Shown here: positions 1 to 64,000 of the stretch, piece by piece | How positions within the stretch are numbered: position 1 is the stretch's first letter | How the letters are laid out: the number at the start of each line of letters is the position of its first letter | Source: a virus | Strand: one strand, 5' to 3' | Length of the DNA stretch: 64,000 nt | Virus record (IMG/VR): IMGVR_UViG_3300020202_000064 | Coordinates: 30,000-93,999 of that record | Translations under genes and position numbers: made by a program | The notes under the pieces: generated by a model | What the model was told of the DNA's origin: nothing | The model's input: only the letters and a program-made list of their open reading frames with translations | Databases searched by the model: none

Positions 1-553
1 GCAAATCTTGAGTGTGAGGATAACTTGGCTTATAACTAGGGTCTTTCTTATCCCTTTTTTGGATTAGAAGACGGCGGACGTTCATAAGCGCCACACCGAG
101 TAAATTGCGGCCAAGCCAATTACGTTCATCCAAAATTTCGGGGTCGCTCTCGTACCAGCCCACACCCCAAATCTTGTCCCTACGGGAAGCTTCAACTAAA
201 ATACGGTTGCCGGTTTGTAGAATCTGTTTTTCGAATTCTGGGTTTTGCGAGAATTTTAAATAGTTGACATAGGTCATGTAGCCAAGCGCAACACAATCCC
301 AAGCGTATTCATCGAAGTTCTTTACCTGACGCCCGAGACTTTTAACCATTGATGGGTCTGTTTCCATGGCGATAATTTGCGCTGATTCCTTATCTCCAAA
401 GAACAGCGCTTTGTACATCATGAAGGCTTGTTCTGTGGAATCGAACGGAGCGTCGCCCAACAAGGGGTCTATGAATTGCTTGGGTGTCGAGTGCCAATTC
501 GAATAGATTTCTCCACCCGAATAAAAGTATACGTGTGTATCGGTTGTTTTCAT
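1..553 (-). CDS. NADAR/YbiA-like N-glycosidase (3' end outside window)
   Basis: The reading frame is open from the ATG at 551-553 to the window edge, so the C-terminus is missing (184 codons seen). Translation shows the NADAR/YbiA signature: STEQAFMMYKALFFGD near residue 40, then ILVEASRRDKIWGVGW and WLGRNLLGVALMNVR. Family members cleave N-glycosidic bonds in riboflavin intermediates or ADP-ribosylated substrates; in phages they may reverse NAD-dependent defence marks, which is inference here. The start overlaps the stop of the upstream gene (ATGA), so it is translationally coupled. It belongs to the leftward operon that also has an RNA ligase and a phosphatase. Confidence 0.85.
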   Translation of the reverse strand, partial: MKTTDTHVYFYSGGEIYSNWHSTPKQFIDPLLGDAPFDSTEQAFMMYKALFFGDKESAQIIAMETDPSMVKSLGRQVKNFDEYAWDCVALGYMTYVNYLKFSQNPEFEKQILQTGNRILVEASRRDKIWGVGWYESDPEILDERNWLGRNLLGVALMNVRRLLIQKRDKKDPSYKPSYPHTQDL

Positions 554-855
554 TTGTTAAGTTCCGCCTTTATCTCTATATAGATTCCGCGATATTTATT
601 ATAAACATTTGCGTCGAAACCAACTTCTCTCCAATTTTTGACAAACTCAATAATATTAATTTCTTTATAATCATTCAATTCGTCATTTTTGATACATACC
701 GGACTGCCATTATCTCCATGGTAGGTCGCGATAACCGTATATATTGGGGCGTGCTTATTCATGAATAAAATCCAGCGCGAACCAACAGTTGGAAGTTGAT
801 AACTTAGCCGAGGATTAAAACACCGTTTCAGAGCATCGATTATTACATCAATCAT
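550..855 (-). CDS. hypothetical protein, 101 aa
   Basis: I do not recognise a family. I chose the ATG at 853-855 because it lies 1 nt after the upstream stop at 857; a longer form starting at 918 would overlap that gene by 62 nt. Its stop (TGA) overlaps the ATG of the NADAR gene. The protein is soluble, mixed alpha/beta by composition, with several aromatic residues in the middle (SRWILF, PIYTVIATYHGD). Confidence 0.6.
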   Translation of the reverse strand: MIDVIIDALKRCFNPRLSYQLPTVGSRWILFMNKHAPIYTVIATYHGDNGSPVCIKNDELNDYKEINIIEFVKNWREVGFDANVYNKYRGIYIEIKAELNK

Positions 856-856
856 A

Positions 857-2017
857 TTAACGAAATTTAAAATAGCGATGGTTTGTATAATACGAGGGAT
901 ATCGATGTCCGTTACCATCTTTATCGTATTCGTTTTTATGGAAGAATATCCATAGAGCTACTTGTGATACAAGCATGAATATAATAAAAGACCATAGCGC
1001 CCACATCGGGACCGGAACAGAAATATGCGAAAAATCGTTCCAATTTTTCAACTTATAATTAGCGCGAATTTCCTTACCGATAAGCGGCAATACGTCATTC
1101 GATATACCATTCTCTAGGACAATCTGTTCCAAATTGCGCTTACAAGTCTCTTCGTCCGTCCAACCGAAACATTTTACCCAATTTGGTTTTTTATTATCGC
1201 CGCCCCAAACTATAACAACATCATTCTTTTTGCCGCCAATCCAAGCCGCGCGCTGCCATTCCGCCATCATTGAATCAACATCCCCCATTCCAACGAGGAT
1301 AACGTTCACCTTGCATAACGGACCTAAAACGGCATTAAACTGGTCGAAAGTAAGATAATCAACTGTGTTCGCCGCCGTACCCACTAATCGGTCAGAGCGA
1401 AACGGGTCCGCATTGACGGGATACGGAAATACCTTTATATCGATTGGAACCTTTTCAAATGAGAAGACGGAGGGTGCGGCCTTAACGCGATTTTCAAAAT
1501 AACGTGTGTCGGTCACTGGCTCCAACCAACCTGTTTTGTTGTGAGCGATATAAATGTTGTGGTCACCCTTGTGAAAGCCGCTTTTATGCACCCAGCGAGT
1601 TTCAATATGGTTGCCAAATTTTTGCGCTAATTCATGATACTTGTCTTCTGAAATACGAATGTTACTTATTGTAGTTTCGGCTACCCAATATTCATGATGG
1701 GTGCGGTATTCAGTTGTGTAATAAATCTCGGTTCTCGTGCCACCACGACCATCAGAGACAGTACGAGTATGCATCTGTTGATACTGTTCAACCCAACGAG
1801 GATGGAAAACAGCCTGTTCAACTCGTCCACTCCAAGTTTCCGTATCGATTGTCTGACCGTATAAACCGACGAAATGGAAGACACCCGCTAACGCGAAACA
1901 AAGCGCCGCATTACCAATCCACTCAATCCAATGGACGCGTTTGCCTAGCGCCCACATAATGCCGCCATATACGAATGGAATGACGGCAAGAATGTAGAAT
2001 ATGACTGCGGGAATCAT
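857..2017 (-). CDS. membrane-anchored protein downstream of LemA, 386 aa
   Basis: Two hydrophobic segments lie at the N-terminus (about residues 3-20 and 33-52) and one near the C-terminus (about 340-362), with a large extra-membrane region between them. Residues about 240-310 (VILVGMGDVDSMM, NDVVIVWGG, CKRNLEQIV) faintly recall TPM/YgcG-type domains, which often accompany LemA, but this is weak. The start ATG overlaps the stop of a 27-codon membrane peptide (ATGA), so the LemA gene, the peptide and this gene form one translational unit. Function unknown; a membrane complex with LemA is inferred from context. Confidence 0.7.
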   Translation of the reverse strand: MIPAVIFYILAVIPFVYGGIMWALGKRVHWIEWIGNAALCFALAGVFHFVGLYGQTIDTETWSGRVEQAVFHPRWVEQYQQMHTRTVSDGRGGTRTEIYYTTEYRTHHEYWVAETTISNIRISEDKYHELAQKFGNHIETRWVHKSGFHKGDHNIYIAHNKTGWLEPVTDTRYFENRVKAAPSVFSFEKVPIDIKVFPYPVNADPFRSDRLVGTAANTVDYLTFDQFNAVLGPLCKVNVILVGMGDVDSMMAEWQRAAWIGGKKNDVVIVWGGDNKKPNWVKCFGWTDEETCKRNLEQIVLENGISNDVLPLIGKEIRANYKLKNWNDFSHISVPVPMWALWSFIIFMLVSQVALWIFFHKNEYDKDGNGHRYPSYYTNHRYFKFR

Positions 2018-2097
2018 TTTAGATTTTGAGCAGCCAAAAACACAGCTATACAGAGCGATACAAGCATTAAACAGAAGATAAGTATTCGAATTTTCAT
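2014..2097 (-). CDS. 27-aa single-pass membrane peptide
   Basis: A short frame begins at the ATG at 2095-2097, right after the LemA stop at 2099-2101, and its TGA overlaps the ATG of the next gene. The peptide is a lone hydrophobic helix (IRILIFCLMLVSLCIAVFL) with a short polar tail. The tight coupling on both sides argues that it is translated. It could be a small partner of the two neighbouring membrane proteins or a cleaved leader. Confidence 0.5.
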   Translation of the reverse strand: MKIRILIFCLMLVSLCIAVFLAAQNLK

Positions 2098-2098
2098 A

Positions 2099-2662
2099 TT
2101 ACTTCTTCGCTCCCATGTTTAGATTAACATCGTCATCCTTGCCAGTGGCGAACGCGGCTTCGGTTCGAGTAGACGTAATAACCTTGGGAACGATTTTCTG
2201 AAACCCCATCATAGGCAAGATAAAATTGCCGGGAAAGACGGATAGCCGCTGATTGTATTGTTCAGAGATACTTACAAGTTCGCGCTGGTTACGCGTCCAA
2301 CCATCACGAGAACCCGTAATGATATTCATAAGCTGACCATAGAGCCGCAAATCAACCGTGGGTGCGGCTTCCTTAATCCATGTCATCACGCGCCCCTGAC
2401 CCTCACTCGTGCGAGCATTTGCATACCCCTCAAAAATTTCGCGGAAGGCGTTCTTCTGTGCCTCGGGCACTTGCGCCGTCTGCTGAATCTTCTTCCACAT
2501 GTTATCAAATTCGGCAGAATTAGCCGCCACCTTTGATTCATATTGGTTTCGAAGGGTTGCGGCATCATTATAAGTACCTATCAGCCAAAGACCAAGGACG
2601 AGAGCTAGCAGCGCAAAACCGCCAGCGAAGATACCGCCGACAATGAGGAATGTTTTATTCAT
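2099..2662 (-). CDS. lemA: LemA family membrane protein
   Basis: The N-terminus is a transmembrane helix (residues about 3-27) followed by the LemA pattern YNDAATLRNQYESKVAANSAEFDNMWKKIQ and, later, LVSISEQYNQRLSVFPGNFILP. Length (187 aa) matches the family. I start at MNKTFLIV; the 11 residues upstream in frame look like leader. LemA proteins have one membrane anchor and a cytoplasmic helical bundle; their role is poorly known. It heads a small unit of three membrane genes. LemA genes occur sporadically in large phages. Confidence 0.85.
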   Translation of the reverse strand: MNKTFLIVGGIFAGGFALLALVLGLWLIGTYNDAATLRNQYESKVAANSAEFDNMWKKIQQTAQVPEAQKNAFREIFEGYANARTSEGQGRVMTWIKEAAPTVDLRLYGQLMNIITGSRDGWTRNQRELVSISEQYNQRLSVFPGNFILPMMGFQKIVPKVITSTRTEAAFATGKDDDVNLNMGAKK

Positions 2663-2708
2663 AGGAATTTGAGGTAAAATCAAAGAGCGGCGCACGTCAA
2701 GAATTATT

Positions 2709-2945
2709 TTAAACTTTTGTAGCGCCAGTCGTCGTTTTTACAAGTCCAATTGTAATAACTGGAATGGGAGTGTCGTCAATTTCTTGCGGTTTTGAAAAAT
2801 GGGTCGCCGTAAAAGAATGGTGGATTTCTGGATTTTTCAGCCAAAGGTTGAAAGCTTTCATGAGATTTCTTTTATTCGCGTAAATGCCGCCCATCGAGGA
2901 ACTAGCCCCAAATTGACTCCAAATGTAATTATACTTGGTTTTCAT
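2709..2945 (-). CDS. hypothetical protein, 78 aa
   Basis: Small soluble frame starting 2 nt after the upstream stop. No family recognised. The N-terminal half is aromatic-rich (YNYIWSQFG, LWLKNPEIHHSF) and the C-terminus is beta-like (TPIPVITIGLVKTTTG). Placement within the operon with tight spacing supports it. Confidence 0.55.
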   Translation of the reverse strand: MKTKYNYIWSQFGASSSMGGIYANKRNLMKAFNLWLKNPEIHHSFTATHFSKPQEIDDTPIPVITIGLVKTTTGATKV

Positions 2946-2947
2946 AT

Positions 2948-3163
2948 TTATCTTTCTTCAAGCCAAATACTCATATCATCCCAAATAGAATAATCGCTAT
3001 CATTATATCGATTTTTCTTTTCCAAATCCTTTTTTACTACATCCCTAAAATCTTTCGTCACCAATAAAAGCGCATTGTTTATTGCCTGTTCTTTGGTTTT
3101 AAAGGGGCCACGTCTTTTCCTTCCATCATCGCCAAAAGATTCTTTGTAAAGAAAATATTTCAT
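2948..3163 (-). CDS. hypothetical protein, 71 aa
   Basis: Small charged protein (MKYFLYKESFGDDGRKRRGPF ...) whose start overlaps the stop of the nuclease gene upstream. The FKTKEQAINNALLLV stretch looks like the helix of a small AP2-like or DUF-type phage fold, similar in flavour to the 51-aa protein at 21164-21319. No function assigned. Confidence 0.6.
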   Translation of the reverse strand: MKYFLYKESFGDDGRKRRGPFKTKEQAINNALLLVTKDFRDVVKKDLEKKNRYNDSDYSIWDDMSIWLEER

Positions 3164-3612
3164 ATCTTCGTTGGGTCGATTTGTAAATGAGCAACTTCGT
3201 CCCGGTTTACCGCAAACCCATACGCTTCATACGTCGCATTCTTTACCCGCTTCGGTTTCATAGTTTTGATTTTCTCATCCAAGAACTTGGCCAATTCACA
3301 TGCATTGAACCAGAAAAGTTTCTTGTCGTATAAAAACAGATAGACGAAATAATCAATATTGTCCTTACACGTTCTCCAAGGGCCACCAATTGCGCCAGAT
3401 TTTGTATTTCCAACATACTCCATAAAGAAGTTTGGCGTCTTCGCCATAGAATACGTATCGGTTTTCAACTCTATCCGTTTCCCGTTTAAAACGAAGTCAT
3501 CCACGCGCCCGTTCGTCTTAACGGCTGAAGGGTATAACGTTTGAAAATAACGTTCTCCCTTATTACCTACACTTAATTGTTCATGCCATCCAAATACTTG
3601 GTCTTCCGCCAT
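3160..3612 (-). CDS. PD-(D/E)XK nuclease-like protein
   Basis: The 150-aa protein has the core GNKGERYFQTLY (helix with E), VDDFVLNGKRIELKTDTY (D ... E-x-K), and CKDNIDYFVYLF, the usual strand/helix order of small PD-(D/E)XK nucleases. D and ELK are the likely metal and catalytic residues. Substrate is unknown; such phage proteins act as Holliday-junction or host-DNA nucleases. It overlaps the next gene by 4 nt. Confidence 0.65.
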   Translation of the reverse strand: MAEDQVFGWHEQLSVGNKGERYFQTLYPSAVKTNGRVDDFVLNGKRIELKTDTYSMAKTPNFFMEYVGNTKSGAIGGPWRTCKDNIDYFVYLFLYDKKLFWFNACELAKFLDEKIKTMKPKRVKNATYEAYGFAVNRDEVAHLQIDPTKI

Positions 3613-3615
3613 AAA

Positions 3616-3810
3616 TTATAATTTAGAATGTTCGTAGGTAGCCCAACACGACGCAATAAAAGCTGAAACCTTTGCCGAAAGACCAAGATACCATATTGTG
3701 GGCGACGGTAGTGGTATTATGTTCAAAAGAACACAACCAAACCAAATTGCAATAAGCAGATATATAATAATGCAAATCCAAGTTAGATTATAGAGTATTG
3801 TTTTCTTCAT
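3616..3810 (-). CDS. small membrane protein, 64 aa
   Basis: Two hydrophobic segments (about residues 8-30 and 38-57) separated by a Pro-rich turn (IIPLPSPTIW), with a positive N-terminus. The topology would fit a holin or other small inner-membrane protein, but nothing specific is seen. It overlaps the stop of the upstream gene by one base. Confidence 0.55.
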   Translation of the reverse strand: MKKTILYNLTWICIIIYLLIAIWFGCVLLNIIPLPSPTIWYLGLSAKVSAFIASCWATYEHSKL

Positions 3811-4583
3811 TATGAAACTTCATTAAGCGCGCGATTTATCGCATTATTACGTTCTATAGCTTTGTCTGTTGCTATCTTACATATCTCAATAATCCTCTCA
3901 TAAAGTTCTCGCTCTCTTAGAATGGATTTAACAATATTAATTTGATAGATTCCGCCCAAAATTTCCGCAATGTATCCTTTTTGCAAACCACTTCCTGTTT
4001 CGTAAGTTTTGACAGTGAGCGTCAAAACTTCCAAAGTTGATTCGCCACCAACCAAAGGAACTCCGCTAAATACAAGTTGTGAACGAGTTAGTGGTTGATG
4101 AATACGTGTAAAAATAGTCTTAAGAGCGTTTCCGATAACCGCACCGCTGCGCGTTGTTATTTCTCGGGTTGTGGCAATAAGCGCAATTAACTCATTAAAT
4201 GAAATACCGGCATCTCTAGCCGTCCCACCAACTCTCTCCAATGCTTCAACTAAATCACGCGTGGAGGCGGCAAAATGTGTATCGACTTTCGATAGCTTAT
4301 TTAATGTAGTTGTGGTGGTAAGCTTATCAAAAGTTTTTAGAGTATTTGTTAACACTGTTATAGATTCACTAATACACAGACCGGACAGACGCGATAGAAT
4401 AAGAGCGGCTCGCGTTTTTTTTAATATATCGTCCATATTAAGTCCCTGCCTCATAAATTCTCTTATGGTACTTGCGATAGTATCAGCGTTACTATTCGTG
4501 TCATGTGCGATATCGAACAAATCCCTTGTGAAATCCGCTAAATTATCTGAGTTTAAGTGGAATATTCCATTATCGTTTTTCAT
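3810..4583 (-). CDS. orphan tail tape-measure-like domain protein, 257 aa
   Basis: Residues about 95-165 (LVEALERVGGTARDAGISFNELIALIATT..ITTRSGAVIGNALKTIFTRI) match the conserved core of phage tail tape-measure proteins (the TIGR01760-type region: SxEELADAL..ASAAGxSFEELIALI..SGxxIGTALKTIFSRL). Normal tape measures are much longer and lie among tail genes. Here the domain stands alone between a small membrane gene and an RNA ligase, with no tail genes near. It could be a decayed or duplicated tape-measure segment, or a domain reused for another purpose. The frame is intact and coupled to its neighbours, which argues against simple decay. Confidence 0.7.
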   Translation of the reverse strand: MKNDNGIFHLNSDNLADFTRDLFDIAHDTNSNADTIASTIREFMRQGLNMDDILKKTRAALILSRLSGLCISESITVLTNTLKTFDKLTTTTTLNKLSKVDTHFAASTRDLVEALERVGGTARDAGISFNELIALIATTREITTRSGAVIGNALKTIFTRIHQPLTRSQLVFSGVPLVGGESTLEVLTLTVKTYETGSGLQKGYIAEILGGIYQINIVKSILRERELYERIIEICKIATDKAIERNNAINRALNEVS

Positions 4584-4584
4584 A

Positions 4585-5589
4585 TTATTCCTTATAATTT
4601 TGATTTATAATCTTCACGCTTAACATACCCTGTAATGATTCTGAATATCGTGAAAGGACGGGCCGCACAACAATACCCTCCGCAGGTTTACCATTTGGGT
4701 AGGTAAGGTTGTTTGCAAATTCGCGCAACCTCTCAATATTCCAAGTCTCATCCCAACGGAACGTATGCAAAACTGGAACCATACGCAAGGCCAAACTTCC
4801 ACAAATAGAATATAATCCCGAAAGACCAACATATTCCATAGTGCTGAAGTCCCTATATGTGAACACGTAATAGTCCAATTCGGTAAGGTCCATTTTATTG
4901 CCGTTTATCTTCGGTCCACAGACTTCACCCTGTAACGCTCCATTGATACCAAGTTGACGCATTTTATTGAAGACATCATATTTACGTTGCATTTGCCAAA
5001 ATGCGCTATCACCCTCTTTCAAAGTCAGACGGCGAGAACACACCATTTCTTCCGTCTCATTACGAATCATCGTACAACTGCTACCATCCATCTTCATCGA
5101 TATATAGCAGGTTAATCCGTCAAATTCCTTAAGAGTACGAGGGGCCGAAAGAAGATTTGTTTCGTCTGTGATGGAAACATATTTTGTTGGGAAATTCCCT
5201 TTTGCCATACCCATCACTTCGGCGGCGAGCGGCTTTTCATAGTGGGTACACTTGAGTAGTTCGGACACTTCTGTTCCCTCAATACAATCCTCCAATTTCA
5301 TACCCTTTTTCAACACAAGTTTAAGAGGACATACCAAACCCGAACTCGGTTCGCCACGAAACCGTGCGTTCCAAGTCCGCCATTTCTGCTTTTCCATAAA
5401 AGCAAAATAAGGATTATCCTTATCTACAATTGTATCAATTTGAATGAATACAACCAAGTCACCATCTTTATAATTATCGTCTTTCTTGATGACAACGGGC
5501 CATTCGAGCACTTTGGCACATGCTAATTTATCAGCGTTCGGATGAACTCTTATAGAATGAATTTTCTCAATCGTCGCTATTTTATTCAT
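4585..5589 (-). CDS. RNA ligase, Rnl5/DraRnl-like
   Basis: Nucleotidyltransferase motifs are clear: motif I KMDGSS with Lys166, motif III LQGEVCGP, motif IV EGIVVRP, motif V SVKIINQ. About 150 residues precede motif I (IHSIRVHPNADKLACAKV, GDLVVFIQIDTIV), which matches the N-terminal OB-type domain of Deinococcus-type Rnl5 ligases rather than T4 Rnl1 or Rnl2. Family members join RNA ends with ATP, some at 3'-OH/5'-PO4 nicks. With a huge tRNA array nearby, repair of tRNAs cut by host anticodon nucleases is a plausible job (inference). Confidence 0.9.
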   Translation of the reverse strand: MNKIATIEKIHSIRVHPNADKLACAKVLEWPVVIKKDDNYKDGDLVVFIQIDTIVDKDNPYFAFMEKQKWRTWNARFRGEPSSGLVCPLKLVLKKGMKLEDCIEGTEVSELLKCTHYEKPLAAEVMGMAKGNFPTKYVSITDETNLLSAPRTLKEFDGLTCYISMKMDGSSCTMIRNETEEMVCSRRLTLKEGDSAFWQMQRKYDVFNKMRQLGINGALQGEVCGPKINGNKMDLTELDYYVFTYRDFSTMEYVGLSGLYSICGSLALRMVPVLHTFRWDETWNIERLREFANNLTYPNGKPAEGIVVRPVLSRYSESLQGMLSVKIINQNYKE

Positions 5590-5764
5590 TTTTTATAATA
5601 GTAGTTGAGTTTTTATTCATTTGTGTCCAAATGGAGTCGAATACATTCTTACGTGCTTCCATTGTAAAACCCCAAATCGTGGCCCCATCATGGATACTTA
5701 GTGAACCGCGCAAAGTATCAAATAGAACTTGCCACTGTGCTTCCGTTATCGTTATTTTGCTCAT
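5582..5764 (-). CDS. hypothetical protein, 60 aa
   Basis: Small frame overlapping both neighbours (8 nt with the ligase, 47 nt with the upstream gene). MSKITITEAQWQVLFDTLRGSL suggests a helical, possibly HTH-like start, but no family is recognised. The long overlap with the upstream frame lowers confidence. Confidence 0.45.
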   Translation of the reverse strand: MSKITITEAQWQVLFDTLRGSLSIHDGATIWGFTMEARKNVFDSIWTQMNKNSTTIIKNE

Positions 5765-5996
5765 TTGGTATCAATCCTAGTTCTTTCAATTTCTTTTCTA
5801 GTTCGGCGGCAAGCGCCAATCTAACCCTCAATCGGGAATATCCAGTCTGAGAAATGACAATATTCTTTGGGAGATATTTTAGCGTCAATCTAATTGGAGA
5901 GGTAGAATTAGCTCGGAATTCCCTAACTTCTATCTCACCCGGCTTTATTTCAAACTTAGGCTTTTCAACTGGTATGGTTGTATCTGTAGATGACAT
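5718..5996 (-). CDS. hypothetical protein, 92 aa
   Basis: Soluble protein with a beta-like N-terminal half (FEIKPGEIEVREF, IRLTLKYLPKNIVIS) and a helical C-terminal part (LRVRLALAAELEKKLKELGL). Its ATG overlaps the upstream stop. No family recognised. Confidence 0.55.
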   Translation of the reverse strand: MSSTDTTIPVEKPKFEIKPGEIEVREFRANSTSPIRLTLKYLPKNIVISQTGYSRLRVRLALAAELEKKLKELGLIPNEQNNDNGSTVASSI

Positions 5997-6337
5997 TAAT
6001 AATCCTTTTGTTCGGGTAAATCAATACCTTGTTCATTAATTAAGTTAAAAGTGGATGGGGGCATGGCAACAATACGTAAGCCGCTTTCAGCTTCCCAAAA
6101 TTGGATGCAGTCCATCATGAGGTGGATTCTTGTGTCTTCTGGAGTTTTCTTTTGGTCTAACCATGAAAATGCGCCAGAATATGTCTCATTTGGTAGCGTA
6201 TATCGAAGATAAAATGGAACCTTATACTTAGAAAGGAATTCCATATATTCTTTTGTTTTCTCTAGGACCGCTGCGGTAACGTCATTTGTTACCTTTTCGG
6301 TATCGGTAATTGCCCCGCCACGATGTTCGATTTTCAT
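5996..6337 (-). CDS. hypothetical protein, 113 aa
   Basis: Soluble 113-aa protein. The middle (KVPFYLRYTLPNETYSGAFSWL, RIHLMMDCIQFWEAESG) has no motif I can name. The start overlaps the phosphatase stop by 4 nt, so it is in the same operon. Confidence 0.6.
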   Translation of the reverse strand: MKIEHRGGAITDTEKVTNDVTAAVLEKTKEYMEFLSKYKVPFYLRYTLPNETYSGAFSWLDQKKTPEDTRIHLMMDCIQFWEAESGLRIVAMPPSTFNLINEQGIDLPEQKDY

Positions 6338-6918
6338 GTAATGATTGTTTTATTGTGTAGCTCTGACGGAATAGATAGATTGTAACCAGCAAGATTGAGT
6401 TTTTTAAACGCGAAGTCAACAATATATTGGTGTCCTCCAAGAACATAGTCCGCAAGTTTAATCATCCAGATATTTGGATTAGCTTGTGGACGGACCACAA
6501 AAACATAATTCCAAGCATACTCAAGATGCGCACGCGTTGGATAAGCGTCGGGATAACATATTAATGCTATAAAAGCCGCCGCAGTGGAACGGGAAATTCC
6601 GGCATGACAGTGAAAAAGGATGTGCGCATTTTTTTCTTCTTCCCATGTCAGCGCTTTGATAAATCGAATCAGGCGGCGAATATCAGATTCTTTTGCAAAG
6701 AGGAAGTCACTGTCAATAATCTGAGGAATTAAAGCGGCGTTAACATCGTCTACATCATCAAATTCTAAACGCAAAATGGCATCAAGCTTTTTATTGATGC
6801 CAAAAAATCCCCCAATAGGAGGGAAGTGGTCACCCGGACCACCAATAGAAACCAAATGAGTTACGCCCTTATCATAATAGGTTGGAACCTCATTAAAAGA
6901 GCATATCGAAATTTTCAT
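6334..6918 (-). CDS. dual-specificity/tyrosine phosphatase-like protein
   Basis: The PTP signature HCHAGISRST is at residues 103-112, with catalytic Cys104 and Arg110 (CX5R). The preceding YDKGVTHLVSIGG and the acidic FDDVDD loop fit the DSP fold, including a likely general-acid Asp. Related phage proteins dephosphorylate protein or RNA 5' ends; the presence of an RNA ligase downstream makes an RNA-end role possible, but a protein substrate is equally likely. It is the first gene of the leftward operon beyond the tRNA array. Confidence 0.8.
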   Translation of the reverse strand: MKISICSFNEVPTYYDKGVTHLVSIGGPGDHFPPIGGFFGINKKLDAILRLEFDDVDDVNAALIPQIIDSDFLFAKESDIRRLIRFIKALTWEEEKNAHILFHCHAGISRSTAAAFIALICYPDAYPTRAHLEYAWNYVFVVRPQANPNIWMIKLADYVLGGHQYIVDFAFKKLNLAGYNLSIPSELHNKTIIT

Positions 6919-6991
6919 AGGGAAGATTTTTCATATCTTGCCCCATACGTCAAGTAATTTTATTTACATTTGACGATTTTGTGCCAGAAAG

Positions 6992-7068
6992 TGGTGGCAC
7001 TGCCCGAAATCGAATCGGGATTGACGCACCTTATGAGAGTGCCGCTCTACCAGTTAAGCTACAGTGCC
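6992..7068 (-). tRNA. tRNA, anticodon CAT (Met or Ile-lysidine)
   Basis: Acceptor GGCACTG pairs with CAGTGCC, A73 and CCA are encoded, T-arm CCCGA-TTCGATT-TCGGG. The anticodon loop CTCATAA gives CAU. Whether it is elongator Met or Ile2 cannot be decided by eye. Confidence 0.9.
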
Positions 7069-7070
7069 GT

Positions 7071-7146
7071 AAGAAGTGAGAATTGGAACCCGAAGTAATA
7101 AGGGTGTGGATTTTACCCACATATGACGCGCCTTCCGCCTCACTTC
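7071..7146 (-). pseudogene. degenerate tRNA-like sequence
   Basis: About 76 nt with ends AGAAGTG/CACTTCT that pair, and an anticodon-arm-like hairpin TGTGG-GTAAAAT-CCACA at the right place. The D- and T-arms pair poorly and the loop would give an unlikely AAA anticodon. It may be a decayed tRNA just downstream of the CAT tRNA. Confidence 0.35.
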
Positions 7147-7247
7147 TTGACCATTAATAAAACACATGATTCGAAATCAATCTTGTTATTTGGTATATTT
7201 TGCGAAAGAACGTTTTCCGTCACACTACTATTTACACGCGAAACTAT

Positions 7248-7553
7248 CTAGATTTTCTTTTGATAGTTCTGCGCGTTAAATTTTTCTGATTGGCGTAACG
7301 CTTGCTGTAGGAATTCGATGTAAGTATTGATTGCCTGCACGTCTTCTTGCATGATAGCAATTTGCGCCTCAAGTAATTCTATTTTCTGTTGTTTTATGAG
7401 AACTTGTTCAAATGCCTGTTTCTGAAACAATGCCAACTCTAATTGACGCTTTTGGATTATAAGCTTATCATCGATGGCATGAAGCCATCCAACGATATGA
7501 AAGAGGATAGCCAAAAAGAATACGCCGCCGATAATAAGGAGTCCTTTAATCAT
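7248..7553 (-). CDS. membrane-anchored coiled-coil protein, 101 aa
   Basis: Start MIKGLLII at 7553, whose ATG overlaps the HNH stop (ATGA). Residues about 3-22 form one transmembrane helix, followed by a Gln/Glu/Leu-rich coiled coil to the end. The layout resembles an inner-membrane spanin (Rz-like), but that is only a topology match. It ends in TAG, one of only two such stops found among genes checked here; a GTGTAA motif lies 11-16 nt beyond it. Confidence 0.6.
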   Translation of the reverse strand: MIKGLLIIGGVFFLAILFHIVGWLHAIDDKLIIQKRQLELALFQKQAFEQVLIKQQKIELLEAQIAIMQEDVQAINTYIEFLQQALRQSEKFNAQNYQKKI

Positions 7554-7831
7554 GAGATTAGTTTTTTTAAGTCGTCTGGATGATAACCAATTTCCCAAAT
7601 CGCGCCGTTAGTTTGATGAAACTTTTCTGCTTTTAAATGACAAGATGGGCATAGACTGATACCGTTGTCAAGTTCGTAACCCCCATCCTCGATAAGATTT
7701 CTATTAATGATATGATGGGCGTCCAAACTTATATCATCGTCAAATTTATCGCAAACTCGGCAGCGATGACCGTCGCGTTCAAAAACGGCTTTCCGAAACG
7801 CCGCCCTAATTTGTTTTTTCTTTACGGACAT
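7550..7831 (-). CDS. HNH endonuclease, 93 aa
   Basis: Compact HNH protein: FERDGHRCRVC, then DDISLDAHHIINRN with the catalytic HH, then NGISLCPSCHLKAEKFH. Two CxxC pairs make the zinc site. It overlaps the methyltransferase gene upstream by 26 nt in another frame. Could be a homing-type nicking enzyme or a phage packaging-type HNH; context favours a free-standing element. Confidence 0.85.
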   Translation of the reverse strand: MSVKKKQIRAAFRKAVFERDGHRCRVCDKFDDDISLDAHHIINRNLIEDGGYELDNGISLCPSCHLKAEKFHQTNGAIWEIGYHPDDLKKLIS

Positions 7832-8369
7832 ACCAACTTGGCAAATTATCCTCGGTTGTAGACCAAATCATTCCTTTATCAAAGAAGAAGTTGTCTACAC
7901 AGCGTTTCACTTCAACAAGGTTACGACGAACAAATGAGTTTTTGTAATCATGCCCCGCAATTATGCCGCCTACTTTTACTTTTGGATACCACGCTCGTAA
8001 GTCCGTACTAACTGAATGATAGTCGTGCCGCGCATCAAGATAAACAAAATCAATTGAATTATCCTGAAAAGTCTTTGCGGCATCAATCGAAAATTCCCGC
8101 ATAATGACTGAACGTGTGCCAAATTGCTTAAGCATGTCCCGACATACGTTATACGCTTCATCATGTTCCTGCTGCGAAACATTTGATGCATCAAACATCA
8201 CATCTTCCTGATGTTTCCACGGGTCCACCGAAAACAACCTTTTACCTTTCCAATGTTCAAGTATGAACCACGAAAAAAAACCATCGTGAACTCCGACTTC
8301 TACAGCATCGCCGGTCAGTCCAAGTTGATTTAAGAGAGTAGGGAAGCAGTCTCTATCTGGGATTTGCAT
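7806..8369 (-). CDS. class I SAM-dependent methyltransferase (Methyltransf_24-like)
   Basis: SAM-binding motif I AVEVGVHDGFFSWF, acidic post-I SVDPW, and the later SIDFVYLDARHDYHSVSTDLRAWYPKVKVGGIIAGHDY are typical of Methyltransf_24 proteins linked to sugar or cell-surface modification. Two close relatives are at 46891-47469 and 55776-56432. Substrate unknown. The ATG overlaps the stop of a 40-aa frame (TAATG). Confidence 0.8.
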   Translation of the reverse strand: MQIPDRDCFPTLLNQLGLTGDAVEVGVHDGFFSWFILEHWKGKRLFSVDPWKHQEDVMFDASNVSQQEHDEAYNVCRDMLKQFGTRSVIMREFSIDAAKTFQDNSIDFVYLDARHDYHSVSTDLRAWYPKVKVGGIIAGHDYKNSFVRRNLVEVKRCVDNFFFDKGMIWSTTEDNLPSWYVRKEKTN

Positions 8370-8491
8370 TACTTTGTTTGCAAAGCCAACCAGAATGCAT
8401 CAGGATGGTCAAGATATTTTTCTATATTTTTCTCGTCGCCAGTATCATCCTCTAACTCGTTCTCTGTCTGGGGTTTATTTTCTGCTTCCAT
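8369..8491 (-). CDS. acidic 40-aa protein
   Basis: Frame MEAENKPQTENELEDD ... DAFWLALQTK ending in TAA that overlaps the methyltransferase ATG. Very acidic N-terminus. No other ATG is present upstream in frame. Coupling supports it, short length limits confidence. Confidence 0.45.
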   Translation of the reverse strand: MEAENKPQTENELEDDTGDEKNIEKYLDHPDAFWLALQTK

Positions 8492-8713
8492 AGTTGGAGC
8501 CGATAGCGGGCACGACTCCGCGACATTCTCATTACCAATGAGACATTCTACATCTGAATTATATCGGCAAAAATTTGTTTCTTGGCGGCTTGACGGGTAG
8601 TCTTTTTTAAACGTTTATGTTCCATATTCGAACATATCGGGCAACCAGAACCATGAGGTTTGGAATGCAGATTACCCGATTTTTTCTTTCGCAATCCATA
8701 GGGCTTCATAAAT
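8492..8713. other. intergenic, nothing convincing
   Basis: About 220 nt between the 40-aa gene and the tRNA pair. A 19-codon minus-strand frame (MEHKRLKKTTRQ...) begins near 8624 but no support was found. No RNA motif recognised. Confidence 0.3.
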
Positions 8714-8789
8714 TGGTGGATAAGGAGAGTTTCGAAATCTCAACCTCTAGAGTGTCGTTCTAGCCGTCTGCCTTTGACTATACTTATCC
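8714..8789 (-). tRNA. tRNA, probable Val (GAC)
   Basis: Acceptor GGATAAG/CTTATCC, A73, CCA encoded. The anticodon stem CTAGA/TCTAG closes a seven-base loop ACGACAC, giving GAC by position. The base at 33 would be C rather than U and the T-stem has one mismatch, so identity is uncertain. Confidence 0.6.
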
Positions 8790-8791
8790 GT

Positions 8792-8885
8792 TGGCGGAAG
8801 ATACAGGATTCGAACCTGTGGGGCCATATTTCAGACCCAAAACTTTAGCAAAGTTTCTCGATAAACCGGACTCCGACAATCTTCC
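8792..8885 (-). tRNA. tRNA-Ser (GCT)
   Basis: Acceptor GGAAGAT/ATCTTCC, G73, CCA; long variable arm as expected for Ser; anticodon loop TTGCTAA gives GCU. Confidence 0.9.
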
Positions 8886-8886
8886 A

Positions 8887-9408
8887 TTAATTAAATATTT
8901 TCAAAAACATAAATACAAGTTTTACAACCCACTTAGGATAAACAATAACCTTAACATTACCACCTTCCACAGTCGGCTTATCGGCGTTTAAAACGCGAAC
9001 ACGCACCGGCTTGCCATCTGAAGAAGTAACATTTCGTAAAACAACGTTTGTTGTGCGCGCCTTTGTAATTGGGGTGAAATTCCCCAAATCGATATCAACG
9101 GTCTTACCATGTTGTTCAATTATAACATTTTCAAGCGCAACCAAATCGCAACCACCTTTGATTGTAACAACATATTTACCAGCGCCATACAGCCGACAAT
9201 TTTTGAGATGGATAAGTTGCGAGTAGCGCATGATATCAATTGCGTCTTCCTGAGAGCCGAAGATTGTGGTGTCGTATATCGCCGCTCGATTTACGTGGCT
9301 TAACTTCAGGGTATCACTGTAACTTTCATCAGGAGGGGAAATACTTTCCCCAATAATAACAACATCTTCAGTGTCAGCGTAACTTCGGTAATTTTTATCT
9401 GCGGCCAT
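8887..9408 (-). CDS. hypothetical beta-rich protein, 173 aa
   Basis: No family recognised. From residue about 35 on, the sequence is a run of short strands with regular polar turns (VNRAAIYDTTIFGSQ, LIHLKNCRLYGAGKYVVTIKGG, VALENVIIEQHG, TNVVLRNVTSSDG), like a right-handed beta-helix of surface or tail-fibre-associated proteins. The ATG lies 8 nt after the GTGTAA motif at 9417-9422, so transcription may start close to the start codon. Confidence 0.6.
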   Translation of the reverse strand: MAADKNYRSYADTEDVVIIGESISPPDESYSDTLKLSHVNRAAIYDTTIFGSQEDAIDIMRYSQLIHLKNCRLYGAGKYVVTIKGGCDLVALENVIIEQHGKTVDIDLGNFTPITKARTTNVVLRNVTSSDGKPVRVRVLNADKPTVEGGNVKVIVYPKWVVKLVFMFLKIFN

Positions 9409-9416
9409 ACTCTAAT

Positions 9417-9422
9417 TTACAC
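9417..9422 (-). promoter_or_regulatory. GTGTAA motif before 8887-9408
   Basis: TTTAGTGTAAATTAGAGT then ATG. Spacing from motif to ATG is 8 nt. One of 14 copies in the window; see finding. Confidence 0.55.
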
Positions 9423-9479
9423 TAAAAATATTGCAAACGTAACATATTTTCTTGTAGAATAATTTTGTACTCTAAAGAT

Positions 9480-9989
9480 ATGAAAACTTCCATAAATCAA
9501 GAAAAAATTGAAATGATGAAATCGTTAAAATTAAGTGGTCTCAGCTATAGGTTAATTGCGGAGCAAATCAAGTGTTCTATCGGAACTGTAAAGTATCACT
9601 TGGACCCCAATTTTAAAGAGAGTGTGAAAAAGCGACACAAAATGAACACAAAAAAGTATTATCACATGTACAAAGGAAAATATTGCACATGCGGTTTATC
9701 GAAAAAGGTCGCCTTCTTTTTTAGAAAGACTGGTCGAAAATTTACAACAAAAGACCTACGTAACAAGCTTGGTGATAATCCAATGTGTTATTTAACAGGA
9801 ATTCCGATTAACCTCGATAAAACAGAAACTTATCAATTAGACCATATTATGCCGCGGTCTAGGGGTGGAGACAATTCATTAGAAAATTGTGGGCTGGTTA
9901 CAAAAGAAATTAATTTGGCAAAATCAGATAAAACACCAGAAGAATTTATAGCGTTATGTAGGAAAGTTGTAGAACGAGTCAATAAATAA
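9480..9989 (+). CDS. HNH homing-type endonuclease with N-terminal HTH
   Basis: Start chosen at MKTSINQEKIE. Residues about 8-45 (MKSLKLSGLSYRLIAEQIKCSIGTVKYHL) form a recognisable HTH; the C-terminal half has CYLTGIPINL, QLDHIMPRSRGGDNSLENCGLVTKEIN, an HNH core with D-H, N and N. It is on the plus strand, opposite to the tRNAs and small genes around it. Such stand-alone enzymes spread by cutting alleles that lack them. Confidence 0.85.
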   Translation: MKTSINQEKIEMMKSLKLSGLSYRLIAEQIKCSIGTVKYHLDPNFKESVKKRHKMNTKKYYHMYKGKYCTCGLSKKVAFFFRKTGRKFTTKDLRNKLGDNPMCYLTGIPINLDKTETYQLDHIMPRSRGGDNSLENCGLVTKEINLAKSDKTPEEFIALCRKVVERVNK

Positions 9990-10365
9990 TATCGTTGCAA
10001 ACAATTTATTACGTCGTTTACAACGTCAACCATAGATTATTAATCACTCCAGAGAACTTGCTTAATGTCAATTAAGCTTTATTCATAACCTATTTCACTC
10101 ATTGACCGGTTAGTGAACTCATTTTCAGCACTTATGATGAAAATGTTTTCGGTTGAAATGGCAGCTTTTCATCGAATATTATCGATTGTTCTCATACTAC
10201 CCTTGTCTCTATTTATACTGAGCTTTCGGTTGAAATTATAAAAATTCTGCATCTAGCGGAACAGCGAAACCCCGCAAGCCTTTCCGGTTTGGAAACGCTA
10301 TTAACGCCATTTTTCCCACACTATGCTGCACTCTCGTATGGAAGTGGTCTTTTAGCTATAGATGC
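9990..10365. other. intergenic spacer with hairpin
   Basis: About 375 nt without a supported gene. A 7-bp perfect hairpin GCTTAAT-GTCA-ATTAAGC lies near 10059-10076, and TTTCGGTTGAAA occurs twice (near 10149 and 10224). No tRNA T-loop is seen. No function assigned. Confidence 0.4.
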
Positions 10366-10443
10366 TGGTGGTTATGGAGGGATTTGAACCCATCACTATA
10401 CTCGTTTTGAGTGAGGTGTCTCTACCGGTTGGACTACATAACC
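10366..10443 (-). tRNA. tRNA, probable Leu (CAA), short variable loop
   Basis: Acceptor GGTTATG/CATAACC, A73, CCA. Standard numbering gives loop CTCAAAA and anticodon CAA, with an A31-C39 apposition also seen in three other tRNAs here. The T-stem has two mismatches. Class I size is unusual for Leu. Confidence 0.55.
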
Positions 10444-10446
10444 AAA

Positions 10447-10560
10447 CTAAGCCCTTTTTTTTGGATGCTACCATTACATTAGAGCGGCTTCCAACTCCGC
10501 TTGCCGACTCGAACGGCTCTCCTTGTTTCGTAGACAATTTTTGTTTGCTGTATGGGCTAA
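10447..10560 (-). ncRNA. TAAG/CTTAG structured element F
   Basis: Minus-strand 5' end TTAGCCC-ATACAGC and 3' end GGGCTTAG pair (GCCC:GGGC), with an A-run just before the 3' strand. Inside is a T-arm-like hairpin GCCG-TTCGAGT-CGGC and an AGCGG/CCGCT helix, so a decayed tRNA may be embedded. It lies between tRNA-Thr(TGT) and the CAA tRNA. Confidence 0.5.
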
Positions 10561-10566
10561 TGGAAG

Positions 10567-10644
10567 TGGAGTTGACGGAGGCACTCGAAACCTCATGATA
10601 TCCTCTTTACAAGAGAGGTGCTTTTCCTCTTAAGCCACGTCAAC
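10567..10644 (-). tRNA. tRNA-Thr (TGT)
   Basis: Acceptor GTTGACG/CGTCAAC, U73, CCA; anticodon arm CCTCT-CTTGTAA-AGAGG gives UGU. Confidence 0.85.
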
Positions 10645-10703
10645 GTTAAATCGATACAAAATTTCGTGTAATCTAATTCGAGCCTAAATAAAGGATTCGA
10701 ATT

Positions 10704-11102
10704 ATGAATATTAAAGAACAATGTCTGAAACTAAAATCAGAAAATCCAAAAATGTATTATAAAGAAATCGCAAAGATTGTCGGGTGTCAACCAAGCACTG
10801 TTTGCTATCATTTGAATGAAGACACGAGAAAAAATTACCGACATCGCCAATCTAAAAACAGAAGAATTAATAATAATGCATTAAAAAGTGTTAACGGCGG
10901 TAAATGTAAACTTTGTGGTTACTGCAAATCTTTGTCCGCTCTGCATTTTCATCATTTAGACCCAGATACGAAAACCGATGAAGTTTCAAGAATATTGAGA
11001 ACGCGCGGAAAATTAGCAGCCACGAACGAAGCAAAAAAATGTATTCTTATTTGTGCTAATTGTCATCATGAAATCCACGACGGATTAATAAAATTAGAAT
11101 GA
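10704..11102 (+). CDS. HNH homing-type endonuclease with N-terminal HTH
   Basis: N-terminal HTH (YYKEIAKIVGCQPSTVCYHLN) and HNH core CKLCGYCKSLSALHFHHLDPDTK ... CILICANCHHEIHDG with paired CxxC zinc ligands. AAGGA about 11 nt upstream could serve as ribosome site. Plus strand, ends 3 nt before the 3' end of tRNA-Thr(CGT) on the other strand. Same architecture as the HNH gene at 9480 but a different HNH subtype. Confidence 0.88.
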   Translation: MNIKEQCLKLKSENPKMYYKEIAKIVGCQPSTVCYHLNEDTRKNYRHRQSKNRRINNNALKSVNGGKCKLCGYCKSLSALHFHHLDPDTKTDEVSRILRTRGKLAATNEAKKCILICANCHHEIHDGLIKLE

Positions 11103-11104
11103 AA

Positions 11105-11179
11105 TGGAGTCCCGTATCGAACTTGAATCGATTTATTCGCGTTACGAATGCGAGGCATCACCATCAATGCTTACAGGAC
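11105..11179 (-). tRNA. tRNA-Thr (CGT)
   Basis: Acceptor GTCCTGT/ACGGGAC, U73, CCA. Arm TCGCA-TTCGTAA-CGCGA gives CGU, with an A31-C39 apposition. Confidence 0.85.
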
Positions 11180-11337
11180 GAAAAATTATTTTCTTTGGCG
11201 ATTTCTAAATATGATTTTTCGCCGGGTTTTTGCTGTATAAAATAATCCAACACCCTTGCTATTTCAAGGGGGTCTGTTCCTCGCTCAACCGAAGTAATTG
11301 TTAACTCCAATAGTTCCTTTTTCTTTTGATTATTCAT
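11164..11337 (-). CDS. hypothetical protein, 57 aa
   Basis: Start MNNQKKKELLEL just after tRNA-Arg(TCT). Helical and charged, ends inside the 5' part of tRNA-Thr(CGT) on the same strand. That overlap with a tRNA lowers confidence; the clean start after the upstream tRNA supports it. Confidence 0.45.
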   Translation of the reverse strand: MNNQKKKELLELTITSVERGTDPLEIARVLDYFIQQKPGEKSYLEIAKENNFSSCKH

Positions 11338-11340
11338 AGA

Positions 11341-11417
11341 TGGCGCGACCAGCCCGATTCGAACGGGCACTAAAGCTACTTAGAAGGAAGCTTGACTTTC
11401 CAATTGCCGATGGTCGC
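11341..11417 (-). tRNA. tRNA-Arg (TCT)
   Basis: Acceptor GCGACCA/TGGTCGC, G73, CCA; T-arm GCCCG-TTCGAAT-CGGGC; loop CTTCTAA gives UCU. Confidence 0.9.
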
Positions 11418-11422
11418 AAAAA

Positions 11423-11653
11423 TTATTTATCGATTCTACGGATGGATTGATGTTCCTTAACGCGCATTTTGTCAAGTTCTTTCTGACTATAAATTTTGCG
11501 CACTGCTACACCAACATATTTCTTTGGCAGAAAACCAATTGCACAATGTAAACCGATGCGAAATGGAATCTCCGCAATCAACCTTTCGCTTTCTCGCTTG
11601 GCGGCGCTTTCCTCAAATTCGCCAATATTATCATCTACCATCCAATTTTTCAT
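11423..11653 (-). CDS. hypothetical protein, 76 aa
   Basis: Small charged protein (MKNWMVDDNIGEFEESAAKRESERL ... VRKIYSQKELDKMRVKE) filling the gap between two tRNAs. It starts 1 nt before the CCA end of the tRNA upstream. No family recognised. Confidence 0.55.
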   Translation of the reverse strand: MKNWMVDDNIGEFEESAAKRESERLIAEIPFRIGLHCAIGFLPKKYVGVAVRKIYSQKELDKMRVKEHQSIRRIDK

Positions 11654-11654
11654 A

Positions 11655-11749
11655 TGGTGGTTCCTGTCAGAATCGAACTGACGCTCGGCGGCAATCTACC
11701 GCATACAGGTTATAAATCTGTCGGTGCTCTCCAATTACACTAAGGAACC
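11655..11749 (-). tRNA. tRNA, Ile (TAT) with long variable arm
   Basis: Acceptor GGTTCCT/AGGAACC, A73, CCA, T-arm GTCAG-TTCGATT-CTGAC. Anticodon arm ACAGA-TTTATAA-CCTGT gives UAU. The variable region is 20-odd nt and folds as GCGG-TAGATTG-CCGC, unlike normal class I Ile tRNAs. Confidence 0.7.
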
Positions 11750-11870
11750 AAGCGAACCGTTTGCTTGAAGGCACTTTTACCCATCTACCCACAAACTTAA
11801 TTTTGCACCACGGTTCGACAGACAACTCACCCTCACATAACAGGTATTCTTCTGTGAGGGGACTAGCAAA
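11750..11870 (-). other. spacer with 7-bp hairpin
   Basis: No gene supported. The minus strand contains CCTCACA ... TGTGAGG, a 7-bp hairpin (about 11830-11860). It could be a processing or stability element between tRNA-Glu and the TAT tRNA. Confidence 0.3.
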
Positions 11871-11948
11871 TGGCATCCACGGTGAGCCTTGAACTCACAT
11901 ATGACCAACTTGAGAGGTTGGTGACTTTGCCAATTTGTCAACGTGGAC
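11871..11948 (-). tRNA. tRNA-Glu (CTC)
   Basis: Acceptor GTCCACG/CGTGGAT, G73, CCA; arm CCAAC-CTCTCAA-GTTGG gives CUC; T-arm GTGAG-TTCAAGG-CTCAC. Confidence 0.88.
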
Positions 11949-11960
11949 AAAAGGTCCAAC

Positions 11961-12224
11961 TTAATGAACTGATTTATCAGAAGGATTTTCTATACTTCTT
12001 TGAATTACTTTTGCACTTAGTAAGGTTAGCAAATAACTACCTAACGTTGCACCTACACTCGCGGGTATTTCCACAAGCGCGCCCGTCTTAATACAGGCGA
12101 ATAACCAGCCGCCGCAGATAGTTGTAAGAATCAGCATCGTACCAAGGAACACAACCAAACGTGTCGTGGAAGGGGTGTCAGGGGCTTCTTCCAAAGCCTT
12201 GCCTAACCAAGTAAAAAAGTTCAT
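11961..12224 (-). CDS. holin-like membrane protein, 87 aa
   Basis: Two hydrophobic helices (about residues 24-45 and 56-75) after a short amphipathic N-terminus (MNFFTWLGKALEEAPDTPSTTRL) and a polar C-tail. This is a frequent layout for phage holins and similar small membrane proteins. No lysin gene adjoins it, so the holin call is tentative. ATG lies 8 nt after the GTGTAA motif. Confidence 0.6.
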   Translation of the reverse strand: MNFFTWLGKALEEAPDTPSTTRLVVFLGTMLILTTICGGWLFACIKTGALVEIPASVGATLGSYLLTLLSAKVIQRSIENPSDKSVH

Positions 12225-12232
12225 AATCTGAA

Positions 12233-12238
12233 TTACAC
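12233..12238 (-). promoter_or_regulatory. GTGTAA motif before 11961-12224
   Basis: ACGTGTAATTCAGATT then ATG; 8-nt spacing to the start codon. Confidence 0.55.
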
Positions 12239-12259
12239 GTAAGAATCAATCATTTAGCA

Positions 12260-12342
12260 TGGTGGTCAAGGTGGGACTCGAACCCACAAGCCGAAGCATA
12301 TGCACCTCAAGCATACGTGTATGCCAATTTCACCACATGACC
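12260..12342 (-). tRNA. tRNA-Leu (GAG)
   Basis: Acceptor GGTCATG/CTTGACC (one T-T mismatch), A73, CCA; class II variable arm; arm TATGC-TTGAGGT-GCATA gives GAG. Confidence 0.88.
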
Positions 12343-12381
12343 ATAACGGATTTTAACGTAGAAAGCCGCAAACGCACAATA

Positions 12382-12660
12382 TCATGTCCAATCCCAAGCG
12401 TTATCTCTTGGTTCTCTGGGTAAATTAACTTCTTCCTCGTCTATATTTCCCGCGCGTAGGTTTTTTAGTTCCTGATTGCGCTCGGCGCGACGGGCGCGCT
12501 CTCTCATTTGTTTGTGCCATTTTGGCGATTTATCCCAACGCTTTTTATCGCGAGTAAATTTCCATTCTGGCGTATTGTCAACAAGCGGTTCTCCCCACAT
12601 CATTATAGTGGGGCGCTTGCCACGTAGTTTCCTATCGTCAAAACGGCGTGTTCTGCTCAT
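12382..12660 (-). CDS. basic hypothetical protein, 92 aa
   Basis: Start at MSRTRRFDDRKLRGK; the longer frame upstream would run through tRNA-His. Very basic (many Arg/Lys) with Trp-rich segments (PEWKFTRDKKRWDKSPKWHKQM), which suggests nucleic-acid binding. No family recognised. Confidence 0.55.
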   Translation of the reverse strand: MSRTRRFDDRKLRGKRPTIMMWGEPLVDNTPEWKFTRDKKRWDKSPKWHKQMRERARRAERNQELKNLRAGNIDEEEVNLPREPRDNAWDWT

Positions 12661-12700
12661 AGGAAGAAGCCTTTCGGCTGAGGTTTGTATTGGTAGAAGA

Positions 12701-12780
12701 TGGGGTATACGACGGGGCTTAAACCCGCAGGGACCAAGCTTCACAGGCTTGTGCGTCTAATCAATTTCGCCACGTATACC
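12701..12780 (-). tRNA. tRNA-His (GTG)
   Basis: Acceptor GTATACG/CGTATAC with G at -1 opposite C73, the His hallmark, and CCA encoded. Arm CAAGC-CTGTGAA-GCTTG gives GUG. Confidence 0.92.
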
Positions 12781-12784
12781 ATAA

Positions 12785-12913
12785 CTAAGTTCATTTTTAT
12801 ATTGTCGCCTAAACCAGACTAGGCTACTTCCGCATATTGTAAATGGTGCGGAAGGTGGGATTTGAACGCCACGTATAACAATTTCCATGAAATTGGATGC
12901 TGTTAGAACTTAA
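12785..12913 (-). ncRNA. element A: TAAG/CTTAG element enclosing permuted tRNA halves
   Basis: Minus-strand order: TTAAGTTC-TAACAGC, then a tRNA 3' half (ATTGT, T-arm with loop TTCAAAT, CTTCCGC, A, CCA), a 10-nt linker, then a tRNA 5' half (GCGGAAG, TA, D-arm GCC..GGC, G, ACAAT), then ATAAAAAT and GAACTTAG. GCGGAAG pairs with CTTCCGC and ACAAT with ATTGT, exactly as a tRNA acceptor and anticodon stem would. If joined, the loop could read ..TGGAA (Pro). The outer GTTC:GAAC helix closes the unit. Either a circularly permuted tRNA gene or the remnant of a tandem tRNA duplication that lost its outer halves. Confidence 0.6.
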
Positions 12914-12963
12914 ATTGGTTTTTGATTTTATTATAAATCGTCATTTTTCTTCGTGTAATCTTT

Positions 12964-12975
12964 TATGGCAGGACC
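12964..12975 (+). repeat. direct repeat of tRNA-Trp 3' end, left copy
   Basis: ATGGCAGGAC here is repeated at 13656-13665, where it is the 3' end of tRNA-Trp read on the opposite strand. The two copies flank the HNH gene. Confidence 0.6.
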
Positions 12976-12992
12976 ATAAGGATTCGAAAAAG

Positions 12993-13718
12993 ATGATTAA
13001 ACTATTTACTGATAAAGAATTTAATTCGGCTAAATCGCGGGATTTACTACCTCTTAAATGCGAAAAATGTGGAAAAACTTTCCACAAGGCAAAACACAGA
13101 ATACAGGATGCCTTATCGACCAAGACGAAGCTTTTCTGGAAATTTTGTTCTAAACGATGCAGTGATGAACACTTCGAAACATCCATAGAAGTCGAATGTT
13201 GCCAGTGCAAACGGAAAACATTCAAAACCCCGTCAGAGATAAAAAAAGTAAGACGCCCATTTTGTTCACAATCTTGTGCAGCTTTATATAACAACACGCA
13301 TAAAACACACGGAACATCTCGTTCAAAACTAGAAAAATGGTTGGAATCTAAATTAATAACTGAATATCCCGAATTAGAATTTCATTTCTCAAGAAAAGAT
13401 GCTATCAACGGTGAACTAGATATTTATATTCCATCATTAAAATTGGCATTTGAGTTAAACGGGATTTTCCATTATGAACCAATTTATGGTAAGGAACAAT
13501 TAATCAAAATGCAGAACAACGATAAACGAAAGTTCCAAGCGTGTTTAGAAAATGGAATAGAACTATGTATTATAGATACAACGTCTCAAAAGTATTTTAA
13601 AGAAAATACCTCTTTAAAATTTCTTAATATCATCCGAGATATAATCGAAAGAAAAATGGCAGGACATGTAGGTGAGGAACCCACTTCTTCGCGTTTGGAG
13701 TGCGAGGCACATACCTAA
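12993..13718 (+). CDS. HNH-associated/zinc-finger endonuclease-like protein, 241 aa
   Basis: Start at MIKLFTDKEF, with AAGGA upstream; the earlier in-frame ATG lies inside element A. N-terminal half has treble-clef-like zinc fingers (LKCEKCGKTFHKAKHR, FCSKRCSDEHF, VECCQCKRKTFKT, FCSQSCAALYN). The C-terminal part (LEKWLESKL, INGELDIYIPSLKLAFELNGIFHYEP, LCIIDT) is a PD-(D/E)XK/Vsr-like nuclease core rather than HNH (D, E-x-N). So this is a homing-type nuclease with a Vsr-like catalytic domain. Its last about 20 codons run antisense through tRNA-Trp, and a 10-nt repeat of the tRNA end flanks it, suggesting insertion at the tRNA. Confidence 0.75.
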   Translation: MIKLFTDKEFNSAKSRDLLPLKCEKCGKTFHKAKHRIQDALSTKTKLFWKFCSKRCSDEHFETSIEVECCQCKRKTFKTPSEIKKVRRPFCSQSCAALYNNTHKTHGTSRSKLEKWLESKLITEYPELEFHFSRKDAINGELDIYIPSLKLAFELNGIFHYEPIYGKEQLIKMQNNDKRKFQACLENGIELCIIDTTSQKYFKENTSLKFLNIIRDIIERKMAGHVGEEPTSSRLECEAHT

Positions 13719-13732
13719 TATACCAATGTCCT
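13657..13732 (-). tRNA. tRNA-Trp (CCA)
   Basis: Acceptor AGGACAT/ATGTCCT, G73, CCA; arm TCGCA-CTCCAAA-CGCGA gives CCA anticodon, with A31-C39 apposition. Overlapped on the other strand by the end of the nuclease gene. Confidence 0.88.
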
Positions 13733-13738
13733 ATAAAG

Positions 13739-13900
13739 TCATTTCTGACCATCTAAATATTTCTTGAACGCATCTTGATTTTTAATCGCCGCCCGAAGTT
13801 CTGGCGTCGTATCATCAATATACAACGGACATTGTACTGGTTCGTGATAACAGCCTTCGGCCAATATTTCTTTTATTTCTTCAATAGTCGTCTGATTCAT
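13739..13900 (-). CDS. hypothetical protein, 53 aa
   Basis: Start MNQTTIEEIKEILAEG directly after tRNA-Arg(TCG) on the same strand. Acidic, helical. No family recognised; the longer frame upstream runs through the tRNA. Confidence 0.5.
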   Translation of the reverse strand: MNQTTIEEIKEILAEGCYHEPVQCPLYIDDTTPELRAAIKNQDAFKKYLDGQK

Positions 13901-13903
13901 AAT

Positions 13904-13980
13904 TGGTGCAAATGGAAGAAATCGAATCCTCAGTATAACTACGTTCGAAGCGTAGGTGGCTCTCCTGTGCCAGCATTTGC
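13904..13980 (-). tRNA. tRNA-Arg (TCG)
   Basis: Acceptor GCAAATG/CATTTGC, A73, CCA; arm CTACG-CTTCGAA-CGTAG gives UCG. Confidence 0.9.
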
Positions 13981-14011
13981 GTGTTTTAATTTTAGCTACG
14001 TATGTATTAAA

Positions 14012-14088
14012 TGGTGGGGGCCGAGCGAATTGAACGCTCACATCAAGATTTTCAATCTAGCATGCTCACCAGTTTACATCAAACCCCC
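14012..14088 (-). tRNA. tRNA-Phe (GAA)
   Basis: Acceptor GGGGGTT/GGCCCCC, A73, CCA; loop TTGAAAA gives GAA; T-arm GAGCG-TTCAATT-CGCTC. Confidence 0.88.
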
Positions 14089-14237
14089 AAAGGCTAGCAG
14101 CCACCCCACAACTTCGGGTATGTGACACCTGAAAGTCGGTTTCGCGCTATGCGCTAATCAAACACCGAACCTTTCCTTTATTGTAGTCCTTGTGGACTAT
14201 CCTTTCCTTTTCCTTACCTACGGTATTTAACCATAGG
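14089..14237. other. spacer with hairpins
   Basis: No gene. Contains TAGTCC-TTGT-GGACTA (about 14185-14200), a 6-bp hairpin, and GCGCTATGCGCTAA, which loosely resembles the 5' part of the TAAG elements but has no partner strand. Confidence 0.3.
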
Positions 14238-14423
14238 TTATGCGCGGTTACCAGCCGCGACTTTATATCCCGGTAACCAGCCGGGAAATTTGTGAAATTT
14301 ATACATAAACGGCGGATTTAATTCGTCATTCATTCTGTTACAGTGTTCTCTGAGTAATCTTTTTAAATATACAGACTTAATCCATTGGTCTATAAACTCG
14401 CGCGCTTTATCTTGTTTATTCAT
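14238..14423 (-). CDS. hypothetical protein, 61 aa
   Basis: MNKQDKAREFIDQWIKSVYLKRLLREHCNRM..., a helical basic start with a Pro/Gly-rich C-terminus (FHKFPGWLPGYK). No family recognised. Fits between tRNA-Phe and the TAA tRNA. Confidence 0.5.
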   Translation of the reverse strand: MNKQDKAREFIDQWIKSVYLKRLLREHCNRMNDELNPPFMYKFHKFPGWLPGYKVAAGNRA

Positions 14424-14541
14424 GAATATACTGGTGTGTCTTTTCGTTGGTCTCCGACTAAAATCAATATTGCTTTGACCGCCTCAGTGAAGATATTCTA
14501 TTCATCGGGTTTTCTGCGACCCACTCTCCTTTTATATTCAT

Positions 14542-14618
14542 TGGTAGTCGCAATGGGATTCGAACCCATACTGAAAAGTTTTTAAGACTTTTGCTTCTGC
14601 CGGTTGAGCGATGCGACC
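14542..14618 (-). tRNA. tRNA, anticodon TAA (Leu), short variable loop
   Basis: Acceptor GGTCGCA/TGCGACT, A73, CCA; arm AAAGT-CTTAAAA-ACTTT gives UAA; T-arm ATGGG-TTCGAAT-CCCAT. The variable loop is five bases, not the long arm normal for Leu. Confidence 0.8.
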
Positions 14619-14623
14619 ATAGC

Positions 14624-15187
14624 TTATTTCAGAGGGAATGCAACTGTATTTGTTGGGGCGCTATTGCCAGAAGAATTATAAGCGAACACACGATACCAAT
14701 ATGTACCAACGCCTATATTCGTATCAATAAATGTATTTATGTTAGCTGAAGTCGTACCTATAACAACAAAATTTTCCCCATCATTACTACGCTCTATTTT
14801 AAAACCAGTTTCGTTGCTGGAATTATCACTCCAAGTTAATGTTACTGACGATGGGACGCTTCTAACACTCACACTTTCTAATTTTAAATATGTATATAAA
14901 CTGTCAATTTTTCGCAATACTGTTTGTAAATCTGTATTTGTATTATTTTGATTTTCCTTCAAAGCCGCTAACTCTTGCAATGCCAAATCTCTCTCTTGTT
15001 GAGCTTGCGCTACAAGCTTTTCTTGATACACAGCATATAAATGCCATGCTATAATCTGAGAATTTTTTGCATCCCACGCGGATTGTGCTGGATAAGCGGG
15101 GCGAGGAACGGGGGTAATAGATGTAACTTGAGCTAATAAAACACTCGCCAAAGCAACAACGAAGAAACTAATAAGAATTTTTTTCAT
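14624..15187 (-). CDS. secreted protein with coiled coil and fibronectin type III domain
   Basis: Start MKKILISFFVVALASVLLAQ, a Sec signal peptide (about 20 residues; the Ala-Gln end fits cleavage). A Gln/Glu/Leu-rich coiled coil follows (about 60-100), then a Fn3 domain (VPSSVTLTWSDNSSNETGFKIERSNDGENF ... YWYRVFAYNSSGNSAPTNTV). Phage Fn3 domains usually bind carbohydrate or cell surface on virion proteins; a signal peptide on one is less usual and suggests export from the infected cell. It sits between tRNAs. Confidence 0.8.
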   Translation of the reverse strand: MKKILISFFVVALASVLLAQVTSITPVPRPAYPAQSAWDAKNSQIIAWHLYAVYQEKLVAQAQQERDLALQELAALKENQNNTNTDLQTVLRKIDSLYTYLKLESVSVRSVPSSVTLTWSDNSSNETGFKIERSNDGENFVVIGTTSANINTFIDTNIGVGTYWYRVFAYNSSGNSAPTNTVAFPLK

Positions 15188-15196
15188 AAAACAACT

Positions 15197-15272
15197 TGGT
15201 GCGATATAGGAGATTTGAACTCCTACCCCATGCTTGGAAGGCGCGTGTGCTGCCATTAAACACTAATATCGC
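15197..15272 (-). tRNA. tRNA-Gly (TCC)
   Basis: Acceptor GCGATAT/ATATCGC, A73, CCA; loop CTTCCAA gives UCC; T-arm AGGAG-TTCAAAT-CTCCT. Confidence 0.88.
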
Positions 15273-15282
15273 AAAATGGGTA

Positions 15283-15438
15283 TTAGCCCAAGATAAATCC
15301 GAGTACGAAAGCAACTACTGTCGAAATTAACGTCACTTTCATGCTAACCTGCTTGGCAAGAAACTGCTGAGTTTCCTCTTTGGCTTCATGCTTTAAGCGC
15401 GCTTTTGCCTCTTCAACGTGTTCTTTTAAATCGCTCAT
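15283..15438 (-). CDS. small tail-anchored membrane protein, 51 aa
   Basis: Frame MSDLKEHVEEAKARLKHEA ... with a single C-terminal transmembrane helix (LISTVVAFVLGFILG). The charged helix before it may be a coiled coil. A GTGTAA motif at 15462-15467 precedes the start by 23 nt. Confidence 0.55.
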   Translation of the reverse strand: MSDLKEHVEEAKARLKHEAKEETQQFLAKQVSMKVTLISTVVAFVLGFILG

Positions 15439-15461
15439 AGTATTGTTATGTTCAATCTAAA

Positions 15462-15467
15462 TTACAC
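15462..15467 (-). promoter_or_regulatory. GTGTAA motif before 15283-15438
   Basis: AAAGTGTAATTTAGATT, 23 nt upstream of the start codon. Confidence 0.5.
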
Positions 15468-15586
15468 TTTAAACTAGGGGCTTTACTCTAGCCCGACGGT
15501 ACAACAATCCACTGTTGCCATTGCGCCGCTTTTACATTAGCGGCAGAAAGCCCGCACATTTAAGCTGGCGGGGACTAACTATAGTC

Positions 15587-15662
15587 TGGTGGGCATGGCA
15601 GGAATCGAACCCGCAATCTTCACCGTGTAAAAGTGCCGCGTTAACCGTTACGCTACACGCCC
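15587..15662 (-). tRNA. tRNA-Val (TAC)
   Basis: Acceptor GGGCGTG/CATGCCC, A73, CCA; loop TTTACAC gives UAC; T-arm GCGGG-TTCGATT-CCTGC. Confidence 0.87.
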
Positions 15663-16081
15663 ATTTTCTATTCCAGTTTAGCCGCGATTCTGGTTTATCT
15701 CTACATTTCTCTAATCGGCTTTCGCCAATTCCCACCGTCAATAGATGGGTGCATCAACCCGGCCTCATCGATAAGCACTAATCTCAGCCTGTTTGACTTG
15801 CTACTACCATGAGGTATTAACGAATACGTGATAGGCTATGGTTTGTAAGCCATGCCGAGTATTCTCCCTATCGGTTGCTTTGTAGTCGCGAACTTCCTCT
15901 GACTTATGGAATGCGGGGTTCCTCTCTTTCGAGTTTGGCATACCGCATCTTACGTCCCTTTACGCACCATTCTCAGGCCGTGGCCTGATTAAAGGTTTCA
16001 CCTTTCGTCAGCGTAGAGTCGAATAGAAATTTTGCACCCCGGACGTAACAATCTATAGTCATTGGAATCCGGCCCGTCTCC
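15663..16081 (-). other. 418-nt spacer, highly structured
   Basis: No coding frame is supported. Hairpins include TCAGGCC-GT-GGCCTGA directly followed by AAAGGT-TTC-ACCTTT (15973-16004), AATGCGG..CCGCAT (about 15920-15950), and a tRNA-like patch near 15810-15880 with ATGG-CTTACAAA-CCAT inside GATAGG..CCTATC. It may hold a decayed tRNA or a structured ncRNA. Confidence 0.35.
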
Positions 16082-16567
16082 CTATAGTGTTTGTGCGGCC
16101 ACCCTCGACCGTAAAGTAAATTCATAATGAAGCATCGTTGAACGGGACAATAACCCCGGCGACACTTCCCAAGCTTTCGTATTATTTAGTAAAGAAATTC
16201 CTGCGTGTTCAAACGCCGCATAAATCAATTCAGAGCAAAACCACTTGTCTTTCGAACCGCCCGATTCAGATTCACGAGAAAGGAAACGAAGTACCATGGT
16301 AATGTCGTACTTCTTACCCACTTGAGCATAAAGGAACTGGCTGATTTTACGGAATTGTTCCGACGTAACTTCAGTCGAATACATATCAATATATTCGTCC
16401 TTCTTAAATTTGTACTTCTGGAATTTACGAACACCGTAAAAACGGGTGGCCTCAATTACGTCTTTTTCCAATGATATACTTACATGTGAATATTTACTAC
16501 GAGTTTGCCAACGAATAATTTTATCAAAAATAGAGTTAGCTGAATGTAATCCAATGTAGATTTTCAT
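16082..16567 (-). CDS. permuted NlpC/P60 (YiiX-like) cysteine hydrolase
   Basis: SKYSHVSISLEKDVIEATRFYGV gives the conserved His and following acidic/strand element, and DKWFCSELIYAAFEHAGISL gives the Cys in the circularly permuted NlpC/P60 order (His first, Cys late). QVGKKYD between them is also typical. Family members are amidases or acyltransferases that act on peptidoglycan or lipids. The gene stops with TAG, rare in this window and notable because the next gene upstream is a CUA tRNA; read-through would add 27 residues before a TGA. ATG is 8 nt after a GTGTAA motif. Confidence 0.8.
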   Translation of the reverse strand: MKIYIGLHSANSIFDKIIRWQTRSKYSHVSISLEKDVIEATRFYGVRKFQKYKFKKDEYIDMYSTEVTSEQFRKISQFLYAQVGKKYDITMVLRFLSRESESGGSKDKWFCSELIYAAFEHAGISLLNNTKAWEVSPGLLSRSTMLHYEFTLRSRVAAQTL

Positions 16568-16575
16568 ACATTAAG

Positions 16576-16581
16576 TTACAC
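16576..16581 (-). promoter_or_regulatory. GTGTAA motif before 16082-16567
   Basis: TTTAGTGTAACTTAATGT then ATG, 8-nt spacing; lies just after the CCA of the CUA tRNA. Confidence 0.55.
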
Positions 16582-16587
16582 TAAATT

Positions 16588-16665
16588 TGGCGCGGGAGGT
16601 GGGCTTCGAACCCACAACCTTGAAATTTAGAGTTTCCTGCTCTGAACCAGTTGAGCTACTCCCGC
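16588..16665 (-). tRNA. putative amber-suppressor tRNA (anticodon CTA)
   Basis: A fully canonical tRNA: acceptor GCGGGAG/CTCCCGC, T8 A9, D-arm GCTC..GAGC with GG, T-arm GTGGG-TTCGAAG-CCCAC, G73, CCA. Standard numbering places C34-T35-A36 in loop CTCTAAA between GGAAA and TTTCA, so the anticodon is CUA, which reads UAG. G73 would fit Gln. The adjacent gene at 16725-17003 has two in-frame TAG codons. Charging identity is unknown. Confidence 0.85.
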
Positions 16666-16724
16666 AATAAGCCCGAATAAATCGGGCACTAAATTACTAT
16701 TTCTACGATGTATCCTATTTCAAA
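16666..16724 (-). other. short hairpin spacer
   Basis: Contains GCCCG-AATAAAT-CGGGC (16670-16687), a 5-bp hairpin between the CUA tRNA and the recoded small gene. Confidence 0.35.
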
Positions 16725-17003
16725 TCAATCACCCCCTTTCTTGCCGCTCGCGGCTCGAATATGGGCAGTGCCATCCGAAATATCTATATCAACATTTTTA
16801 AATCTCAAACTTCCCTTAGTATGTTGATTATCAGGGGTTTCTTTTGTGGAAAAGGGAACTTCGCAATCCACATGGTTAACGTAGTACGTTATACCTTTTG
16901 TCTTAATTACCCACGGGGCAATTCGACTATCGAACAAGTGTGCCTTATTAAAATGGAACACTGCTTCTTTACAATTCTGAACCTAATGTTCTTCCTATTT
17001 CAT
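16725..17003 (-). CDS. hypothetical protein with two in-frame TAG codons near its start
   Basis: The uninterrupted part from a GTG at 16959-16961 encodes VFHFNKAHLFDSRIAPWVI... A better start is the ATG at 17001-17003: it lies 11 nt after a GTGTAA motif, as for other genes here, and the frame reads ATG AAA TAG GAA GAA CAT TAG GTT CAG ... straight into the same protein. Both TAGs would be sense codons if the CUA tRNA one gene away is active, giving 92 residues. If not, translation would start at GTG. No family recognised. Confidence 0.55.
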
Positions 17004-17014
17004 GTCAGTATATA

Positions 17015-17020
17015 TTACAC
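17015..17020 (-). promoter_or_regulatory. GTGTAA motif before the TAG-containing gene
   Basis: AAGTGTAATATATACTGAC then ATG at 17003; 11-nt spacing. Confidence 0.55.
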
Positions 17021-17082
17021 TTATTTTTGTTGTTCGTGCAAACTAAAATCTTCAATTTTACATCAAACCGAAGGTTTGAAAA

Positions 17083-17158
17083 TGGAGGCAGCGCCGTGAA
17101 TTTAACAACGGTTCTTCCAACTTTGCGGTCGGACGGATTAGCGTCTTCCTCCGCTGCC
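17083..17158 (-). tRNA. tRNA-like, probable Cys (GCA), divergent
   Basis: Acceptor GGCAGCG/CGCTGCC, U73 (as in Cys), CCA. The anticodon stem CCGAC/GTTGG leaves a six-base loop CGCAAA containing GCA. D- and T-arms are irregular. A second, more regular Cys tRNA is at 20570. Confidence 0.5.
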
Positions 17159-17308
17159 ATATTTATAACCTAGCAGCCCCACTGCAACCCGTATAGCATA
17201 ACAATTTAGGTTAGAACTGTTCGTATGCCGATTACTTCATGATTAGGAGCAACCCTATTATTTTTCATACTACACCCGATGGTGCCACCGATTTTTGTCA
17301 TTATAAAT
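17159..17308 (-). other. spacer with 7-bp closed structure
   Basis: TAACCTA ... TAGGTTA (about 17168-17215) pair over 7 bp and enclose GCAG-CCCCA-CTGC. No gene found. Possibly a small structured RNA. Confidence 0.3.
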
Positions 17309-17384
17309 TGGTGTGCCGTGCGAGACTCGAACTCGCGATATCCAACTTGGCAAGCTGGCGCAATAGCCACTATGCGAACGACAC
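17309..17384 (-). tRNA. tRNA-Gly (GCC)
   Basis: Acceptor GTGTCGT/ACGGCAC, A73, CCA; arm CCAGC-TTGCCAA-GTTGG gives GCC; T-arm GCGAG-TTCGAGT-CTCGC. Confidence 0.9.
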
Positions 17385-17433
17385 AGAAGAACGCCTCTTA
17401 ATCGGAGACGAGAATCGAAATTCTTTATTTTTA

Positions 17434-17508
17434 TGGTAGCACACGGCGGCGTTTGAATCCGCTGCTCCAACTTATGAGGATGGCGAGTTACCTATACTCT
17501 ACGGTGCA
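17434..17508 (-). tRNA. tRNA, anticodon CAT, weak acceptor stem
   Basis: D-arm GAGT..ACTC and loop CTCATAA give CAU; CCA encoded. The acceptor is TGCACCG against GTGTGCT, with a 1-72 mismatch and two further mismatches. A 1-72 mismatch is a feature of initiator tRNA, but the G-C run of an initiator anticodon stem is absent. May be decaying. Confidence 0.5.
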
Positions 17509-17549
17509 ATAAGGGGAATCGATATTGTTAGGTATCTATTCCCATCGTT

Positions 17550-17915
17550 TCAACCCTGCATCTTTTTCAACTTATCTTCTAACTGCTTTAATTGATATTC
17601 CAACTGATTCACTTTACCAGCATATTGCATGTTCTGGAATTGAACCAGAGCAATTTGTTTTTCAAGCTGTAATTTCTCGTTCAATAATTCATTATATTTA
17701 TCAGATACATCAGGATTTGCTTTTAACTTTGAAATCTCCAACTCCAATGAAGTAATTTTTTCTTTAAGAACATCTGATGCAGAAAGTTTTAAGAAAAAAC
17801 TATTAATAAATTCCAACTTGGTCTTTAAAATCGAAATTTCAGTATCAAGAGATTCAATTGTCGCTTTGAGTTGAAGGTTATTCGCTAATAAGGCGGTGCG
17901 TGTGACATAGGTCAT
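17550..17915 (-). CDS. coiled-coil protein, 121 aa
   Basis: Almost the whole chain has heptad-like Leu/Ile/Lys/Glu spacing (LKATIESLDTEISILKTKLEFI, VLKEKITSLELEISKLKA, LNEKLQLEKQIALVQFQ, LEYQLKQLEDKLKKM). Probably an elongated dimer or trimer; function unknown. Start ATG is 8 nt from a GTGTAA motif. Confidence 0.65.
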   Translation of the reverse strand: MTYVTRTALLANNLQLKATIESLDTEISILKTKLEFINSFFLKLSASDVLKEKITSLELEISKLKANPDVSDKYNELLNEKLQLEKQIALVQFQNMQYAGKVNQLEYQLKQLEDKLKKMQG

Positions 17916-17923
17916 ATATATAG

Positions 17924-17929
17924 TTACAC
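17924..17929 (-). promoter_or_regulatory. GTGTAA motif before 17550-17915
   Basis: TTTGGTGTAACTATATAT then ATG; 8-nt spacing. Confidence 0.55.
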
Positions 17930-17938
17930 CAAAAATAA

Positions 17939-18016
17939 TGGTGGCTACATAGGGATTCGAACCCTAAAAATTCACGTTCTAAGCGCGACACGTCTAGCCA
18001 GTTGCGTCATGTAGCC
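17939..18016 (-). tRNA. tRNA, anticodon TAG (Leu), short variable loop
   Basis: Acceptor GGCTACA/TGTAGCC, A73, CCA; arm TCGCG-CTTAGAA-CGTGA gives UAG; T-arm TAGGG-TTCGAAT-CCCTA. Lacks the long variable arm of typical Leu tRNAs. Confidence 0.8.
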
Positions 18017-18057
18017 TAATAGCACGCACAAGTTTTACGTTGTGCGGCTTTGTTGTC

Positions 18058-18138
18058 TTACTTATCGCGAGGACGGTATTCGTTGTCATAAATGACAATA
18101 AGACCGAGCATCACGAGGACAGAGAAGAAGGCAATCAT
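18058..18138 (-). CDS. 26-aa membrane peptide
   Basis: MIAFFSVLVMLGLIVIYDNEYRPRDK: one transmembrane helix plus a charged tail. A good ribosome site (AAAGGA) lies 7-8 nt upstream, uncommon in this window. Follows the 54-aa membrane protein gene by about 20 nt. Confidence 0.5.
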   Translation of the reverse strand: MIAFFSVLVMLGLIVIYDNEYRPRDK

Positions 18139-18157
18139 CTTGCTTTCCTTTCTTGTT

Positions 18158-18322
18158 TTAGGTGCCGTCGTCCCGTAGGATAGGCGGCAGATAAATGGCT
18201 GTCTTGTTTGAATTTGAATCAAAATATTTCGGGTCAGAGCCGAATGTAATAACCAAGTTATACGACAAGACAATAACGATGCCCAAATCCATCAACGCTG
18301 GATAAACGCGAATTACTTTCAT
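18158..18322 (-). CDS. 54-aa membrane protein
   Basis: MKVIRVYPALMDLGIVIVLSYNLVITFGSD... has one hydrophobic helix (about residues 10-28) and a polar C-terminus. AAAGGTGG lies about 5 nt before the ATG. Together with the next 26-aa peptide it makes a two-gene membrane unit. Confidence 0.5.
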   Translation of the reverse strand: MKVIRVYPALMDLGIVIVLSYNLVITFGSDPKYFDSNSNKTAIYLPPILRDDGT

Positions 18323-18439
18323 TCCACCTTTCGGCGCGGGCGTAATCGACCATTTTTACTTCACGTAGTAGTTGTTTTTATTTGATTTGCTGTGTGGGCG
18401 TCTACGAATCTACGATTCTATTATAAATCGAAGATTTAA

Positions 18440-18531
18440 TTGGCAGTCCTCCCCGGACTCGAACCGGGACATCTATTTCTAGATATGACAGCTTCAAAGG
18501 CTGTTGTGCTAACCAATTACACTAGAGGACA
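18440..18531 (-). tRNA. tRNA-Gln (TTG) with inserted variable-arm hairpin
   Basis: Acceptor TGTCCTC/GAGGACT with the weak 1-72 pair and G73 typical of Gln, CCA. Arm ACAGC-CTTTGAA-GCTGT gives UUG. The variable region holds a perfect ATCTA-GAAA-TAGAT hairpin, not expected in Gln tRNA. Confidence 0.85.
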
Positions 18532-18552
18532 ATAAAATCGGTCATGATTTGC

Positions 18553-18558
18553 GTGTAA
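18553..18558 (+). promoter_or_regulatory. GTGTAA motif before the HNH gene at 18580
   Basis: CGTGTAATTAAC on the plus strand, 21 nt upstream of the HNH ATG. Confidence 0.45.
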
Positions 18559-18579
18559 TTAACATGAGTAAGTTAATTT

Positions 18580-19032
18580 ATGAGTAAATCATCAGAGGCC
18601 GTTAAAAAATGGAGAAAAGCAACTAAACAACGAATAATTGATGCTATGGGCAAACAGTGTCAATGTTGTGGGTATAATAGATGTAACGAGTGTTTAGATT
18701 TACATCATTTGGACCCAAACGAAAAGGAACTAAGTTTTGGAGCGATAAGGGCGAACCCAATCGCTTGGTCGAAAATTGTAGAAGAGTTAAGAAAATGTAT
18801 ATTAGTGTGTAGAAATTGCCATGGAGAAATACATAATAACAATCTTCCAATTCCAAACAACTATTGTAAATTTGACGAATCCTATTCAGAATACAAAATT
18901 GTATCCGAAGAACTTGCGTCTAAGTGTCCAAAATGCGGGGACCAAAAATTAACAATACATAAATTCTGTTCCCAGAATTGTGCAAAACGTGGACGTAAAT
19001 TGGCTATACAGGTTGGAGCCGCCCCAACATAA
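18580..19032 (+). CDS. HNH homing-type endonuclease, 150 aa
   Basis: CQCCGYNRCNECLDLHHLDPNEKELSF ... CILVCRNCHGEIHNN is a clear HNH with two CxxC ligands. A second zinc finger is at the C-terminus (CPKCGDQK ... KFCSQNCAKRG). Plus strand, against the array. The last codons (VGAAPT) run antisense through the 3' end of the following tRNA-Asn, so the gene ends inside the tRNA. Confidence 0.88.
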   Translation: MSKSSEAVKKWRKATKQRIIDAMGKQCQCCGYNRCNECLDLHHLDPNEKELSFGAIRANPIAWSKIVEELRKCILVCRNCHGEIHNNNLPIPNNYCKFDESYSEYKIVSEELASKCPKCGDQKLTIHKFCSQNCAKRGRKLAIQVGAAPT

Positions 19033-19094
19033 GATTTTATTCTTCACTCGCTTAACAGGCGAAGCCAGCTAACTTAGCTATCTGGGTCTGCATA
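19001..19094 (-). tRNA. tRNA-Asn (GTT) with long variable arm
   Basis: Acceptor TATGCAG/CTGTATA, G73, CCA; D-arm CCAG..CTGG; arm TTCGC-CTGTTAA-GCGAG gives GUU. Variable region includes AAGA-ATAAAA-TCTT. The T-loop is GGCGGCT instead of TTCRA-type, so tertiary structure must differ. Confidence 0.7.
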
Positions 19095-19099
19095 ATAGA

Positions 19100-19173
19100 T
19101 GGCTCCGGAAATTCGGGTCGAACGAATGATTTTTGGGTAACAGCCAAACGTGATGCCACTTCACTATACCGGA
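19100..19173 (-). tRNA. tRNA-Asn (GTT)
   Basis: Acceptor TCCGGTA/TTCCGGA (one T-T mismatch), G73, CCA; arm TTTGG-CTGTTAC-CCAAA gives GUU; T-arm ATTCG-TTCGACC-CGAAT. A standard Asn tRNA beside the unusual one at 19001. Confidence 0.87.
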
Positions 19174-19179
19174 ATAAAA

Positions 19180-19259
19180 CTAAGTTCCTTGTGCCTTTTA
19201 TTAACCGGTGGCAAAGCCCGTCTCCTGATTATGTCATAGATATTGCTGTATGAACTTAA
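19180..19259 (-). ncRNA. TAAG/CTTAG structured element D
   Basis: Ends TTAAGTTC-ATACAGC and GAACTTAG pair (GTTC:GAAC). Inside, CTTTGCC and GGCACAAG nearly pair around ACCGG, recalling the acceptor/linker part of element A. Lies between the interrupted tRNA and tRNA-Asn. Confidence 0.55.
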
Positions 19260-19262
19260 AAG

Positions 19263-19400
19263 TGGAACGTATGGGATTCGAACCCATATCGACGAACTTT
19301 ACGCCCGTCTCGTAAGATTATCTTATATATTCTTTTACCGGTGCGAATATATCACTTCATCAAACTACTTGTGGAGCTTTGACCATTAAGCTAACGTCCC
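19263..19400 (-). tRNA. tRNA-like gene interrupted by about 60 nt
   Basis: 5' part GGGACGT-TA-GCTTAATGGTCAAAGC (acceptor and D-arm) and 3' part ATGGG-TTCGAAT-CCCAT-ACGTTCC-A (T-arm and acceptor) match, but they are 138 nt apart overall. The extra region contains ATATATTC..GAATATAT (8 bp) and AAGAT-A-ATCTT. CCA is not encoded and no clear anticodon arm is found. An intron-like insertion or a very long variable arm are both possible. Confidence 0.5.
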
Positions 19401-19436
19401 ATAAATCGTAGATTTACATAAACCTACGGTTTAATA

Positions 19437-19584
19437 CTAAGCGCAACGCATTTACAGCGCGCGACTGAATGGCTTTTGTATTAGGCACCATCATTTCCTC
19501 GTGCAACCCGCCTCACTTCATCTTTCGATGGTGATTGGATGTTTGCACATCATCGATAAGTTTATTATCGCTGTATGCGCTTAA
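19437..19584 (-). ncRNA. TAAG/CTTAG structured element E
   Basis: Ends TTAAGCGC-ATACAGC and GCGCTTAG pair (GCGC:GCGC). Inside: CGATAA-GTTTA-TTATCG, and CACCATC..GATGGTG enclosing CATC-GAAA-GATG. Directly downstream of element G with 3 nt between them. Confidence 0.55.
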
Positions 19585-19587
19585 AAC

Positions 19588-19730
19588 CTAAGTATAACGA
19601 AAAGTTTAGGCTCTTTTCGCGTTCCTAAAAAGCATGGAGAAGCTTTTCAATCTAACAGTTATGGAATGTCAGCCGGTGCCGCCCCGAAGGGTAGCGTCTT
19701 GTTAAGATAAGGATTGCTGTATATACTTAT
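19588..19730 (-). ncRNA. TAAG/CTTAG structured element G
   Basis: Ends ATAAGTAT-ATACAGC and ATACTTAG pair (GTAT:ATAC). Its first base is the last A of the CCA of tRNA-Ser(GGA). Interior is GC-richer (CCCTTCGGGG) with no clear tRNA. Confidence 0.55.
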
Positions 19731-19821
19731 GGCGGTGAGGGCGAGAATCGAACTCGCGGGGCAACTTTCGTCACCCTTTTGCTTTCCAAGCAAATGCATT
19801 AGGCCGCTCTGCCACCTCACC
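19730..19821 (-). tRNA. tRNA-Ser (GGA)
   Basis: Acceptor GGTGAGG/CCTCACC, G73, CCA; class II variable arm; arm TTTGC-TTGGAAA-GCAAA gives GGA. Confidence 0.92.
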
Positions 19822-19825
19822 AAGA

Positions 19826-20026
19826 TTACGCAATTTCTGCGAATCGCTTTTTAAAATAATTACTGGTCTCGTCCGGGGTGTGCCGCAAGAACAGTTGCTC
19901 GTCAATCTCATCAAACGCTCTGAAATCACCATTAGATGCGGCAATCAACGCGTCGCTAAGTTCTGGCGAACATTCGAACCTAAAGCCGAATGAATCCCAG
20001 ATTTCTTTAAATCTTTCGTATGTCAT
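19826..20026 (-). CDS. hypothetical protein, 66 aa
   Basis: MTYERFKEIWDSFGFRFECSPELSDALIAASNGDFRAFDEIDEQLF...: acidic, helical, soluble. It fills the space between tRNA-Lys(CTT) and tRNA-Ser(GGA). No family recognised. Confidence 0.55.
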   Translation of the reverse strand: MTYERFKEIWDSFGFRFECSPELSDALIAASNGDFRAFDEIDEQLFLRHTPDETSNYFKKRFAEIA

Positions 20027-20029
20027 AAT

Positions 20030-20117
20030 TGGTGGTCCCGGTGGGATTCGAACCCACAGTGAGCTTACGCTTTCGGCTTAAGAGGCCGGACTAATCAACC
20101 GTTCTAGGCACGGAACC
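20030..20117 (-). tRNA. tRNA, Lys (CTT) with long variable arm
   Basis: Acceptor GGTTCCG/CGGGACC, A73, CCA; loop CTCTTAA between CGGC and GCCG gives CUU. Variable region about 16 nt with AGC-GTAA-GCT, unlike normal Lys tRNAs. Confidence 0.7.
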
Positions 20118-20121
20118 AAAT

Positions 20122-20190
20122 TGGTGGAGATGGAGGGCTTCGATTCCCTCGTGTCCGATACTTCGTATTTCCATTCTTGTTACATGCTTA
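20122..20190 (-). pseudogene. tRNA 3' fragment
   Basis: GAGGG..CCCTC T-arm, CATCTCC, A and CCA are present, but no matching GGAGATG 5' half is found on either side. Upstream lies CTAAGCATGTAACAAG, reminiscent of the TAAG element 5' end. Confidence 0.4.
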
Positions 20191-20250
20191 GAATCACTTG
20201 ATAATATCGTTTTCGGTTTGATTCTACCAAACGACATTTGACGGTTATAT

Positions 20251-20288
20251 AATCAGCTTCTATCAACCAGTCAATTTTAAAGCTGATT
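20251..20288 (-). other. 9-bp hairpin in spacer
   Basis: AATCAGCTT ... AAGCTGATT pair perfectly over 9 bp around a 20-nt loop. The rest of 20191-20347 shows no gene. Confidence 0.35.
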
Positions 20289-20347
20289 CCCGATGATGAC
20301 GAGTGGCCCAATTTATCGGCGGTCAATTGGAACTCGGTTAGCCGCAA

Positions 20348-20467
20348 TTAAGCAGCGTAAGCATAAACTTCTGTTTTCTTAGCGTTTATTTTGTGATACG
20401 TTTTACGACGTGGCATCATTGTCGGCATGGAATGTAAACCTACGTATTGGATAGAATCCAAATACAT
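20348..20467 (-). CDS. hypothetical protein, 39 aa
   Basis: MYLDSIQYVGLHSMPTMMPRRKTYHKINAKKTEVYAYAA, basic. Lies after tRNA-Lys(TTT). Short and without motif, so uncertain. Confidence 0.35.
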   Translation of the reverse strand: MYLDSIQYVGLHSMPTMMPRRKTYHKINAKKTEVYAYAA

Positions 20468-20482
20468 CCCCAAAAGAAATAT

Positions 20483-20560
20483 TGGTGCGCCCCGAGGGAG
20501 TTGAACCCTCACGATGGTCCGCTTAAAAGGCGGCTGCTCGTCCACTGTAGCTTGAGGCGC
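20483..20560 (-). tRNA. tRNA-Lys (TTT)
   Basis: Acceptor GCGCCTC/GGGGCGC, A73, CCA; loop CTTTTAA gives UUU; T-arm GAGGG-TTCAACT-CCCTC. Confidence 0.9.
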
Positions 20561-20569
20561 ATATTAAAA

Positions 20570-20644
20570 TGGAGTCCCTAGCGGCTTACGAGACCGCGTA
20601 TGAATCTTTTGCAGAGATTTGCATTTCCTCTTTGCTATAGGGAC
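20570..20644 (-). tRNA. tRNA-Cys (GCA)
   Basis: Acceptor GTCCCTA/TAGGGAC, U73, CCA; arm AATCT-CTGCAAA-AGATT gives GCA. T-loop CTCGTAA is slightly unusual. Confidence 0.87.
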
Positions 20645-20652
20645 ATAAAAAT

Positions 20653-20755
20653 TGGCGGAAGAGGCAAGATTCGAACTCGCACGCGCTATGGTTTACATAT
20701 CGCCCTCGCATTTCAAGTGCGCTGCCGCTAGGCCATATCCTCGGCTTACTCTTCC
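20653..20755 (-). tRNA. tRNA-Ser (TGA), enlarged arms
   Basis: Acceptor GGAAGAG/CTCTTCC, G73, CCA; loop CTTGAAA gives UGA. D-loop is large and the variable arm has an 8-bp stem GCGATATG/CATAGCGC with one mismatch, making 103 nt. Confidence 0.87.
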
Positions 20756-20757
20756 AT

Positions 20758-20817
20758 CTAAGCGGGCGCAATTTTCCCTTTCGGGATGGCGATTTATATT
20801 TTGCTGTATCCGCTTGT
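20758..20817 (-). ncRNA. TAAG/CTTAG structured element H (short)
   Basis: Ends ACAAGCGG-ATACAGC and CCGCTTAG pair (GCGG:CCGC). Interior has CCC-GAAA-GGG. 60 nt, directly before tRNA-Ser(TGA) on the minus strand. Confidence 0.55.
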
Positions 20818-20873
20818 TGCTTTAATTGCGCGAAATCTTAAAACCTTCGGTTTTATTATAAATCGAAGATTTA

Positions 20874-20950
20874 TGGTGGCCGAGGGTGGGTTTGAACCAC
20901 CAACCGTTCGTCTATCAAACGAATGCACTAGCCAATTGTGCTACACGGCC
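20874..20950 (-). tRNA. tRNA-Ile (GAT)
   Basis: Acceptor GGCCGTG/CTCGGCC, A73, CCA; arm TTCGT-TTGATAG-ACGAA gives GAU; T-arm GGTGG-TTCAAAC-CCACC. Confidence 0.9.
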
Positions 20951-20955
20951 ATTAT

Positions 20956-21049
20956 CTAAGCTCTATTATTGTGCGGGCATCGAATCCCGCTCAATTCGTG
21001 TTTTTGAAACGAATTTTTATCCATTTAAGGTTTTGCTGTGAGAGCTTAT
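20956..21049 (-). ncRNA. TAAG/CTTAG structured element I with tRNA-like arms
   Basis: Ends ATAAGCTC-TCACAGC and GAGCTTAG pair (GCTC:GAGC). Inside are ATTCGT-TTCAAAAAC-ACGAAT (anticodon-arm-like) and GCGGG-ATTCGATG-CCCGC (T-arm-like) but no D-arm, acceptor stem or CCA. Confidence 0.55.
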
Positions 21050-21088
21050 TGTGGAGCTTACTCCACCGTTCCAGCAAAGCTGGAAATA
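21050..21088 (-). other. two tandem hairpins
   Basis: TTCCAGC-TTT-GCTGGAA then GTGGAG-TAAG-CTCCAC lie between elements J and I. No U-run follows, so not a classical terminator; possibly an RNA processing or stability element. Confidence 0.4.
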
Positions 21089-21146
21089 CTAAGCGCATTT
21101 TGTTTTTCATTAATCATTGAATTTTTAATTCGCTGTTAGCGCTTAT
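21089..21146 (-). ncRNA. TAAG/CTTAG structured element J (short)
   Basis: Ends ATAAGCGC-TAACAGC and GCGCTTAG pair (GCGC:GCGC). Interior GAATT-AAA-AATTC then A-rich. 58 nt; a near-minimal form of the family. Confidence 0.6.
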
Positions 21147-21163
21147 AAGGAAACGAAAACTTG

Positions 21164-21319
21164 TTATGTTTTTGGCTTCTGATTCGAAGCATATTTGACG
21201 AAACGTTTATAATTTTTTAAATCGCGGCTAGCGTCTGTGCGCCGGGAATATGGACCGTAATCTAAATCCCCCCATTGATTTTTAAACCAAAACTTTCCAT
21301 CTCGCTTGAAAATTTTCAT
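21164..21319 (-). CDS. small basic protein, 51 aa
   Basis: MKIFKRDGKFWFKNQWGDLDYGPYSRRTDASRDL...: a compact basic protein with aromatic strands, resembling small phage AP2-like or DUF proteins. Follows tRNA-Asp; no recognised family. The same style of start appears in the 71-aa protein at 2948-3163. Confidence 0.55.
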   Translation of the reverse strand: MKIFKRDGKFWFKNQWGDLDYGPYSRRTDASRDLKNYKRFVKYASNQKPKT

Positions 21320-21328
21320 ACTCTAAAA

Positions 21329-21403
21329 TGGCGGGACCAACGAGTGCTACCCTCGCTTCTGTATCGTGACAGGATACCGCTTTTGTTGATAAGCTATGGC
21401 CCC
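21329..21403 (-). tRNA. tRNA-Asp (GTC)
   Basis: Acceptor GGGGCCA/TGGTCCC, G73 (Asp determinant), CCA; arm GTATC-CTGTCAC-GATAC gives GUC. D-loop lacks GG and T-loop is GGTAGCA, so the usual D/T-loop contact is absent. Confidence 0.8.
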
Positions 21404-21509
21404 AAAATTACAAAGGTCACTCCATCCCTTTGAATGGCAGTTTATAAACGTGGAAACGTTTAAAGGTTTTATTTTTCGCCGGTTCTGCTTTACCCTGAAC
21501 CTAGAGAAG

Positions 21510-21589
21510 TTGGTAGCGCGTGTGGGGCTCGAACCCACGCATGACCGATTTGAAAGACCGGTGACTTGAACCTGCTTGTCAAACGCGCC
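21510..21589 (-). tRNA. tRNA-Glu (TTC)
   Basis: Acceptor GGCGCGT/ACGCGCT, A73, CCA; arm CCGGT-CTTTCAA-ATCGG gives UUC; T-arm GTGGG-TTCGAGC-CCCAC. Confidence 0.88.
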
Positions 21590-21710
21590 GTAAAGATATT
21601 CTTTTGTATCCATCTATTCGGATTAACAACAACCCCAATGTTCGATACAAATAAACTACAATAACAGTTGTTTTTGATATATTATTATAGAAGAACTGAG
21701 GTGGAAATAA

Positions 21711-21724
21711 GTGTAATTACACTA
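21711..21724 (+). promoter_or_regulatory. palindromic GTGTAA motif before HNH at 21726
   Basis: AGTGTAATTACACT is a perfect 14-nt palindrome; the ATG of the HNH gene is 9 nt after GTGTAA. Confidence 0.55.
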
Positions 21725-21725
21725 T

Positions 21726-22301
21726 ATGTCCACTAAAATATTATCTGAATTTTCTCGATGTGACTCCTTTGGAACGCAGCGTAAATACGTTTCTTACCAT
21801 TGTACTCGATGCGGTGTCGAACATTCCAAACCAAAACGTAACTTTTGGTTAGATAGACCCAACTTCTGTTCCGTTAACTGTGCAAGAGAACATCAAAAAA
21901 TTTTGCATTCATTTGAAGCTGAGTGCGCATGGTGCGCAAATAAATTCCACAAAAAGATATCAACAAAGGGAAATAGTCGTTCCGGTTTATATTTTTGTTC
22001 CAGACTATGCAAAGACAAGGCTCAAAGCTTGGAAGGTGGTATAAAGGAAATACAGCCAAATCATTACGGAGAAATTAAAAAGAATTATCGCGAAACTGCA
22101 TTTAAAAATCTGCCAGCACGCTGTAATCGATGCGACTTTGCTGCTTACCCAGAGATACTAGAGGTTCATCACAAAGACCATAATCACCATAATAATACCG
22201 TAGATAATTTGGAAATTTTATGTCCAAACTGCCACGAAATTCATCACTTCGAAACGAAATCGGGTAAATATGCCAAAAGTGGTGGACTGGAAGGGGATTG
22301 A
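21726..22301 (+). CDS. HNH homing-type endonuclease with zinc fingers, 191 aa
   Basis: N-terminal zinc fingers (YHCTRCGVEHSKPKRN, FCSVNCAREH, ECAWCANKFHKK, YFCSRLCKDKA) resemble those of the nuclease at 12993. The C-terminal HNH core is CNRCDFAAYPEILEVHHKDHNHHNNTVDNLEILCPNCHEIHHF with HH, N and N. Plus strand. Its last codons are antisense to the 3' end of tRNA-Ala, so it terminates inside that tRNA. Confidence 0.9.
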   Translation: MSTKILSEFSRCDSFGTQRKYVSYHCTRCGVEHSKPKRNFWLDRPNFCSVNCAREHQKILHSFEAECAWCANKFHKKISTKGNSRSGLYFCSRLCKDKAQSLEGGIKEIQPNHYGEIKKNYRETAFKNLPARCNRCDFAAYPEILEVHHKDHNHHNNTVDNLEILCPNCHEIHHFETKSGKYAKSGGLEGD

Positions 22302-22355
22302 ACCCTCCACACGAACATTGCAAATGTCTGTCGCCTCCGAGGAACATGCCAGCCC
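22280..22355 (-). tRNA. tRNA-Ala (TGC)
   Basis: Acceptor GGGCTGG/CCAGTCC with G3-U70, the Ala identity pair, A73, CCA. Loop TTTGCAA gives UGC; T-arm GAGGG-TTCAATC-CCCTT. Confidence 0.9.
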
Positions 22356-22358
22356 AAC

Positions 22359-22435
22359 TGGTGTTTCCACTCGGAATTGAACCAAGATGATACAGTTTAG
22401 GAAACTGTTGCCTTATCCAGTTAGGCGATGGAAAC
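22359..22435 (-). tRNA. tRNA-Arg (CCT)
   Basis: Acceptor GTTTCCA/TGGAAAC, A73, CCA; arm ACAGT-TTCCTAA-ACTGT gives CCU; T-arm CTTGG-TTCAATT-CCGAG. Confidence 0.9.
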
Positions 22436-22436
22436 G

Positions 22437-22670
22437 TTAACTCAAAATTACACCCAAATCATTAACTTCGTTTTCAAACTCGTCGAACGTCGGTTCAATA
22501 TCTTCCATTGAGGCATCGATTCTTTTCTGCTTCATGCGACGATACTGAGTGTGACAGACTGCCAATCTTTGTTTATCATTACCATATTCCTTTTGCATCA
22601 AATCCGAATCCATACAACGATTGATGAATTCAGTCTGTTTTTCATTGGACTTTGGTGTAGGCAGTGGCAT
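22437..22670 (-). CDS. conserved small phage protein, 77 aa (MPLPTPKSNE...RLAVCHTQYRR type)
   Basis: The start MPLPTPKSNEKQTEFINRCMDSDLM followed by EYGNDKQRLAVCHTQYRR is a pattern widespread in phage capsid or portal neighbourhoods and as stand-alone genes, with the conserved Cys pair of RCM...AVC. Function unknown. Here it sits inside the tRNA array. The ATG is 8 nt after a GTGTAA motif. Confidence 0.75.
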   Translation of the reverse strand: MPLPTPKSNEKQTEFINRCMDSDLMQKEYGNDKQRLAVCHTQYRRMKQKRIDASMEDIEPTFDEFENEVNDLGVILS

Positions 22671-22678
22671 ACACTATA

Positions 22679-22684
22679 TTACAC
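22679..22684 (-). promoter_or_regulatory. GTGTAA motif before 22437-22670
   Basis: TTTAGTGTAATATAGTGT then ATG; 8-nt spacing. Confidence 0.6.
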
Positions 22685-22700
22685 TAAATGTCACCTAAAA

Positions 22701-22787
22701 TGGTGGTCCCGGTGGGATTTGAACCCACAGTGCCCGAAGGCGGCAGATTTACAGTCTGCTACGTCTACCAATTGACGCGTCGTGACC
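22701..22787 (-). tRNA. tRNA-Tyr (GTA)
   Basis: Acceptor GGTCACG/CGGGACC (one mismatch), A73, CCA; class II variable arm as in bacterial Tyr; arm GCAGA-CTGTAAA-TCTGC gives GUA. Confidence 0.92.
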
Positions 22788-22945
22788 ATCATACGAACTA
22801 CGGTACATATGATTTATCATCACCCCAATGCCTTGGGCCGATTTTTTGCGAGGTTGTACATTCCTCCGTTCGTATTCTGTATTAGGGATGCCTCCCTTTT
22901 AACATATGAGAGATAGGTGAGTTAATTACACTCACTTATCTTTGA
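22788..22945 (-). other. spacer with possible tiny gene
   Basis: A GTGTAA motif (22926-22931) is followed on the minus strand by GGAGGA and a 13-codon ATG frame (MYNLAKNRPKALG), or by a longer protein-like frame (RTEECTTSQKIG...) that is cut by a stop after its ATG. Neither is secure. Confidence 0.3.
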
Positions 22946-23040
22946 CTAAGTATATTTTTATCACCCCATAAATTTGAAATGGCGGGGTGTGAAGGAATTG
23001 AACCTTCTGTTTCCAGAAAAGTCATGCTGTTAATACTTAA
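22946..23040 (-). ncRNA. TAAG/CTTAG structured element B with tRNA 3' end
   Basis: Ends TTAAGTAT-TAACAGC and ATACTTAG pair (GTAT:ATAC). It starts directly after the CCA of tRNA-Arg(ACG). Inside: TTCTG-GAAA-CAGAA, T-arm GAAGG-TTCAATT-CCTTC, then CACCCC-GCCA, a linker, GGGGTG and ATAAAAAT. CACCCC/GGGGTG pair as an acceptor across the linker, as in element A, but no D-arm is present. Confidence 0.6.
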
Positions 23041-23117
23041 TGGTGCGGTCAGAGGGACTCGAACCCCCACTAAAAGATTCGTAATCTTTCGTGCTAATTC
23101 CATTACACTATGTCCGC
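23041..23117 (-). tRNA. tRNA-Arg (ACG)
   Basis: Acceptor GCGGACA/TGACCGC (one A-A mismatch), A73, CCA; arm AAAGA-TTACGAA-TCTTT gives ACG, presumably edited to ICG by a host deaminase. Confidence 0.9.
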
Positions 23118-23167
23118 ATATCGACGGGCCTACCCGCCGTGGTTTAACCAATTTTTAGGAAAAATAA

Positions 23168-23291
23168 CTAAGTTCGTTTTTTTCGTTGTTCTGCTTTAAA
23201 CTAACTTGCTGAAATTGAAATTGGTGGCAAGTGAAGTGCGCTACGCTCCATCTCCGTCTTATGTGATGATTTAACCGCTGTTAGAACTTAA
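23168..23291 (-). ncRNA. TAAG/CTTAG structured element C
   Basis: Ends TTAAGTTC-TAACAGC and GAACTTAG pair (GTTC:GAAC). It starts directly after the CCA of tRNA-Pro. Inside, ACTTGCC-A-CCA, a linker and GCAAGT..GTT..AAC suggest a second permuted tRNA-like arrangement, though the anticodon stem halves do not obviously match. Confidence 0.55.
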
Positions 23292-23365
23292 TGGTCCACC
23301 TAGAAAGATTCGAACTTTCACCTTACCGCCCCAAACGGTAAACGCTGCCTTTACGCTATAGATGG
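23292..23365 (-). tRNA. tRNA-Pro (TGG)
   Basis: Acceptor CCATCTA/TAGGTGG with C1-G72 typical of Pro, A73, CCA; arm TACCG-TTTGGGG-CGGTA gives UGG; T-arm GAAAG-TTCGAAT-CTTTC. First tRNA of the array in the direction of transcription. Confidence 0.9.
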
Positions 23366-23612
23366 ATAATTACTCTGAATCCCAACCGATTAGTTGGGCA
23401 AGTCAAGTCTGCCTGCTCGCACGGACTTTCGTTAAAGTATCGCTGGCGCTCGATACCAAAGCGGAAATTTTTCCCTCTCCCCTCTCCCGAGGTTTGAGTT
23501 GGCGGTGACATACTAACTTCCAAAAGTCACCCTTCGTAATCTGTTAAAATGAACGTCCTTCCTTTCGGTCGGATGTACGAGCCGCATTTTTTAAGATACG
23601 CTCGATAAACTA
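23366..23612 (-). ncRNA. structured leader of the tRNA transcript
   Basis: Between the promoter at 23621-23648 and tRNA-Pro lie about 250 nt with no gene. Hairpins include GTATCG-AGCGCCAG-CGATAC, CCCAAC-TAATCG-GTTGGG, and GTGAC..GTCAC. Could be a leader or a separate ncRNA. Confidence 0.4.
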
Positions 23613-23620
23613 TGCCCAAC

Positions 23621-23648
23621 ACCTTACCATAGGTTTTGCATTCGTCAA
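23621..23648 (-). promoter_or_regulatory. sigma70-like promoter of the tRNA array
   Basis: TTGACG (-35) and TAAGGT (-10) on the minus strand with 16-bp spacing, upstream of tRNA-Pro. No other comparable promoter was seen between it and the array. Confidence 0.6.
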
Positions 23649-23712
23649 GAGATTTTCTTGATTTCCTTTGCATTACTTACGTAAACCGTTGAACTTTAAA
23701 GAACTAAAATGG

Positions 23713-23744
23713 GAAAGCCGGGGGGTTTTATTCCACCGGCTTTC
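23713..23744 (-). terminator. rho-independent-type terminator after 23779-24024
   Basis: GAAAGCCGG/CCGGCTTTC makes a 9-bp stem around a 14-nt loop, downstream of the 81-aa gene and upstream of the tRNA promoter. The stem ends in TTTC on either strand, so it may act in both directions. Confidence 0.55.
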
Positions 23745-23778
23745 GAAGCTTTCTTTGCTTTGGGCTTTTTAGCCGGTG

Positions 23779-24024
23779 TTATTCATCAATCACTAATCCG
23801 AGTTTGGAGGCGACGAGATTAAATACGTATTCGTCATCTGTACCCCAATTTTCATATTCTACGCCTTCAATTGTAACTCGGTTTACGGTTAGGGTCGCAG
23901 CGCTCGAATCTAATAAGGCCCATTGAACACTAGCAGATTGTGAAAGAACAAGATGAACATCGTCAACGCGCAATTGCGTTGCGGTATTGGGGAATACTGT
24001 GACTGGCTCGATGTTCTTTATCAT
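23779..24024 (-). CDS. hypothetical protein, 81 aa
   Basis: MIKNIEPVTVFPNTATQLRVDDVHLVLSQSASVQWALLDSSAATLTVNRVTIEGVEYENWGTDDEYVFNLVASKLGL: beta-rich N-terminal part and a C-terminal helix, a style common for small phage proteins encoded near virion genes. No function known. A GTGTAA motif is 17 nt upstream of the ATG, and a terminator follows. Confidence 0.65.
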   Translation of the reverse strand: MIKNIEPVTVFPNTATQLRVDDVHLVLSQSASVQWALLDSSAATLTVNRVTIEGVEYENWGTDDEYVFNLVASKLGLVIDE

Positions 24025-24041
24025 ATTGTCTGTATAGGATA

Positions 24042-24047
24042 TTACAC
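24042..24047 (-). promoter_or_regulatory. GTGTAA motif before 23779-24024
   Basis: ACGTGTAATATCC, 17 nt upstream of the start codon. Confidence 0.5.
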
Positions 24048-24074
24048 GTAAAAAGGGAGAATTTGCAACAAAAC

Positions 24075-24911
24075 TTACAATTTTCTCAATTTAAACTCTT
24101 CAATCTTCTCATCAGGAACAAGGAGAATGTCCTGTCGCCATTCTGAATAGATGGTAAGCGGCTCAAGGCAATAGCCACAATACATACTGTAACCAATGTA
24201 ATCCTGCAATTGTTTGATTGCCATATGCGTGCGCGGGAACCACTCGGCATGAATCACGGGACGATGTTCCTTAATAATATCCCTGAAACTCCACAAGATG
24301 TGGAAGTCATGCCCCTCAGTATCGATTTTAATAAACGAGATATCGGCAAAGTTAACCTGTGGCCCAAGAAACTTTTCAAAACTGACAGCGCGAATCAAAC
24401 GGGGTACTGTGTAAGTTCCAACCCAAGAATTCGTAGAAGGATGCCCGCCATTATCATCGGTGGCCGAATATAGAAATTGGTGGATACCTTCATGTTCCAT
24501 AACGGCATAAGGACAACCAACAATATTCATACTTGGGTTAAGCCCCAAATTGATATTAAGTTGTGACGAAAAGCTCGGACTACATTCGAAAGCAAATACT
24601 TTACCACCATCCGTGAGGATAGAAATGGCCAAACTCGTGTCACCATCGTAGGCACCAATATCAACCGCCACTGAACCAGAACGAACGAATCGATGATTGA
24701 CGTTGATGAAATTATTTACGAACTCTGAGTATGGAGTTGGTAACGAGCCGCGTTTCTGTGGCGCTTTATGACAGAAGGCTATCTTATAATCTTTATCTTT
24801 ATAATTTACCTTAAATTTCTCAACATGAGTCAGGATATCATTACCTTTTAATTCCTCGATGTGAGGAAGACCATCAATATAATTCTTTTCGTTGACGTAA
24901 GGGGGAGACAT
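24075..24911 (-). CDS. FkbM-family methyltransferase
   Basis: Motif I AVDIGAYDGDTSLA, FAFECSPSFSSQL, then VNFADISFIKIDTEGHDFHILWSFRDIIKEHRPVIHAEWF, the IDTEG-x-E and HAEWF pattern of FkbM O-methyltransferases. The family usually methylates sugars or polysaccharides. A shorter relative is at 47472-48080 in the glycosylation island. Confidence 0.88.
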   Translation of the reverse strand: MSPPYVNEKNYIDGLPHIEELKGNDILTHVEKFKVNYKDKDYKIAFCHKAPQKRGSLPTPYSEFVNNFINVNHRFVRSGSVAVDIGAYDGDTSLAISILTDGGKVFAFECSPSFSSQLNINLGLNPSMNIVGCPYAVMEHEGIHQFLYSATDDNGGHPSTNSWVGTYTVPRLIRAVSFEKFLGPQVNFADISFIKIDTEGHDFHILWSFRDIIKEHRPVIHAEWFPRTHMAIKQLQDYIGYSMYCGYCLEPLTIYSEWRQDILLVPDEKIEEFKLRKL

Positions 24912-24918
24912 AATAAAA

Positions 24919-25065
24919 TTATTGAGCCATCAGACCACCAAGCGCAATGCCGCCGATTAGAGTAAATCCAATGTCGTTTTGAATACCACCAGCAATGATG
25001 AACACAGCCGCAATTAATCCTAAAATCACGGCCCTAAACAAATCGTGTAGTTTCTTCTGCGTCAT
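24919..25065 (-). CDS. small membrane protein, 48 aa
   Basis: MTQKKLHDLFRAVILGLIAAVFIIAGGIQNDIGFTLIGGIALGGLMAQ has two short hydrophobic, Gly-rich helices. It lies between the vWA gene terminator and the FkbM gene; no family recognised. Confidence 0.5.
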   Translation of the reverse strand: MTQKKLHDLFRAVILGLIAAVFIIAGGIQNDIGFTLIGGIALGGLMAQ

Positions 25066-25078
25066 AAATAATGAAACC

Positions 25079-25101
25079 CGTCGCTGTTATACGACGGGAA
25101 T
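25079..25101 (-). terminator. terminator after the Ro60-like gene
   Basis: CCCGTCG-TATAACAG-CGACGGG on the minus strand, 7-bp stem followed by TTTCATTATT. Lies 9 nt past the stop of the vWA gene. Confidence 0.6.
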
Positions 25102-25109
25102 CAGTTTCC

Positions 25110-26645
25110 TTAAGCCTTAATCGGTTCGTACCTTTCGGTATTCACCGTCTGCAAGAACATGTCCCATGGGGAAGTAATCTTGCCACTCATAATTGTCTTG
25201 AGGATGCTTGGGGAAGCACCCGAACACAACATGACACCCTTTTCGTCAAACTTCACCGGACTGTCTGAGTAGGCGTTAACCTGCCAGAATACAATATCAG
25301 GAAGTTTATATCCTGCTTGCGCATATTGCCGCTTAATTGCTTCGTGGTTTGTTCCACCATTAACACAATTAAACTGCATATCAGATATGATAACAATCTT
25401 TGATGGCATTTCAGACTGTGGCACGTTATTTTGGATAGCGTGGCGAAGAATTGCTTGGAACGAAGATTGTACATTCGTGGAGCCGCCCCAATCAGCCGAA
25501 TTAAGGTTAATCAATTTCTCCTTGAGATTTCCGCCAACAACCTTCTGCAAACGGGAGTCGTCTGAGAAAGTTAGGAAATAACCGTTGAATGCGCCGCGAT
25601 TACGCTCTGCCGTATAAAGGGCGAGTGAAACGCAGATATCGATTGGGCTTACACTTTCGCCATAACGAACACCCAAATTTCCCATGGAGCCGGAAACGTC
25701 CGCAACAACAAGGATATTGTCGTTCTTCCCTTCTGTGTAGTCGGGAAGTGCATTCCATTGCGCTTCGATTGTACGAAGGTCGTTACCGTCCTTCTGTGTA
25801 ATTCCGCGCATCAAATCATACGGATATAGCGTTGCAGAATTAATCTTCGCTTCGCCCTTCTCGACCTTGGTCAAGAACTTCTCATAGCGCTTTGGGTCGT
25901 GCTTGTTAAAGGCAGACTTGTAAATAAGCGCAGCACGAGATGGTACTTGCTCAAAGTTAATCTTGCTCCATTCACCACTGGTCATCAACCGTTCAACGAT
26001 ACCGATTTCCTCACGAAGACCGGACAACATCTTACGATATGCCTTTGGTGACATTTTCATTGCGGCGCGAACCTTTTCAGCCAAACGACGTGTCGTCGCG
26101 CTGGAAGCCTGCGCAGATGGTGCCCATTTTGCAGCCAATGTAATCGCTTCGCCCTTTGCCTTCTTATAAGCATCGGTCTTCAATTGGGACGCAACGAAAA
26201 CCAATGCATCCTTCTCCAATGGAGTGCCCTCCAAGGATTCAAGAACATTGTCGAAACGGGTATATTCAGGAACGTGCTGAATAAGCTTCTTTGCCACAGG
26301 CGCGTCATTCTTCGCGAGCCAGTTAAGACCCAAGCGAAAAAGACGACGTTCACCCTGTCCGCCGCGCACGTCACCCAAATAGAATAACGTCCTTAGTGCA
26401 AGGGTTTTATCTTCTGCATATGCGGCGCTGAAAAGCTTTGTAACTTCGGCATCGGCTTGATTGCGCAATGCGCCACCTCGCGAGAACAAGTCCAGCAAGG
26501 ATGTGCCAGTGGTTGAATGTGATACTGCGCCGTTTAAGGTTGTAGTATCTTTCGTTTGCATAGCGCTAATAAGCGCATTCTGCTTCTTAGGGGTTGCAGT
26601 GTTACGGGTAAACTGCCCCAATGAGTTTCTCTTTATATTCTTCAT
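25110..26645 (-). CDS. Ro60/TROVE-like (DUF2828-type) protein with vWA domain
   Basis: 511 aa. N-terminal helical repeat region: GDVRGGQGERRLFRLGLNWLA (about 91-111), LAAKWAPSAQASSATTRRLAEKVRAAMKMSPKAYRKMLSGLREEIGIVERLM (about 170-221), VPSRAALIYKSAFNKHDPKRYEKFL (234-258), all characteristic of DUF2828/TROVE proteins. C-terminal vWA domain has the MIDAS motif DVSGSMG (D316). Ro60 proteins bind misfolded RNAs and Y RNAs, which carry tRNA-like modules. Being encoded next to a very large tRNA array, and just downstream of a TAAG/CTTAG element, makes an RNA-quality role attractive (inference). A terminator follows. Confidence 0.85.
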   Translation of the reverse strand: MKNIKRNSLGQFTRNTATPKKQNALISAMQTKDTTTLNGAVSHSTTGTSLLDLFSRGGALRNQADAEVTKLFSAAYAEDKTLALRTLFYLGDVRGGQGERRLFRLGLNWLAKNDAPVAKKLIQHVPEYTRFDNVLESLEGTPLEKDALVFVASQLKTDAYKKAKGEAITLAAKWAPSAQASSATTRRLAEKVRAAMKMSPKAYRKMLSGLREEIGIVERLMTSGEWSKINFEQVPSRAALIYKSAFNKHDPKRYEKFLTKVEKGEAKINSATLYPYDLMRGITQKDGNDLRTIEAQWNALPDYTEGKNDNILVVADVSGSMGNLGVRYGESVSPIDICVSLALYTAERNRGAFNGYFLTFSDDSRLQKVVGGNLKEKLINLNSADWGGSTNVQSSFQAILRHAIQNNVPQSEMPSKIVIISDMQFNCVNGGTNHEAIKRQYAQAGYKLPDIVFWQVNAYSDSPVKFDEKGVMLCSGASPSILKTIMSGKITSPWDMFLQTVNTERYEPIKA

Positions 26646-26648
26646 AAA

Positions 26649-26686
26649 CTAAGTAATTTTTAATTGTTAATGCTGACATTACTTAA
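26649..26686 (-). ncRNA. TAAG/CTTAG element K (minimal), upstream of the Ro60-like gene
   Basis: TTAAGTAAT-GTCAGC ... AATTAAAA-ATTACTTAG: the terminal strands pair over 9 bp around a 20-nt loop. 38 nt, ending 3 nt before the vWA gene start codon. It keeps (A/T)CAGC and the A-rich stretch. Position suggests a cis-acting mRNA element. Confidence 0.6.
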
Positions 26687-26747
26687 ATAACTAAATTCTA
26701 CGTTGTAGGACATTTTAGTGTCCGTCAAGACATTTGTGCAAATTATT

Positions 26748-27416
26748 TTATGCCGCTGCCATAGCGCCCATCAAATATTCTGCCCATTCATGACGAGGCG
26801 TCACGTTAGGGGGAAGAGTGTAGTGAACGGGACGAATTTTCATCTTTGCTTCGATTGGCTTGCCAAAGATATCCAATTTGGGCATGGCGTGTCCAGCACG
26901 GGAATTACAAGACTTGCAAGCAAGCGCAATGTTATCCTCGTGATTTTTACCACCAAAAGCCTTTGAATGAATATGTTCGCGACTAGCCTCACTCAGTTTG
27001 ATTTTCGTATAGCAGAAGCAGCACTTACCATCATAGTAATCATATACTTCTCTAAGTGGTGGCAATGCAACTTGGCCATCCTTGTTTTCCTTTCGTTCCT
27101 TCAGCAGTTTTTTCCGCTTGAAGAAGAAATCTTCGTTTGCAACAAAGATGGTTGGAATAACCCAAATATTATCCTTGTACGAAGCATTAAAGCCGCTCCG
27201 CATGAAGGGTTGGTCAGGTAAAACCGAAATGTTTCGAGAAATGTAACGGTCCCACTTATATGGAACACCATTGGCATCGATACCCGTCCCCTTACCCTTC
27301 AGTAGAGAGTAGAACGCCGCCCGAGCCGTAGCGATACCAAATGGCATGTACGCCGGGTCAAGGAGTAGCGTCGTTATTTGTTCTGGATTTACAACTTTCA
27401 TTTCAGACGTGAGCAT
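26748..27416 (-). CDS. HNH endonuclease, 222 aa
   Basis: N-terminal part (ITTLLLDPAYMPFGIATARAAFYSLLKGKGTGID) matches the beta-hairpin lead of long phage HNH proteins; HNH core is CCFCYTKIKLSEASREHIHSKAFGGKNHEDNIALACKSCNSRAG with zinc CxxC pairs. Minus strand, co-oriented with the replication operon. TTGACA lies about 20 nt upstream but a -10 is not obvious. Confidence 0.85.
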   Translation of the reverse strand: MLTSEMKVVNPEQITTLLLDPAYMPFGIATARAAFYSLLKGKGTGIDANGVPYKWDRYISRNISVLPDQPFMRSGFNASYKDNIWVIPTIFVANEDFFFKRKKLLKERKENKDGQVALPPLREVYDYYDGKCCFCYTKIKLSEASREHIHSKAFGGKNHEDNIALACKSCNSRAGHAMPKLDIFGKPIEAKMKIRPVHYTLPPNVTPRHEWAEYLMGAMAAA

Positions 27417-27459
27417 ATGGAAACAGCGTGGCCAATGTCAAGAACTTACAGAAAAAATA

Positions 27460-27699
27460 TCACTCTTTCGACATATCTTCCTCTTCATCAGGAAGTTGCA
27501 AATTTCCATTTTTCTCTAACTTTTCCAGCGAGTTATTATCACCGAGAATAATCGCGTTCATAGTTGGTATCATTGCGATAAAACTAAGTAGGTTGTACTC
27601 CTTCTCCCCTTTATCGTTTAAAGTTACCAGAATTACATGGCTTTCATCGTCGTCTGCGCCAAATTTGGCCAGACCTCGTTTCAGGTCTTTCAATTTCAT
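27460..27699 (-). CDS. hypothetical protein, 79 aa
   Basis: MKLKDLKRGLAKFGADDDESHVILVTLNDKGEKEYNLLSFIAMIPTMNAIILGDNNSLEK...: a small protein with a beta-rich centre and acidic C-tail. ATG overlaps the stop of the polymerase gene, so it is the last gene of that unit. No family recognised. Confidence 0.6.
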   Translation of the reverse strand: MKLKDLKRGLAKFGADDDESHVILVTLNDKGEKEYNLLSFIAMIPTMNAIILGDNNSLEKLEKNGNLQLPDEEEDMSKE

Positions 27700-30308
27700 T
27701 TTGGGTCTTTCTCAAGTTCTTTCAAATCTGCTAATTTCGTATAAATCTTTTCATCTTGAACAACGATTGTATGTGCAAACACCGTATTACCATCCTTCTT
27801 AGTTCCTTCAAATACAACAATGTTATCTTCATCTGGTAAAGAACCACCGTTTTTTTCCTTCATCGAATCGATGTTACCAACGGTACTACCACGACCAACC
27901 GTATTAAATATCATCAAAGTGATTTCACCACGTTCATCAGCGACGCGATACTTTACATATTTATTCTTATTCTTACTAATACCGGTACGTTTTTCCAGTA
28001 TCGTTCCAATACCACGAACTTTCACACCTTCAACCTCGGTGTTAATCTCATCTAATGGCATAAGGTTTTCGAAATGCTCACTAAAAATTGACATCAGTGT
28101 CCCCGAATAAGAGAAGCCAAGTAGCAACTTTTCGAAGTAATAATTGGCAAACTTTTCGTGCTTTCTATTCTGTTCCCAAATCTGTTTATACTTACTATAC
28201 TTGGACATGAATGTTGTCCATCGCTCTGGTTTAATCAGAGGTTTGCCCTTTTCGTTTTTCGCATCCTTAATAAAAGCCAAGGTGTCCAAAATATCATATT
28301 TGAAACGAGGGGCATACTCGTTAACAAGCTGGCGCTCCTTATCTGATAACATACCGGGAGACGAAGATAGGTATGTCTGTAATTCTAGTACGGTACGGAT
28401 TCGACTCGCGCCAACACTCTGTAGACATCCCGCTTGAGCAAGCGCGGCGCCCACCCCAACAGACAGTCCTGATTCGCGCAGAGCGTTAAACATGGAAATC
28501 TTATTAGGTTTGTCTTTTGACCTAAACATTTTTACCTTCTCAATGGTCTTGTCGGAGATACCCTTAATAAATCCCAATCCATAACGAATGTTTCCATTCT
28601 CCATTGTAAAATCAATGTCGGATAGTGCCAAGTCGGGCGGCAGGATTTTAATCCCAAAATGATGCATCTCACGCTCCACTTTCGCGACTTCTTCCTGCGG
28701 TGTGCGACCAGATTGAGATTTAGATTCGCATAAACAGGACCAATAAAATTGTAATGGGTACTTATACTTTAGATAAGTGGTGAGCGCCGAAGTCATGGAG
28801 GTAGCAAGACTATGTGAGGCATTAAATGAATACCTAGAACTGTCTTCTAGAATCTTCCACAACACATCGCCAACTCTGTCATCAAAGCCGTTTTTCTTCG
28901 CCGTTTCATAGATACGCTGTTTCCACGCGTTGATTTCATCTACCTTCTTCTTACCAACAATGCGGCGAATTTGTTCGGCCTCTTCACCTGTAAAACCAAG
29001 CTTCATCGCCATATTAAGGAATTGCTCCTGATATAGACATACGTTGCGGGTTGGACCTAGAATGTCAGCAAACGCAGGATGGGGGCATACTGCCTTTCTT
29101 TCGGCATAATCATCAACATAGGCCAATGCACCCGGACGCGCTGTCGCGGAAACGTCAGAAAGTTCGTCCAGATTCTTCGGTCTGAATTTATTCAATACCC
29201 GATATGCGGTGTCAGCCGAAATTTGATATAATCCATAGGGAAGTAGCCGCCCATTCTGATAGGGACCATAAATAATGGGGTCGTTCTTCAACTTAGGGCG
29301 AATGTCTGACAGTTTCTCGGGGATTACATCTTCAATTCGCTTAAGAATTGCATTAGTAGAAAGACCTAGAAGGTCGAGTTTAATGGCAAATTCGGCGGCA
29401 TCTTCTTTTGCCAAACCACATGTCACTTCACCTTCTTTGTTAAGTTGGAGTGGTACGTAACCATACAACGGTCGTGCACAAATAAGATATCCACTGGCGT
29501 GTTTACCTTCCTGAGATATCAGGTCACGTAACGACAAACAAATATTGTAGGTTTCGGGATGTGATTCGGCCCAAGCTTTAAATTCTTCGCTCTTTTCGGG
29601 CATCTTCTCGATATCTTCAACGATACCCTGATTCTTTTCGACCATGTTCGAAATACGCTTGGCTTCATCCGGGTCAACTTCGTCATAACATTTGTATACA
29701 TCGGTAACAAGCGCTTTACCAGTGAATGTACCTAATGTCATAATCGCAGAAAGACAGCCGGGATAGGTTTCGTGCAGCCACCGCTTAACCTTATCACGTG
29801 TCGGACCAAGGTTCAAATCTGCGTCTGCAATCAGGTCGCCCTTCAAATACATTACCCCACCAATCATTTCTTTCTTCGAACGTGCCCGGTTAACAAACCG
29901 CTCGAAAATCAAATGATGTTCAATTGGGTCTGCGCCAGTAATATCTAGTAGATAAAAGCACAAGCTACTGACCATAGAGCCACGTCCATAGTCAATGAAT
30001 GCGCCGAATTCCCGCGCTTTCTCAATAACCTGCCAAACAAGAAGACAGTAATCAATAAAGCCAAGTTCTTCAAGAATCTTTAACTCGTGATTTATGCGCT
30101 GTTCATATTTGGACAACAATTCTGGTTTGAATTCAGCTTTCTTTATATCATAAGAACTACGAACAAGTGCGCCGAAAAATTCAATTGTATTTGCGCCCTC
30201 CTTAAGACCAACCTTAGTATACGATTCGGGGGCAATATGAATTTTTGGCAATTGTACATAGCCAAATTTGTCAATTTCTATCTGTTCAAAATCTTGTGTG
30301 AAACTCAT
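27696..30308 (-). CDS. dnaE: DNA polymerase III alpha core (C-family), PHP-less
   Basis: Start MSFTQDFEQ (ATGA overlap with the exonuclease stop), 870 aa. The C-family active site is seen: YGRGSMVSSLCFYLLDITGADPIEHHLIFERF (residues about 107-138), KGDLIADADLN (about 156-166) with two catalytic Asp, and IKLDLLGL with the third Asp. Finger/helix-hairpin regions and a C-terminal OB-type segment (VEGVKVRGIGTILEKRTG ... RVADERGEITLMIF) follow. E. coli DnaE is 1160 aa; here the N-terminal PHP domain is missing and encoded separately two genes upstream. Replicative polymerase of the phage. Confidence 0.93.
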   Translation of the reverse strand: MSFTQDFEQIEIDKFGYVQLPKIHIAPESYTKVGLKEGANTIEFFGALVRSSYDIKKAEFKPELLSKYEQRINHELKILEELGFIDYCLLVWQVIEKAREFGAFIDYGRGSMVSSLCFYLLDITGADPIEHHLIFERFVNRARSKKEMIGGVMYLKGDLIADADLNLGPTRDKVKRWLHETYPGCLSAIMTLGTFTGKALVTDVYKCYDEVDPDEAKRISNMVEKNQGIVEDIEKMPEKSEEFKAWAESHPETYNICLSLRDLISQEGKHASGYLICARPLYGYVPLQLNKEGEVTCGLAKEDAAEFAIKLDLLGLSTNAILKRIEDVIPEKLSDIRPKLKNDPIIYGPYQNGRLLPYGLYQISADTAYRVLNKFRPKNLDELSDVSATARPGALAYVDDYAERKAVCPHPAFADILGPTRNVCLYQEQFLNMAMKLGFTGEEAEQIRRIVGKKKVDEINAWKQRIYETAKKNGFDDRVGDVLWKILEDSSRYSFNASHSLATSMTSALTTYLKYKYPLQFYWSCLCESKSQSGRTPQEEVAKVEREMHHFGIKILPPDLALSDIDFTMENGNIRYGLGFIKGISDKTIEKVKMFRSKDKPNKISMFNALRESGLSVGVGAALAQAGCLQSVGASRIRTVLELQTYLSSSPGMLSDKERQLVNEYAPRFKYDILDTLAFIKDAKNEKGKPLIKPERWTTFMSKYSKYKQIWEQNRKHEKFANYYFEKLLLGFSYSGTLMSIFSEHFENLMPLDEINTEVEGVKVRGIGTILEKRTGISKNKNKYVKYRVADERGEITLMIFNTVGRGSTVGNIDSMKEKNGGSLPDEDNIVVFEGTKKDGNTVFAHTIVVQDEKIYTKLADLKELEKDPK

Positions 30309-30943
30309 ATTTCGAATGCCCAAATCATTTTCTTAAACACCTCTACGTTTAGAAGTACATCGTAAAGCGCTTCGTGCAAGCGTTCTTCTTCATAAGGCAC
30401 CTTAAATTCTTTTGTCATTAAACCCAATCTCCACTTTACCCCCTCACGCATCGAAAGCATACGATACTGCCAAGCGAGGAAATTAGTCCGGTCCGGTTTT
30501 AGTTGTTTTTGATATGCCTTAGCAAGTGCACCAGTATCAATGTATCTAAGGGTTCGACTATAATCATCAGGTGGCAACCCAAGATAACGCCGCCAAACTT
30601 GATGAATCATAGAGTCGTAACCAAGAATATTATGACCAACAATAAGATATTGAGGGTCATTTGTATAACTCTCAAACTTCTCTAGGATGGGTTTTGGGTC
30701 AACCGCTTTTTCTTTATATAAGAAAGGGTTGAAGCGCGTCTTTTCCGCCGCCCCCTTACTTACATTCAAGTCGGCCCAATATAAATAATGGTCGTGCTGT
30801 TCCAAAATTTCGGATTGGGTGAATACCACGAAAGAAATCTGATAGGGTCGAGCATAAAACTTGTTTAGGGATTCAGTCTCCTTGTCGAAACAGATATACT
30901 TCTGTTCTTTGTTAAATCTGAGTAAATTATCACCTAGAGTCAT
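30305..30943 (-). CDS. DEDDh 3'-5' exonuclease, probable proofreading subunit
   Basis: Start MTLGDNLLR at 30943 (ATGA overlap with the PHP gene). Exo I CFDKETESLN (Asp20, Glu22), Exo II VGHNILGYDSMIH, Exo III LHEALYDVLLNVEVF (His and Asp). This is the DnaQ/ExoI-type DEDDh nuclease. Located between PHP and polymerase core, each pair overlapping by 4 nt, so it very likely proofreads in trans. Confidence 0.88.
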   Translation of the reverse strand: MTLGDNLLRFNKEQKYICFDKETESLNKFYARPYQISFVVFTQSEILEQHDHYLYWADLNVSKGAAEKTRFNPFLYKEKAVDPKPILEKFESYTNDPQYLIVGHNILGYDSMIHQVWRRYLGLPPDDYSRTLRYIDTGALAKAYQKQLKPDRTNFLAWQYRMLSMREGVKWRLGLMTKEFKVPYEEERLHEALYDVLLNVEVFKKMIWAFEI

Positions 30944-31716
30944 GTGGAAAGATTCCTCCAAACCTCGAAGCAGAAGGCATCCGAGCAAAAATATTCAATA
31001 TCTGGGTCAGCGAAACTACCACCATTTTGGATAGCTCGATAAACTGTGTATGCTCTAAAATCTTTTCTATTTTTGTAGTAAATAGTCTTTGTTTTCTGAA
31101 CTTTGTTGTTTGATGCGGCCACGTATTTACTGATAGCATCAGATATTAATAGTTCATGCGGATGTTCGGTGCCGACTTCTTGGAACAATGAAATGTTTTT
31201 ATTACAAAATGACAAATCTGGCAAAATATTCGTATTAAAGCCGAGAAGGTTTCGAGCAATAAATCCATCAAAGAATGGCACAGACATATACAAGTCAGGC
31301 GTCCATAATGCCGCCAGTTGATTATAATCAAAGCGCTGACGGTAATATTTATGAGTTGGGTCTGTATGATACGAAGAATACACTTTAAGTAAATCAGAGT
31401 ATCCCTTACTGTTTCGCGCAAATACTATAATCTTATGTTCGTTATATCGACTCTCTGGTGTTTGAGCCTTAGCATCATCACACATTATAATTTCGACACC
31501 AAATATCAATTTGATATTCCGTGATTTACAACCCTTCCAAGCTTCAAGAAAGGTGGCGAAACTTTTAGATACAAACACTATCTCCTTTAACTTAGCCTCT
31601 TCCGCCATACTAAAGATGGATTGTGGTCCATTCGCATAGCAATCCTTTGGGTTCCAAAAGGTTAATATGCTCTTTTCTGAAGAATGGTCGTAGAATATTG
31701 GGATAATGTCACTCAT
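30940..31716 (-). CDS. stand-alone PHP-like domain of Pol III alpha
   Basis: The layout follows the N-terminal PHP domain of DnaE: GPQSIFSMAEEAKLKEIVFVSKSFATFLEAWKGCKSRNIKLIFGVEIIM corresponds to the segment normally written as ...ALTDHGN...GIKPIIGCEVYV, followed by IIVFARNSKGYSDLLKVYS. The usual HxH and DHG metal ligands are mostly replaced, so catalytic activity is doubtful and a structural role is more likely. 258 aa, coupled to the exonuclease gene. Confidence 0.75.
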   Translation of the reverse strand: MSDIIPIFYDHSSEKSILTFWNPKDCYANGPQSIFSMAEEAKLKEIVFVSKSFATFLEAWKGCKSRNIKLIFGVEIIMCDDAKAQTPESRYNEHKIIVFARNSKGYSDLLKVYSSYHTDPTHKYYRQRFDYNQLAALWTPDLYMSVPFFDGFIARNLLGFNTNILPDLSFCNKNISLFQEVGTEHPHELLISDAISKYVAASNNKVQKTKTIYYKNRKDFRAYTVYRAIQNGGSFADPDIEYFCSDAFCFEVWRNLST

Positions 31717-32618
31717 TCGAAAATATAACCCTCGCGTCGTCCCATTAGATTTTCATTAAGCGTCTGCTTGCGCGCGGCAACCCATTTGTTATCGTCAATG
31801 AATTCGACAGGTTTTACATAAAAATCACCAATCACATCGGGAAATTTGTATATGGAGCCGAAAGATATATCGCCATTTGGTTGTATAATTGCGTATGTGC
31901 TCTGTCCCCCATCTATACAATAGGAACCGCCAATACTTCTAACAGTATTATGTTTTGGTGTGTGTCCAACAATTTGTTTAACGGGAAGATTGTCTTCAAA
32001 ATCGTGATTCCAATCAGCCCAAATCGGGCCACCGAGTGCCACACTTCCGCCGCGAGAGAATCCGACCGCAAAAAGTGGGTGCTTGCCAAAATGGACCAGT
32101 TGTAGCGCTTCCTCCGATTCGGTATTCAATTTTTCGTAGTTTTCCTCTACCGAAGCAAACGGACGCCAGTTATTTTCACGAAAACCAGCATGTGACGCAA
32201 GCCACCCATTTACAACTGTAAACAGACGCATCTTTCGCCAATCTTTAATAGTTAGAACGTCATTAATTTTATGCGCCTTATTATTAGTATAACCAGAGCA
32301 ATAATTATAAAGTTTCTTTATTGAATAACCCCTCCGAAGGTGATAGGCGGCTTCTAAATAAGCAATATCATGATTCCCCAGAAGTAGAGTTGCGTTACCA
32401 TACGCTCCATCAAGCATTTGTTTGACGAACGTTGCAGTTTCAGCGACCCCTGAAACAATCGGAGGTTCGTTGAAACTATCAAACCAATCCCCCAAAAACA
32501 CAATATGGTCAAAATTACCACGCTCCTGTTCGAGCACAGCCTTTACCCAATCGATACGTTGGTGCGCATCACTCAGCACGAGTGCGCGAACGCCATCAAT
32601 TTTCCATTTTGGATTCAT
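31713..32618 (-). CDS. metallophosphoesterase (calcineurin-like)
   Basis: Complete metal motif series: LVLSDAHQR, FLGDWFDS, LLLGNHDIAYLE, and IVGHTPKHN. 301 aa. Could act on phosphoproteins, nucleotides or DNA ends; the place in a replication operon leaves this open. A TTGACT..GATATT promoter-like pair lies just upstream (32628-32651). Confidence 0.85.
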   Translation of the reverse strand: MNPKWKIDGVRALVLSDAHQRIDWVKAVLEQERGNFDHIVFLGDWFDSFNEPPIVSGVAETATFVKQMLDGAYGNATLLLGNHDIAYLEAAYHLRRGYSIKKLYNYCSGYTNNKAHKINDVLTIKDWRKMRLFTVVNGWLASHAGFRENNWRPFASVEENYEKLNTESEEALQLVHFGKHPLFAVGFSRGGSVALGGPIWADWNHDFEDNLPVKQIVGHTPKHNTVRSIGGSYCIDGGQSTYAIIQPNGDISFGSIYKFPDVIGDFYVKPVEFIDDNKWVAARKQTLNENLMGRREGYIFE

Positions 32619-32627
32619 CCAAATAAT

Positions 32628-32651
32628 ATCTAGGACTTTGAAAGGATAGTC
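32628..32651 (-). promoter_or_regulatory. possible sigma70-like promoter
   Basis: TTGACT and GATATT on the minus strand about 17 bp apart, in the 31-nt gap between the nuclease and phosphoesterase genes. -35 overlaps the end of the upstream gene. Confidence 0.35.
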
Positions 32652-33645
32652 AAGAGTAGTTTCTTAGTTTTCCATCTGGGCTATAAAAATAAGGACACCC
32701 CGAATAAAAATGTTCCGTAATTATTTCGCCTCCAACGGGTTGAATGGGAGTCTTGGATGTTCGGGTAATTTTGCCATTTTGTAAGGCGGCAAAGTATGTA
32801 AACGGCGCACGATATCCGCAAACGTTAAAACAAAACCCCTTATCTTCGATAGCGCGAAGATTGAGTTTCGCCTTTTCCACAGTAAACGTTTCGAATTCAC
32901 CATGTAAATTTTCGACATATGAGACCAAGCCTTTAAGTTGGGAATCGGTATATGGTTCAACAACTTGTAAAAACTTCTTGGGGTCTTTCTTATTTGCGGC
33001 GTGACGTAATAGAATAAATTCCACTTTTGCGGGGACACCAAACACTTCCTTAACGGCGAGTTGATAAATGGCCGCTTGAATGTTATTTTCCAATTCGTCT
33101 TCGGTAAATTTGTTCTTCTGTGTTTTATAATCTCGAATTATAGCATAACCATCATAGAAAGCAAGACGGTCAACAAATCCTTTAATTTTCGCCTTTCCTA
33201 TAAGCAATTCAAAACGCCATTCAGGAGGTAGAACCTTGGTTGCCCCAGTAAAATAGAAATCATAACCAAGTGCTACCATTAACAAGTCATCTAAATCGGC
33301 AGAATGCTTATCTTCCATTAATGGATTATCTCGTTTAAAATTCTCGACTAATCGAGCTATAGATGGGACGGATTTATGTGTGCCAGTACGAATAATCGTT
33401 TCGACATATTCTTTACGTCTTAGATTATCTTTCGCAAGACATTCCAAAACGATATGGCATAAGGAACCAACAAATGTTTTACTCCAAACCCGTTCTGGAA
33501 GTTTTAAGCATGCAGAGCAATAAAATTCCCAACTACAGCTTTGCAATCCCTTTATGCGGGAAGCGGACAGCCTTGGTTTCTCCGAAGGCATCGGAGGATA
33601 AGTTTTCTTAGGAAAAGTATCTTTAATTTGTGAGCCGAAAGCCAT
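32650..33645 (-). CDS. RecB/Cas4-like PD-(D/E)XK exonuclease
   Basis: LSASRIKGLQSCSWEFYCSACLKLPE at the N-terminus, VGSLCHIVLECL (motif His), then KIKGFVDRLAFYDGYAIIRDYKTQK (D ... D-x-K) and AAIYQLAVKEVFG, the QxxxY-type motif. Cys residues at both ends (C..C..C early, CFNVC late) could hold a 4Fe-4S cluster as in Cas4/AddB. Probably processes DNA ends for recombination or replication. Confidence 0.82.
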   Translation of the reverse strand: MAFGSQIKDTFPKKTYPPMPSEKPRLSASRIKGLQSCSWEFYCSACLKLPERVWSKTFVGSLCHIVLECLAKDNLRRKEYVETIIRTGTHKSVPSIARLVENFKRDNPLMEDKHSADLDDLLMVALGYDFYFTGATKVLPPEWRFELLIGKAKIKGFVDRLAFYDGYAIIRDYKTQKNKFTEDELENNIQAAIYQLAVKEVFGVPAKVEFILLRHAANKKDPKKFLQVVEPYTDSQLKGLVSYVENLHGEFETFTVEKAKLNLRAIEDKGFCFNVCGYRAPFTYFAALQNGKITRTSKTPIQPVGGEIITEHFYSGCPYFYSPDGKLRNYS

Positions 33646-33647
33646 GG

Positions 33648-34028
33648 TTATATTGGGAGGGTTTCCTTGGGTACATACGTAATAAGTTTGTACTTGCGTT
33701 GTTTTTTATCACATTCCTTGCAGACATTGTTGGCATTTTCACTTTCGCCATCGGCAATAACATATACGAAGTCGGAATTTTGAACGATTTGAGAATTGGA
33801 AATTAGCGCGCCGCCCACTTTATGTGGTACGGGAAAAACTGTAAATGGAACAGTGGCCTTTTTTGCAAAAGTCTGAACCGTCTCGCCGCCACTAACGACG
33901 TTATTAGTCACGATGTGGCTTACATAGTCTAGTTTATCCTTAAGTAATTCTTCAAGAAAACCCAAGTCGCAAAACGTGCGTGGGGCTACAATACCCAACT
34001 TATATACTTTATTTTTTTTGTCTAACAT
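33648..34028 (-). CDS. SLOG/YspA-like nucleotide-binding protein
   Basis: LGIVAPRTFCDLGFLEELL, VTNNVVSGGETVQTFAKKATVPFTVFPVPHKVGGALISNSQIVQNSDFVYVIADGES follow the DUF2493/SLOG pattern (SGGA.. , ..A..R..M...AD). A CxxC pair near the C-terminus is unusual. SLOG domains sense nucleotide derivatives such as ADP-ribose species. It overlaps the primase gene by 20 nt. Confidence 0.75.
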   Translation of the reverse strand: MLDKKNKVYKLGIVAPRTFCDLGFLEELLKDKLDYVSHIVTNNVVSGGETVQTFAKKATVPFTVFPVPHKVGGALISNSQIVQNSDFVYVIADGESENANNVCKECDKKQRKYKLITYVPKETLPI

Positions 34029-34899
34029 ATAAATCCTTCCCCCATTCCATAATCTCTTCGTTATTCATGATACCAAAATCTTTCTTGGGTGGAAGCTTAA
34101 TTTCAACAACTCCATCATCAAAAAAATTATCAAGTTTACCCTTTATTTTCCGTGCCGCGTCTTGACCGGCAGTATGCTTTACATCGTTATTTGTCGCAAC
34201 GTAAATCTTATCGGGATTCAGGCCGACAAGTCGAGCAATTAATATTTGTGATATCGATGCCCCAAAAATAACCAGAACACACTTAAAGCCCGCCTCCCAA
34301 AGCGCCAACATATCACCCACGGATTCCACCAAAATTACGTGGCCGCTTTTTCGAATGTCTTCTTTATTAAAATACAGTGGATAAACCCAAGTAGAACTTT
34401 TTCCAATTTTCTTCCACGGTATAGAATGTTTACCCGGCTGCGCCCAACGTCCAGTCATCCCGTGAATACGTCCTTTTTCATCAAATATTGGAAAACAGAA
34501 ACGTCCATTCATGCTGTTATTAATGGACAGTCCACCACGAAAAAATTCTAACGTTCGACTGCTGACCCCTCGTCCGTTCCAATAATCATAAACCGGCATC
34601 AGGCGATTTAGGTCTTCCTCTTTAAAGAACACTTCAATCTCTAACTCTGGTTTTGTATAAGAATATTCCTTGGGTGCTTCGTTAGATTGGTCACCCTCTT
34701 GTTTACCAGCTAGCCGAAAAATGAGTTCAGTATGCTCTTTGTTATCTTGGTTGGCCGCACATCCATACGCCCCATCCCTAAAAATAAACAGGTGCGTCTT
34801 CTCGGGGTCACCCCCCGATGCCATACAAGCGGGGCAACCGGCGCGAAAGCCGTTGCTCATCTTGCGAAGATTAATAAGCTTGGAATGGTCTAAGGCCAT
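34009..34899 (-). CDS. DnaG-like primase with zinc finger and TOPRIM
   Basis: N-terminal zinc finger FRAGCPACMASGG ... YGCAANQDNKEH, then a DnaG-type core (NSMNGRFCFPIFDEKGRIHGMTGRW) and TOPRIM VILVESVGDMLALWEAGF with E and downstream NND. 296 aa, shorter than host DnaG, lacking a helicase-binding C-domain. The helicase gene is immediately upstream. Confidence 0.88.
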   Translation of the reverse strand: MALDHSKLINLRKMSNGFRAGCPACMASGGDPEKTHLFIFRDGAYGCAANQDNKEHTELIFRLAGKQEGDQSNEAPKEYSYTKPELEIEVFFKEEDLNRLMPVYDYWNGRGVSSRTLEFFRGGLSINNSMNGRFCFPIFDEKGRIHGMTGRWAQPGKHSIPWKKIGKSSTWVYPLYFNKEDIRKSGHVILVESVGDMLALWEAGFKCVLVIFGASISQILIARLVGLNPDKIYVATNNDVKHTAGQDAARKIKGKLDNFFDDGVVEIKLPPKKDFGIMNNEEIMEWGKDLYVRQKK

Positions 34900-34901
34900 T
34901 T

Positions 34902-36413
34902 TTAAATCGGAACAGTGTTACTATTATCGGTATGGTGGTGTAGGTCTGCTTTTCCTATCGAATTATTTTTAACCCATGTGCGGAAATCGGTCAACTCTTT
35001 TACATTGAATGATTCGATATTAAACAATAGGAAGTTGTCTGAATACTTATCCTTTCCATCTGAACCTTTATATTTAACAAACGAACTAAAACCCTGAGAC
35101 TGCGGCCCCTGATTACGAGTATAAAGAGGGAGAAGCATATGTGTGGCAAGTTCCTTAAATTGAGCATACTGTGCGTTGGTAAGTCGCTGTAACAGATAAA
35201 TGTTGGATGCAAATTGGCTGATTTGGTCAGAGAGACCAACTGCACGTCCATCTGAAATGATTTCGGATTCGTCTCTACCTTCGTTCAATCGATTAGCCTG
35301 TCCAGCGGTGAGGCAGTGATATCTTAATTCTACGGCTAGTTGTTTATGTGCATCAACTTTTTGCCCAACAAGTTGATAATCTTTAATGCCACCACCAAGG
35401 TCGTCTTGGCTACCCAATTTCACATAGTCAAGACATACAATCGTGTCGGTATCATCATTGACACCAACGTTCTTACCGTGCCAGCGACGAATAACACTGA
35501 GAATCTCTGGCAACTTCATATTGCCAACGTAGATATGGTCAATTGTATTATACCACGGTTTGATTAGCGCCCACACCGCACGAACCTTCTGTACCATCTC
35601 TTCGTTCTTACGCCAGAAACCAGTACGTAACCAATACTCCCCAACTCCACTTAACGAAGATACCATGCGGCGAACCTCACGCTCATAATCTAATTCGGTA
35701 TCGAGTACAAGAGTCTTGAAGCGACGATTATTCTTCTTAGATTGTTCAACACATTTGATAAGCGTACTAAGAAGCCAAGTTGACTTACCCGCCTTTGCAC
35801 GTGCGATAATAAAACTCATATCGCCAACGCTAAAGTCGCCAAACAATTCTCGGAACATCGGATATGGCGCTTCAACACCGTCAATACGAGGGTTATTACC
35901 AATAGTTTCAATGTGTTCCTCGGCACCCGAAAACAAATCCCGTGGTTCATTTTTACGAACTGAATCGAGAATATTTACTTCCCGATTAAATATCGAGTTA
36001 ACTTCGTTAAGTAGTTCAAGCCCGTTTTTGGTCTCTGTGTGATTTGTCTTGGCGACAATCTGCTGTCCCAAATTATTAAGCTTACGCTGGACGGTCTTAT
36101 TTGTAAGTTCGAGAACAATTGAATGTACCGATTCCTCAGATATACTAAGCTGGTCTAATCCCTCAATATAAATATCAGGTTCTACTTCTTCGCCAATACG
36201 CTGATTGCACGCTTTTAGATAATCGATTACAAGTAGCTTATTACAATCGCCCTTCTCCTTCTTTACAATCTTTATCGCCTGATAAATCGTTTGATGCGTC
36301 TTGCTAAAATCATCTTTGCTGATAATATTCGCATACTCGTCGATAAGAGAGGGGTTTTTTAATGCGGCGCTTAGAAAGTATTTTTCGTATTTAAGATGAT
36401 AAAGATTAGACAT
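34902..36413 (-). CDS. dnaB: replicative DnaB-like helicase
   Basis: N-terminal DnaB domain (EKYFLSAALKNPSLIDEY, DDFSKTHQTIYQAI) and RecA-fold helicase domain with Walker A ARAKAGKST (204-212), DTIVCLDYVKLGS as Walker B, and HCLTAGQANR as motif H3. 503 aa is normal length. Pairs with the TOPRIM primase. Confidence 0.92.
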   Translation of the reverse strand: MSNLYHLKYEKYFLSAALKNPSLIDEYANIISKDDFSKTHQTIYQAIKIVKKEKGDCNKLLVIDYLKACNQRIGEEVEPDIYIEGLDQLSISEESVHSIVLELTNKTVQRKLNNLGQQIVAKTNHTETKNGLELLNEVNSIFNREVNILDSVRKNEPRDLFSGAEEHIETIGNNPRIDGVEAPYPMFRELFGDFSVGDMSFIIARAKAGKSTWLLSTLIKCVEQSKKNNRRFKTLVLDTELDYEREVRRMVSSLSGVGEYWLRTGFWRKNEEMVQKVRAVWALIKPWYNTIDHIYVGNMKLPEILSVIRRWHGKNVGVNDDTDTIVCLDYVKLGSQDDLGGGIKDYQLVGQKVDAHKQLAVELRYHCLTAGQANRLNEGRDESEIISDGRAVGLSDQISQFASNIYLLQRLTNAQYAQFKELATHMLLPLYTRNQGPQSQGFSSFVKYKGSDGKDKYSDNFLLFNIESFNVKELTDFRTWVKNNSIGKADLHHHTDNSNTVPI

Positions 36414-36418
36414 GCAAA

Positions 36419-36841
36419 TTAGAGGACAATTTTATGGTTAGTCCAGAACCAAGCGGACGATAACTGTTCAATATCATCATCATATATCTCGATGAACATG
36501 ATGTTGTTTTGTTCACACCATTTTTGTTTATCTAAATCTCGCTTAACCGTTGATAAAAAATTCCATCTGCTACCCCGATGGAAATGAGGGTTATATTTTC
36601 TATGTGTGGCTTCCGGAGAAACTTCTATAGCTATGCGTTTATGAAAATTTAGCAAGTCTATTCGGAGTAAAGAGCCGGGAATTAGGAATTCCTCGCAAAC
36701 GGCAGGATGATTTTTCCAAAACGGATAAAGGAAATCCTTGACCGCTTTTTGAGGCTTACTTACCGCCCTATCCCAATTTATAAGATATTTCGCAATCGGC
36801 CAAGAGACTTCACGAGTTGAATTAAGTTTCTTTAATTTCAC
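36419..36841 (-). CDS. Vsr/DUF559-like endonuclease
   Basis: SLLRIDLLNFHKRIAIEVSPEATHRKYNPHFHRG...FLSTVKRDLDKQKWCEQNNIMFIEIYDDDI is the D ... E-x-S/H pattern of Vsr-like PD-(D/E)XK nucleases. Overlaps the recA-like start by 4 nt. Possibly recombination or mismatch-linked cleavage, or a homing element adopted into the operon. Confidence 0.72.
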   Translation of the reverse strand: MKLKKLNSTREVSWPIAKYLINWDRAVSKPQKAVKDFLYPFWKNHPAVCEEFLIPGSLLRIDLLNFHKRIAIEVSPEATHRKYNPHFHRGSRWNFLSTVKRDLDKQKWCEQNNIMFIEIYDDDIEQLSSAWFWTNHKIVL

Positions 36842-37962
36842 GTGATGGTGTTCTGGACCTTCTTTAAGAAGAAACTAAGTATTTCCTTATTTTCCTCAAG
36901 ATAATCATATAGTTGATTTACACCTTGTACTTTTTCCTTAAGTTCGATTTTGGCGGCTTTAGCTTCTTCAATAATCTCCTTTTCAAAGGTCAGCCAAGAA
37001 CCAGCTTTGGTCGCCCAACCAAGACCGATAATAAAATCGACCACTTCTTTTTCAATCCAGATAGCGCAACCAACCCGTCCCTTCTTAATAGGAATCTTAA
37101 CCTTGGTTCCTGTCGCGTCGGTGGAGCCTTTCTTGATTTCGATAGATGAATATACACCGATAATCTTATTCTTCTGATAATCGGGTTGCTCATCTGGTTT
37201 TTCAAGAATATAATCACTCTTGAAACGGATACCGTATTCGAAGATATAATCAGATTGATGTCCAGCCGACGAGCCGCCGCCGCCAGCGGTTTGGTTAATA
37301 ACCGGATTATATTTATCCAATTGAATAACAACGCTGTATTGGCTCGTCATAAGGAGCATCGCGTCGTAGTAATTGATAGGGAGCGCCAAACGTCGAAACA
37401 TTAACTTCGTCAGTTTTTGAACGCCTGCGACTTGAGTTGTGTTTGTATAACCCTTGGTTGTCAAATCATCCTTGAGAATAAGACCGTCCAAGCTATCAAT
37501 AATAACGCATAGATGTTCTCCCAACTCATGCATTGACTTCAACAATGTCTCGATTGTATCTGCCACCGTCTCAAACACATTACATGGGAAGATGAAGACC
37601 GTACCATACTCCCAATCCTTCGCCTCGGTACAGAACTTGTGCCCACTCCGCATTTGCATTTCGGGAGACAAACGAGCTTCTGCCTTAATATAAATGGTCT
37701 TACTCTTGGGCATTTCCTTCATATAATTAGCAGCGAAAACGAACCCCTGCGAACTTTTACCCAATTCAAAACCCTTACCCGTAAGACGCACTGTGGAACC
37801 GCTACGTACCTTTACAATACTATCAAGAATCAAGCTGCCCGTAGATATAATCCTATTCTTCGGCGCTTCGAATGCATAGTGGTCTGCTTTTGTCGCTTTC
37901 AAAATCTTTTCCAAAACTTCGTTTGACGATTCTTTCTTTTCTTCTTTGTCTGCTTTAGCCAT
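36838..37962 (-). CDS. RecA/UvsX-like recombinase
   Basis: Walker A TGKGFELGKSS (about 61-71), Walker B HLCVIIDSLDGLIL, loop-2-like TAGGGGSSAGH, and a C-terminal Lys/Glu-rich tail. 374 aa. The Walker A has six residues between the first Gly and GKS region shifted compared with RecA (GPESSGKT), as in UvsX-type proteins. Drives strand exchange in phage recombination. Confidence 0.88.
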   Translation of the reverse strand: MAKADKEEKKESSNEVLEKILKATKADHYAFEAPKNRIISTGSLILDSIVKVRSGSTVRLTGKGFELGKSSQGFVFAANYMKEMPKSKTIYIKAEARLSPEMQMRSGHKFCTEAKDWEYGTVFIFPCNVFETVADTIETLLKSMHELGEHLCVIIDSLDGLILKDDLTTKGYTNTTQVAGVQKLTKLMFRRLALPINYYDAMLLMTSQYSVVIQLDKYNPVINQTAGGGGSSAGHQSDYIFEYGIRFKSDYILEKPDEQPDYQKNKIIGVYSSIEIKKGSTDATGTKVKIPIKKGRVGCAIWIEKEVVDFIIGLGWATKAGSWLTFEKEIIEEAKAAKIELKEKVQGVNQLYDYLEENKEILSFFLKKVQNTIT

Positions 37963-37964
37963 AA

Positions 37965-38396
37965 TTATTTAGTTGTTAAAATGTCCCGTAGAGAAAGTTG
38001 CTTCTTTGCGGGAACATAATCCTCCCCCACTTTTTCTTTACCCTCTACAATGTAGTCTTTGGCTTTCCAGTCAAGCTTACTCAGCCACCAAGCTTTTTCG
38101 ATTTCCGACTTACCCTGCCCGACAAACCATAACATACTTTTGATTTTATATGAAATGCGGAAATTGCGCCAGAACGTCGCATCTGGGTAACGCTTACATA
38201 AATTGTAAAACGTTCCCATTTCCAGTGACCAATTAACACCTTCCTCACTAACGAGGAAAGATTTTATAATTGCCAAGCATTCATCCTTGGAGAAAAGACC
38301 TTTGCGGGTGCGTTTGGGCACTACCGAATTGGGGTCTTTACGCGGACGACCACGCTTCTTTTTTACTTCTTGAGGAAAGATTTCGATTTGTTCCAT
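37965..38396 (-). CDS. hypothetical protein with AT-hook-like motif
   Basis: Start MEQIEIFPQEVKKKRGRPRKDP; GRPRK is an AT-hook-like segment. The rest (FSKDECLAIIKSFLVSEEGVNWSLEMGTFYNLCKRYPDATFWRNF) is helical and resembles phage single-strand-loading proteins of unclear type. A longer start at 38435 would overlap the HNH gene further. Confidence 0.6.
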   Translation of the reverse strand: MEQIEIFPQEVKKKRGRPRKDPNSVVPKRTRKGLFSKDECLAIIKSFLVSEEGVNWSLEMGTFYNLCKRYPDATFWRNFRISYKIKSMLWFVGQGKSEIEKAWWLSKLDWKAKDYIVEGKEKVGEDYVPAKKQLSLRDILTTK

Positions 38397-38884
38397 AAGC
38401 CTTTTAAACCCAATTCTAGCATAAACTGTTTCCATTTATTAGCTGGGGTTTCTGACCGACCTAGATTGGCCCAGAAACAACACAATACTATATTATCTAG
38501 AGTATAAGGTTTGTCTCCATCAATTCTATCGGCGCTCACCGCTTTAGGATTTTTTCTAAATCCGTGAACTTTATCCATTTTCATACCGGTCCAATAACAA
38601 ACACCATCTTGCTTCTCCCATAAAGACTCTAAATCTTTAATAAGAGGTGGTTTGGGCCATCCGCGTTTAAAACATGTTTTCTTCATGTTCTTGCGAATAG
38701 TATTAAAAATGTTATTTTTCTGATAGAGTTTAGACAACTCTCTAACTCTATCAATATTTTTATCTCTCCATTTTTTTATTTTTTTATTAGTGCAATCTCT
38801 ACACCACGATGCGTAACCATCCCCTCTTATACCAAAACATGATTGGTGGCGATTGGTTTTACATTTTGGGCATCGCTTTTTCAT
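38363..38884 (-). CDS. HNH endonuclease with N-terminal zinc finger
   Basis: KRCPKCKTNRHQSCFGIRGDGYASWCRDCTNKKIKKW zinc finger, then VCYWTGMKM ... VSADRIDGDKPYTLDNIVLCCFWANLGRS, an HNH variant where D-R-I-D replaces the usual H-H. Lies between ThyX and the recA unit and overlaps both neighbours, in phase with the operon. Confidence 0.8.
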   Translation of the reverse strand: MKKRCPKCKTNRHQSCFGIRGDGYASWCRDCTNKKIKKWRDKNIDRVRELSKLYQKNNIFNTIRKNMKKTCFKRGWPKPPLIKDLESLWEKQDGVCYWTGMKMDKVHGFRKNPKAVSADRIDGDKPYTLDNIVLCCFWANLGRSETPANKWKQFMLELGLKGLWNKSKSFLKK

Positions 38885-39876
38885 TTACGCACAACCCGTG
38901 GTTCTTTAAGATTCTGGTCTGCAAAAAGATACCTATATTGACGCCATCCGTAGAAATTTCCAATTTGTTCTTCACTATCTAAACATTGTGCTACATGTTC
39001 TGTTGGCGAAAGGTGACGTGGAACGCTGCCGAAAAGCCGGTCGCAAAGCTTGATATCAGCTTCGTAATCGTCTTTACCTTCAAAATTAAGATATGAAACA
39101 CGAGCGCATCGCGCAATAGCAATTTTGGCTTTTGAAATTTCGATTTGTTGGGGAGATGGCGCCCATCCACCATTCTGGGAAACTAATGATGTAACTAATC
39201 GATTAAATTCAATCTTATCCCCAAATGGTATATGCCATTCACCCGGTTGGAGTTTCTTAGGTTCGGATGTATTATACAATTCCAACATCTTATACGCAAG
39301 TGCTTGAAATTCGGGCTGGGCGTCAGGATGTGCACGGAGAGCGAAGAAGTTTTCGAATTCAGTTCCAGATAGGATAATACGAATATTGAACCACGGCTCC
39401 AAAATACGATTGGCAATTTGTTTATGAAGACCAAGCGCCATCAAGCCTTTAACTTTTTCAATAGCATCATCTCTAGCTTGCAGCCATTTAATTTGCGCCA
39501 ACTGCAAATCAGTCAGACCAAAATAATAACCTTCACCTTGCCGACGAGTCATCAACCCTTTTGGATAATACTTACTATCGGTTTCTAAAACATAATCAGA
39601 AACAAATACTTCTTTGTGGATAGTATTATCTAATTCCTCTTTAGCCTGCATTCCAGACTGATTCTTTCCCCACCAAACAGGCATGGCCGGATTATCAAGA
39701 ACCGATTGAATAATCTTCTCAACGGGAATTGCGCGCGAGGACGCCGCGTTCTTTGAAAAGACGCGATGCGTCATTAGCTCGCTATGAATAAAGCGAGGAT
39801 ATTCAAGGATAAACGTAGTAAGACGCTTCCCCTTTGGATTGATGCTATCTGCAATAATTTCGGCTTTAATACTCAT
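38881..39876 (-). CDS. thyX: flavin-dependent thymidylate synthase
   Basis: ELMTHRVFSKNAASSRAIP (about 33-51) is the ThyX RHR-SxN type motif and FALRAHPDAQPEFQALAYKML the second conserved block (RxxxxAQxE). Converts dUMP to dTMP with FADH2 and methylene-THF. 331 aa is somewhat long, with an insertion near residues 65-105. Coupled to the sugar-dehydratase gene (4-nt overlap). Confidence 0.92.
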   Translation of the reverse strand: MSIKAEIIADSINPKGKRLTTFILEYPRFIHSELMTHRVFSKNAASSRAIPVEKIIQSVLDNPAMPVWWGKNQSGMQAKEELDNTIHKEVFVSDYVLETDSKYYPKGLMTRRQGEGYYFGLTDLQLAQIKWLQARDDAIEKVKGLMALGLHKQIANRILEPWFNIRIILSGTEFENFFALRAHPDAQPEFQALAYKMLELYNTSEPKKLQPGEWHIPFGDKIEFNRLVTSLVSQNGGWAPSPQQIEISKAKIAIARCARVSYLNFEGKDDYEADIKLCDRLFGSVPRHLSPTEHVAQCLDSEEQIGNFYGWRQYRYLFADQNLKEPRVVRK

Positions 39877-40886
39877 GGATATAATTCAAATACTGGTTTT
39901 CTTACTGGATGCAAGCCATCTTCTAATCTCATATCCCATTCACACATCAAATGAATGTGGTCCTTGAACGGCATACGATTTGGGCGCCACCCAAGTTCCC
40001 TCTGCGCCAGTGAACTATCACCAACCAACTTTACAACTTCATTTGGACGAAAACGGGATTTGTCAATCTTCACATAGTCTTGCCAGCGGAGATTGAAATA
40101 TCCAAAAGCCAAGTCAAGGAATTCTTCGCCGCTATGGCAAGTTCCCGTGCAAATCACATAATCCTTTGGAGTTTCGCGCTGCAACATTTTCCACATCATT
40201 TCGCAGCCGAAATCAGACCAGTGTTCGTCACGGAAGAAATCGAGATTTCCAAGGGTTAGCTCCTTTAATTTACCAAGGTGGATTTGCGCCGCCGCATTGG
40301 TCACACGCCGAATGAAGAAGTCCTTTCCGCGATATTGGTTCGAATGATTAAAAAGAACGCCGTAACAAGCAAACAACCCCATCTGTCGATAAAACTTCAC
40401 CCATCGTGTTCCCATCTCCTTGCCGATGGAATAGGGTGAGCGGCAATCGTATTCAGATTCCTCATTATATGGACCGGGATTTGCCCCTCCAAATAGTTCA
40501 CTGGTTGCGGCGAAATATACTTTAGATTTTGGACAAATGTTTCTTACATTCTCCAATACATAGAAGACCGACATGCCATTTGTAATGGCGGTTGATTCCT
40601 GAGAGGTGAAGGAAAACCCAACGTGGCTCTGCGCGGCCAGCAAATAGATTTCATCTGCATCAGGATGCTTGGTTAGCAGCGTCTTGACCGACTGCATATC
40701 GGTCACATCACATAATTCAAAAGATAGGTTGGGGTTGTGGTTAAACAACGAATGGACCTCATCTCTCAGATTGATTGTATTGCGACGATACGTCCCAACA
40801 ATATTATAATCCTTAGCGAGAAGGAAATGCGAAAGACTCTTCGCATCCATTCCATTAATACCAAAAATAATTGCTTTTTTTCTCAT
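39873..40886 (-). CDS. GDP-mannose 4,6-dehydratase-like SDR
   Basis: Start MRKKAIIFGINGMDAKSLSHFLL with the Rossmann GxxGxxG, VTDMQSVKTLL, and catalytic Y-x3-K in RSPYSIGKEMG. SHVGFSFTSQE and LGNLDFFRDEHWS match GMD-type enzymes. Makes a deoxy-keto sugar nucleotide, feeding the glycosylation island further along the same strand. Confidence 0.88.
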   Translation of the reverse strand: MRKKAIIFGINGMDAKSLSHFLLAKDYNIVGTYRRNTINLRDEVHSLFNHNPNLSFELCDVTDMQSVKTLLTKHPDADEIYLLAAQSHVGFSFTSQESTAITNGMSVFYVLENVRNICPKSKVYFAATSELFGGANPGPYNEESEYDCRSPYSIGKEMGTRWVKFYRQMGLFACYGVLFNHSNQYRGKDFFIRRVTNAAAQIHLGKLKELTLGNLDFFRDEHWSDFGCEMMWKMLQRETPKDYVICTGTCHSGEEFLDLAFGYFNLRWQDYVKIDKSRFRPNEVVKLVGDSSLAQRELGWRPNRMPFKDHIHLMCEWDMRLEDGLHPVRKPVFELYP

Positions 40887-40941
40887 GCTATAAAACGATA
40901 AATGATATACCCAATCCATTTGAAAGGACTGGGAATATGAT

Positions 40942-41943
40942 TTATAGCATCACGAGAAGCTGTGTACCACCAACCAACTTACGATTAGTAGAAGTAGACT
41001 GAACGAATACTCTGAACTTACCGTGCGTCGCAGGATTTACTTTTACTTCGTGACTTGGCAAACCAAGCAACTGGCGAGCCTCAAGCCCTGCATAAATCTT
41101 GCCGCTAATCTTATCCTGTACGGCAACCTGCTTACCAGATTGGATTGTTTCTGGTTTCATCAGTTCATAATAGGCCGCGCCTTGGCGGAATGGAAGCTTC
41201 CATGATTCGACAAAGGGCTTTATGACCGCTTCTTTATGAACGTTCAAAATCTTGTAATCCACGCCATCTTTAAGCTCTACAAGATTCTGCTTAATCTGAG
41301 TTGCGCTTAGTTTTGTTGCATCCAAAGTAAAGAGCGATTTTGTACCACGGACACCAGTTGCGCGTGCGGCCATATAACTATTCGTTACATCGCGCATGAC
41401 ATTACCAACTTCCTGAATACCCTTACTATCGGTACTCCACTGTTTGATATTTTCCGCTGGGAATCCAAACTTCTTCGCCTCTGAAACACCAAGCGCATCC
41501 GGAACGAAGACTCCCAATGTCCAATTATCTGGAAGAGATTTAATCTTTCTTGCCAATTCAGACGCCGTTTTTGTACTCTGATTTTCTTGTCCATCGGTGA
41601 GGACGAAAATCAAAAATGCATGGTCGCCATATAGGGTTGCGGTCTTTTCCAAATCCTCAATCGATTTAAATGTAGCGTCGATAAGTGGCGTTCCACCATC
41701 TGGACGATAATCACTCGCGATACTTGGAAGCCGAAGAACATCCAAATCGTATGCAATACATTCTGTCTTAAATTGACTAAACGTATAAACGGATACACGA
41801 GTTTCCTGATTTGTTTCCTTTGAACGTTGCGCCAAATTTTGTATCTGGGCATCAAACACCTTGATTACCTCATCGGTTAGGTGTTGCATCGAACCGCTGG
41901 CGTCTAGCACCACGGCGATATGGTTAATGTAACTTTGCTTCAT
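40942..41943 (-). CDS. vWA-domain protein
   Basis: N-terminal vWA with MIDAS HIAVVLDASGSMQHL and a later VLTDGQEN; C-terminal part after residue about 200 is beta-rich (SLFTLDATKLSATQIKQNLVELKDGVDYKIL). Similar proteins in large phages are often tellurium-resistance or virion-linked; role unknown here. Distinct from the Ro60-like vWA gene at 25110. Confidence 0.8.
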   Translation of the reverse strand: MKQSYINHIAVVLDASGSMQHLTDEVIKVFDAQIQNLAQRSKETNQETRVSVYTFSQFKTECIAYDLDVLRLPSIASDYRPDGGTPLIDATFKSIEDLEKTATLYGDHAFLIFVLTDGQENQSTKTASELARKIKSLPDNWTLGVFVPDALGVSEAKKFGFPAENIKQWSTDSKGIQEVGNVMRDVTNSYMAARATGVRGTKSLFTLDATKLSATQIKQNLVELKDGVDYKILNVHKEAVIKPFVESWKLPFRQGAAYYELMKPETIQSGKQVAVQDKISGKIYAGLEARQLLGLPSHEVKVNPATHGKFRVFVQSTSTNRKLVGGTQLLVML

Positions 41944-41946
41944 ACT

Positions 41947-42960
41947 TTAATTTTTTCCTACTTTAACATAGTCCACACTTTTTAAGCCGTTAAGGTCTGA
42001 TGACCCGGCATAAGAGCATGCACTTTGCAAACTTTGTTCTATTTCAAGCAGCTTTTGCTTGTACATAAGATTATTACACGGAATTTGTGCTTCGAATCCT
42101 TCAATATTCCTAACTTCTTGACCAGCAAGGAGTTTATTTTTTTGTGACGCCGAACCGAAAAATGATTTATATTTGCGCTTTTCGTCTTCGTGGGTGAATT
42201 CCGCTGGACTGTCAATACATGCCGCAAAAATGCTTCCAGCCATTACCATTGTAGCACCGGCACGAATAGCCTTTGCGATGTCTCCGTTATTCCTAATGCC
42301 GCCATCTGCAATAATTGGAATCGGGGTAGTGGTTGGATATATTTCATTTTGTAAATATATTACAGAAGAAAAACAACCCCGAATGCAAGAAAACATTGGA
42401 ACGTGAAAGCCCGTTTGTGTTTTGGTGGAGCATACCCCGCCGCCAGCTATTCCAACTTTGGCTGCATCAGCGCCCCAAACCGCTAAATCGTTAACCGCTT
42501 GGGGGGTTGCCACGTTTCCAGCAATTATTCGAGGCTTCCTATCGTCAAAGTGTGACCGGATGTGTCGAATGGTATCTTTAACCTGTTGGGAATGACCATG
42601 CGCGACATCAATAGTAACGAAATCAACTCGATGATTTGTATTGTGGAATAACCATTCAATAAAATCCCAATCTGTAGATTTTACACCAACACTTATGCTA
42701 ATAGTGTTCCAGTTTTCCTCATTGGCGCGTTTTACAAACTCCTTATTATCACCAAATCTATGCATGATGTAGAAATATCCATTTTCAGACATCCATTTGG
42801 CGATGTTTGTGGATATTACCGACACCATGTTTGCCGGGACAACCGGTAGCTTCCACTTCTTACCCAAAAACCATACCCCAACATCAACATTGGAGCGGCT
42901 TTCTACTTCCGTATATCTTGGAACTAGATAAACCTCTTGATAACTTAGTGACTCTTCCAT
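41947..42960 (-). CDS. guaC: GMP reductase / IMP dehydrogenase family enzyme
   Basis: Barrel motifs VVPANMVSVI, FVTIDVAHGHS, IIAGNVATPQAV, GADAAKVGIAGGGVCSTKTQTGF with the catalytic Cys, IIADGGIRNNGDIAKAI and GATMVMAGSIFA. The CST-K-TQTG loop and 337-aa length without CBS domains fit GMP reductase better than IMPDH. Acts in purine balance beside ThyX and RNR. A TTGACA..TAATAT pair lies upstream. Confidence 0.85.
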   Translation of the reverse strand: MEESLSYQEVYLVPRYTEVESRSNVDVGVWFLGKKWKLPVVPANMVSVISTNIAKWMSENGYFYIMHRFGDNKEFVKRANEENWNTISISVGVKSTDWDFIEWLFHNTNHRVDFVTIDVAHGHSQQVKDTIRHIRSHFDDRKPRIIAGNVATPQAVNDLAVWGADAAKVGIAGGGVCSTKTQTGFHVPMFSCIRGCFSSVIYLQNEIYPTTTPIPIIADGGIRNNGDIAKAIRAGATMVMAGSIFAACIDSPAEFTHEDEKRKYKSFFGSASQKNKLLAGQEVRNIEGFEAQIPCNNLMYKQKLLEIEQSLQSACSYAGSSDLNGLKSVDYVKVGKN

Positions 42961-42966
42961 TTCGCC

Positions 42967-42997
42967 ATATTAGGGCGACTTATGGAAAATCTGTCAA
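42967..42997 (-). promoter_or_regulatory. sigma70-like promoter before guaC
   Basis: TTGACA and TAATAT on the minus strand, 19-bp spacing, 7 nt before the guaC start. Confidence 0.45.
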
Positions 42998-43001
42998 GGG
43001 A

Positions 43002-43319
43002 TTACTTAGCTTTGCTTGAAAAATACACGTAAAGCCCTATGCCCGCCCACGTAACCAAGTGCGGCAAAAGGAGTTTAAAAACATCCCATTCCTTACCCTT
43101 ACGCTCGGTATCCTTGCTCTCTAATACCTTAAGACGACTTTCTAAGTCTTGAGTTTTTAGCGCCGCCGCCTGATGCGCTGCACTCCACTCAGCAAGATTT
43201 TGAGCCAATCTACTAAATTGGTTCTCAAACGCCGCGAAGCGCTCTTTCAGTGCGGTCAACTGAACTAAAATACTTATGTTATCGTCTTTTTGCATAGGAT
43301 GATTAGAATCCGAATTCAT
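43002..43319 (-). CDS. coiled-coil protein with C-terminal membrane anchor, 105 aa
   Basis: Heptad-rich region (LVQLTALKERFAAFENQFSRLAQNLAEWSAAHQAAALKTQDLESRLKVLES) then one transmembrane helix (LLPHVTWAGIGLYVYF). Topology fits small phage membrane proteins of unknown role. GTGTAA motif 23 nt upstream of the ATG. Confidence 0.65.
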   Translation of the reverse strand: MNSDSNHPMQKDDNISILVQLTALKERFAAFENQFSRLAQNLAEWSAAHQAAALKTQDLESRLKVLESKDTERKGKEWDVFKLLLPHLVTWAGIGLYVYFSSKAK

Positions 43320-43342
43320 GTGGTAAAAATAGGTATCTATAT

Positions 43343-43348
43343 TTACAC
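43343..43348 (-). promoter_or_regulatory. GTGTAA motif before 43002-43319
   Basis: TTTAGAGTGTAAATATAG, 23 nt from the start codon. Confidence 0.5.
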
Positions 43349-43368
43349 TCTAAAATGAGTAGATTATA

Positions 43369-45012
43369 TCACGATTCGCAACTTGTACAGGTAAGTATCT
43401 TACGCGATAGATTTTGTGCTGGATTTGCACCGCGTTGGTAGTAAAATGTCTTTATACCAAGCCTCCAACCCTCAATTAGTAAATCGCTAACGTCTTTTGG
43501 TTTTACATCAAATGCCACCATCAAATTGAGACTTTGAGACTGGTCAATAAACTTCTGACGTGTAGCGGCTTGTATTACAATTTCCTTCTGGCTTATTTCA
43601 CCGAAAGTTTTAAATACATCCTTTTCATGCGGAGAAAGAAATGTTAGATGTTGTACACTACCACCATGCAAGAGAATTGAAGCCCAAGTTTCATCATCGT
43701 TTTTGTTGTGTTTTGACAGCAACTCGATAAGATATGGATTTTTGTATGTGAAATTACCCTTTTCGAGCTTCTTAACAAAATAGTTACTATCCAAAGGTTC
43801 GATACTTTGAGAAACTTGACCTAATATGAAGGAAGAGGAAGTTGTCGGAGCGACAGCCATAGTTGTCACATTTCGCCGTCCCGTTCCCTTCAACAACTCT
43901 GGTTCACCGAAAATCGATGCTAATTGAGTAGTTGCTAGGTCACAACGTTCACGAATTGCCTTAAATATACGAGTATTGAGTAGCTTTGCCTCCAAACTTT
44001 CAAACGAAATCATCTTCGATTGTAGCAGAGAATGCCAGCCTAAGACACCCAAACCGACTGCACGCTGCGTTTTAGCAAAATTATGCGCCGATTCCATGTA
44101 CTTCATATTGGCTGTCTTATCAACAAATTCCTGATTTACGGCATCAAGAAAATAAATAAGAGTCTCCACCGCATCCGTCTTCTCAATTTCTTCCCAATGT
44201 AAGAGGTTAACCGAAGAAAGTACACATACGAATGATTCCGTCTCGGAAGTGGCCAACGCAATTTCGCTGCATAAGTTTGAAGCCCGAATCTTACGTCCAG
44301 TATCCTTATAAACTTGTGGCGCGTTATTATTAATGGTATCGGTAAAAAAGAGATACGGATAGCCGCTAGCAAACCGCTTCTTGATAATTTCACCCCAAAT
44401 TTTACGCTTTGCGCTATCGCCGCTGACCATATCCTGCATCCATGCGTCGGTTATTGTAACACCAATATTAATATCCTGAATAGGAAAACCGTCCGATTTA
44501 ATACGGAGAAATTCCAAGATATCAGGATGGTCCACTGGAAAGTAGGCCGCAAATGCCCCGCGACGGGCTGAAGACTGACTAACAACCTTGGCGCAGGAAT
44601 CGAATAACTCCATGAAATGAACAGGACCACTCGATTCACCACCCACGCTAATGGGACTGCCACGGGGCCGCAAATCGCCAAAATAAGCTGATGTGCCGCC
44701 ACCACGCTTTGTCATAATACCAATTTCGGAAACCTTATCGAAGATGGATTCAATATTATCTCCAACATAACTTCCATAACATGACACGGGCAAACCGCGC
44801 GACGTGCCGAAATTAATCCAAATGGGGGTCGCCAAGCTATAGAAGCCACGAGTTAAGTAATCCTCAAACTTCGCGGCAAAGCCGGGAATGTTGAGAATCC
44901 TTTCTGCGTTTTGGGCAATTTCAGTCATTCGAGCCTCGGGTGTGACGCCGGGGCGCAAATAATCGCGTTTCAAAAACAATCTAGAATCTTCGTTAAGCCA
45001 GTAATTTTTCAT
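43369..45012 (-). CDS. nrdA: ribonucleotide reductase large subunit, class I
   Basis: GLPVSCYGSYV (first active-site Cys), ASNLCSEIAL (N-x-C-x-E), FVCVLSSVNL (second redox Cys), and the C-terminal CTSCES CxxC that relays electrons. 547 aa; the ATP-cone is absent, so overall activity control may be lost. The ATG overlaps the nrdB stop (TAATG). Confidence 0.93.
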   Translation of the reverse strand: MKNYWLNEDSRLFLKRDYLRPGVTPEARMTEIAQNAERILNIPGFAAKFEDYLTRGFYSLATPIWINFGTSRGLPVSCYGSYVGDNIESIFDKVSEIGIMTKRGGGTSAYFGDLRPRGSPISVGGESSGPVHFMELFDSCAKVVSQSSARRGAFAAYFPVDHPDILEFLRIKSDGFPIQDINIGVTITDAWMQDMVSGDSAKRKIWGEIIKKRFASGYPYLFFTDTINNNAPQVYKDTGRKIRASNLCSEIALATSETESFVCVLSSVNLLHWEEIEKTDAVETLIYFLDAVNQEFVDKTANMKYMESAHNFAKTQRAVGLGVLGWHSLLQSKMISFESLEAKLLNTRIFKAIRERCDLATTQLASIFGEPELLKGTGRRNVTTMAVAPTTSSSFILGQVSQSIEPLDSNYFVKKLEKGNFTYKNPYLIELLSKHNKNDDETWASILLHGGSVQHLTFLSPHEKDVFKTFGEISQKEIVIQAATRQKFIDQSQSLNLMVAFDVKPKDVSDLLIEGWRLGIKTFYYQRGANPAQNLSRKILTCTSCES

Positions 45013-45980
45013 TAAAATAGAGAATTTTCGTCAAAGGAATGAGACTTTTTGCTATAGTTTGTACTACGTGAATGAAAGAAATCAACATGGGAATTCCCAA
45101 GAATCTCTTCATCGAACCACCGGGTCTTAGCAATCATTTCCTTATCGACTTCAAAAATCTTTGTAAACCCAATGTGTACAAGAGATTCGTTAATCCTATT
45201 TTTAACAAATTCTTTCAAAAGTGGGGCGTTCAGTCTCTCGTCGTTGATACCATTAACCATCCAATCAATAATCTTGGATTCAGCCTTAAACGCCTCTGTC
45301 GCCTCCTGTAGAATTTTCTGTGTCAATTCTTCATCGAATAGTTCAGGGTGTTCTTCCCGAATGACATTTACCAATTTCATGCCAACAAGTGCATGAAGCT
45401 GTTCTTCGCGAGCCGTATAAGCGACCTGCTGATTGGTATCTTTTAGGAGTCTCTTTCGGCCAAACCAGTTAACAATGTAGAACTGGCTAAAAAGTGAAAC
45501 ATTTTCAACGAAAAGTGTAAACAGAATAAGTGCGTAAACATACTGTTTCTTGCTATCTTTATAATACTTATGGGTGTATTTCTTAAGATACTTAACCCGA
45601 CCTGATATCCAGTCGAGTTTAAGATTCTTTTCGAATTGGTCTTCCAGACCTAAGACATCAAGAAGCCTTTCATAAGCATTGTTATGAATGACTTCAATAT
45701 GAGCTAGGCAATAACCTAAGTCGGCCAACGACGGATGGGGTAAATTCTCTCCCAGCTTCGCCCAGAAAGTCTTAACTGCAATCTCAATCTGACCAATAGC
45801 GGAAAGTGTACGGACGATAATTTCACGTTCTTCCTCTGTCAAATGGACTTTAAAATCCTGTATGTCAGAAGAAAAACTGAATTCTTTATCTGTCCAGAAC
45901 CCCGCATGGGCAGCTTCAATGAATTCCTTTGACCAAGGATAATTATCAGGCTTACGTGCTATCTGTTCGTCAAAAATCAT
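45012..45980 (-). CDS. nrdB: ribonucleotide reductase small subunit, class I
   Basis: EREIIVRTLSAIGQIE, LAHIEVIHNNAYERLL (E-x2-H), LFVENVSLFSQFYIV, and AYTAREEQLHALVG (E-x2-H) give the diiron ligands; 322 aa is normal. Forms the radical-bearing partner of NrdA. A GTGTAA motif is 35 nt upstream of the ATG. Confidence 0.93.
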   Translation of the reverse strand: MIFDEQIARKPDNYPWSKEFIEAAHAGFWTDKEFSFSSDIQDFKVHLTEEEREIIVRTLSAIGQIEIAVKTFWAKLGENLPHPSLADLGYCLAHIEVIHNNAYERLLDVLGLEDQFEKNLKLDWISGRVKYLKKYTHKYYKDSKKQYVYALILFTLFVENVSLFSQFYIVNWFGRKRLLKDTNQQVAYTAREEQLHALVGMKLVNVIREEHPELFDEELTQKILQEATEAFKAESKIIDWMVNGINDERLNAPLLKEFVKNRINESLVHIGFTKIFEVDKEMIAKTRWFDEEILGNSHVDFFHSRSTNYSKKSHSFDENSLF

Positions 45981-46015
45981 AAATAGAGTACGCAGTAGCG
46001 TATGGTTTTATAAGA

Positions 46016-46021
46016 TTACAC
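46016..46021 (-). promoter_or_regulatory. GTGTAA motif before nrdB
   Basis: TGGTGTAATCTTATAA, 35 nt from the nrdB start; in the gap that separates the island from the RNR genes. Confidence 0.5.
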
Positions 46022-46120
46022 CATCACATTTCAGGATAAATCCAAAAGAAAAAAACTATTCTTTTGTTTTCAACCCGTTATATCTGCGTGTAAGAATGGA
46101 ACTGGGTTTTGCCCATTCGG

Positions 46121-46894
46121 TCAAGCGGGAATTTTGACAATTTCCGGGAGCGCCAGACCACGAGAACGGTAATATTCTGTGTTGAATTCCAAACGCGCCA
46201 ATTCGTAATTCCATTTAAAACTGCATTGCCAGCCACGAGCAGTCTGATATTCGACCTTATGTTTGGAGCGAAAATCAGATAGCCATGTAAGATGTTTAAC
46301 CCAAGCCACGGTCTTCGGTATGGTAAGATTGGCTAATTGGATATCTCTAACTTCAACACCATCATTATCATACATGATATTGTTATCGTCCCAAAACTTC
46401 GTGATAACGCATGAATTAAACTTCGTGCGATGAATTCGCATTGGGTTGAAGGGTTCAGCTAGATAGGTGTCTTGGTCAAAGACGAAATTTTTCAAGCAAA
46501 GTCGAAAGGCAGGAATGAAAGATTGTCGTTCCACATATCGAATAATTTTAGAAATCTCATCTATTGTGTAAAATTCATCTGAGTCAACCTGCCAAACGAT
46601 ATCTACACCATATGCGAATGCACTCGTCAATCCCCAACCCCGTGCCACAGTTTCTTTAACTGGATGTGTTTCAGAATGTACTATATCGATTTTCTCATTA
46701 GATACCAACTCTATAAGTTTACCATGCGTGTCATCCATCCTCGATTGACCAAACTTATCAAAGGGAGCGCAAATCGCCGCGATATAGAACTCATGACCGC
46801 CTAACTTATTCGACCTTGCTTCTATCCAAGCTTGGAGAGAATCAGCTATGTAATGTTCTGAGTTAAAAGCTGTATATATAATTCCGATTTTCAT
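46121..46894 (-). CDS. glycosyltransferase, GT-A/GT2-like
   Basis: IGIIYTAFNSEHYIADSLQAWI start, and WQVDSDEFYTIDEI with the D-x-D that binds metal and sugar nucleotide. C-terminal part is Trp/Arg-rich (HLTWLSDFRSKHKVEYQTARGW). 257 aa. Last gene of the glycosylation island in transcription order. Acceptor and donor unknown. Confidence 0.78.
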   Translation of the reverse strand: MKIGIIYTAFNSEHYIADSLQAWIEARSNKLGGHEFYIAAICAPFDKFGQSRMDDTHGKLIELVSNEKIDIVHSETHPVKETVARGWGLTSAFAYGVDIVWQVDSDEFYTIDEISKIIRYVERQSFIPAFRLCLKNFVFDQDTYLAEPFNPMRIHRTKFNSCVITKFWDDNNIMYDNDGVEVRDIQLANLTIPKTVAWVKHLTWLSDFRSKHKVEYQTARGWQCSFKWNYELARLEFNTEYYRSRGLALPEIVKIPA

Positions 46895-47469
46895 GAATTA
46901 ACTCTGTGGAAGTTGCGATGATACCAAGTGGCGTTAGAACCGTACTTCATATACTTTAAAGCGTGTGGTAACTCTTCTGAGACGGCACGACGAACGGGGT
47001 CGTGACCCAAATCATGCCCAGCAATGATTCCACCTAGCTTTATCTTGGGAAGCCAAAGACGAATATCTTCCTTTACTGATTCATAATCATGAGAGGCATC
47101 AATGTAAACAAATTCAAGAGAACCATCTTGAAATTTTGTCGCTGCTTCCGAACTTAACATACGTAGTGGATTAACAACACCATCTAAGCCACTTTCGCGA
47201 ATATTATTCATGAAAGTTTCATATGCGTCACCTCCCAAAGCTTTCAGCCGCGCTGCAACCACTTCATCGGGAACAGGACCGTTCTGCCAAGTATCGACTG
47301 CGTAAAATTTAATATTTTTACCTGATTTCTTAATCAAATCTCCCATGAACGCGGCGCTTCGACCAAGCCATGAGCCTACTTCAACAAAAGTTGCGTTATC
47401 ATATAATGCAACAATCTCTTCATATACATCTTCAAAATCAAACCATCCATCAATATCTTTATAATTCAT
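46891..47469 (-). CDS. class I methyltransferase (Methyltransf_24-like)
   Basis: Start MNYKDIDGWFDF. TFVEVGSWLGRSAAFM (motif I), FYAVDTWQNG, LEFVYIDASHDYESVKEDIRLWLPKIKLGGIIAGHDLGHD. Close in pattern to 7806-8369 and 55776-56432. Probably modifies a sugar or its carrier. ATGA overlap with the glycosyltransferase that follows. Confidence 0.82.
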   Translation of the reverse strand: MNYKDIDGWFDFEDVYEEIVALYDNATFVEVGSWLGRSAAFMGDLIKKSGKNIKFYAVDTWQNGPVPDEVVAARLKALGGDAYETFMNNIRESGLDGVVNPLRMLSSEAATKFQDGSLEFVYIDASHDYESVKEDIRLWLPKIKLGGIIAGHDLGHDPVRRAVSEELPHALKYMKYGSNATWYHRNFHRVNS

Positions 47470-47471
47470 AA

Positions 47472-48080
47472 TTAATCCTTGTAGAACCAAACATCTGTGT
47501 ATTGGTTAAGAAACACTTTATATTTGTTTTCAACCAACCACTTCTTTATTTCTTCAAAACCGGGGGTTGTATACACCTTCTTTTGTTCATCGTTTTTCAT
47601 AAACATTTCCATAACCAGTAAACGAGGGCGACTTACAATCTGTGATATCACATTCCATTCGCTACCCTCCACATCGATAAGCGCCACATCAATCTGACCA
47701 TGGTCAAATCGCGACAATTTACAACATGGTACTTTGGCTTTTTCTCTAGGTGGGTTGCCAAAGAATACAGTAGGAGACGTTACACCTTCAACCCAAGAAC
47801 ATTCATTATCGTGATTGAATTCTATTTCTCCATCTTTATCAAATACGGCAATGTTAAATATATCAACGTTGGGAAAAGAACCATACGCCTCTGTTAATTT
47901 TTTATAATTTGGGTAAAATGGTTCGAATAATTTAATCGGAATCCCGGTTGGCATAAACGCCTGAGAACGACACAATTCAGGTTGTCCAACTCCAATCTCC
48001 CATATATTCTTGGGGTTGAAAGCCGCCAGTAATTCGAGTATAGTGTACTCACGTTCTTCCAAAACTGGCAAATTACTCAT
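47472..48080 (-). CDS. FkbM-type methyltransferase, short
   Basis: NIWEIGVGQPELCRSQAF, IKLFEPFYPNYKKL, then VDVALIDVEGSEWNVISQIVSRPRLLVMEMF, the (I/L)DVEG-x-E pattern of FkbM enzymes. 202 aa. 4-nt overlap with the GT9 gene. Confidence 0.8.
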   Translation of the reverse strand: MSNLPVLEEREYTILELLAAFNPKNIWEIGVGQPELCRSQAFMPTGIPIKLFEPFYPNYKKLTEAYGSFPNVDIFNIAVFDKDGEIEFNHDNECSWVEGVTSPTVFFGNPPREKAKVPCCKLSRFDHGQIDVALIDVEGSEWNVISQIVSRPRLLVMEMFMKNDEQKKVYTTPGFEEIKKWLVENKYKVFLNQYTDVWFYKD

Positions 48081-48949
48081 GGCACCAACTCCTTCACTTT
48101 ATTTATGACTTCATTTACGTGAATATTACTGGCCCCGTTAGGGGCGAAGAAATTGTAATTCTTCGTGCTGTTGGTTGCAAATGCATAAGGATTATTCACG
48201 TGTCCCGGCCAATGGTTTGTAAGTAAGCTAATCGTGGGGTGTTCGTAGGCACCAAAAATCAAGGTGGAACCACTATCGGTCCCAACTACCAAATCACATC
48301 CGAGCGACAACTTAATCTGGTCAAAAAACGACAGCAAACGATAATCTTTGAAATAACTTGGTGTCCACCAATAATCAAAAGTATAATCTCGGGGGTGACC
48401 AAATTGATAAATTGTATAACCGGCCTTGATTAATTCATCCGTAAATGTATCGTACCATTCTCGACTAGGATTGCGTTTATTCTCCTTCCCATAACCGGCA
48501 CAAGGCCAAAGCGCTATCGTTTTCCGCTTTTGGATTTCTACTGGAAACCATTTGTATAATTTTGGCCTCTTCTCTTCTTCGGTCATTTCTGCGTATTGAG
48601 CATCGCTAAACCCAGCCATGCGAAATGTCTCATGATAAATATCTCGAATATTTGGCCAATTATCTCCTTCTGGATGCTGCGGCATGACATTAAAAACATA
48701 TTGACACTGTTTAGCGATTTCAATATCTCGCGGCCCCATCCCTTCATCACAATCACTTATCACAATTTGGTCGATAAGGGGATGATTAATGTAAAGAGGC
48801 GCAGCTTGGCTGCATTTACGAGCTACCTGCCAATATTTGTAGCACCCCGGCGCTTTCTTGTCGATATAATTTAAGACGGGTAACGCCATAATCGAATCTC
48901 CGATTAGACTTCCACGAATACCAAACACTTTAAAATTCTTACCTGTCAT
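48077..48949 (-). CDS. GT9/heptosyltransferase-like glycosyltransferase
   Basis: FGIRGSLIGDSIMALPVLNYI at the N-terminus and LGCDLVVGTDSGSTLIFGAYEHPTISLL at the C-terminus match GT-B family 9. IALWPCAGYGKENKRNPSREWYDTFTDEL is the nucleotide-sugar region. 290 aa. Confidence 0.85.
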   Translation of the reverse strand: MTGKNFKVFGIRGSLIGDSIMALPVLNYIDKKAPGCYKYWQVARKCSQAAPLYINHPLIDQIVISDCDEGMGPRDIEIAKQCQYVFNVMPQHPEGDNWPNIRDIYHETFRMAGFSDAQYAEMTEEEKRPKLYKWFPVEIQKRKTIALWPCAGYGKENKRNPSREWYDTFTDELIKAGYTIYQFGHPRDYTFDYWWTPSYFKDYRLLSFFDQIKLSLGCDLVVGTDSGSTLIFGAYEHPTISLLTNHWPGHVNNPYAFATNSTKNYNFFAPNGASNIHVNEVINKVKELVP

Positions 48950-49752
48950 GCTAGCGCGCGATTAATTGTTTCTTCTAAATTATATTTCTGGACAAAGCCC
49001 AATGCTTGAAGCTTGTCGGTATTCATGAAGAAATTTGGAGCCTGAACTTTTTTGTGAAAATCTGGTACGGGAACTATTTTAATCTTACTAGATGATTTGG
49101 TTTTCCAAATAGCATAGTGCACTATATCATATATACGATGGCTTTGGATAGACCCAATATTATATGTATCATTTAGATTGCCCTTTTCTAATACCAACTT
49201 AATGGCGCGACAGCAATCTTCGATATCTAGATAATTACGATAGTTATCACCCTCGTAAACCGAAATATCTTCACCACGTTTAATTTTGGCCAATAGAAAT
49301 TCCAATGCGTTATTTTTGGAACTCGTAGAGGGATTCTTTCCTATTACGTTAGAAAGTCGAAGAATTCTATAATTATGGTTAAATGTTGAACAATATGATT
49401 TCGTAAGTTGTTCGGCGCACAATTTGGTGATTGGATAGAAGCCTCTCGGATTACATACCGTGTCTTCCCGTATATCGTGCATACCTCTGTCACCTACACA
49501 ATTTATCGTACTAACATAATTGAACGTACCACCAATTCGGGGTAGGTCTCCCATAAGACGAACCAAGTTTACCCTAACATCCAGAGTTGGGTCATTAAAA
49601 ACATTATAATTATTAGTGGTTGAAATCAGGTAAAGTGCATCGCCCGCCTGAAACTCCTTGTTTTCACGAGGGACAACATGCGTTTCGGGATACAGCGCAT
49701 GAAAATGCGAACCAATAAATCCCGTTCCACCAAATATTTTTAAGCTTTCCAT
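48946..49752 (-). CDS. NAD-dependent sugar epimerase/dehydratase (extended SDR)
   Basis: IFGGTGFIGSHF (GxxGxxG), VSTINCVG, and FYPITKLCAEQL giving Y-x3-K; RNYLDIEDCCRAI later. 268 aa. Overlaps the DegT gene by 13 nt. Works on a nucleotide-activated sugar. Confidence 0.85.
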   Translation of the reverse strand: MESLKIFGGTGFIGSHFHALYPETHVVPRENKEFQAGDALYLISTTNNYNVFNDPTLDVRVNLVRLMGDLPRIGGTFNYVSTINCVGDRGMHDIREDTVCNPRGFYPITKLCAEQLTKSYCSTFNHNYRILRLSNVIGKNPSTSSKNNALEFLLAKIKRGEDISVYEGDNYRNYLDIEDCCRAIKLVLEKGNLNDTYNIGSIQSHRIYDIVHYAIWKTKSSSKIKIVPVPDFHKKVQAPNFFMNTDKLQALGFVQKYNLEETINRALA

Positions 49753-51053
49753 GCCGTTAATACCTTCTCAATGTAATCGATATTCTCTTGGGTAATCGTA
49801 GGTGCACAACCCACAAAAAACACTAAATCGAGAACTTTGTTAGCTTCTGGATAGTTTGCAAAATTGTCAAGATGCTTATATCCTTCATGCAACAAAAGAT
49901 TTCCTGCAAAATAATTTCTGGTTTGTATACCGTTAAATTCCAGATATTTAACCAATTTGCGCTTCTGTTCAGCCGACTTGCAAATCAATGGAACGCCGAA
50001 TGGCACCCAATACGCCCGTTCATAGACGGATGGGAATGAAACCGATTCCACATTAAGGGTAAATAATTTTTGAATTTTTGCAATATTCTGCCTGCGCTTT
50101 TCACAAAACGAATCCAGTTTTTTTAATTGTTCCAATCCTATTGCCGCTTGCAGGTCCAAAGGTTTTAAGTTCCAACCGATTCTATTGAATACATACTTGT
50201 GGTCTATGATAGTTTCAGGAAGGTTTGGTAGCCAGTTCGAAAAACGTTTCCCACAAACGCCGTTTGGAATGAGATTGGCGGCTCCAACACAAAAACAATC
50301 GCGCCCCCAACTAGCAAAGCTACGCGCCAGACGAATTATTTCAGTATGACGGGAGGATACCATACCTCCCTCAAGAGTTGTAATTTCATGAGAGGGGTAG
50401 AAAGAACAGGATGATGCTTCCGCATATTCGTTTAAGAATTTCCCGTTCCACTTCGTGCCGAGGGAATCGCAGTTATCTAAAAGTAGCGTAATATCTCTAT
50501 CATTGCAAAACGTGGTTAAATAATCCATGTCTGGCGGATTACCAAGCACGGGGCTTAAGAATATAGCGACCGGTTTTTTATCTAGTTCGGAAACTTTCTT
50601 GGTCAGTAGACGCAAATCGAAGTTAAGTGTATGCCACTCTATATCAATAAAGATTGGTTTTAATCCATTTTGTACAATGGCGGAAATGGTTGTCGGAAAG
50701 CCGACCGGAGATACAAGAATCGAATCGCCATCTTGCCATTTGAAATGTTCCTTGCAGGCGGCAATAAGGAGAAGGTTGGCACTTGAGCCGCTGTTACAGA
50801 AGAAAGAGTATGGAGTATTTATATGTTTACTAAAAGCATTTTCGAACCGCATGCACACTTCACCACTGGAAGCCCATTTTCCAAATAGCAGTGTTTCTAT
50901 CGCCGCCGTTAATTCGCTTTCATCAAAACAAGGACCGGCATAATACACCTTATTTGCCGACTTTGAATTGTGCGCAAATTTTGGAAGTGTCCCATATTTC
51001 TGAGACATTTCAGAAATAAAGCGCGCGATATCTTCTTTAAACGATTTTTCCAT
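49740..51053 (-). CDS. DegT-family 3-dehydrase (RfbH/E1-like)
   Basis: Fold-type I PLP enzyme: GSSANLLLIAA, SPVGFPTTISAI, LLLDNCDSLGTKW, and SFYPSHEITTLEGGMV with His where aminotransferases have the PLP-Lys. The segment FASWGRDCFCVGAANL..CGKRFSNWLPNLPETIIDHKYVFNRIGWNLK matches E1-type CDP-4-keto-6-deoxyglucose-3-dehydrases including Cys ligands for a 2Fe-2S cluster. Implies synthesis of a 3,6-dideoxy sugar. 437 aa, normal length. Confidence 0.9.
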   Translation of the reverse strand: MEKSFKEDIARFISEMSQKYGTLPKFAHNSKSANKVYYAGPCFDESELTAAIETLLFGKWASSGEVCMRFENAFSKHINTPYSFFCNSGSSANLLLIAACKEHFKWQDGDSILVSPVGFPTTISAIVQNGLKPIFIDIEWHTLNFDLRLLTKKVSELDKKPVAIFLSPVLGNPPDMDYLTTFCNDRDITLLLDNCDSLGTKWNGKFLNEYAEASSCSFYPSHEITTLEGGMVSSRHTEIIRLARSFASWGRDCFCVGAANLIPNGVCGKRFSNWLPNLPETIIDHKYVFNRIGWNLKPLDLQAAIGLEQLKKLDSFCEKRRQNIAKIQKLFTLNVESVSFPSVYERAYWVPFGVPLICKSAEQKRKLVKYLEFNGIQTRNYFAGNLLLHEGYKHLDNFANYPEANKVLDLVFFVGCAPTITQENIDYIEKVLTAWKA

Positions 51054-51732
51054 CTAGAACTTCCTTACACTTCTCAATAAAAAGTGGAACACTGCGCGAA
51101 TCCGCCGCCTGCATTGCATGATAAAATAAATTTGGGCCAAACGTATTACCAAGACCAAATTTCATACCATTATCCAAATCACAATTTGCGTCAACCACAT
51201 GTGAGGGATAATATAGACAAACTCCGTAACCAAGTTCTTTAGTCCGATACGTCAATTCTTCCGCAATATCACTACGAGGATTAAAGTGGTCCAAATCTGG
51301 TCTTCCAAGTTTATCATAAAGGCTAGAAGAGAAACAAAGAATTGCTTGGCTTGCATACGCATGTTGTATGTTCCCGTTTGGACCTTTCAGATGATTGCTT
51401 TGCTGGGCTAATCCAAAAACCGTAGTTTTATTTTTTACAATATCATAAATCAACTGCATACAATTCGGTTTAAGGAAAATTGCGTCATAATCGATAAATA
51501 AATAGTAATCAGGGCGATTTGGTGTATCAATTGTATTTTTTAAAATATGGTTCATGAAGAACCCGTTGGAATAGGCCGGAAAAGGACAGCCAACATAATT
51601 AATATTTAACCCAAAATGTTCGGTCATAACCTTTTGATGCCATTGCAACGCTTCAATTTTCCGGTTATTACCGAATAAGGTTATAGCGAGAATCTTCTCA
51701 CCACCAATTTCGATATTTATTAAGTTGTTCAT
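51037..51732 (-). CDS. glycosyltransferase-like protein, 231 aa
   Basis: ILAITLFGNNRKIEALQWHQKVM near the start and DYYLFIDYDAIFLKPNCMQLI with D-x-D at about 80-85, then QAILCFSSSLYDKLG. Pattern of small GT-A enzymes. Overlaps the 3-dehydrase by 17 nt. Confidence 0.7.
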   Translation of the reverse strand: MNNLINIEIGGEKILAITLFGNNRKIEALQWHQKVMTEHFGLNINYVGCPFPAYSNGFFMNHILKNTIDTPNRPDYYLFIDYDAIFLKPNCMQLIYDIVKNKTTVFGLAQQSNHLKGPNGNIQHAYASQAILCFSSSLYDKLGRPDLDHFNPRSDIAEELTYRTKELGYGVCLYYPSHVVDANCDLDNGMKFGLGNTFGPNLFYHAMQAADSRSVPLFIEKCKEVLDGKIV

Positions 51733-51959
51733 GGTGCCTTCCTGTGCGTTCTCCTTGTAGCAGATTTCGCATATTCGTCAATCTCTTTTAAAAGTTTATT
51801 TAGGGTGATGCCCCCACAGGTACGACTATATGTGGGCCAAACAATTTTCGCTTCCCACATACCATGATATTTGAAGTATCTTTTTAAAGATTTCAATTTA
51901 CCATGTCGCTTTTCGACGTACTTGGTAATAAAGCTTTTTGTTCTGGGGGAGATATTCAT
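51729..51959 (-). CDS. basic hypothetical protein, 76 aa
   Basis: Start MNISPRTKSF at 51959 (ATGA overlap with the second DegT gene). Very basic, with conserved-looking YFKYHGMWEAKIVWPTYSRTCGGITL. Role within the sugar cluster unknown. A longer frame would run back into the DegT gene. Confidence 0.55.
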   Translation of the reverse strand: MNISPRTKSFITKYVEKRHGKLKSLKRYFKYHGMWEAKIVWPTYSRTCGGITLNKLLKEIDEYAKSATRRTHRKAP

Positions 51960-53176
51960 CTTGTCAAGATATTTAATCCAGACGCCAATCTGAGAATGTG
52001 TTTCTGTGTCACGTTTTGGTGTAGCCCAACATAGCACGCATTATGATGCAGCCATTCCGCACCCGGAAAATCAAGAGGGTTTCCATATTTCTTGAACGCT
52101 GTTTGGCGCAATAAGTTTCCACTAATCAACGGACGAGATTCAACTCCAGCCAAATCTAACGTCATACGCACTTGCCTCATCAAACCCGGCTTCGCCTTTT
52201 GGGATGCAACGATGGGTAAAGCAAATGGGGCATTATCATCATAATCCTGAAGATGTGGCTTTAAATAACTATCGTTCAACGCCGACATGAATAGATTGGA
52301 AAGTCTAATTCGACTATGATATTTATCTGTGTTCGTGGAAAAATCCAGCGCTCGTTCGAAGTCTAACAGACCCATAAAAGCCGCCAGATTATGACTGCGA
52401 TAATTCGAACCCATCATGTAGAAATCAAAGAGGGGGTCAACTTCAGGATTCTTGTATTTGTTGGGTAAACCGCGCGTCATACCATGTGCTCGCGCCATCT
52501 TATACCATTCGTATTCTTCATCATCTCGACAAAATACCATTCCACCCTCAGTACCAGTTGTTGTAAGATGTGAGAAATACATTGACGTTGAACTTGTTAC
52601 AAAAGCACAAAGATGCGTAGCCTTCTTAATATTATCTGCCACCCAGCTAAAAGAGGATTCACAATTATCTAACATTAATGCAACATTCCTTTCGTTGCAT
52701 AAATCTTTGATTTTCATCAAATCTTCTGAAAAGCCGAGAAGTGAAGTATAGAATACTGTACTGATTTCACCGGCTGTATCAGCATCCAAAACCTTCTTAA
52801 CGTCGTTGTAACAAGAGTTAAGTGTTGCTCCGGTTACATCCATAAATACTGGTTCAAAATCAAAATTAACCCAAGGTGAAATTGAGCTTATCCATGTAAC
52901 GGCGGGAAACACAACCTTACGCCGTTTTGGCCATGATGCAACACGACGTAGTTCTTCCCGCCGCCGAAGGGCAATCAACTCATTGGCGGCACTACCACTC
53001 GCAACAAAAACGGCGTGATTTGCACCAGTATATTCCTCCCAAGTTTCTTCGTACTTACGAACCCATTCCCCCTGTGTCCAACGGTCTTCCGTAAATATGA
53101 ATTTACTTATCTTGAGTTTATCAAGAAATGTAAATGATGGAGCATTAAGCGGCCAGAAATAAGATGGAGATTTCAT
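51956..53176 (-). CDS. second DegT-family PLP enzyme
   Basis: ASGSAANELIALRRRE, FPAVTWISSISPWV, LMLDNCESSFSW, and MYFSHLTTTGTEGGMVFCRDDEE, again with His in the usual Lys place, so more likely a dehydrase or non-transaminating enzyme than an aminotransferase. Lacks the CFC iron-sulfur block of the neighbour at 49740. 406 aa. Confidence 0.85.
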   Translation of the reverse strand: MKSPSYFWPLNAPSFTFLDKLKISKFIFTEDRWTQGEWVRKYEETWEEYTGANHAVFVASGSAANELIALRRREELRRVASWPKRRKVVFPAVTWISSISPWVNFDFEPVFMDVTGATLNSCYNDVKKVLDADTAGEISTVFYTSLLGFSEDLMKIKDLCNERNVALMLDNCESSFSWVADNIKKATHLCAFVTSSTSMYFSHLTTTGTEGGMVFCRDDEEYEWYKMARAHGMTRGLPNKYKNPEVDPLFDFYMMGSNYRSHNLAAFMGLLDFERALDFSTNTDKYHSRIRLSNLFMSALNDSYLKPHLQDYDDNAPFALPIVASQKAKPGLMRQVRMTLDLAGVESRPLISGNLLRQTAFKKYGNPLDFPGAEWLHHNACYVGLHQNVTQKHILRLASGLNILTR

Positions 53177-53862
53177 TGAAATTTTGGACTGGTTCTACCC
53201 TGATGGTTTTGCCCATGTCTTCCGATATGATAAACGTAAAACGGTAATTCTGCAAGGTTTCCTATAACCCTAGTATAATCATTGGGGGCATGGTCTCCCC
53301 ACTGATTTCGGAACATCCAATCACTTTCGCAAACATCGCCTCTAGGTGATGCTGGATATAACATAGTTCTATTCTTGATATGATTCTGAACTACAGAAGA
53401 ATTCCAATTGAACATTTGGAAAAAGCCATACCCAATACCAAGTGGAATTTCAAAATCACTTTCCTTCTTGGCGCCCGAAACGAAATCGAGATAGTCTTGA
53501 TAAGTATTTAGAAGTACGCGACGTGAACCATAAAAGAATTCGCGGTTCAACTCTGGCATTTTATCCCGCCAATTCGGAGGTACGAATACATCACAATCAG
53601 CATGAATTACCCAATCAGCATCATGGGCTATAGTATACCATGCCGCATTCAGCGCCAAACCTCTATCGAACTTCCTACCTTGATGGTAAAACAGTTCGGT
53701 TACAATCACATTGATACCGTTATCGCGGCAAAATTCTTGGGTTTCAGGGTCACGTTCAGATGTAACCACAGTAAATCTATCAAATTCGTTTTTATTATGT
53801 TTGAACGAAACTTGTAAATAATCCAATGTATTTACACAAGCTGTAATATAATCTAATTTCAT
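53173..53862 (-). CDS. glycosyltransferase, GT-A-like, 229 aa
   Basis: LDYITACVNTLDYLQVSF, FTVVTSERDPETQEFCRDNG, WVIHADCDVFVPPNWRDKM with D-C-D. No lipid anchor. ATGA overlaps on both sides. Confidence 0.78.
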   Translation of the reverse strand: MKLDYITACVNTLDYLQVSFKHNKNEFDRFTVVTSERDPETQEFCRDNGINVIVTELFYHQGRKFDRGLALNAAWYTIAHDADWVIHADCDVFVPPNWRDKMPELNREFFYGSRRVLLNTYQDYLDFVSGAKKESDFEIPLGIGYGFFQMFNWNSSVVQNHIKNRTMLYPASPRGDVCESDWMFRNQWGDHAPNDYTRVIGNLAELPFYVYHIGRHGQNHQGRTSPKFQ

Positions 53863-54227
53863 TTATAACCTAATTTCTGTTCTACAAAATCCGAATCGGG
53901 AAAGAACTTAGTTTGCAATGCGTGCTTAAGTTGAGCGCGTTCGAAATTCATAGGGTCTGGGTCTTCAATTGGGTCTCCACGGTCCTTCCTACGATGATTT
54001 TCATCAATCAAATCAAAGAGCGCGGAGTTGATAGCAAAAAGTTTTTTGTATTCTGGGGATGCGTATACTTCGTTAAGCTTTTTAACGCCAATCTCCCGTT
54101 CGATTTCACTTACAAAAAAATCATAGTTGTGCTTTGCTCGTTTATTCGCGGGGAACTTCGTCAGTTTAACATCTAGAACAGATAAAATATCAAAAATAAA
54201 ACCTTCACCTAAAGAAACTCTAATCAT
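53859..54227 (-). CDS. DUF6165-like protein, 122 aa
   Basis: MIRVSLGEGFIFDILSVLDVKLTKF resembles the start of DUF6165 proteins (M..V.VGE..DKLSILEIKLERI), which accompany glycan clusters. Helical; exact role unknown. Followed by a 23-nt gap, one of few in the island. Confidence 0.5.
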   Translation of the reverse strand: MIRVSLGEGFIFDILSVLDVKLTKFPANKRAKHNYDFFVSEIEREIGVKKLNEVYASPEYKKLFAINSALFDLIDENHRRKDRGDPIEDPDPMNFERAQLKHALQTKFFPDSDFVEQKLGYK

Positions 54228-54250
54228 TTTAATCTTTCCATGAAAATTAT

Positions 54251-55012
54251 TTATTTGTAATCCGGCAACGTATGATGTTCACAATAATGTTCTACCTTGA
54301 AATCGGCGTTCCAATATATCTCATTATGGCCATTGGCGCGAAAATTCTCACAAATAACTGCGGTGTCGCAATCAGGCTTATTTAAGCGATTATTAAATCC
54401 TCCAAAACTGATACCACGCTTTATCGGCTCGGCATTATATAAGGCAAAACAATTGAATACACTCCATAATGGTTCAATACCTTTTGAATCATGTGATTCG
54501 TCACACGCCTCCACATTATTTGTTTTACGGGTGCCCCATGAATCATAGATATTATTTGGTAGATTCGGATGATGACTAAAACCTGTCAAAATATCAAATT
54601 TCTTTCCGTAGACAGCTTCATGGTCGCATAAAATTAATTTTGCTTTTTCAGCATCATACCTTACGTCGGTTTCGATAGAGAGGACAAAATCCATCTCTTT
54701 CAAAAAGTAAAACCCATAGATGCTGCTATTTCTGGCGTAAGCCAATATTTGGGTACGCATGGGGTGCATACCACCAATAAAATATGGAACTGACAATCTC
54801 TCTGAAGTTAAGCGATGCCGACCAAAGAAACTATAGTCAAACGAGGATAGTTTTTCAAAACTACCGTCTTTAGAGTCGTTCTCGTAAACACTTAGAAAGA
54901 ACTCAAAATTTTGCGAATTGGATTCGACTAATTTCTTAACGTGGAAATACCACATGTCTAAGAATTTAGCCTCATCCCTAACTATCGTTGAAATTAAAAT
55001 CTTTTTCTTCAT
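54251..55012 (-). CDS. CAP59-like glycosyltransferase
   Basis: ILISTIVRDEAKFLDMWYFHVKKL, FEFFLSVYENDSKDGSFEKL and FVLSIETDVRYDAEK follow the CAP59/alpha-1,3-mannosyltransferase pattern (YENDS-D-T). 253 aa. TDV may supply the metal-binding acidic residues. Confidence 0.72.
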   Translation of the reverse strand: MKKKILISTIVRDEAKFLDMWYFHVKKLVESNSQNFEFFLSVYENDSKDGSFEKLSSFDYSFFGRHRLTSERLSVPYFIGGMHPMRTQILAYARNSSIYGFYFLKEMDFVLSIETDVRYDAEKAKLILCDHEAVYGKKFDILTGFSHHPNLPNNIYDSWGTRKTNNVEACDESHDSKGIEPLWSVFNCFALYNAEPIKRGISFGGFNNRLNKPDCDTAVICENFRANGHNEIYWNADFKVEHYCEHHTLPDYK

Positions 55013-55779
55013 TTAAAAATCTTTTCGTAATTTTTGAAATTTACATACCAAACGCGAACTGCTCTGTTGTCGGCTGGGTTAAAACTACTAGGAAAACAAT
55101 CTCTCGTATATAAATGCATCTTATAGTCGTAATTCCAAGCGTTATCAGGAATTAATGTTACACAGCGACCACCAACCCCAATCATCAAATGATAGTCACC
55201 AGTGTCAGGGCCAATATAGCGACCAATAACTTGGTACATGGCCGCAAGTTTGGCAATAGGAAGGTCCGGAACTGCAATTGCACCATCATACGTTTCTTGA
55301 TTTCCAGTGATGCCGAATGTAATTGGGGTGAAGCCCGACTTTAGAAGTTGTTGAACTATCCATTCCATCGTTTCACGCGGCGGCTTACGATAGAATCTTA
55401 ACGGATGGTCGCTGTTACCCCCGCCCACGGCACCATTGACGACGATTGGTGATTTGATATCACGTGAACGAATCCACTCGATTGCTTCATTTATGTCGTC
55501 ATCCTTCGGTTTCACATACGGCGTCCCGTAATCTTTTATACCCAAAGCATTTAAAACTCGCTTCGCTGCTGGACCCTCACCCGCCAGAGGCATTGGAGAA
55601 GTAACAGCGGGTACAAATTTTACTTCCGCTATCTCGTTAAAAATAGCAGAAAAATTTCGAATTCTTGGTTCGTCAGTAAGGGTGACGGAGCCAGTGCGGC
55701 CATTCTTAAAAACGGCTGTGGCGGCTAGCATATCACCCAAGGAACCCGCTTCGCAAGGAATATGATATTCGTTACTCAT
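55009..55779 (-). CDS. GT9-like glycosyltransferase, 256 aa
   Basis: EAGSLGDMLAATAVFK at the N-terminus and AMYQVIGRYIGPDTGDYHLMIGVGGRCVTLIP at the C-terminus echo the two halves of GT-B family 9. Shorter than the relative at 48077. 4-nt overlaps on both sides. Confidence 0.7.
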   Translation of the reverse strand: MSNEYHIPCEAGSLGDMLAATAVFKNGRTGSVTLTDEPRIRNFSAIFNEIAEVKFVPAVTSPMPLAGEGPAAKRVLNALGIKDYGTPYVKPKDDDINEAIEWIRSRDIKSPIVVNGAVGGGNSDHPLRFYRKPPRETMEWIVQQLLKSGFTPITFGITGNQETYDGAIAVPDLPIAKLAAMYQVIGRYIGPDTGDYHLMIGVGGRCVTLIPDNAWNYDYKMHLYTRDCFPSSFNPADNRAVRVWYVNFKNYEKIFK

Positions 55780-56432
55780 TTCTTATAAGCCCCCGCTAAA
55801 CCTGCCGCAAAACCCCAACCTTCAAACTTATCCGTGGCGTCTCGTACAAATTCATTAAGTACGCGCTTCAATTCTTCAAATCCGCCGTTCGGGTCATCTG
55901 GATGTGGGTAGTCGTGGAAAAGCATCGGTGCTCCCTTTTTCAACTTTGGATACCATGCAAGAATATCCGATTTAACATTCTCATAATCATGTGCCGCGTC
56001 AATGAAAGCAGCATCCAGCGATTCATCAGCGTAGTCCTTCGCTGCCTCTACAGATGGCATCTGAACAATGGTTACATTATCCTGATACCCATGGTTGAAA
56101 ATATTAAACTCAAACTCTTCACGCGTCGAAGCACCTTTGAGGGTTTCTTGATGTTCGGCGGAACCGGTAAAAATATCAACCACATCCAAATGAAATCGGG
56201 TTAGGTCTGCACCACTGAGCAATGTAAGCGACGTTCGTCCTTTCCAAGCGCCAACCTCTACCATTCTTCCGCGAATCTTGCCAGCCATATCCCACATGAT
56301 AGGAATTTGTGCATTGCACAGCCATCCATCTATTTGGGTGATTTCTTGAATTAATTTCTGAATGAACTCAGGTCTGTAAAGATTGAGAGCGCGAACAGAG
56401 CACGCAAAAGGGCCAAGAGGATATTTACTCAT
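55776..56432 (-). CDS. class I methyltransferase (Methyltransf_24-like)
   Basis: GRMVEVGAWKGRTSLTLL, LDVVDIFTG, LDAAFIDAAHDYENVKSDILAWYPKLKKGAPMLFHDYPHPDD. Third member of this family in the window. 218 aa. Confidence 0.82.
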   Translation of the reverse strand: MSKYPLGPFACSVRALNLYRPEFIQKLIQEITQIDGWLCNAQIPIMWDMAGKIRGRMVEVGAWKGRTSLTLLSGADLTRFHLDVVDIFTGSAEHQETLKGASTREEFEFNIFNHGYQDNVTIVQMPSVEAAKDYADESLDAAFIDAAHDYENVKSDILAWYPKLKKGAPMLFHDYPHPDDPNGGFEELKRVLNEFVRDATDKFEGWGFAAGLAGAYKK

Positions 56433-56464
56433 TGATTAATGAATCTTATAAGTTGTTAAACATG

Positions 56465-57208
56465 TCAATACTCTTTTAATGGGTCGAATTCCTGACTTCC
56501 AATATGGATATGGCGCAATTTATCCAAATGAAAACAGGCGAATGGAACCCCGTCCCCGGAAATCGCTCGTAAAACTTCAGTTGCATATCGCTCAATATGA
56601 ATCCCTTGCACGGTTGGAAAATTATTTTTAAAAAACGAACCGAGTGTCCAAGCGTCGCGAGAACGCATCACGTTAGCGCGGAAGCTAAAACAGTCAAGAT
56701 GTGGGAAGATTAAATCATCACCCTTGTCCGAAATAAGAAGAGAAGGGAGTATGTCTTCCCGGTCGAGTACCCGAACGCACATTTTTTCCGGATGCTTATC
56801 CAGATAATCCATAGCTTGAACAATTCGAGCTTTCACGTGTTCAAAACCCTCTGGCGCTTTTAGAATAACATCATCCTCAATCCAGAATACATACGGGTTG
56901 GATTGAACCTGACTAGATTGCATCAGTCTACATATATCTTTAGAATGTTCTACATAGTGACTATTATCATTATGCTTCCATTGACCTTCATTCTCAATTA
57001 CATCGAAACTATGTTGCCGAAAGAACCCGTTCATGGCGACTCTTTTATATGCATCCTTTGTACCTTCATACTTAATATGGGCTACCATCTTACGAAAGAA
57101 GGGTGGATGTTTTATAGTTTCTAGATACTTGACTGTTGTAGGATAGGTATCCTTGTCGTAATGTCCCTTTGTAGAGGTAAACATTGCTAATGTAATAGGC
57201 AAACTCAT
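56465..57208 (-). CDS. glycosyltransferase-like protein, 247 aa
   Basis: Start MSLPITLAMFTSTKGHYDKDTY (ATGA overlap). NPYVFWIEDDVILKAPEGFEHVKARI provides an EDD metal-binding site; a C-terminal His/Asp-rich end follows (FHLDKLRHIHIGS). Probable GT-A fold. Confidence 0.65.
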   Translation of the reverse strand: MSLPITLAMFTSTKGHYDKDTYPTTVKYLETIKHPPFFRKMVAHIKYEGTKDAYKRVAMNGFFRQHSFDVIENEGQWKHNDNSHYVEHSKDICRLMQSSQVQSNPYVFWIEDDVILKAPEGFEHVKARIVQAMDYLDKHPEKMCVRVLDREDILPSLLISDKGDDLIFPHLDCFSFRANVMRSRDAWTLGSFFKNNFPTVQGIHIERYATEVLRAISGDGVPFACFHLDKLRHIHIGSQEFDPLKEY

Positions 57209-58086
57209 ATTTTCACCAAATCCTTCCAATCGTGGTTATCCTTGAATTGTCTATCGCCAACCACATGAAAACGATAAAAGTCATTCAATATCTTCTCAGT
57301 GTTAAAGTGACGACGAATATTTGGGTCCATATCATCTGGCTTAGTCTTCAAAATATACTCTTTCAAAGCTTGTACCGTATTGGAAATACCCGCCTCCCGG
57401 AGACAACGCTTGAAGTCTAAGCGCTGTGCATCACGTTTTTGGAAGTTTTCCGATATATTCTGACCACGGTTCTCAATGCCAAGCAAACAGTGATTCGCGC
57501 CCCACGGGTATAGGTAATATTTTACGTAATGGTCTACGAAATGGTATGGGTCTGGCCGCTTGATTGGGCGCACGTTAAACCGCACGTTATTCTCAATTGG
57601 AAAGATTTGAGAAAGTTCAACCCCCGCACCCTTACCATCAAGTCGCTTTAATCCCTCGTGTGGATTGCCGAAGTATTGAAGGCTCTCATGAAATTCAAAT
57701 AAGAACGGCTTGTTATAATAAAAGATGATGTTAGCGCCCTGCTGCTGGAAGAAGTCCGCGTGTGCTCGCGCGTCTTTTGCAAACTCTGGATTCAACCGTT
57801 CCAGCACATCTATTTGTAAACACCAATCACCCTCCTTAATTGGGCCGCAATAAAGATAATGATTTCGACTGAAATCGTGTCGGCGGCAAAACGGAAGATA
57901 GATTATCTGTCCGGCGCCTTTGACTGATTCCAAATATTCAGCTTCATCATCAAAATCTCGACCATGATATACCGCCACAATACCATCGAAGTATTGCTTG
58001 ATTGGTTCGACCAATTCTTTCAAGTCTTCTAGAGAGCCGGGACCGGCCATAAACACCAACCAAAACTTTTTATTTATGATTTCCAT
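57205..58086 (-). CDS. glycosyltransferase-like protein, 293 aa
   Basis: WLVFMAGPGSLEDLKELVEPIKQYFDGIVAVYHG, IIYLPFCRRHDFSRNHYLYCGPIKEGDWCLQIDVLERL: a GT2-like arrangement in which QIDVLE replaces the usual QIDADE, so catalytic acid positions are altered. Soluble. Activity uncertain. Confidence 0.62.
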   Translation of the reverse strand: MEIINKKFWLVFMAGPGSLEDLKELVEPIKQYFDGIVAVYHGRDFDDEAEYLESVKGAGQIIYLPFCRRHDFSRNHYLYCGPIKEGDWCLQIDVLERLNPEFAKDARAHADFFQQQGANIIFYYNKPFLFEFHESLQYFGNPHEGLKRLDGKGAGVELSQIFPIENNVRFNVRPIKRPDPYHFVDHYVKYYLYPWGANHCLLGIENRGQNISENFQKRDAQRLDFKRCLREAGISNTVQALKEYILKTKPDDMDPNIRRHFNTEKILNDFYRFHVVGDRQFKDNHDWKDLVKI

Positions 58087-58280
58087 GTATTTGTTAAATT
58101 CCTATTTTCTAACCATCTGTCCAGCCAAAATTCAAAATCCTTATCCTCTAGATAGAACACGGGTGGTGAATCACTCGGAATAATATTAAGTATAAGTTGG
58201 TTGAAACGAAGGTCTGGCGCAGCCGCCCAAGCCGTTTCAATTTTATTTAAAATTCGTTTAATTCGAAGTGGATTTCTCAT
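58074..58280 (-). CDS. YihD/DUF1040-like small protein, 68 aa
   Basis: MRNPLRIKRILNKIETAWAAAPDLRFNQLILNI ... VFYLEDKDFEFWLDRWL matches the MRNPxRIxRILxLIExxW..PDLRxGQLI...FYxED pattern of DUF1040. Such genes recur in phages; function unknown. Start chosen at MRNP, 1 nt after the upstream stop. Confidence 0.72.
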   Translation of the reverse strand: MRNPLRIKRILNKIETAWAAAPDLRFNQLILNIIPSDSPPVFYLEDKDFEFWLDRWLENRNLTNTWKS

Positions 58281-58281
58281 T

Positions 58282-58737
58282 TTATTTTTTTTTCGGCAAG
58301 TAACCATTGTACCAGTTTCCACCCCAACCCTGTTTACAAACGTAAATCAATTCACATTTCCATCGCAAAGGAACTCCACCATCTTTCTCATCGCCATAAA
58401 ACTTCCTACCGGGCCTACCCATGTTTGGGTCGAATATAGTCATTCCAAAATCATCCTTGCGCACAATTATGTAATGTCCACCACCTTCAAAATTCAATGA
58501 TGGAACCGAGGCTAGATAATGACCATTGAATACAAAATACTCAAATAGAAGTGCGTTCCACCAGAACCTACATTTATTAAGTGCGTTGTATACGTCATAC
58601 GAACTCATTGGAATATCACCAAATACAGAAATAAAATCCTGTACTGGGACACCAAGTAACATCGCCAAGCATGTTTGACCACACGTATTATTATCTGGTT
58701 GTTGCTGGTGAATTATTTCGAATTTGTCGTTTTCCAT
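58282..58737 (-). CDS. C39-like papain-fold peptidase
   Basis: QQPDNNTCGQTCLAMLLGVPVQDFISVFG holds the Gln and catalytic Cys, GGGHYIIVRKDDFGMTIFDPNMG the His and Asp. 151 aa, no ABC or membrane domain. Related domains remove leader peptides or act on cell-wall or conjugates. Its place among glycosyltransferases is unexpected. Confidence 0.75.
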   Translation of the reverse strand: MENDKFEIIHQQQPDNNTCGQTCLAMLLGVPVQDFISVFGDIPMSSYDVYNALNKCRFWWNALLFEYFVFNGHYLASVPSLNFEGGGHYIIVRKDDFGMTIFDPNMGRPGRKFYGDEKDGGVPLRWKCELIYVCKQGWGGNWYNGYLPKKK

Positions 58738-59507
58738 AATGGTAGTCCATGCGCTTTTGTCGCGCGTTTCAATAACTCTTCTTCAGAAGTAACATGTTTA
58801 TTTGGGTCGCCTCCCGTAGCTTCTTCCCAAAATTTCTTCCACCACGTTGCGCGGGAAGCGCGGTCCTTCAAATTAAGATACCCTAAGTGCATCGTATATG
58901 GCATACCCTGTTCTGCATAAGCTCGTAACGAATCAATAGTTAAATTATCAAGCAGGGATACAGTGGGTACAAGTGCGCCATTTTTATCGATAAGTTCATC
59001 CGTACTCGTCTTGTTATAGTCAGGTCTACCGTCAGACTTAAGACCAAATCGAACCGCACCGCGATATAATCCACGTTTATGAATATACCACTTACGACCA
59101 ATGTTTACAAAATTATTCGGGTCGCCATACAAATCAATGGTTGGAACGAAGAAAGCCTGAAAACTTCCATCCAACAAATGCTGACCGAGAATATGGAGAA
59201 TTTCCTTATCGCCGCACCAGCGTTCATCCAAATTCTGCTGAATAAGTAAATCGCCAGTACATTGCTGCAATGCATTATTTTCCATTTTACCATAGTAGAA
59301 CGGGTCAGAATGGATAAGTGGCGGCTGAGTTATTAGAATGGGGAAATTTTTCTCTTCCTCCTTAAGAGCATCGAGTGTGCCGTCGTCACTTGGACCAACT
59401 GATATACTTATCTCATCTGCGTATAAAGACCAATTAGCAAGGGCGTCTTTATAATCAAAGCCGTATTTTAATATATTCCAAGCTGTTGTATATATAGAAA
59501 TTTTCAT
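58713..59507 (-). CDS. glycosyltransferase GT2-like, 264 aa
   Basis: ISIYTTAWNILKYGFDYKDALANWSLYADEISISVGPSDDGTLDAL and DLLIQQNLDERWCGDKEIL follow GT2 layout with weak D-x-D. LYRGAVRFGLKSDGRPDYNKTSTDELIDKNG is a later conserved block. Overlaps the peptidase gene by 25 nt. Confidence 0.7.
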   Translation of the reverse strand: MKISIYTTAWNILKYGFDYKDALANWSLYADEISISVGPSDDGTLDALKEEEKNFPILITQPPLIHSDPFYYGKMENNALQQCTGDLLIQQNLDERWCGDKEILHILGQHLLDGSFQAFFVPTIDLYGDPNNFVNIGRKWYIHKRGLYRGAVRFGLKSDGRPDYNKTSTDELIDKNGALVPTVSLLDNLTIDSLRAYAEQGMPYTMHLGYLNLKDRASRATWWKKFWEEATGGDPNKHVTSEEELLKRATKAHGLPLWKTTNSK

Positions 59508-59510
59508 AAA

Positions 59511-59861
59511 TTAGTCTATCCACTTTCCAATCGTGCGGAGAAACGCTTCTGCACGCATTGCGGCACTAGCGTGACACTGGAATCCGGCAATTCGATGTGG
59601 TTGTTTTTTGAAATTTAATCTCATTGTCACTTTAGAAAGTTCCATTATATATCGATTAACTAATTTTTCGTCTAATAGTTTTTCGACATCGTGCATGGCG
59701 TTGAGGTCGGCGGTATAAAACGGTAGCATCTGTGCGTTGTCATATGTCCTAAACCTGTCCGGTATATTTGGTGGCCAACCCATACCAGCAAGTGGCGGTA
59801 CGGTGTTGATTGTCCACCCGCACGCCTCCGCAATCGCAATACGTTGTGCTTCGGGTGTCAT
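59511..59861 (-). CDS. phage ABA-sandwich-like protein, 116 aa
   Basis: Start MTPEAQRIAIAEACGW, then PFYTADLNAMHDVEKLLDE and RAEAFLRTIGKWID: the DLNAMH...RAEAFLRT pattern of phage ABA-sandwich/DUF2591-like proteins. Tandem with a paralogue directly upstream (TAATG overlap). Function unknown. Confidence 0.72.
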   Translation of the reverse strand: MTPEAQRIAIAEACGWTINTVPPLAGMGWPPNIPDRFRTYDNAQMLPFYTADLNAMHDVEKLLDEKLVNRYIMELSKVTMRLNFKKQPHRIAGFQCHASAAMRAEAFLRTIGKWID

Positions 59862-60247
59862 TAGTCTATCCACTTGTTAAGGGTTCGAAGGAAGGCTTCG
59901 GCGCGTTGGGCGGCGGTTGCGCGAACAGCACGAACGAATGCCCAGCGATTGAGGTTAATTGAGCCGATAGTGGATTTGTAACCTAAGACAATCTTACAAA
60001 GATGGTCCGCAAAGTCTTCCATTTGTTCGTGGGACTTTATCACGGTTTCCTCCGCCTCGTGCATGGCGTTCAAATCATTTACATAATCTTTAACACCAGT
60101 ACGAATTGTTCCTAAATCATGACCCTGCCAGATTTTCCCACCTTTGGGGTTAAACCAAATGTCCGTAGATTGATTATCCTTATCATCATACAGTGGTTTC
60201 CATCCGGCGGCGAGCGCAATAGTTAAATTTTGATGTTCTGGATTCAT
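59861..60247 (-). CDS. phage ABA-sandwich-like protein, 128 aa
   Basis: MNPEHQNLTIALAAGW ... VKDYVNDLNAMHEAEETV ... QRAEAFLRTLNKWID; shares frame layout and C-terminus with the neighbour at 59511, so a tandem duplication that has diverged strongly in the middle. Confidence 0.72.
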   Translation of the reverse strand: MNPEHQNLTIALAAGWKPLYDDKDNQSTDIWFNPKGGKIWQGHDLGTIRTGVKDYVNDLNAMHEAEETVIKSHEQMEDFADHLCKIVLGYKSTIGSINLNRWAFVRAVRATAAQRAEAFLRTLNKWID

Positions 60248-61047
60248 AGATTCAAATTATCCCAACAACTAAACGATAATTTTTTATCGATATATATTTG
60301 GGGAATTTTCCCCACTGGCCATTTTCCAGCAATTGCCAACTCCCATTCTTCGTCCGTATGTTCTGGGAATACATATTTTTCAGTTGGTGCAATTTCCCAA
60401 GTAACAGCTTTCGTATCTGTGCGCATGCGCACGCGCCCGCCCGCGCAGTCGCGAATGGTCCACTTACCAATATCGACCGCCAAAGGGGGATGCCCTGTAA
60501 AATGTAAGTAGCTATTTTCCTTGTAATATTTCTGAATCTGTTCCTCGCGCCAAGGTCCATGGTGATACGGGCCAGCGCCATAGGGTCCGAGAGGAATAGA
60601 GAACTCCATCAGTCGATAGAAATCAGTCTTTATAATATGGGCGCGCTCAGAGTATATGTCTGCGCCAGCGGTTGGTCCGGCTAGCGCCACGGACTTCACG
60701 TTGTCTTGCTCGACCAATAATTTAAGAAACTCGAATTCTTCCTTTTCAAATGCGCGGCCAACTACTTGGTCATTCTGGAAATAAATCGTATATGGCGTGA
60801 ATACAGACGCCATCAAATCCCGCGTTCCAACTCCAAGACCGTTATTTTCCTTAGATTGAATGAATGTGTCAATCAATCCGGCGCGATAAAGTTCATATGC
60901 GTAGTCACTTTTACCATTATGTAGATAAGCTATACGATATGGAAATTTTACCTGATTTCTAATAGAAGAAATGCAGTGTTTAGTTTCCTGTGGTTTCTGG
61001 AAATCCAAAATGGCAAACGTTACCTCTGGCTCTAAATAATCTTTCAT
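60244..61047 (-). CDS. glycosyltransferase GT2-like, 267 aa
   Basis: VTFAILDFQKPQETKHCISSIRNQVKFPYRIAYLHNGKSDY, SKENNGLGVGTRDLMAS, YTIYFQNDQVVG (acidic motif weakened to QNDQ). GT2-type start and NGLG motif. Possibly catalytically altered. Confidence 0.68.
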   Translation of the reverse strand: MKDYLEPEVTFAILDFQKPQETKHCISSIRNQVKFPYRIAYLHNGKSDYAYELYRAGLIDTFIQSKENNGLGVGTRDLMASVFTPYTIYFQNDQVVGRAFEKEEFEFLKLLVEQDNVKSVALAGPTAGADIYSERAHIIKTDFYRLMEFSIPLGPYGAGPYHHGPWREEQIQKYYKENSYLHFTGHPPLAVDIGKWTIRDCAGGRVRMRTDTKAVTWEIAPTEKYVFPEHTDEEWELAIAGKWPVGKIPQIYIDKKLSFSCWDNLNL

Positions 61048-61637
61048 GATTTTTGTTTATTTGCTACAACACGAACCAACTCGATAACATCCAAACAATC
61101 TTGAACGGCGGTGTGTGCGGTTTCGGTATTTCTTAGTCCAGCGCGAATTCTACATTCCTTTAAACTTGGCTTAACTTCGTCCTTATCGTAAATTATGAAA
61201 TTTTCTGTCGGGTCAAGAAATCGATGCGAAACACTTTTTCTCAAAAAATTTTGAAATTTCGGCTCGCGGCTCAGAAACGGCACATCGAACGAACCAATAT
61301 TCTTTCCCGCTAGAGTAATTCTTTTGTTTAAACCGAAAACACCCATGTATTCGGACCCAAAGTTTTCACTAACGAATCGCAAGAACTGTGTGATAGCAGA
61401 TGTAAGAGAGTAACGGCAGGAACTTTGCCACTTATTCAATAGACCGGTTTTGAGATGTAATTGTATTGCATCGAAATTTCCGCGCACTTGACCCTCATCA
61501 ATATACATTTCGAATTTTGGCAATTCGTTTAATGGTATTTGATTTGACGTATCATCAATAACGGCGCCGAGTTGTATTATAGAATCTGTCTCTGGATTAA
61601 GGCCAAGAGTTTCGATATCTATTGCTATATATTTCAT
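61044..61637 (-). CDS. DnaQ-like DEDDh 3'-5' exonuclease
   Basis: IAIDIETLGLNPETD (Exo I), LAGKNIGSFDVPFLS (Exo II), NTETAHTAVQDCLDVIELV (Exo III with H and D). 197 aa. A second DEDDh exonuclease besides the one fused into the polymerase operon, here at the head of the sugar island. May trim RNA or DNA. Confidence 0.85.
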   Translation of the reverse strand: MKYIAIDIETLGLNPETDSIIQLGAVIDDTSNQIPLNELPKFEMYIDEGQVRGNFDAIQLHLKTGLLNKWQSSCRYSLTSAITQFLRFVSENFGSEYMGVFGLNKRITLAGKNIGSFDVPFLSREPKFQNFLRKSVSHRFLDPTENFIIYDKDEVKPSLKECRIRAGLRNTETAHTAVQDCLDVIELVRVVANKQKS

Positions 61638-62539
61638 GTTGAAAGTTTAAGGATTTTTGAAGCCACCGCTATCCCACTAAATTTTTCTTTATGATGGGCG
61701 AGGTAGTAAGCATGGAGTCTATTCTTAAATTTTTGCTTTGCGTCGTTATCCTGCATAAATTGCGCGATAAACATAGCGACTGAAGATGGGGTTGGGTCAA
61801 CTTCATCGTACTCAGGGAATACATCAGATGGTAATAATTCTTGACGAGTTGTCATATCATTGCAGATAACGGGGATTGACCCCGTAGCCATCGCCTCAAT
61901 TACTGGTAGATTCAAACCCTCAAATTTACCAAGGCACATTACGAAATCGGCGCCATTATAAAATGCATTGAGGTTAGCCTTCTTAACTAGGCCGAAATTT
62001 GTACCCCAATCAATATTTTCATGTCCAATCATCGCGACTTCCTTCGATTCAACGCCGAGAAGGAGTAATGCATGATACCCAATTCCAACGCGCTTATTCG
62101 GGTCGTATTTCCTGCCCGCAAATAGGAAGCGCCACTTCCAATCTAGATTTTCCGGCCTTTCTTCCCACATTCTATAAACTGGCATGATGGGTTGATGAAT
62201 GATTTCGGAATCAAATCCTGTATATTTCACGAGTTCATTTTTTGTGAACTTAGAAATAGAGGTAATGACATGCGCCCCACCTATCTGACGCTTAAGTTTA
62301 TTCTCGTCAAAATGGGGATGAATCGACTTCGGAACATCGAGAACGTTAAAGACGCATTTTCCTAAAGCGCCAGTTTTTTCAATTTTTTCTAAAATTTCGT
62401 CGTACCACCCATTATTAGCATAGATGATATCGGCTTCTTCGATTGTTTCAGTTATCGTATGTCCCAATTCCACAAATCCTTTTTCGATTTGCGGCAACTG
62501 GCACCATTCACATTTTCCTCCGTATGTAAAAATCTTCAT
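61634..62539 (-). CDS. glycosyltransferase GT4-like, 301 aa
   Basis: WRFLFAGRKYDPNKRVGIGYHALLLLG, YNGADFVMCLGKFEGLNLPVIEAMATGSIPVICNDMTTRQELLP is the GT-B family 4 donor site (E-x7-E). First gene of the leftward island, next to the divergent control region. Confidence 0.87.
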   Translation of the reverse strand: MKIFTYGGKCEWCQLPQIEKGFVELGHTITETIEEADIIYANNGWYDEILEKIEKTGALGKCVFNVLDVPKSIHPHFDENKLKRQIGGAHVITSISKFTKNELVKYTGFDSEIIHQPIMPVYRMWEERPENLDWKWRFLFAGRKYDPNKRVGIGYHALLLLGVESKEVAMIGHENIDWGTNFGLVKKANLNAFYNGADFVMCLGKFEGLNLPVIEAMATGSIPVICNDMTTRQELLPSDVFPEYDEVDPTPSSVAMFIAQFMQDNDAKQKFKNRLHAYYLAHHKEKFSGIAVASKILKLST

Positions 62540-62682
62540 TTTTATCTAAATCATTCAACCATATGTTTTTGCCGTATGTCCTCTCGGCTATTTCCTACAT
62601 AAATTCTCATATTTTCTATATCCTGCAAGACTTTGTAGTTTTGGTCAACCTCAAAAATATTGCATTTTCTTATAAAAAATGC

Positions 62683-62710
62683 TTGACACACTCCCAAACT
62701 ATTATATTTA
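62683..62710 (+). promoter_or_regulatory. sigma70-like promoter of the possible ncRNA
   Basis: TTGACA and TATTTA (16-bp spacing), AT-rich surround. No gene begins for 400 nt downstream, which favours an RNA product. Confidence 0.4.
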
Positions 62711-63066
62711 TCGAAGCGTAGCGGAGATAAATACCTCCTAACCCAGCGTAGCTTGTGGAATCAAAGACGCAAACGTACCAATGTTGTTTCGGAATACAAC
62801 CCCAAAAGAAAGAGATAACCGAATCCCGCAGGCGAAGCCGAGGAATGCAGGTTTTCCCCCGATAGGGGGAACATAGGATATACGAACCTCGGGGCGCTTA
62901 CATGTTGGGTTGGGCTTAAGGCGAGGTGTATTCAAACATCTTTTCATTTTTCGGTTTCCGCGAGGCCAAAGGCCGAGGTATTTGAACATCAAACAATTGT
63001 GTGGGTTTTTTACAATTTTTTTACAATTAGATATGGACAAATGTCAGATGGTCGAAAGAAATATCC

Positions 63067-63095
63067 TTGACACATCTAACAATAAGATGAGATTA
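63067..63095 (+). promoter_or_regulatory. promoter-like site for rightward genes
   Basis: TTGACA with AGATTA or GATTAG at 17-18 bp, 12 nt before the ATG of 63107. The -10 is weak. Confidence 0.4.
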
Positions 63096-63106
63096 GATTC
63101 ACTTAT

Positions 63107-63535
63107 ATGACACTTGTAGAAATCAAAAATCAGGTTGTGGAGGTTCTAATCAAGAAGCAAACGTTCGATGTGAACGACTTTGAAAAAATCAAAGTATCAG
63201 AAGATTTGGTAAAAAGCCGCGATTCTCTTATTAGAGAGGCTCTGAAAGACTTAGTTGAAACAAAGTTTGTCCGAGCAGGTAAAGCTGATGGTGATATTGA
63301 ATCTTCAGTGTGGGTTATGGAGTTTCCAGTTGGGTTCCATGGTCAACAGGTGGAAATTGACCTGCAAACCGCCAGCTTAGTAGCAAGTGTTATAAATCGA
63401 TATCGAGAAGCCAATAAGATTGAAGACCAGTATTGTAATGTACTGGCTATAAACCAAGCCGATATACAAAATCTTTGTGGAATAGCACTGGAATTGTTAA
63501 ACGATAGAGAAGAAGTTCAAGAAGAAACTGAATGA
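63107..63535 (+). CDS. hypothetical protein, 142 aa
   Basis: MTLVEIKNQVVEVLIKKQTFDVNDFEKIKVSEDLVKSRDSLIREALKDLVETKFVRAGKADG suggests a winged-helix-like N-terminus (helix-helix-helix with a basic turn); C-terminus is acidic. First gene of the rightward unit; its stop overlaps the kinase start (ATGA). Possibly regulatory. Confidence 0.6.
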   Translation: MTLVEIKNQVVEVLIKKQTFDVNDFEKIKVSEDLVKSRDSLIREALKDLVETKFVRAGKADGDIESSVWVMEFPVGFHGQQVEIDLQTASLVASVINRYREANKIEDQYCNVLAINQADIQNLCGIALELLNDREEVQEETE

Positions 63536-64000
63536 ATAACGACGCAATTGTAATTGGAATCGCTGGGGTGGCACGCGCTGGTAAGGATACCTTTGCCAGT
63601 CTAATAAAAAAATCAAAAAAGTTTGAAGGAAAGAAAATCCGACAACTTGCTTTTGCCGATGACCTGAAAGCTACGGCGGGAGAATTTCTTAAGGAATACT
63701 GTAACGTACCAGATGTAACCAAACTTACTGGCGACGCCAAGACAGATGTGCGTCCATTTTTGGTGTGGTATGGATGTTACATGAGAAAGCAAAACCCTCT
63801 TCATTGGGTTCAGCCTGTAGCGCAAAAAATTCTTCAGGATTCAGATACCGATGTATTTGTTGTAACGGATATACGTTTCAAGAACGAAGCCGATTGGATT
63901 CATGATATCGGAGGCAAGCTTATCCATGTGAAACGTTTCCAACCAGAGCCATTGCAGGCGTCGGTAGTCCCGCCAGCTAATGAAGAAGAAGCTAAAAACG
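63532..64000 (+). CDS. deoxynucleoside monophosphate kinase (3' end outside window)
   Basis: ATG at 63532 overlaps the upstream TGA. IGIAGVARAGKDTFASLI is a P-loop GxxxxGKDT; LAFADDLK, GDAKTDVRPFLVWYG and FVVTDIRFKNEADWI match phage dNMP kinases (T4 gene 1 type). Phosphorylates dNMPs in the nucleotide supply alongside RNR and ThyX. 156 codons seen, C-terminus missing. Confidence 0.88.
   Translation, partial: MNNDAIVIGIAGVARAGKDTFASLIKKSKKFEGKKIRQLAFADDLKATAGEFLKEYCNVPDVTKLTGDAKTDVRPFLVWYGCYMRKQNPLHWVQPVAQKILQDSDTDVFVVTDIRFKNEADWIHDIGGKLIHVKRFQPEPLQASVVPPANEEEAKN

What the first reader, a model, noticed from the sequence alone, without database searches (positions are those of the whole stretch)
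10447..26686. A family of eleven structured elements closed by a co-varying TAAG.../...CTTAG helix
Seen: on the minus strand, at 10447, 12785, 19180, 19437, 19588, 20758, 20956, 21089, 22946, 23168 and 26649, a 5' segment WTAAG-NNC-WWACAGC is followed 38-148 nt later by an A-rich stretch and GNNCTTAG. The variable bases change together so the ends always pair: GTTC:GAAC, GTAT:ATAC, GCGC:GCGC, GCTC:GAGC, GCGG:CCGC, GCCC:GGGC, GTAAT:ATTAC. The interior varies, from a plain loop (K, J) to tRNA-like arms (A, B, I). Three start directly at or after a tRNA CCA (B, C, G), G and E are tandem, and ten lie in the tRNA array. Compensatory change with fixed ACAGC argues for a selected RNA (or single-stranded DNA) fold, not a simple repeat. 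I cannot match it to a named RNA family.
Basis: seen in the sequence. Interest (0 to 1): 0.9.

Follow-up and report, generated by a model that had tools for sequence, protein, structure and literature searches.

The report
Eleven Y RNAs inside phage tRNA array
This phage carries a gene for a protein with the Ro60 fold and, mostly woven between its tRNA genes, eleven small RNA genes that share one conserved, co-varying stem and look like Ro60's partner 'Y RNAs', several of them built like inside-out tRNAs, so they may be a set of interchangeable adaptors for one RNA-handling machine.

Summary
All eleven elements are present, all on the minus strand, and the closing helix really co-varies: each unbiased 5' motif finds its own 7-bp+G partner (8/8) and never another element's (0/46). 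A covariance model built only from other phages recovers several of them (best E=5.6e-8). They are best explained as Y RNAs, the partners of Ro60. The ORF at 25110-26645, just upstream of the array on the same strand, has the Ro60/TROVE fold: all seven Foldseek hits at E<=1e-3 are Ro proteins. The same helix+ACAGC element clusters beside phage Ro genes. In 79 viral Ro loci, 63 of 63 model hits at E<=0.1 lie on the Ro strand, and mycobacteriophages carry three directly after 'Ro-like RNA binding protein'. Some interiors are circularly permuted tRNAs, as in bacterial YrlA. Phage Y RNAs have been reported before in mycobacteriophages. New here are the eleven copies (10-12 in one relative), their packing against tRNA ends (8/10 within 7 nt), a closing helix unlike that beside cellular Ro genes, no Rfam family, and one copy (K) over the Ro start region. 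Ro binding, processing and function are inferred, not shown.

The parts
10447..10560 (-). Element A (114 nt): helix TTAGCCC/GGGCTTA+G, ATACAGC; interior with a T-loop-like GTTCGAGT and a partial acceptor pairing (tentative permuted tRNA); fills the gap between tRNA-Thr and tRNA-Leu
12785..12912 (-). Element B (128 nt): TAAGTTC/GAACTTAG, TAACAGC; circularly permuted tRNA inside (3' half ...CTTCCGC-ACCA precedes 5' half GCGGAAG...GCCTAGTCTGGTTTAGGC, acceptor 7/7); 5 nt before tRNA-His
   Evidence: acceptor and D arm read by eye, fails the strict T-stem rule
19180..19258 (-). Element C (79 nt): TAAGTTC/GAACTTAG, ATACAGC; fills the gap between two tRNAs
   Evidence: (27.0 bits, E=9.4e-4)
19437..19583 (-). 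Element D (147 nt): TAAGCGC/GCGCTTAG, ATACAGC; tandem behind E; interior structured, not clearly tRNA-like
19588..19729 (-). Element E (142 nt): TAAGTATA/TATACTTAG, TACAGC; starts at the base after tRNA-Ser CCA
20758..20816 (-). Element F (59 nt, short type): CAAGCGG/CCGCTTAG, ATACAGC; 2 nt before a Ser/Sec-like tRNA (20657-20755)
   Evidence: (16.5 bits)
20956..21048 (-). Element G (93 nt): TAAGCTCT/AGAGCTTAG, CACAGC; T-arm-like hairpin GCGGG-ATTCGAT-GCCCGC; 5 nt before tRNA-Ile
   Evidence: (27.7 bits, E=6.5e-4)
21089..21145 (-). Element H (57 nt, short type): TAAGCGC/GCGCTTAG, TAACAGC; tandem with G
   Evidence: 45.3 bits, E=5.6e-8 with a model built only from other phages
22946..23039 (-). 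Element I (94 nt): TAAGTAT/ATACTTAG, TAACAGC; permuted tRNA acceptor+T arm (GAAGG-TTCAATT-CCTTC ACACCCC-GCCA ... GGGGTG), no D arm; 1 nt after tRNA-Arg
   Evidence: T stem 5/5, acceptor 6/7; shuffle rate 0.3%; 15.7 bits
23168..23290 (-). Element J (123 nt): TAAGTTC/GAACTTAG, TAACAGC; acceptor-like GCAAGT/ACTTGC-CACCA in permuted order; 1 nt after tRNA-Pro
   Evidence: (stem in the MFE fold)
26649..26685 (-). Element K (37 nt, minimal): TAAGTAAT/ATTACTTAG, GTCAGC; ends 4 nt before the Ro start codon, where a Shine-Dalgarno would lie
   Evidence: (15.5 bits)
25110..26645 (-). Ro60-like protein, 511 aa (phrog_850, vWA with MIDAS residues D316/S318/S320); head of the same-strand run into the array
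   Evidence: Foldseek: TROVE 1.3e-8, phage phiLo Ro60 1.6e-7, D. radiodurans Rsr 1.1e-6, Ro60 3.4e-6
6992..23365 (-). tRNA array: 31 tRNAs by ARAGORN plus further tRNA matches by Rfam and a tmRNA (20122-20471)
4585..5589 (-). RNA ligase (PF09414), possible functional partner

Best explanation
The elements are phage Y RNAs: small RNAs whose 5' and 3' ends pair into one shared handle (U-R-R-G-NNN ... ACAGC(A)A ... A-rich ... NNNC-Y-Y-A-G) that is bound by the Ro60-like protein encoded next to them. What sits inside the handle differs from copy to copy: nothing much (F, H, K, C), a circularly permuted tRNA or part of one (B, I, probably J and A, T-arm only in G), or other structure (D, E). The likely working is that of bacterial Ro/YrlA particles: the handle docks on Ro and the interior recruits or mimics something else (a nuclease such as PNPase, tRNA enzymes, or damaged tRNA), so that one Ro protein is given many specificities. 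Their position against tRNA ends suggests that tRNA processing (RNase P and the 3'-end nucleases) cuts them out of the array transcript. Shown: the helix, its covariation, the shared handle across many phages, the linkage to a Ro60-fold gene, the permuted tRNA interiors in some copies, the packing against tRNAs. Inferred: that Ro binds the handle, that the RNAs are made and excised, and what they do.
For: Ro60 fold of the adjacent ORF: Foldseek top 7, all those with E<=1e-3, are TROVE/Ro60/Rsr structures; phrog_850 E=3.7e-138; homologues named 'Ro-like RNA binding protein' in mycobacteriophages. Same element beside Ro genes elsewhere: descriptor hits 79 on the Ro strand vs 16 on the other, permuted-motif controls 6-23, in 83 viral Ro loci; with a covariance model, 63/63 hits at E<=0.1 on the Ro strand; three tandem copies right behind Ro in MiniLon, Itos, AvadaKedavra, the middle one a full permuted tRNA. 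A scan of 2.9 million viral contigs with two handle patterns hit 3 contigs: two carry this Ro (52% and 41% identity), the third a tRNA array, and one has 10-12 elements among 24 tRNAs. A model made without the window finds H, G, C at E<=1e-3 and nothing in 105 kb of Ro-less control. Abutment to tRNAs 8/10, at most 5 in 20,000 random placements. YrlA anatomy (end-paired stem that tethers Rsr + tRNA-like module) is as described in PMC8394870.
Against: No expression, processing or Ro-binding data for this phage. The Pfam TROVE profile does not hit the protein and sequence search against PDB is weak (E 0.09-0.55), so its Ro identity rests on fold and on annotation of relatives. The AF2 model is moderate (pLDDT 74.8, pTM 0.66, seven sequences) and the Foldseek rmsds are 7-10 A. 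The handle differs from the stem of the permuted-tRNA RNAs beside cellular TROVE genes in Mycobacteriales. Only element I passes my strict automated permuted-tRNA test in the window; B, J and A were read by eye. Long elements score poorly or not at all with model R1, which was built from short ones.
Confidence: 0.85

Rival explanations
1. They are permuted (two-piece) tRNA or tRNA-like genes that work in translation, like permuted tRNAs of algae and archaea or two-piece tmRNA.
For: B, I, J keep CCA or GCCA after the acceptor strand and the 3' half precedes the 5' half; four G002 elements are well-formed permuted tRNAs.
Against: The anticodon arm is replaced by the conserved handle in every copy, several copies have no tRNA part at all, CCA is not kept in relatives (L037 12417, 9655), Rfam permuted tmRNA does not hit the elements, and the handle follows Ro genes.
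Confidence: 0.04
2. They are Y RNAs in origin, but their main job is to act as decoys for anticodon nucleases or other tRNA-attacking defences, beside the tRNA array and the RNA ligase.
For: Large tRNA array and RNA ligase in the same genome; PMC7790460 raises the idea that the YrlA tRNA-like domain may inhibit the anticodon nuclease.
Against: Only some copies are tRNA-like and these lack an anticodon loop; it does not explain the short copies or the shared handle. It is a version of the best explanation rather than a denial of it.
Confidence: 0.08
3. They are DNA-level elements: inverted-repeat mobile elements, or recombination sites between tRNA cassettes read as folded single-stranded DNA.
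For: Palindromic ends, many copies, location between cassettes of a tRNA array.
Against: Interiors are unrelated and ends co-vary, while copies of a mobile element share sequence (one search finds almost no similarity between copies beyond the motif); all lie on one strand in the sense of the tRNAs and of Ro; tRNA folds inside; no transposase or integrase seen among the ORFs examined.
Confidence: 0.01
4. They are processing signals or spacers of the polycistronic tRNA transcript (RNase III sites, terminators), not RNAs with a life of their own.
For: Most fill or border gaps between tRNAs.
Against: Single-stranded ACAGC(A)A and the terminal G are conserved across phages, most tRNA gaps lack the element, it also occurs behind or before Ro with no tRNA near (L012, L027, L038), and interiors up to 147 nt are needless for a cleavage site.
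Confidence: 0.02

Closest known systems
Bacterial Y RNAs YrlA/YrlB with Rsr (Ro60 orthologue)
   Same: Stem made of the 5' and 3' ends, next to a Ro60-fold gene; tRNA-like module (acceptor, T and D arm, permuted order) in the long copies; long and short types side by side
   Different: Closing stem here is URRGNNN/NNNCYYAG followed by ACAGC(A)A; beside cellular TROVE genes of Mycobacteriales the permuted tRNA sits in another stem (GGCCGG..GATCGGTTACC / CCGGTCAC..). Eleven copies spread through a tRNA array instead of one or two beside rsr
Y RNAs of mycobacteriophages (reported by Chen et al. 2014, cited in PMC12282133; paper not held)
   Same: Same handle and same Ro family (L009, L012, L027); the middle one of three is a permuted tRNA
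   Different: Three compact copies right behind Ro against eleven scattered among tRNAs plus one in the Ro leader; whether the 2014 paper names these very sequences could not be read
Putative Y RNAs of Listeria phage CKA15 (PMC12282133)
   Same: Ro-like protein CKA15_055 (its gene next to tRNA genes); I find three elements of the same kind at record 25289-25552, directly upstream of it
   Different: The paper proposes Y RNAs but defines none; the only highly transcribed region it gives coordinates for (26,236-26,727) holds no such element
Two-piece (permuted) tmRNA, RF04321
   Same: Acceptor halves in swapped order, closed by a long helix
   Different: No tag reading frame, no Rfam match on the elements; the phage has a separate ordinary tmRNA (20122-20471)

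Membership tests
Bacterial/phage Y RNA (Ro-associated RNA) | Gene linked to a Ro60 orthologue | tested here: met
   Ro60-fold ORF 25110-26645 in the same strand run; linkage general in viral Ro loci
Bacterial/phage Y RNA (Ro-associated RNA) | 5' and 3' ends pair into one stem with conserved features | tested here: met
Bacterial/phage Y RNA (Ro-associated RNA) | Physical binding by Ro | not testable with these tools
   no binding data
YrlA subclass | tRNA-like module (permuted acceptor, T and D arms) | tested here: inconclusive
   B by eye (acceptor 7/7, D arm), I by strict test, J and A partial; absent in C, D, E, F, H, K. Clear in mycobacteriophage and G002 relatives
YrlA subclass | Same Ro-side stem sequence as cellular YrlA | tested here: not met
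   stems beside TROVE genes of Mycobacteriales differ; so the elements are a separate branch of Y RNA, not filed as YrlA
Any Rfam family (Y_RNA, tmRNA_permuted, GOLLD and others) | Covariance-model match | tested here: not met
   none at gathering score on the elements, none at E<=10; mycobacteriophage triads also unmatched
Ro60/TROVE protein | Ro60 fold (helical-repeat ring + vWA) | tested here: met
   Foldseek; moderate model quality
Ro60/TROVE protein | Pfam TROVE profile PF05731 | tested here: not met
   no match in G000; DUF2828 and DUF7788 match instead, so it is a divergent branch
Ro60/TROVE protein | vWA MIDAS motif DxSxS | tested here: met
   D316, S318, S320 invariant in 20 homologues

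The most novel reading that the evidence does not exclude
One Ro protein is served by a large set of exchangeable Y RNA adaptors, cut out of the tRNA array by tRNA processing, each with the same Ro handle and a different effector part; and the Ro gene senses its own supply, because a minimal handle (K) covers its start region, so that Ro not occupied by Y RNA shuts off its own translation. A handle lies in the Ro leader in several unrelated phages, and overlaps the start region in this phage, in G001 and in B23.
Probability: 0.3. Interest if true: 0.88.

Novelty: new variant of a known kind. Interest (0 to 1): 0.68.

Why it matters
What bacterial and phage Y RNAs do is largely open, partly because few examples vary in an informative way. 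Here nature offers one Ro protein with eleven partners that keep the docking helix and swap everything else, which makes the adaptor model directly testable. The consensus handle and covariance model also allow phage Y RNAs to be annotated next to hundreds of phage Ro genes (676 phage records carry this Ro), where Rfam now finds nothing.

Tried and rejected
Self-cleaving ribozyme or group I intron: considered from memory while reading the elements; no Rfam match at E<=10 and unrelated interiors. attC-like or MITE DNA elements: rejected on strand bias, covariation and unrelated interiors. Permuted tmRNA: no match on the elements. Functional permuted tRNA: the handle replaces the anticodon arm in all copies. 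My first pattern search missed the elements by one base of spacing. The strict descriptor first seemed to say that Listeria, Staphylococcus and Felix O1-like phages lack the element; the covariance model found it in Listeria and Staphylococcus with a shorter end (…CYUG) and weak candidates in Felix O1-like phages. The one coordinate-given highly transcribed region of CKA15 was checked and does not contain the element, so the RNA-seq in that paper does not confirm expression. Bacterial contigs with phage-type Ro showed less enrichment (23 vs 21), with clear clusters in only a few.
Full report
What was checked. The window is bases 30000-93999 of a 93,999-base virus record. All eleven elements exist at the stated positions, all on the minus strand. 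None lies on the plus strand, and none turned up in the first 30 kb of the record by covariance model. The closing helix is 7-8 bp, perfect in nine copies and with one mismatch in A and F. To avoid choosing elements by their pairing, I took every TAAG-N3-N0-4-ACAGC on the minus strand (8) and asked for the exact complement plus G within 180 nt: 8/8 have it, 0/46 cross combinations do, and 18/2000 random windows do. The covariation score is 0.551 against 0.149 +/- 0.045 in shuffles.

What the neighbours say. The ORF at 25110-26645, on the same strand and just upstream of the array, matches phrog_850 (RNA-binding protein, E=3.7e-138), and its homologues in mycobacteriophages are annotated 'Ro-like RNA binding protein'. 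Pfam sees DUF2828 and DUF7788 and not TROVE, and a profile search of PDB sequences gives only weak TROVE/Ro60 hits. A predicted structure (pLDDT 74.8, pTM 0.66) compared with PDB gives seven matches at E<=1e-3, all Ro proteins: a TROVE domain (1.3e-8), Ro60 of Thermus phage phiLo (1.6e-7), D. radiodurans Rsr (1.1e-6) and the Ro autoantigen with RNA. The partner of Ro60 is Y RNA. In bacteria YrlA is 90-150 nt, has a large stem made by its 5' and 3' ends that tethers Rsr, and a tRNA-like domain with D, T and acceptor arms (PMC8394870). That is the anatomy of the long elements here.

The tRNA-like interiors. In element B the 3' half of a tRNA (T arm, CTTCCGC, ACCA) comes before the 5' half (GCGGAAG, D arm GCCTAGTCTGGTTTAGGC), so the acceptor stem is closed by a loop and the anticodon arm is where the shared helix is. 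Element I has acceptor and T arm in the same order, J an acceptor stem, A a partial one, G a T arm. An automated strict test passes only I in the window (T stem 5/5, acceptor 6/7; shuffle rate 0.3%), but passes four elements of the relative G002 and the middle element of the mycobacteriophage triads MiniLon, Itos and AvadaKedavra. B fails it through a T-stem irregularity. Elements C, F, H, K are short, and D, E are long without clear tRNA features.

The same element elsewhere. With a descriptor (URR stem, CAGC within 5 nt, 3' YYAG) 83 viral Ro loci (1.40 Mb) give 79 hits on the Ro strand and 16 on the other; motif permutations give 6-23. A covariance model built from 14 short elements of other phages (score 0.782 against 0.292 +/- 0.048, double changes at 6 of 7 pairs) finds in the window H (E=5.6e-8), G (6.5e-4), C (9.4e-4), then F, I and K as the next best. 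In 79 viral Ro loci it gives 63 hits at E<=0.1, every one on the Ro strand. It gives none in 105 kb of Ro-less control sequence. Searching 2.9 million viral contigs with two exact handle patterns returned three contigs. One has Ro at 52% identity with two elements in the Ro leader and one beyond. One has Ro at 41% and about 10-12 elements among 24 tRNAs. The third has one element between tRNA-Val and tRNA-Trp in an 18-tRNA array. Thus multi-copy sets in tRNA arrays recur: seven elements by descriptor in L151 and L167, both with tRNA arrays.

How the elements sit. Eight of the ten array elements lie within 7 nt of a tRNA end; random placement in the array reached at most five in 20,000 trials. 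This suggests, but does not show, that tRNA processing releases them. Element K ends 4 nt before the Ro ATG, where no Shine-Dalgarno is seen. In G001 a degenerate handle ends 11 nt before the Ro ATG and in cyanophage B23 a handle ends about 9 nt before it. In several other phages a handle ends 16-54 nt before the start codon, but with a Shine-Dalgarno after it. Autoregulation by Ro is therefore a plausible but untested idea; simple co-transcription is the plainer reading for most of them.

Relation to known Y RNAs. Phage Y RNAs are not new as such: PMC12282133 states that Y RNAs were identified bioinformatically in bacteria and mycobacteriophages, citing Chen et al. 2014, which is not held here, and proposes Y RNAs in Listeria phage CKA15 without defining them. 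I find three elements of this kind directly upstream of its Ro gene at 25289-25552. The only highly transcribed region given with coordinates, 26,236-26,727, does not contain one, so expression is not confirmed from that paper. Beside cellular TROVE genes in Mycobacteriales I found permuted tRNAs in a different stem. This makes the phage handle a distinct variant, matched to a divergent branch of Ro.

Mechanism and confidence. I am confident (about 0.85) that these are Ro-linked Y RNAs. That they act as exchangeable adaptors (Ro handle + variable effector part) follows from their anatomy and from the D. radiodurans Rsr-YRNA-PNPase model; the steps of binding, release and effector recruitment are inferred. 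Decoy action against tRNA-cutting defences is a compatible sub-hypothesis.

Noticed in passing
window 20122-20471 (-): An ordinary one-piece tmRNA gene (Rfam RF00023, 92.1 bits) in the phage tRNA array.
   Followed up: no
window 16588-16665 (-): tRNA with anticodon CUA (ARAGORN calls it tRNA-Pyl), a likely amber suppressor; whether the phage recodes TAG was not examined.
   Followed up: no
window 19263-19400 (-): A 138-nt tRNA match (Rfam 42.8 bits) with a long insertion, not reported by ARAGORN.
   Followed up: no
window 26649-26685 and L038 5763-5812, L007 17968-18020: Degenerate Y-like hairpins that end 4-11 nt before the Ro start codon in three phages; possible Ro operator.
   Followed up: partly
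L210 (Listeria phage cka15, OR088597.1) record 26236-26727: Reported as one of the phage regions with most RNA-seq reads (PMC12282133); it holds no Y element, so it is another noncoding RNA of unknown kind.
   Followed up: partly
L210 record 23695-25215 (CKA15_055): The Ro-like protein was detected in purified CKA15 particles (20 peptides, 57% coverage, PMC12282133 Table 1), which may mean that Ro RNPs travel with the virion.
   Followed up: no
L010 20015-20128 and L007 19896-20005: Features annotated as undetermined or pseudo-tRNA behind Ro in Citrobacter phage Ci1 and Synechococcus phage B23; tRNAs in ordinary order with long inserts in the anticodon arm.
   Followed up: no
L097 3547-3620 and 3653-3729: Y-like elements and a phage-type Ro on a contig labelled Methanobrevibacter (an archaeon); could be a virus or a binning error.
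   Followed up: no
L201-L203, L205, L206, L208: Cellular TROVE genes of Mycobacteriales with permuted-tRNA RNAs beside them that Rfam does not recognise as Y RNA.
   Followed up: partly

What the first reader, a model, noticed from the sequence alone, without database searches (positions are those of the whole stretch)
16588..16665. Canonical tRNA with a CUA anticodon: putative amber suppressor
Seen: every position fits standard tRNA numbering with C34-T35-A36. Known: large phages with reassigned stop codons often carry such tRNAs, with TAG read as Gln in many cases. The G73 here would suit Gln, but charging identity is not provable by eye.
Basis: partly seen in the sequence, partly recalled or inferred. 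Interest (0 to 1): 0.75.

Follow-up and report, generated by a model that had tools for sequence, protein, structure and literature searches.

The report
Orphan amber-reading tRNA in large phage
A large bacterial virus carries, among about 35 tRNA genes, one real tRNA that should read the stop codon UAG, but none of its genes in hand uses UAG as an amino-acid codon; this resembles several tRNA-rich phages already described and is fairly ordinary.

Summary
The tRNA is real: ARAGORN and Rfam both find it at 16588-16665 (-), anticodon CTA at 16630-16628. At 62.6 bits it is the second-best-scoring tRNA of an array of about 35 tRNAs plus a tmRNA in a 94 kb phage fragment. The proposed recoding (TAG = Gln) is not supported by what is held. 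No gene with a recognised domain is interrupted by TAG. Two genes with recognised domains end at TAG, and reading through adds nothing recognisable. TAG stops are rare (0 of 54 ORFs of 200 aa or more), but not clearly rarer than in 20 sampled relatives (13 of 239, p = 0.14). A distant relative carries an unrelated CUA tRNA and uses TAG as an ordinary stop (20 of 87). XacN1 (two CUA genes per terminal repeat), phage Summit and Zeta crAss-like clade 8 are published precedents of amber suppressor tRNAs without identified targets. The fragment shows no terminase or other virion gene, so recoding limited to late genes cannot be excluded. Charging is undecided; G73 with U35 fits Gln, but C2:G71 does not, and the nearest tRNA bodies are Arg(UCU), Gly and Lys. 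It is a new member of a known kind.

The parts
16588..16665 (-). tRNA gene with CUA anticodon, CCA encoded, G73
16628..16630 (-). anticodon CUA (reads UAG)
   Evidence: anticodon at base 36 of the gene; sequence
6992..23365 (-). tRNA array: 31 ARAGORN tRNAs plus about 4-6 more seen by Rfam or by a T-arm/acceptor scan
20122..20471 (-). tmRNA, tag read by eye as AKKTEVYAYAA ending in TAA
   Evidence: RF00023, 92.1 bits; sequence
16082..16567 (-). C92-amidase-like gene 20 bases downstream of the tRNA, ending at TAG; the next in-frame stop is 27 codons on
7806..8369 (-). methyltransferase gene (PF13578) ending at TAG; the next in-frame stop is 8 codons on
27696..30323 (-). DnaE-like DNA polymerase used to find relatives

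Best explanation
The gene makes a functional-looking amber-reading tRNA that belongs to a near-complete phage tRNA set. It most likely gets an amino acid from a host synthetase (Gln most likely, Lys next) and competes with host release factor 1 at UAG. The genes of this phage that are in hand do not need it. Almost all end in UAA or UGA, so suppression costs the phage little, while the host's UAG-ended genes would be extended. Shown: the tRNA and its anticodon, its place in the array, the absence of in-frame TAG in recognisable genes, and the rarity of TAG stops. Inferred: expression, charging, suppression and any effect on the host.
For: The tRNA scores second-best of the array, so it does not look like a decaying relic. 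No gene with a recognised domain in 94 kb is interrupted by TAG; the TAG=sense extensions of long ORFs in the window's phage lie only at their first few codons, apart from a TTG-started extension ahead of an intact ATG gene. 0 of 54 ORFs of 200 aa or more end at TAG. The two domain-bearing TAG-ended genes gain no domain when TAG is read through, and E-values barely move. Published precedents are XacN1, where reading through 18 amber stops gave no new similarity (PMC5852040); Summit, whose suppressor targets were not identified (PMC9022506, abstract); and Zeta crAss-like clade 8, with CTA tRNAs and 'no suppression' (PMC12386605).
Against: The fragment shows no terminase or other clear virion gene, and published recoding is concentrated in late genes (PMC10879173, PMC12386605). 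TAG/(TAG+TGA) is 0/27 against 13/75 in relatives (p = 0.018) and the TGA share is high (27/54 against 62/239, p = 0.0009), which is what a lineage shedding TAG stops would show.
Confidence: 0.62

Rival explanations
1. Late-gene recoding: TAG is sense (probably Gln) in structural and lysis genes that lie outside the 94 kb fragment, and the CUA tRNA switches them on, as in code-15 phages.
For: CUA tRNA present; TAG nearly absent as a stop in non-structural genes; TGA share raised. No terminase or other clear virion gene is in the fragment. In code-15 phages 52% carry a CUA tRNA (PMC11210395).
Against: Two domain-bearing genes still end at TAG. TAG rarity is not clearly different from related phages without a detected CUA tRNA (p = 0.14). 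The one longer relative with a CUA tRNA (G033, 186 kb) uses TAG as a normal stop; the TAG=Q ORFs tested there look like fused neighbouring genes or tails past a domain end. No release-factor gene was found.
Confidence: 0.22
2. Passenger: a recent anticodon variant of an Arg-, Gly- or Lys-like tRNA carried in a fast-changing array, with no selected function.
For: The nearest tRNA bodies are Arg(UCU), Gly and Lys. No close copy was found in IMG/VR or in 30 RNR relatives. CUA tRNAs are sporadic, and the one in G033 has an unrelated body.
Against: Its model score is the second highest of the array. The anticodon differs from Arg(UCU) at all three positions. Its D-loop lacks the A20 expected of a tRNA-Arg.
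Confidence: 0.14
3. A tRNA-Pyl or otherwise non-standard tRNA charged by a dedicated phage enzyme.
For: ARAGORN's label only.
Against: The fold is that of a canonical elongator tRNA: two-base acceptor/D linker, GG D-loop, 5-base variable loop. No class Ic Gln/Glu-type synthetase was found on the fragment.
Confidence: 0.02

Closest known systems
Xanthomonas jumbo phage XacN1 CUA tRNAs (PMC5852040)
   Same: Large tRNA array, CUA tRNAs, few TAG stops (9 of 182 ORFs of 200 aa or more), no target genes found, tmRNA nearby.
   Different: XacN1 has a tandem pair (one A73, one G73) repeated in both terminal repeats; the tRNA bodies differ (about 79% identity over the aligned part).
Zeta crAss-like phages of clade 8 (PMC12386605)
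   Same: CTA suppressor tRNA without recoding; for the related Lera, ct1yV3 and ctE7s22 genomes TAG is reported rare, with another stop soon after.
   Different: The window's phage has a DnaE-like polymerase and T4-like RNA ligases; no crAss relationship was seen, and none was specifically tested.
Code-15 phages (TAG = Gln), e.g. crAss-like phages (PMC9523058) and Lak phages (PMC8346664)
   Same: CUA anticodon tRNA is typical of them.
   Different: No in-frame TAG in recognisable genes here; late genes not available.
G033 / IMGVR_UViG_3300032267_001142
   Same: Distantly related polymerase (40-41% identity), tRNA array with CUA tRNA and tmRNA.
   Different: Unrelated CUA tRNA body (A73), and TAG is an ordinary stop (20 of 87).

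Membership tests
amber suppressor tRNA (CUA anticodon, elongator type) | Cloverleaf tRNA with CUA at 34-36 | tested here: met
amber suppressor tRNA (CUA anticodon, elongator type) | Suppresses UAG in vivo | not testable with these tools
   needs an expression assay
code-15 (TAG-recoded) phage | Conserved genes interrupted by in-frame TAG | tested here: not met
   Not met for 94 kb of mostly non-structural genes; late genes not on the fragment
code-15 (TAG-recoded) phage | TAG not used as a terminator | tested here: inconclusive
   0 of 54 ORFs >=200 aa, but two domain-bearing genes of 161 and 187 aa end at TAG; not significant against the clade sample
code-15 (TAG-recoded) phage | CUA tRNA charged with Gln | not testable with these tools
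   G73 and U35 fit; C2:G71 does not fit E. coli Gln identity (own knowledge)
orphan CUA tRNA of tRNA-rich phages (XacN1 type) | CUA tRNA in a large tRNA array, TAG stops few, no target gene found | tested here: met
   met for the 94 kb held only
tRNA-Pyl | One-base acceptor/D linker, 3-base variable loop, small D-loop (own knowledge) | tested here: not met
   linker UA, variable loop 5, D-loop 10 with GG
theta-ribozyme-associated suppressor tRNA (PMC10879173) | HDV-like ribozyme abutting the tRNA | tested here: inconclusive
   No HDV-like Rfam match and an ORF starts 20 bases downstream, but the theta motif itself was not modelled

The most novel reading that the evidence does not exclude
The late genes of this phage, in a DnaE-polymerase lineage in which I found no published report of recoding, are written with TAG as sense, while its early genes are in a transitional state: TAG stops nearly gone and the suppressor already in place.
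Probability: 0.18. Interest if true: 0.45.

Novelty: new member of a known kind. Interest (0 to 1): 0.2.

Why it matters
It adds one more case of an amber suppressor tRNA without a visible target gene. Such cases bear on whether these tRNAs act on the host or precede stop-codon reassignment, a question raised in PMC12386605. They also warn that a CUA tRNA alone should not be taken as proof of code 15.

Tried and rejected
Whole-fragment TAG=Q reading: no gene with a recognised domain became longer by an internal TAG. In G033, selected TAG=Q ORFs with internal TAG were tested and looked like fused neighbours (two different families on either side) or tails past a domain end; a methyltransferase whose PHROG match crosses TAG proved to end at its natural C-terminus with a new ORF behind it. 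A search for CUA tRNAs in 46 relatives by pattern gave 14 records; those checked were tRNA-Arg(UCU), not CUA. The pattern also misses the known G033 tRNA, so absence in those relatives is not proved. Exact and degenerate tRNA patterns in IMG/VR found nothing; a last pattern was mis-specified, with too short a gap, and says nothing. Homologues of the C92 gene downstream are remote and gave no synteny test. The apparent tRNA-Sec match at 20657-20755 is a tRNA-Ser(UGA), not an opal suppressor.

Full report
Observation. ARAGORN finds a tRNA with anticodon CTA at window 16588-16665, minus strand, and Rfam's tRNA model matches it with 62.6 bits, the second-best tRNA of the window. The alignment shows one mispaired position, 27-43 (G-A), and otherwise a canonical elongator tRNA with encoded CCA and G73. 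The label tRNA-Pyl given by ARAGORN rests on the anticodon; the two-base linker, GG D-loop and five-base variable loop are not those of tRNA-Pyl.

Setting. The window is bases 30000-93999 of a 93,999-base IMG/VR virus record. It holds about 35 tRNA genes, all on the minus strand between 6992 and 23365, and a tmRNA at 20122-20471. The other genes are non-structural: a DnaE-like polymerase with a separate PHP-domain gene and exonuclease, DnaB-like helicase, UvsX-like recombinase, ribonucleotide reductase, ThyX-like protein, RNA ligases, NAD synthetase and nicotinate phosphoribosyltransferase, and a long run of sugar and methyltransferase genes. No ORF of 400 aa or more is a clear virion gene and the terminase model finds nothing, so the late module is probably missing.

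Is TAG recoded? In the 94 kb, the 54 non-overlapping ORFs of at least 200 aa end in TAA (27) or TGA (27) and never in TAG. No gene with a recognised domain is broken by TAG. When TAG is read as sense, the long ORFs of the phage gain only short N-terminal extensions from alternative upstream starts. Among ORFs of at least 100 aa, six end at TAG, some of them doubtful. Two have clear domains: 16082-16567 (Peptidase C92, 36.7 bits) and 7806-8369 (Methyltransf_24, 67.4 bits). Their domains end well before the TAG, and reading through for 27 or 8 codons to the next stop adds nothing. So TAG most likely acts as an ordinary stop there.

Is TAG avoidance special? In 20 stretches of 20 kb, 19 from phages with related polymerases (G034-G074) and one from G076, reached through the RNA-binding protein, 13 of 239 ORFs of at least 200 aa end at TAG. 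The window's 0 of 54 does not differ significantly (p = 0.14), but TAG relative to TGA does weakly (0/27 against 13/75, p = 0.018), and TGA is raised (p = 0.0009). Two further relatives use TAG more: G033 20 of 87 and G031 6 of 43. I call this a hint, not a demonstration, of avoidance. These p-values were computed on a sample chosen by me and were not corrected for multiple testing.

Comparison with other CUA tRNAs. G033 (polymerase 40-41% identical) carries a CUA tRNA of unrelated sequence and uses TAG as an ordinary stop. Ten of its TAG=Q ORFs were tested, and those with family matches look like fused neighbours or extensions past a domain end. Phage XacN1 has two tandem CUA tRNAs in each terminal repeat and 9 TAG stops in 182 long ORFs. 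Its authors read through 18 amber stops without finding new similarity (PMC5852040). Phage Summit has a predicted suppressor tRNA without identified target (PMC9022506, abstract). Zeta crAss-like clade 8 phages have CTA tRNAs without suppression, and the authors discuss an anti-host role (PMC12386605). Conversely, 375 of 715 phages predicted to use code 15 carry a CUA tRNA (PMC11210395). A CUA tRNA is therefore compatible with either state.

Charging. U35 with G73 would suit glutaminyl-tRNA synthetase and U35 also suits lysyl-tRNA synthetase (own knowledge of E. coli identity elements); C2:G71 is unlike E. coli tRNA-Gln. That collection is biased, because the bacterial members were chosen by this acceptor stem. 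The D-loop lacks A20 of tRNA-Arg and position 35 is U, so ArgRS is unlikely. No Gln/Glu-type synthetase or RF-1/RF-2 domain is on the fragment. The amino acid stays open; Gln is the best guess.

Verdict. This is a real amber-reading tRNA, most likely an orphan suppressor within a near-complete phage tRNA set. Recoding is not supported in the sequence held and not excluded for the missing late genes.

Noticed in passing
20122-20471 (-): Phage-encoded tmRNA, RF00023 92.1 bits; tag read by eye as AKKTEVYAYAA; ARAGORN misses it.
   Followed up: partly
20653-20755, 22280-22355, 20600-20644, 8498-8568, 17438-17507 (-): Further tRNAs not called by ARAGORN: Ser(UGA), Ala(UGC)-like, partial Cys(GCA)-like, Thr(GGU)-like, Met(CAU)-like.
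   Followed up: partly
19263-19400 (-): 138-base tRNA-like element with matching ends and T arm but a long insertion around the anticodon region; possibly a tRNA with an inserted stretch.
   Followed up: no
L087 10001-12994 (G033/G032): The DnaE-like polymerase carries an intein-like insert of about 130 aa after YSFN, absent from the window's polymerase.
   Followed up: no
L002 11498-13186 and 13409-14617 (-): NAD synthetase next to nicotinate phosphoribosyltransferase: a possible phage NAD-rebuilding pair.
   Followed up: no
AP018399.1 37201-37621 and 355996-356416: ARAGORN predicts a tmRNA (flagged tmRNA*) about 1 kb behind the tandem CUA tRNAs of XacN1 that is not among the deposited features shown for the first copy.
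   Followed up: no
39873-62539 (-): Long run of genes including sugar epimerase, aminotransferase, glycosyltransferase and FkbM/Methyltransf_24 genes, suggesting glycan synthesis by the phage.
   Followed up: no
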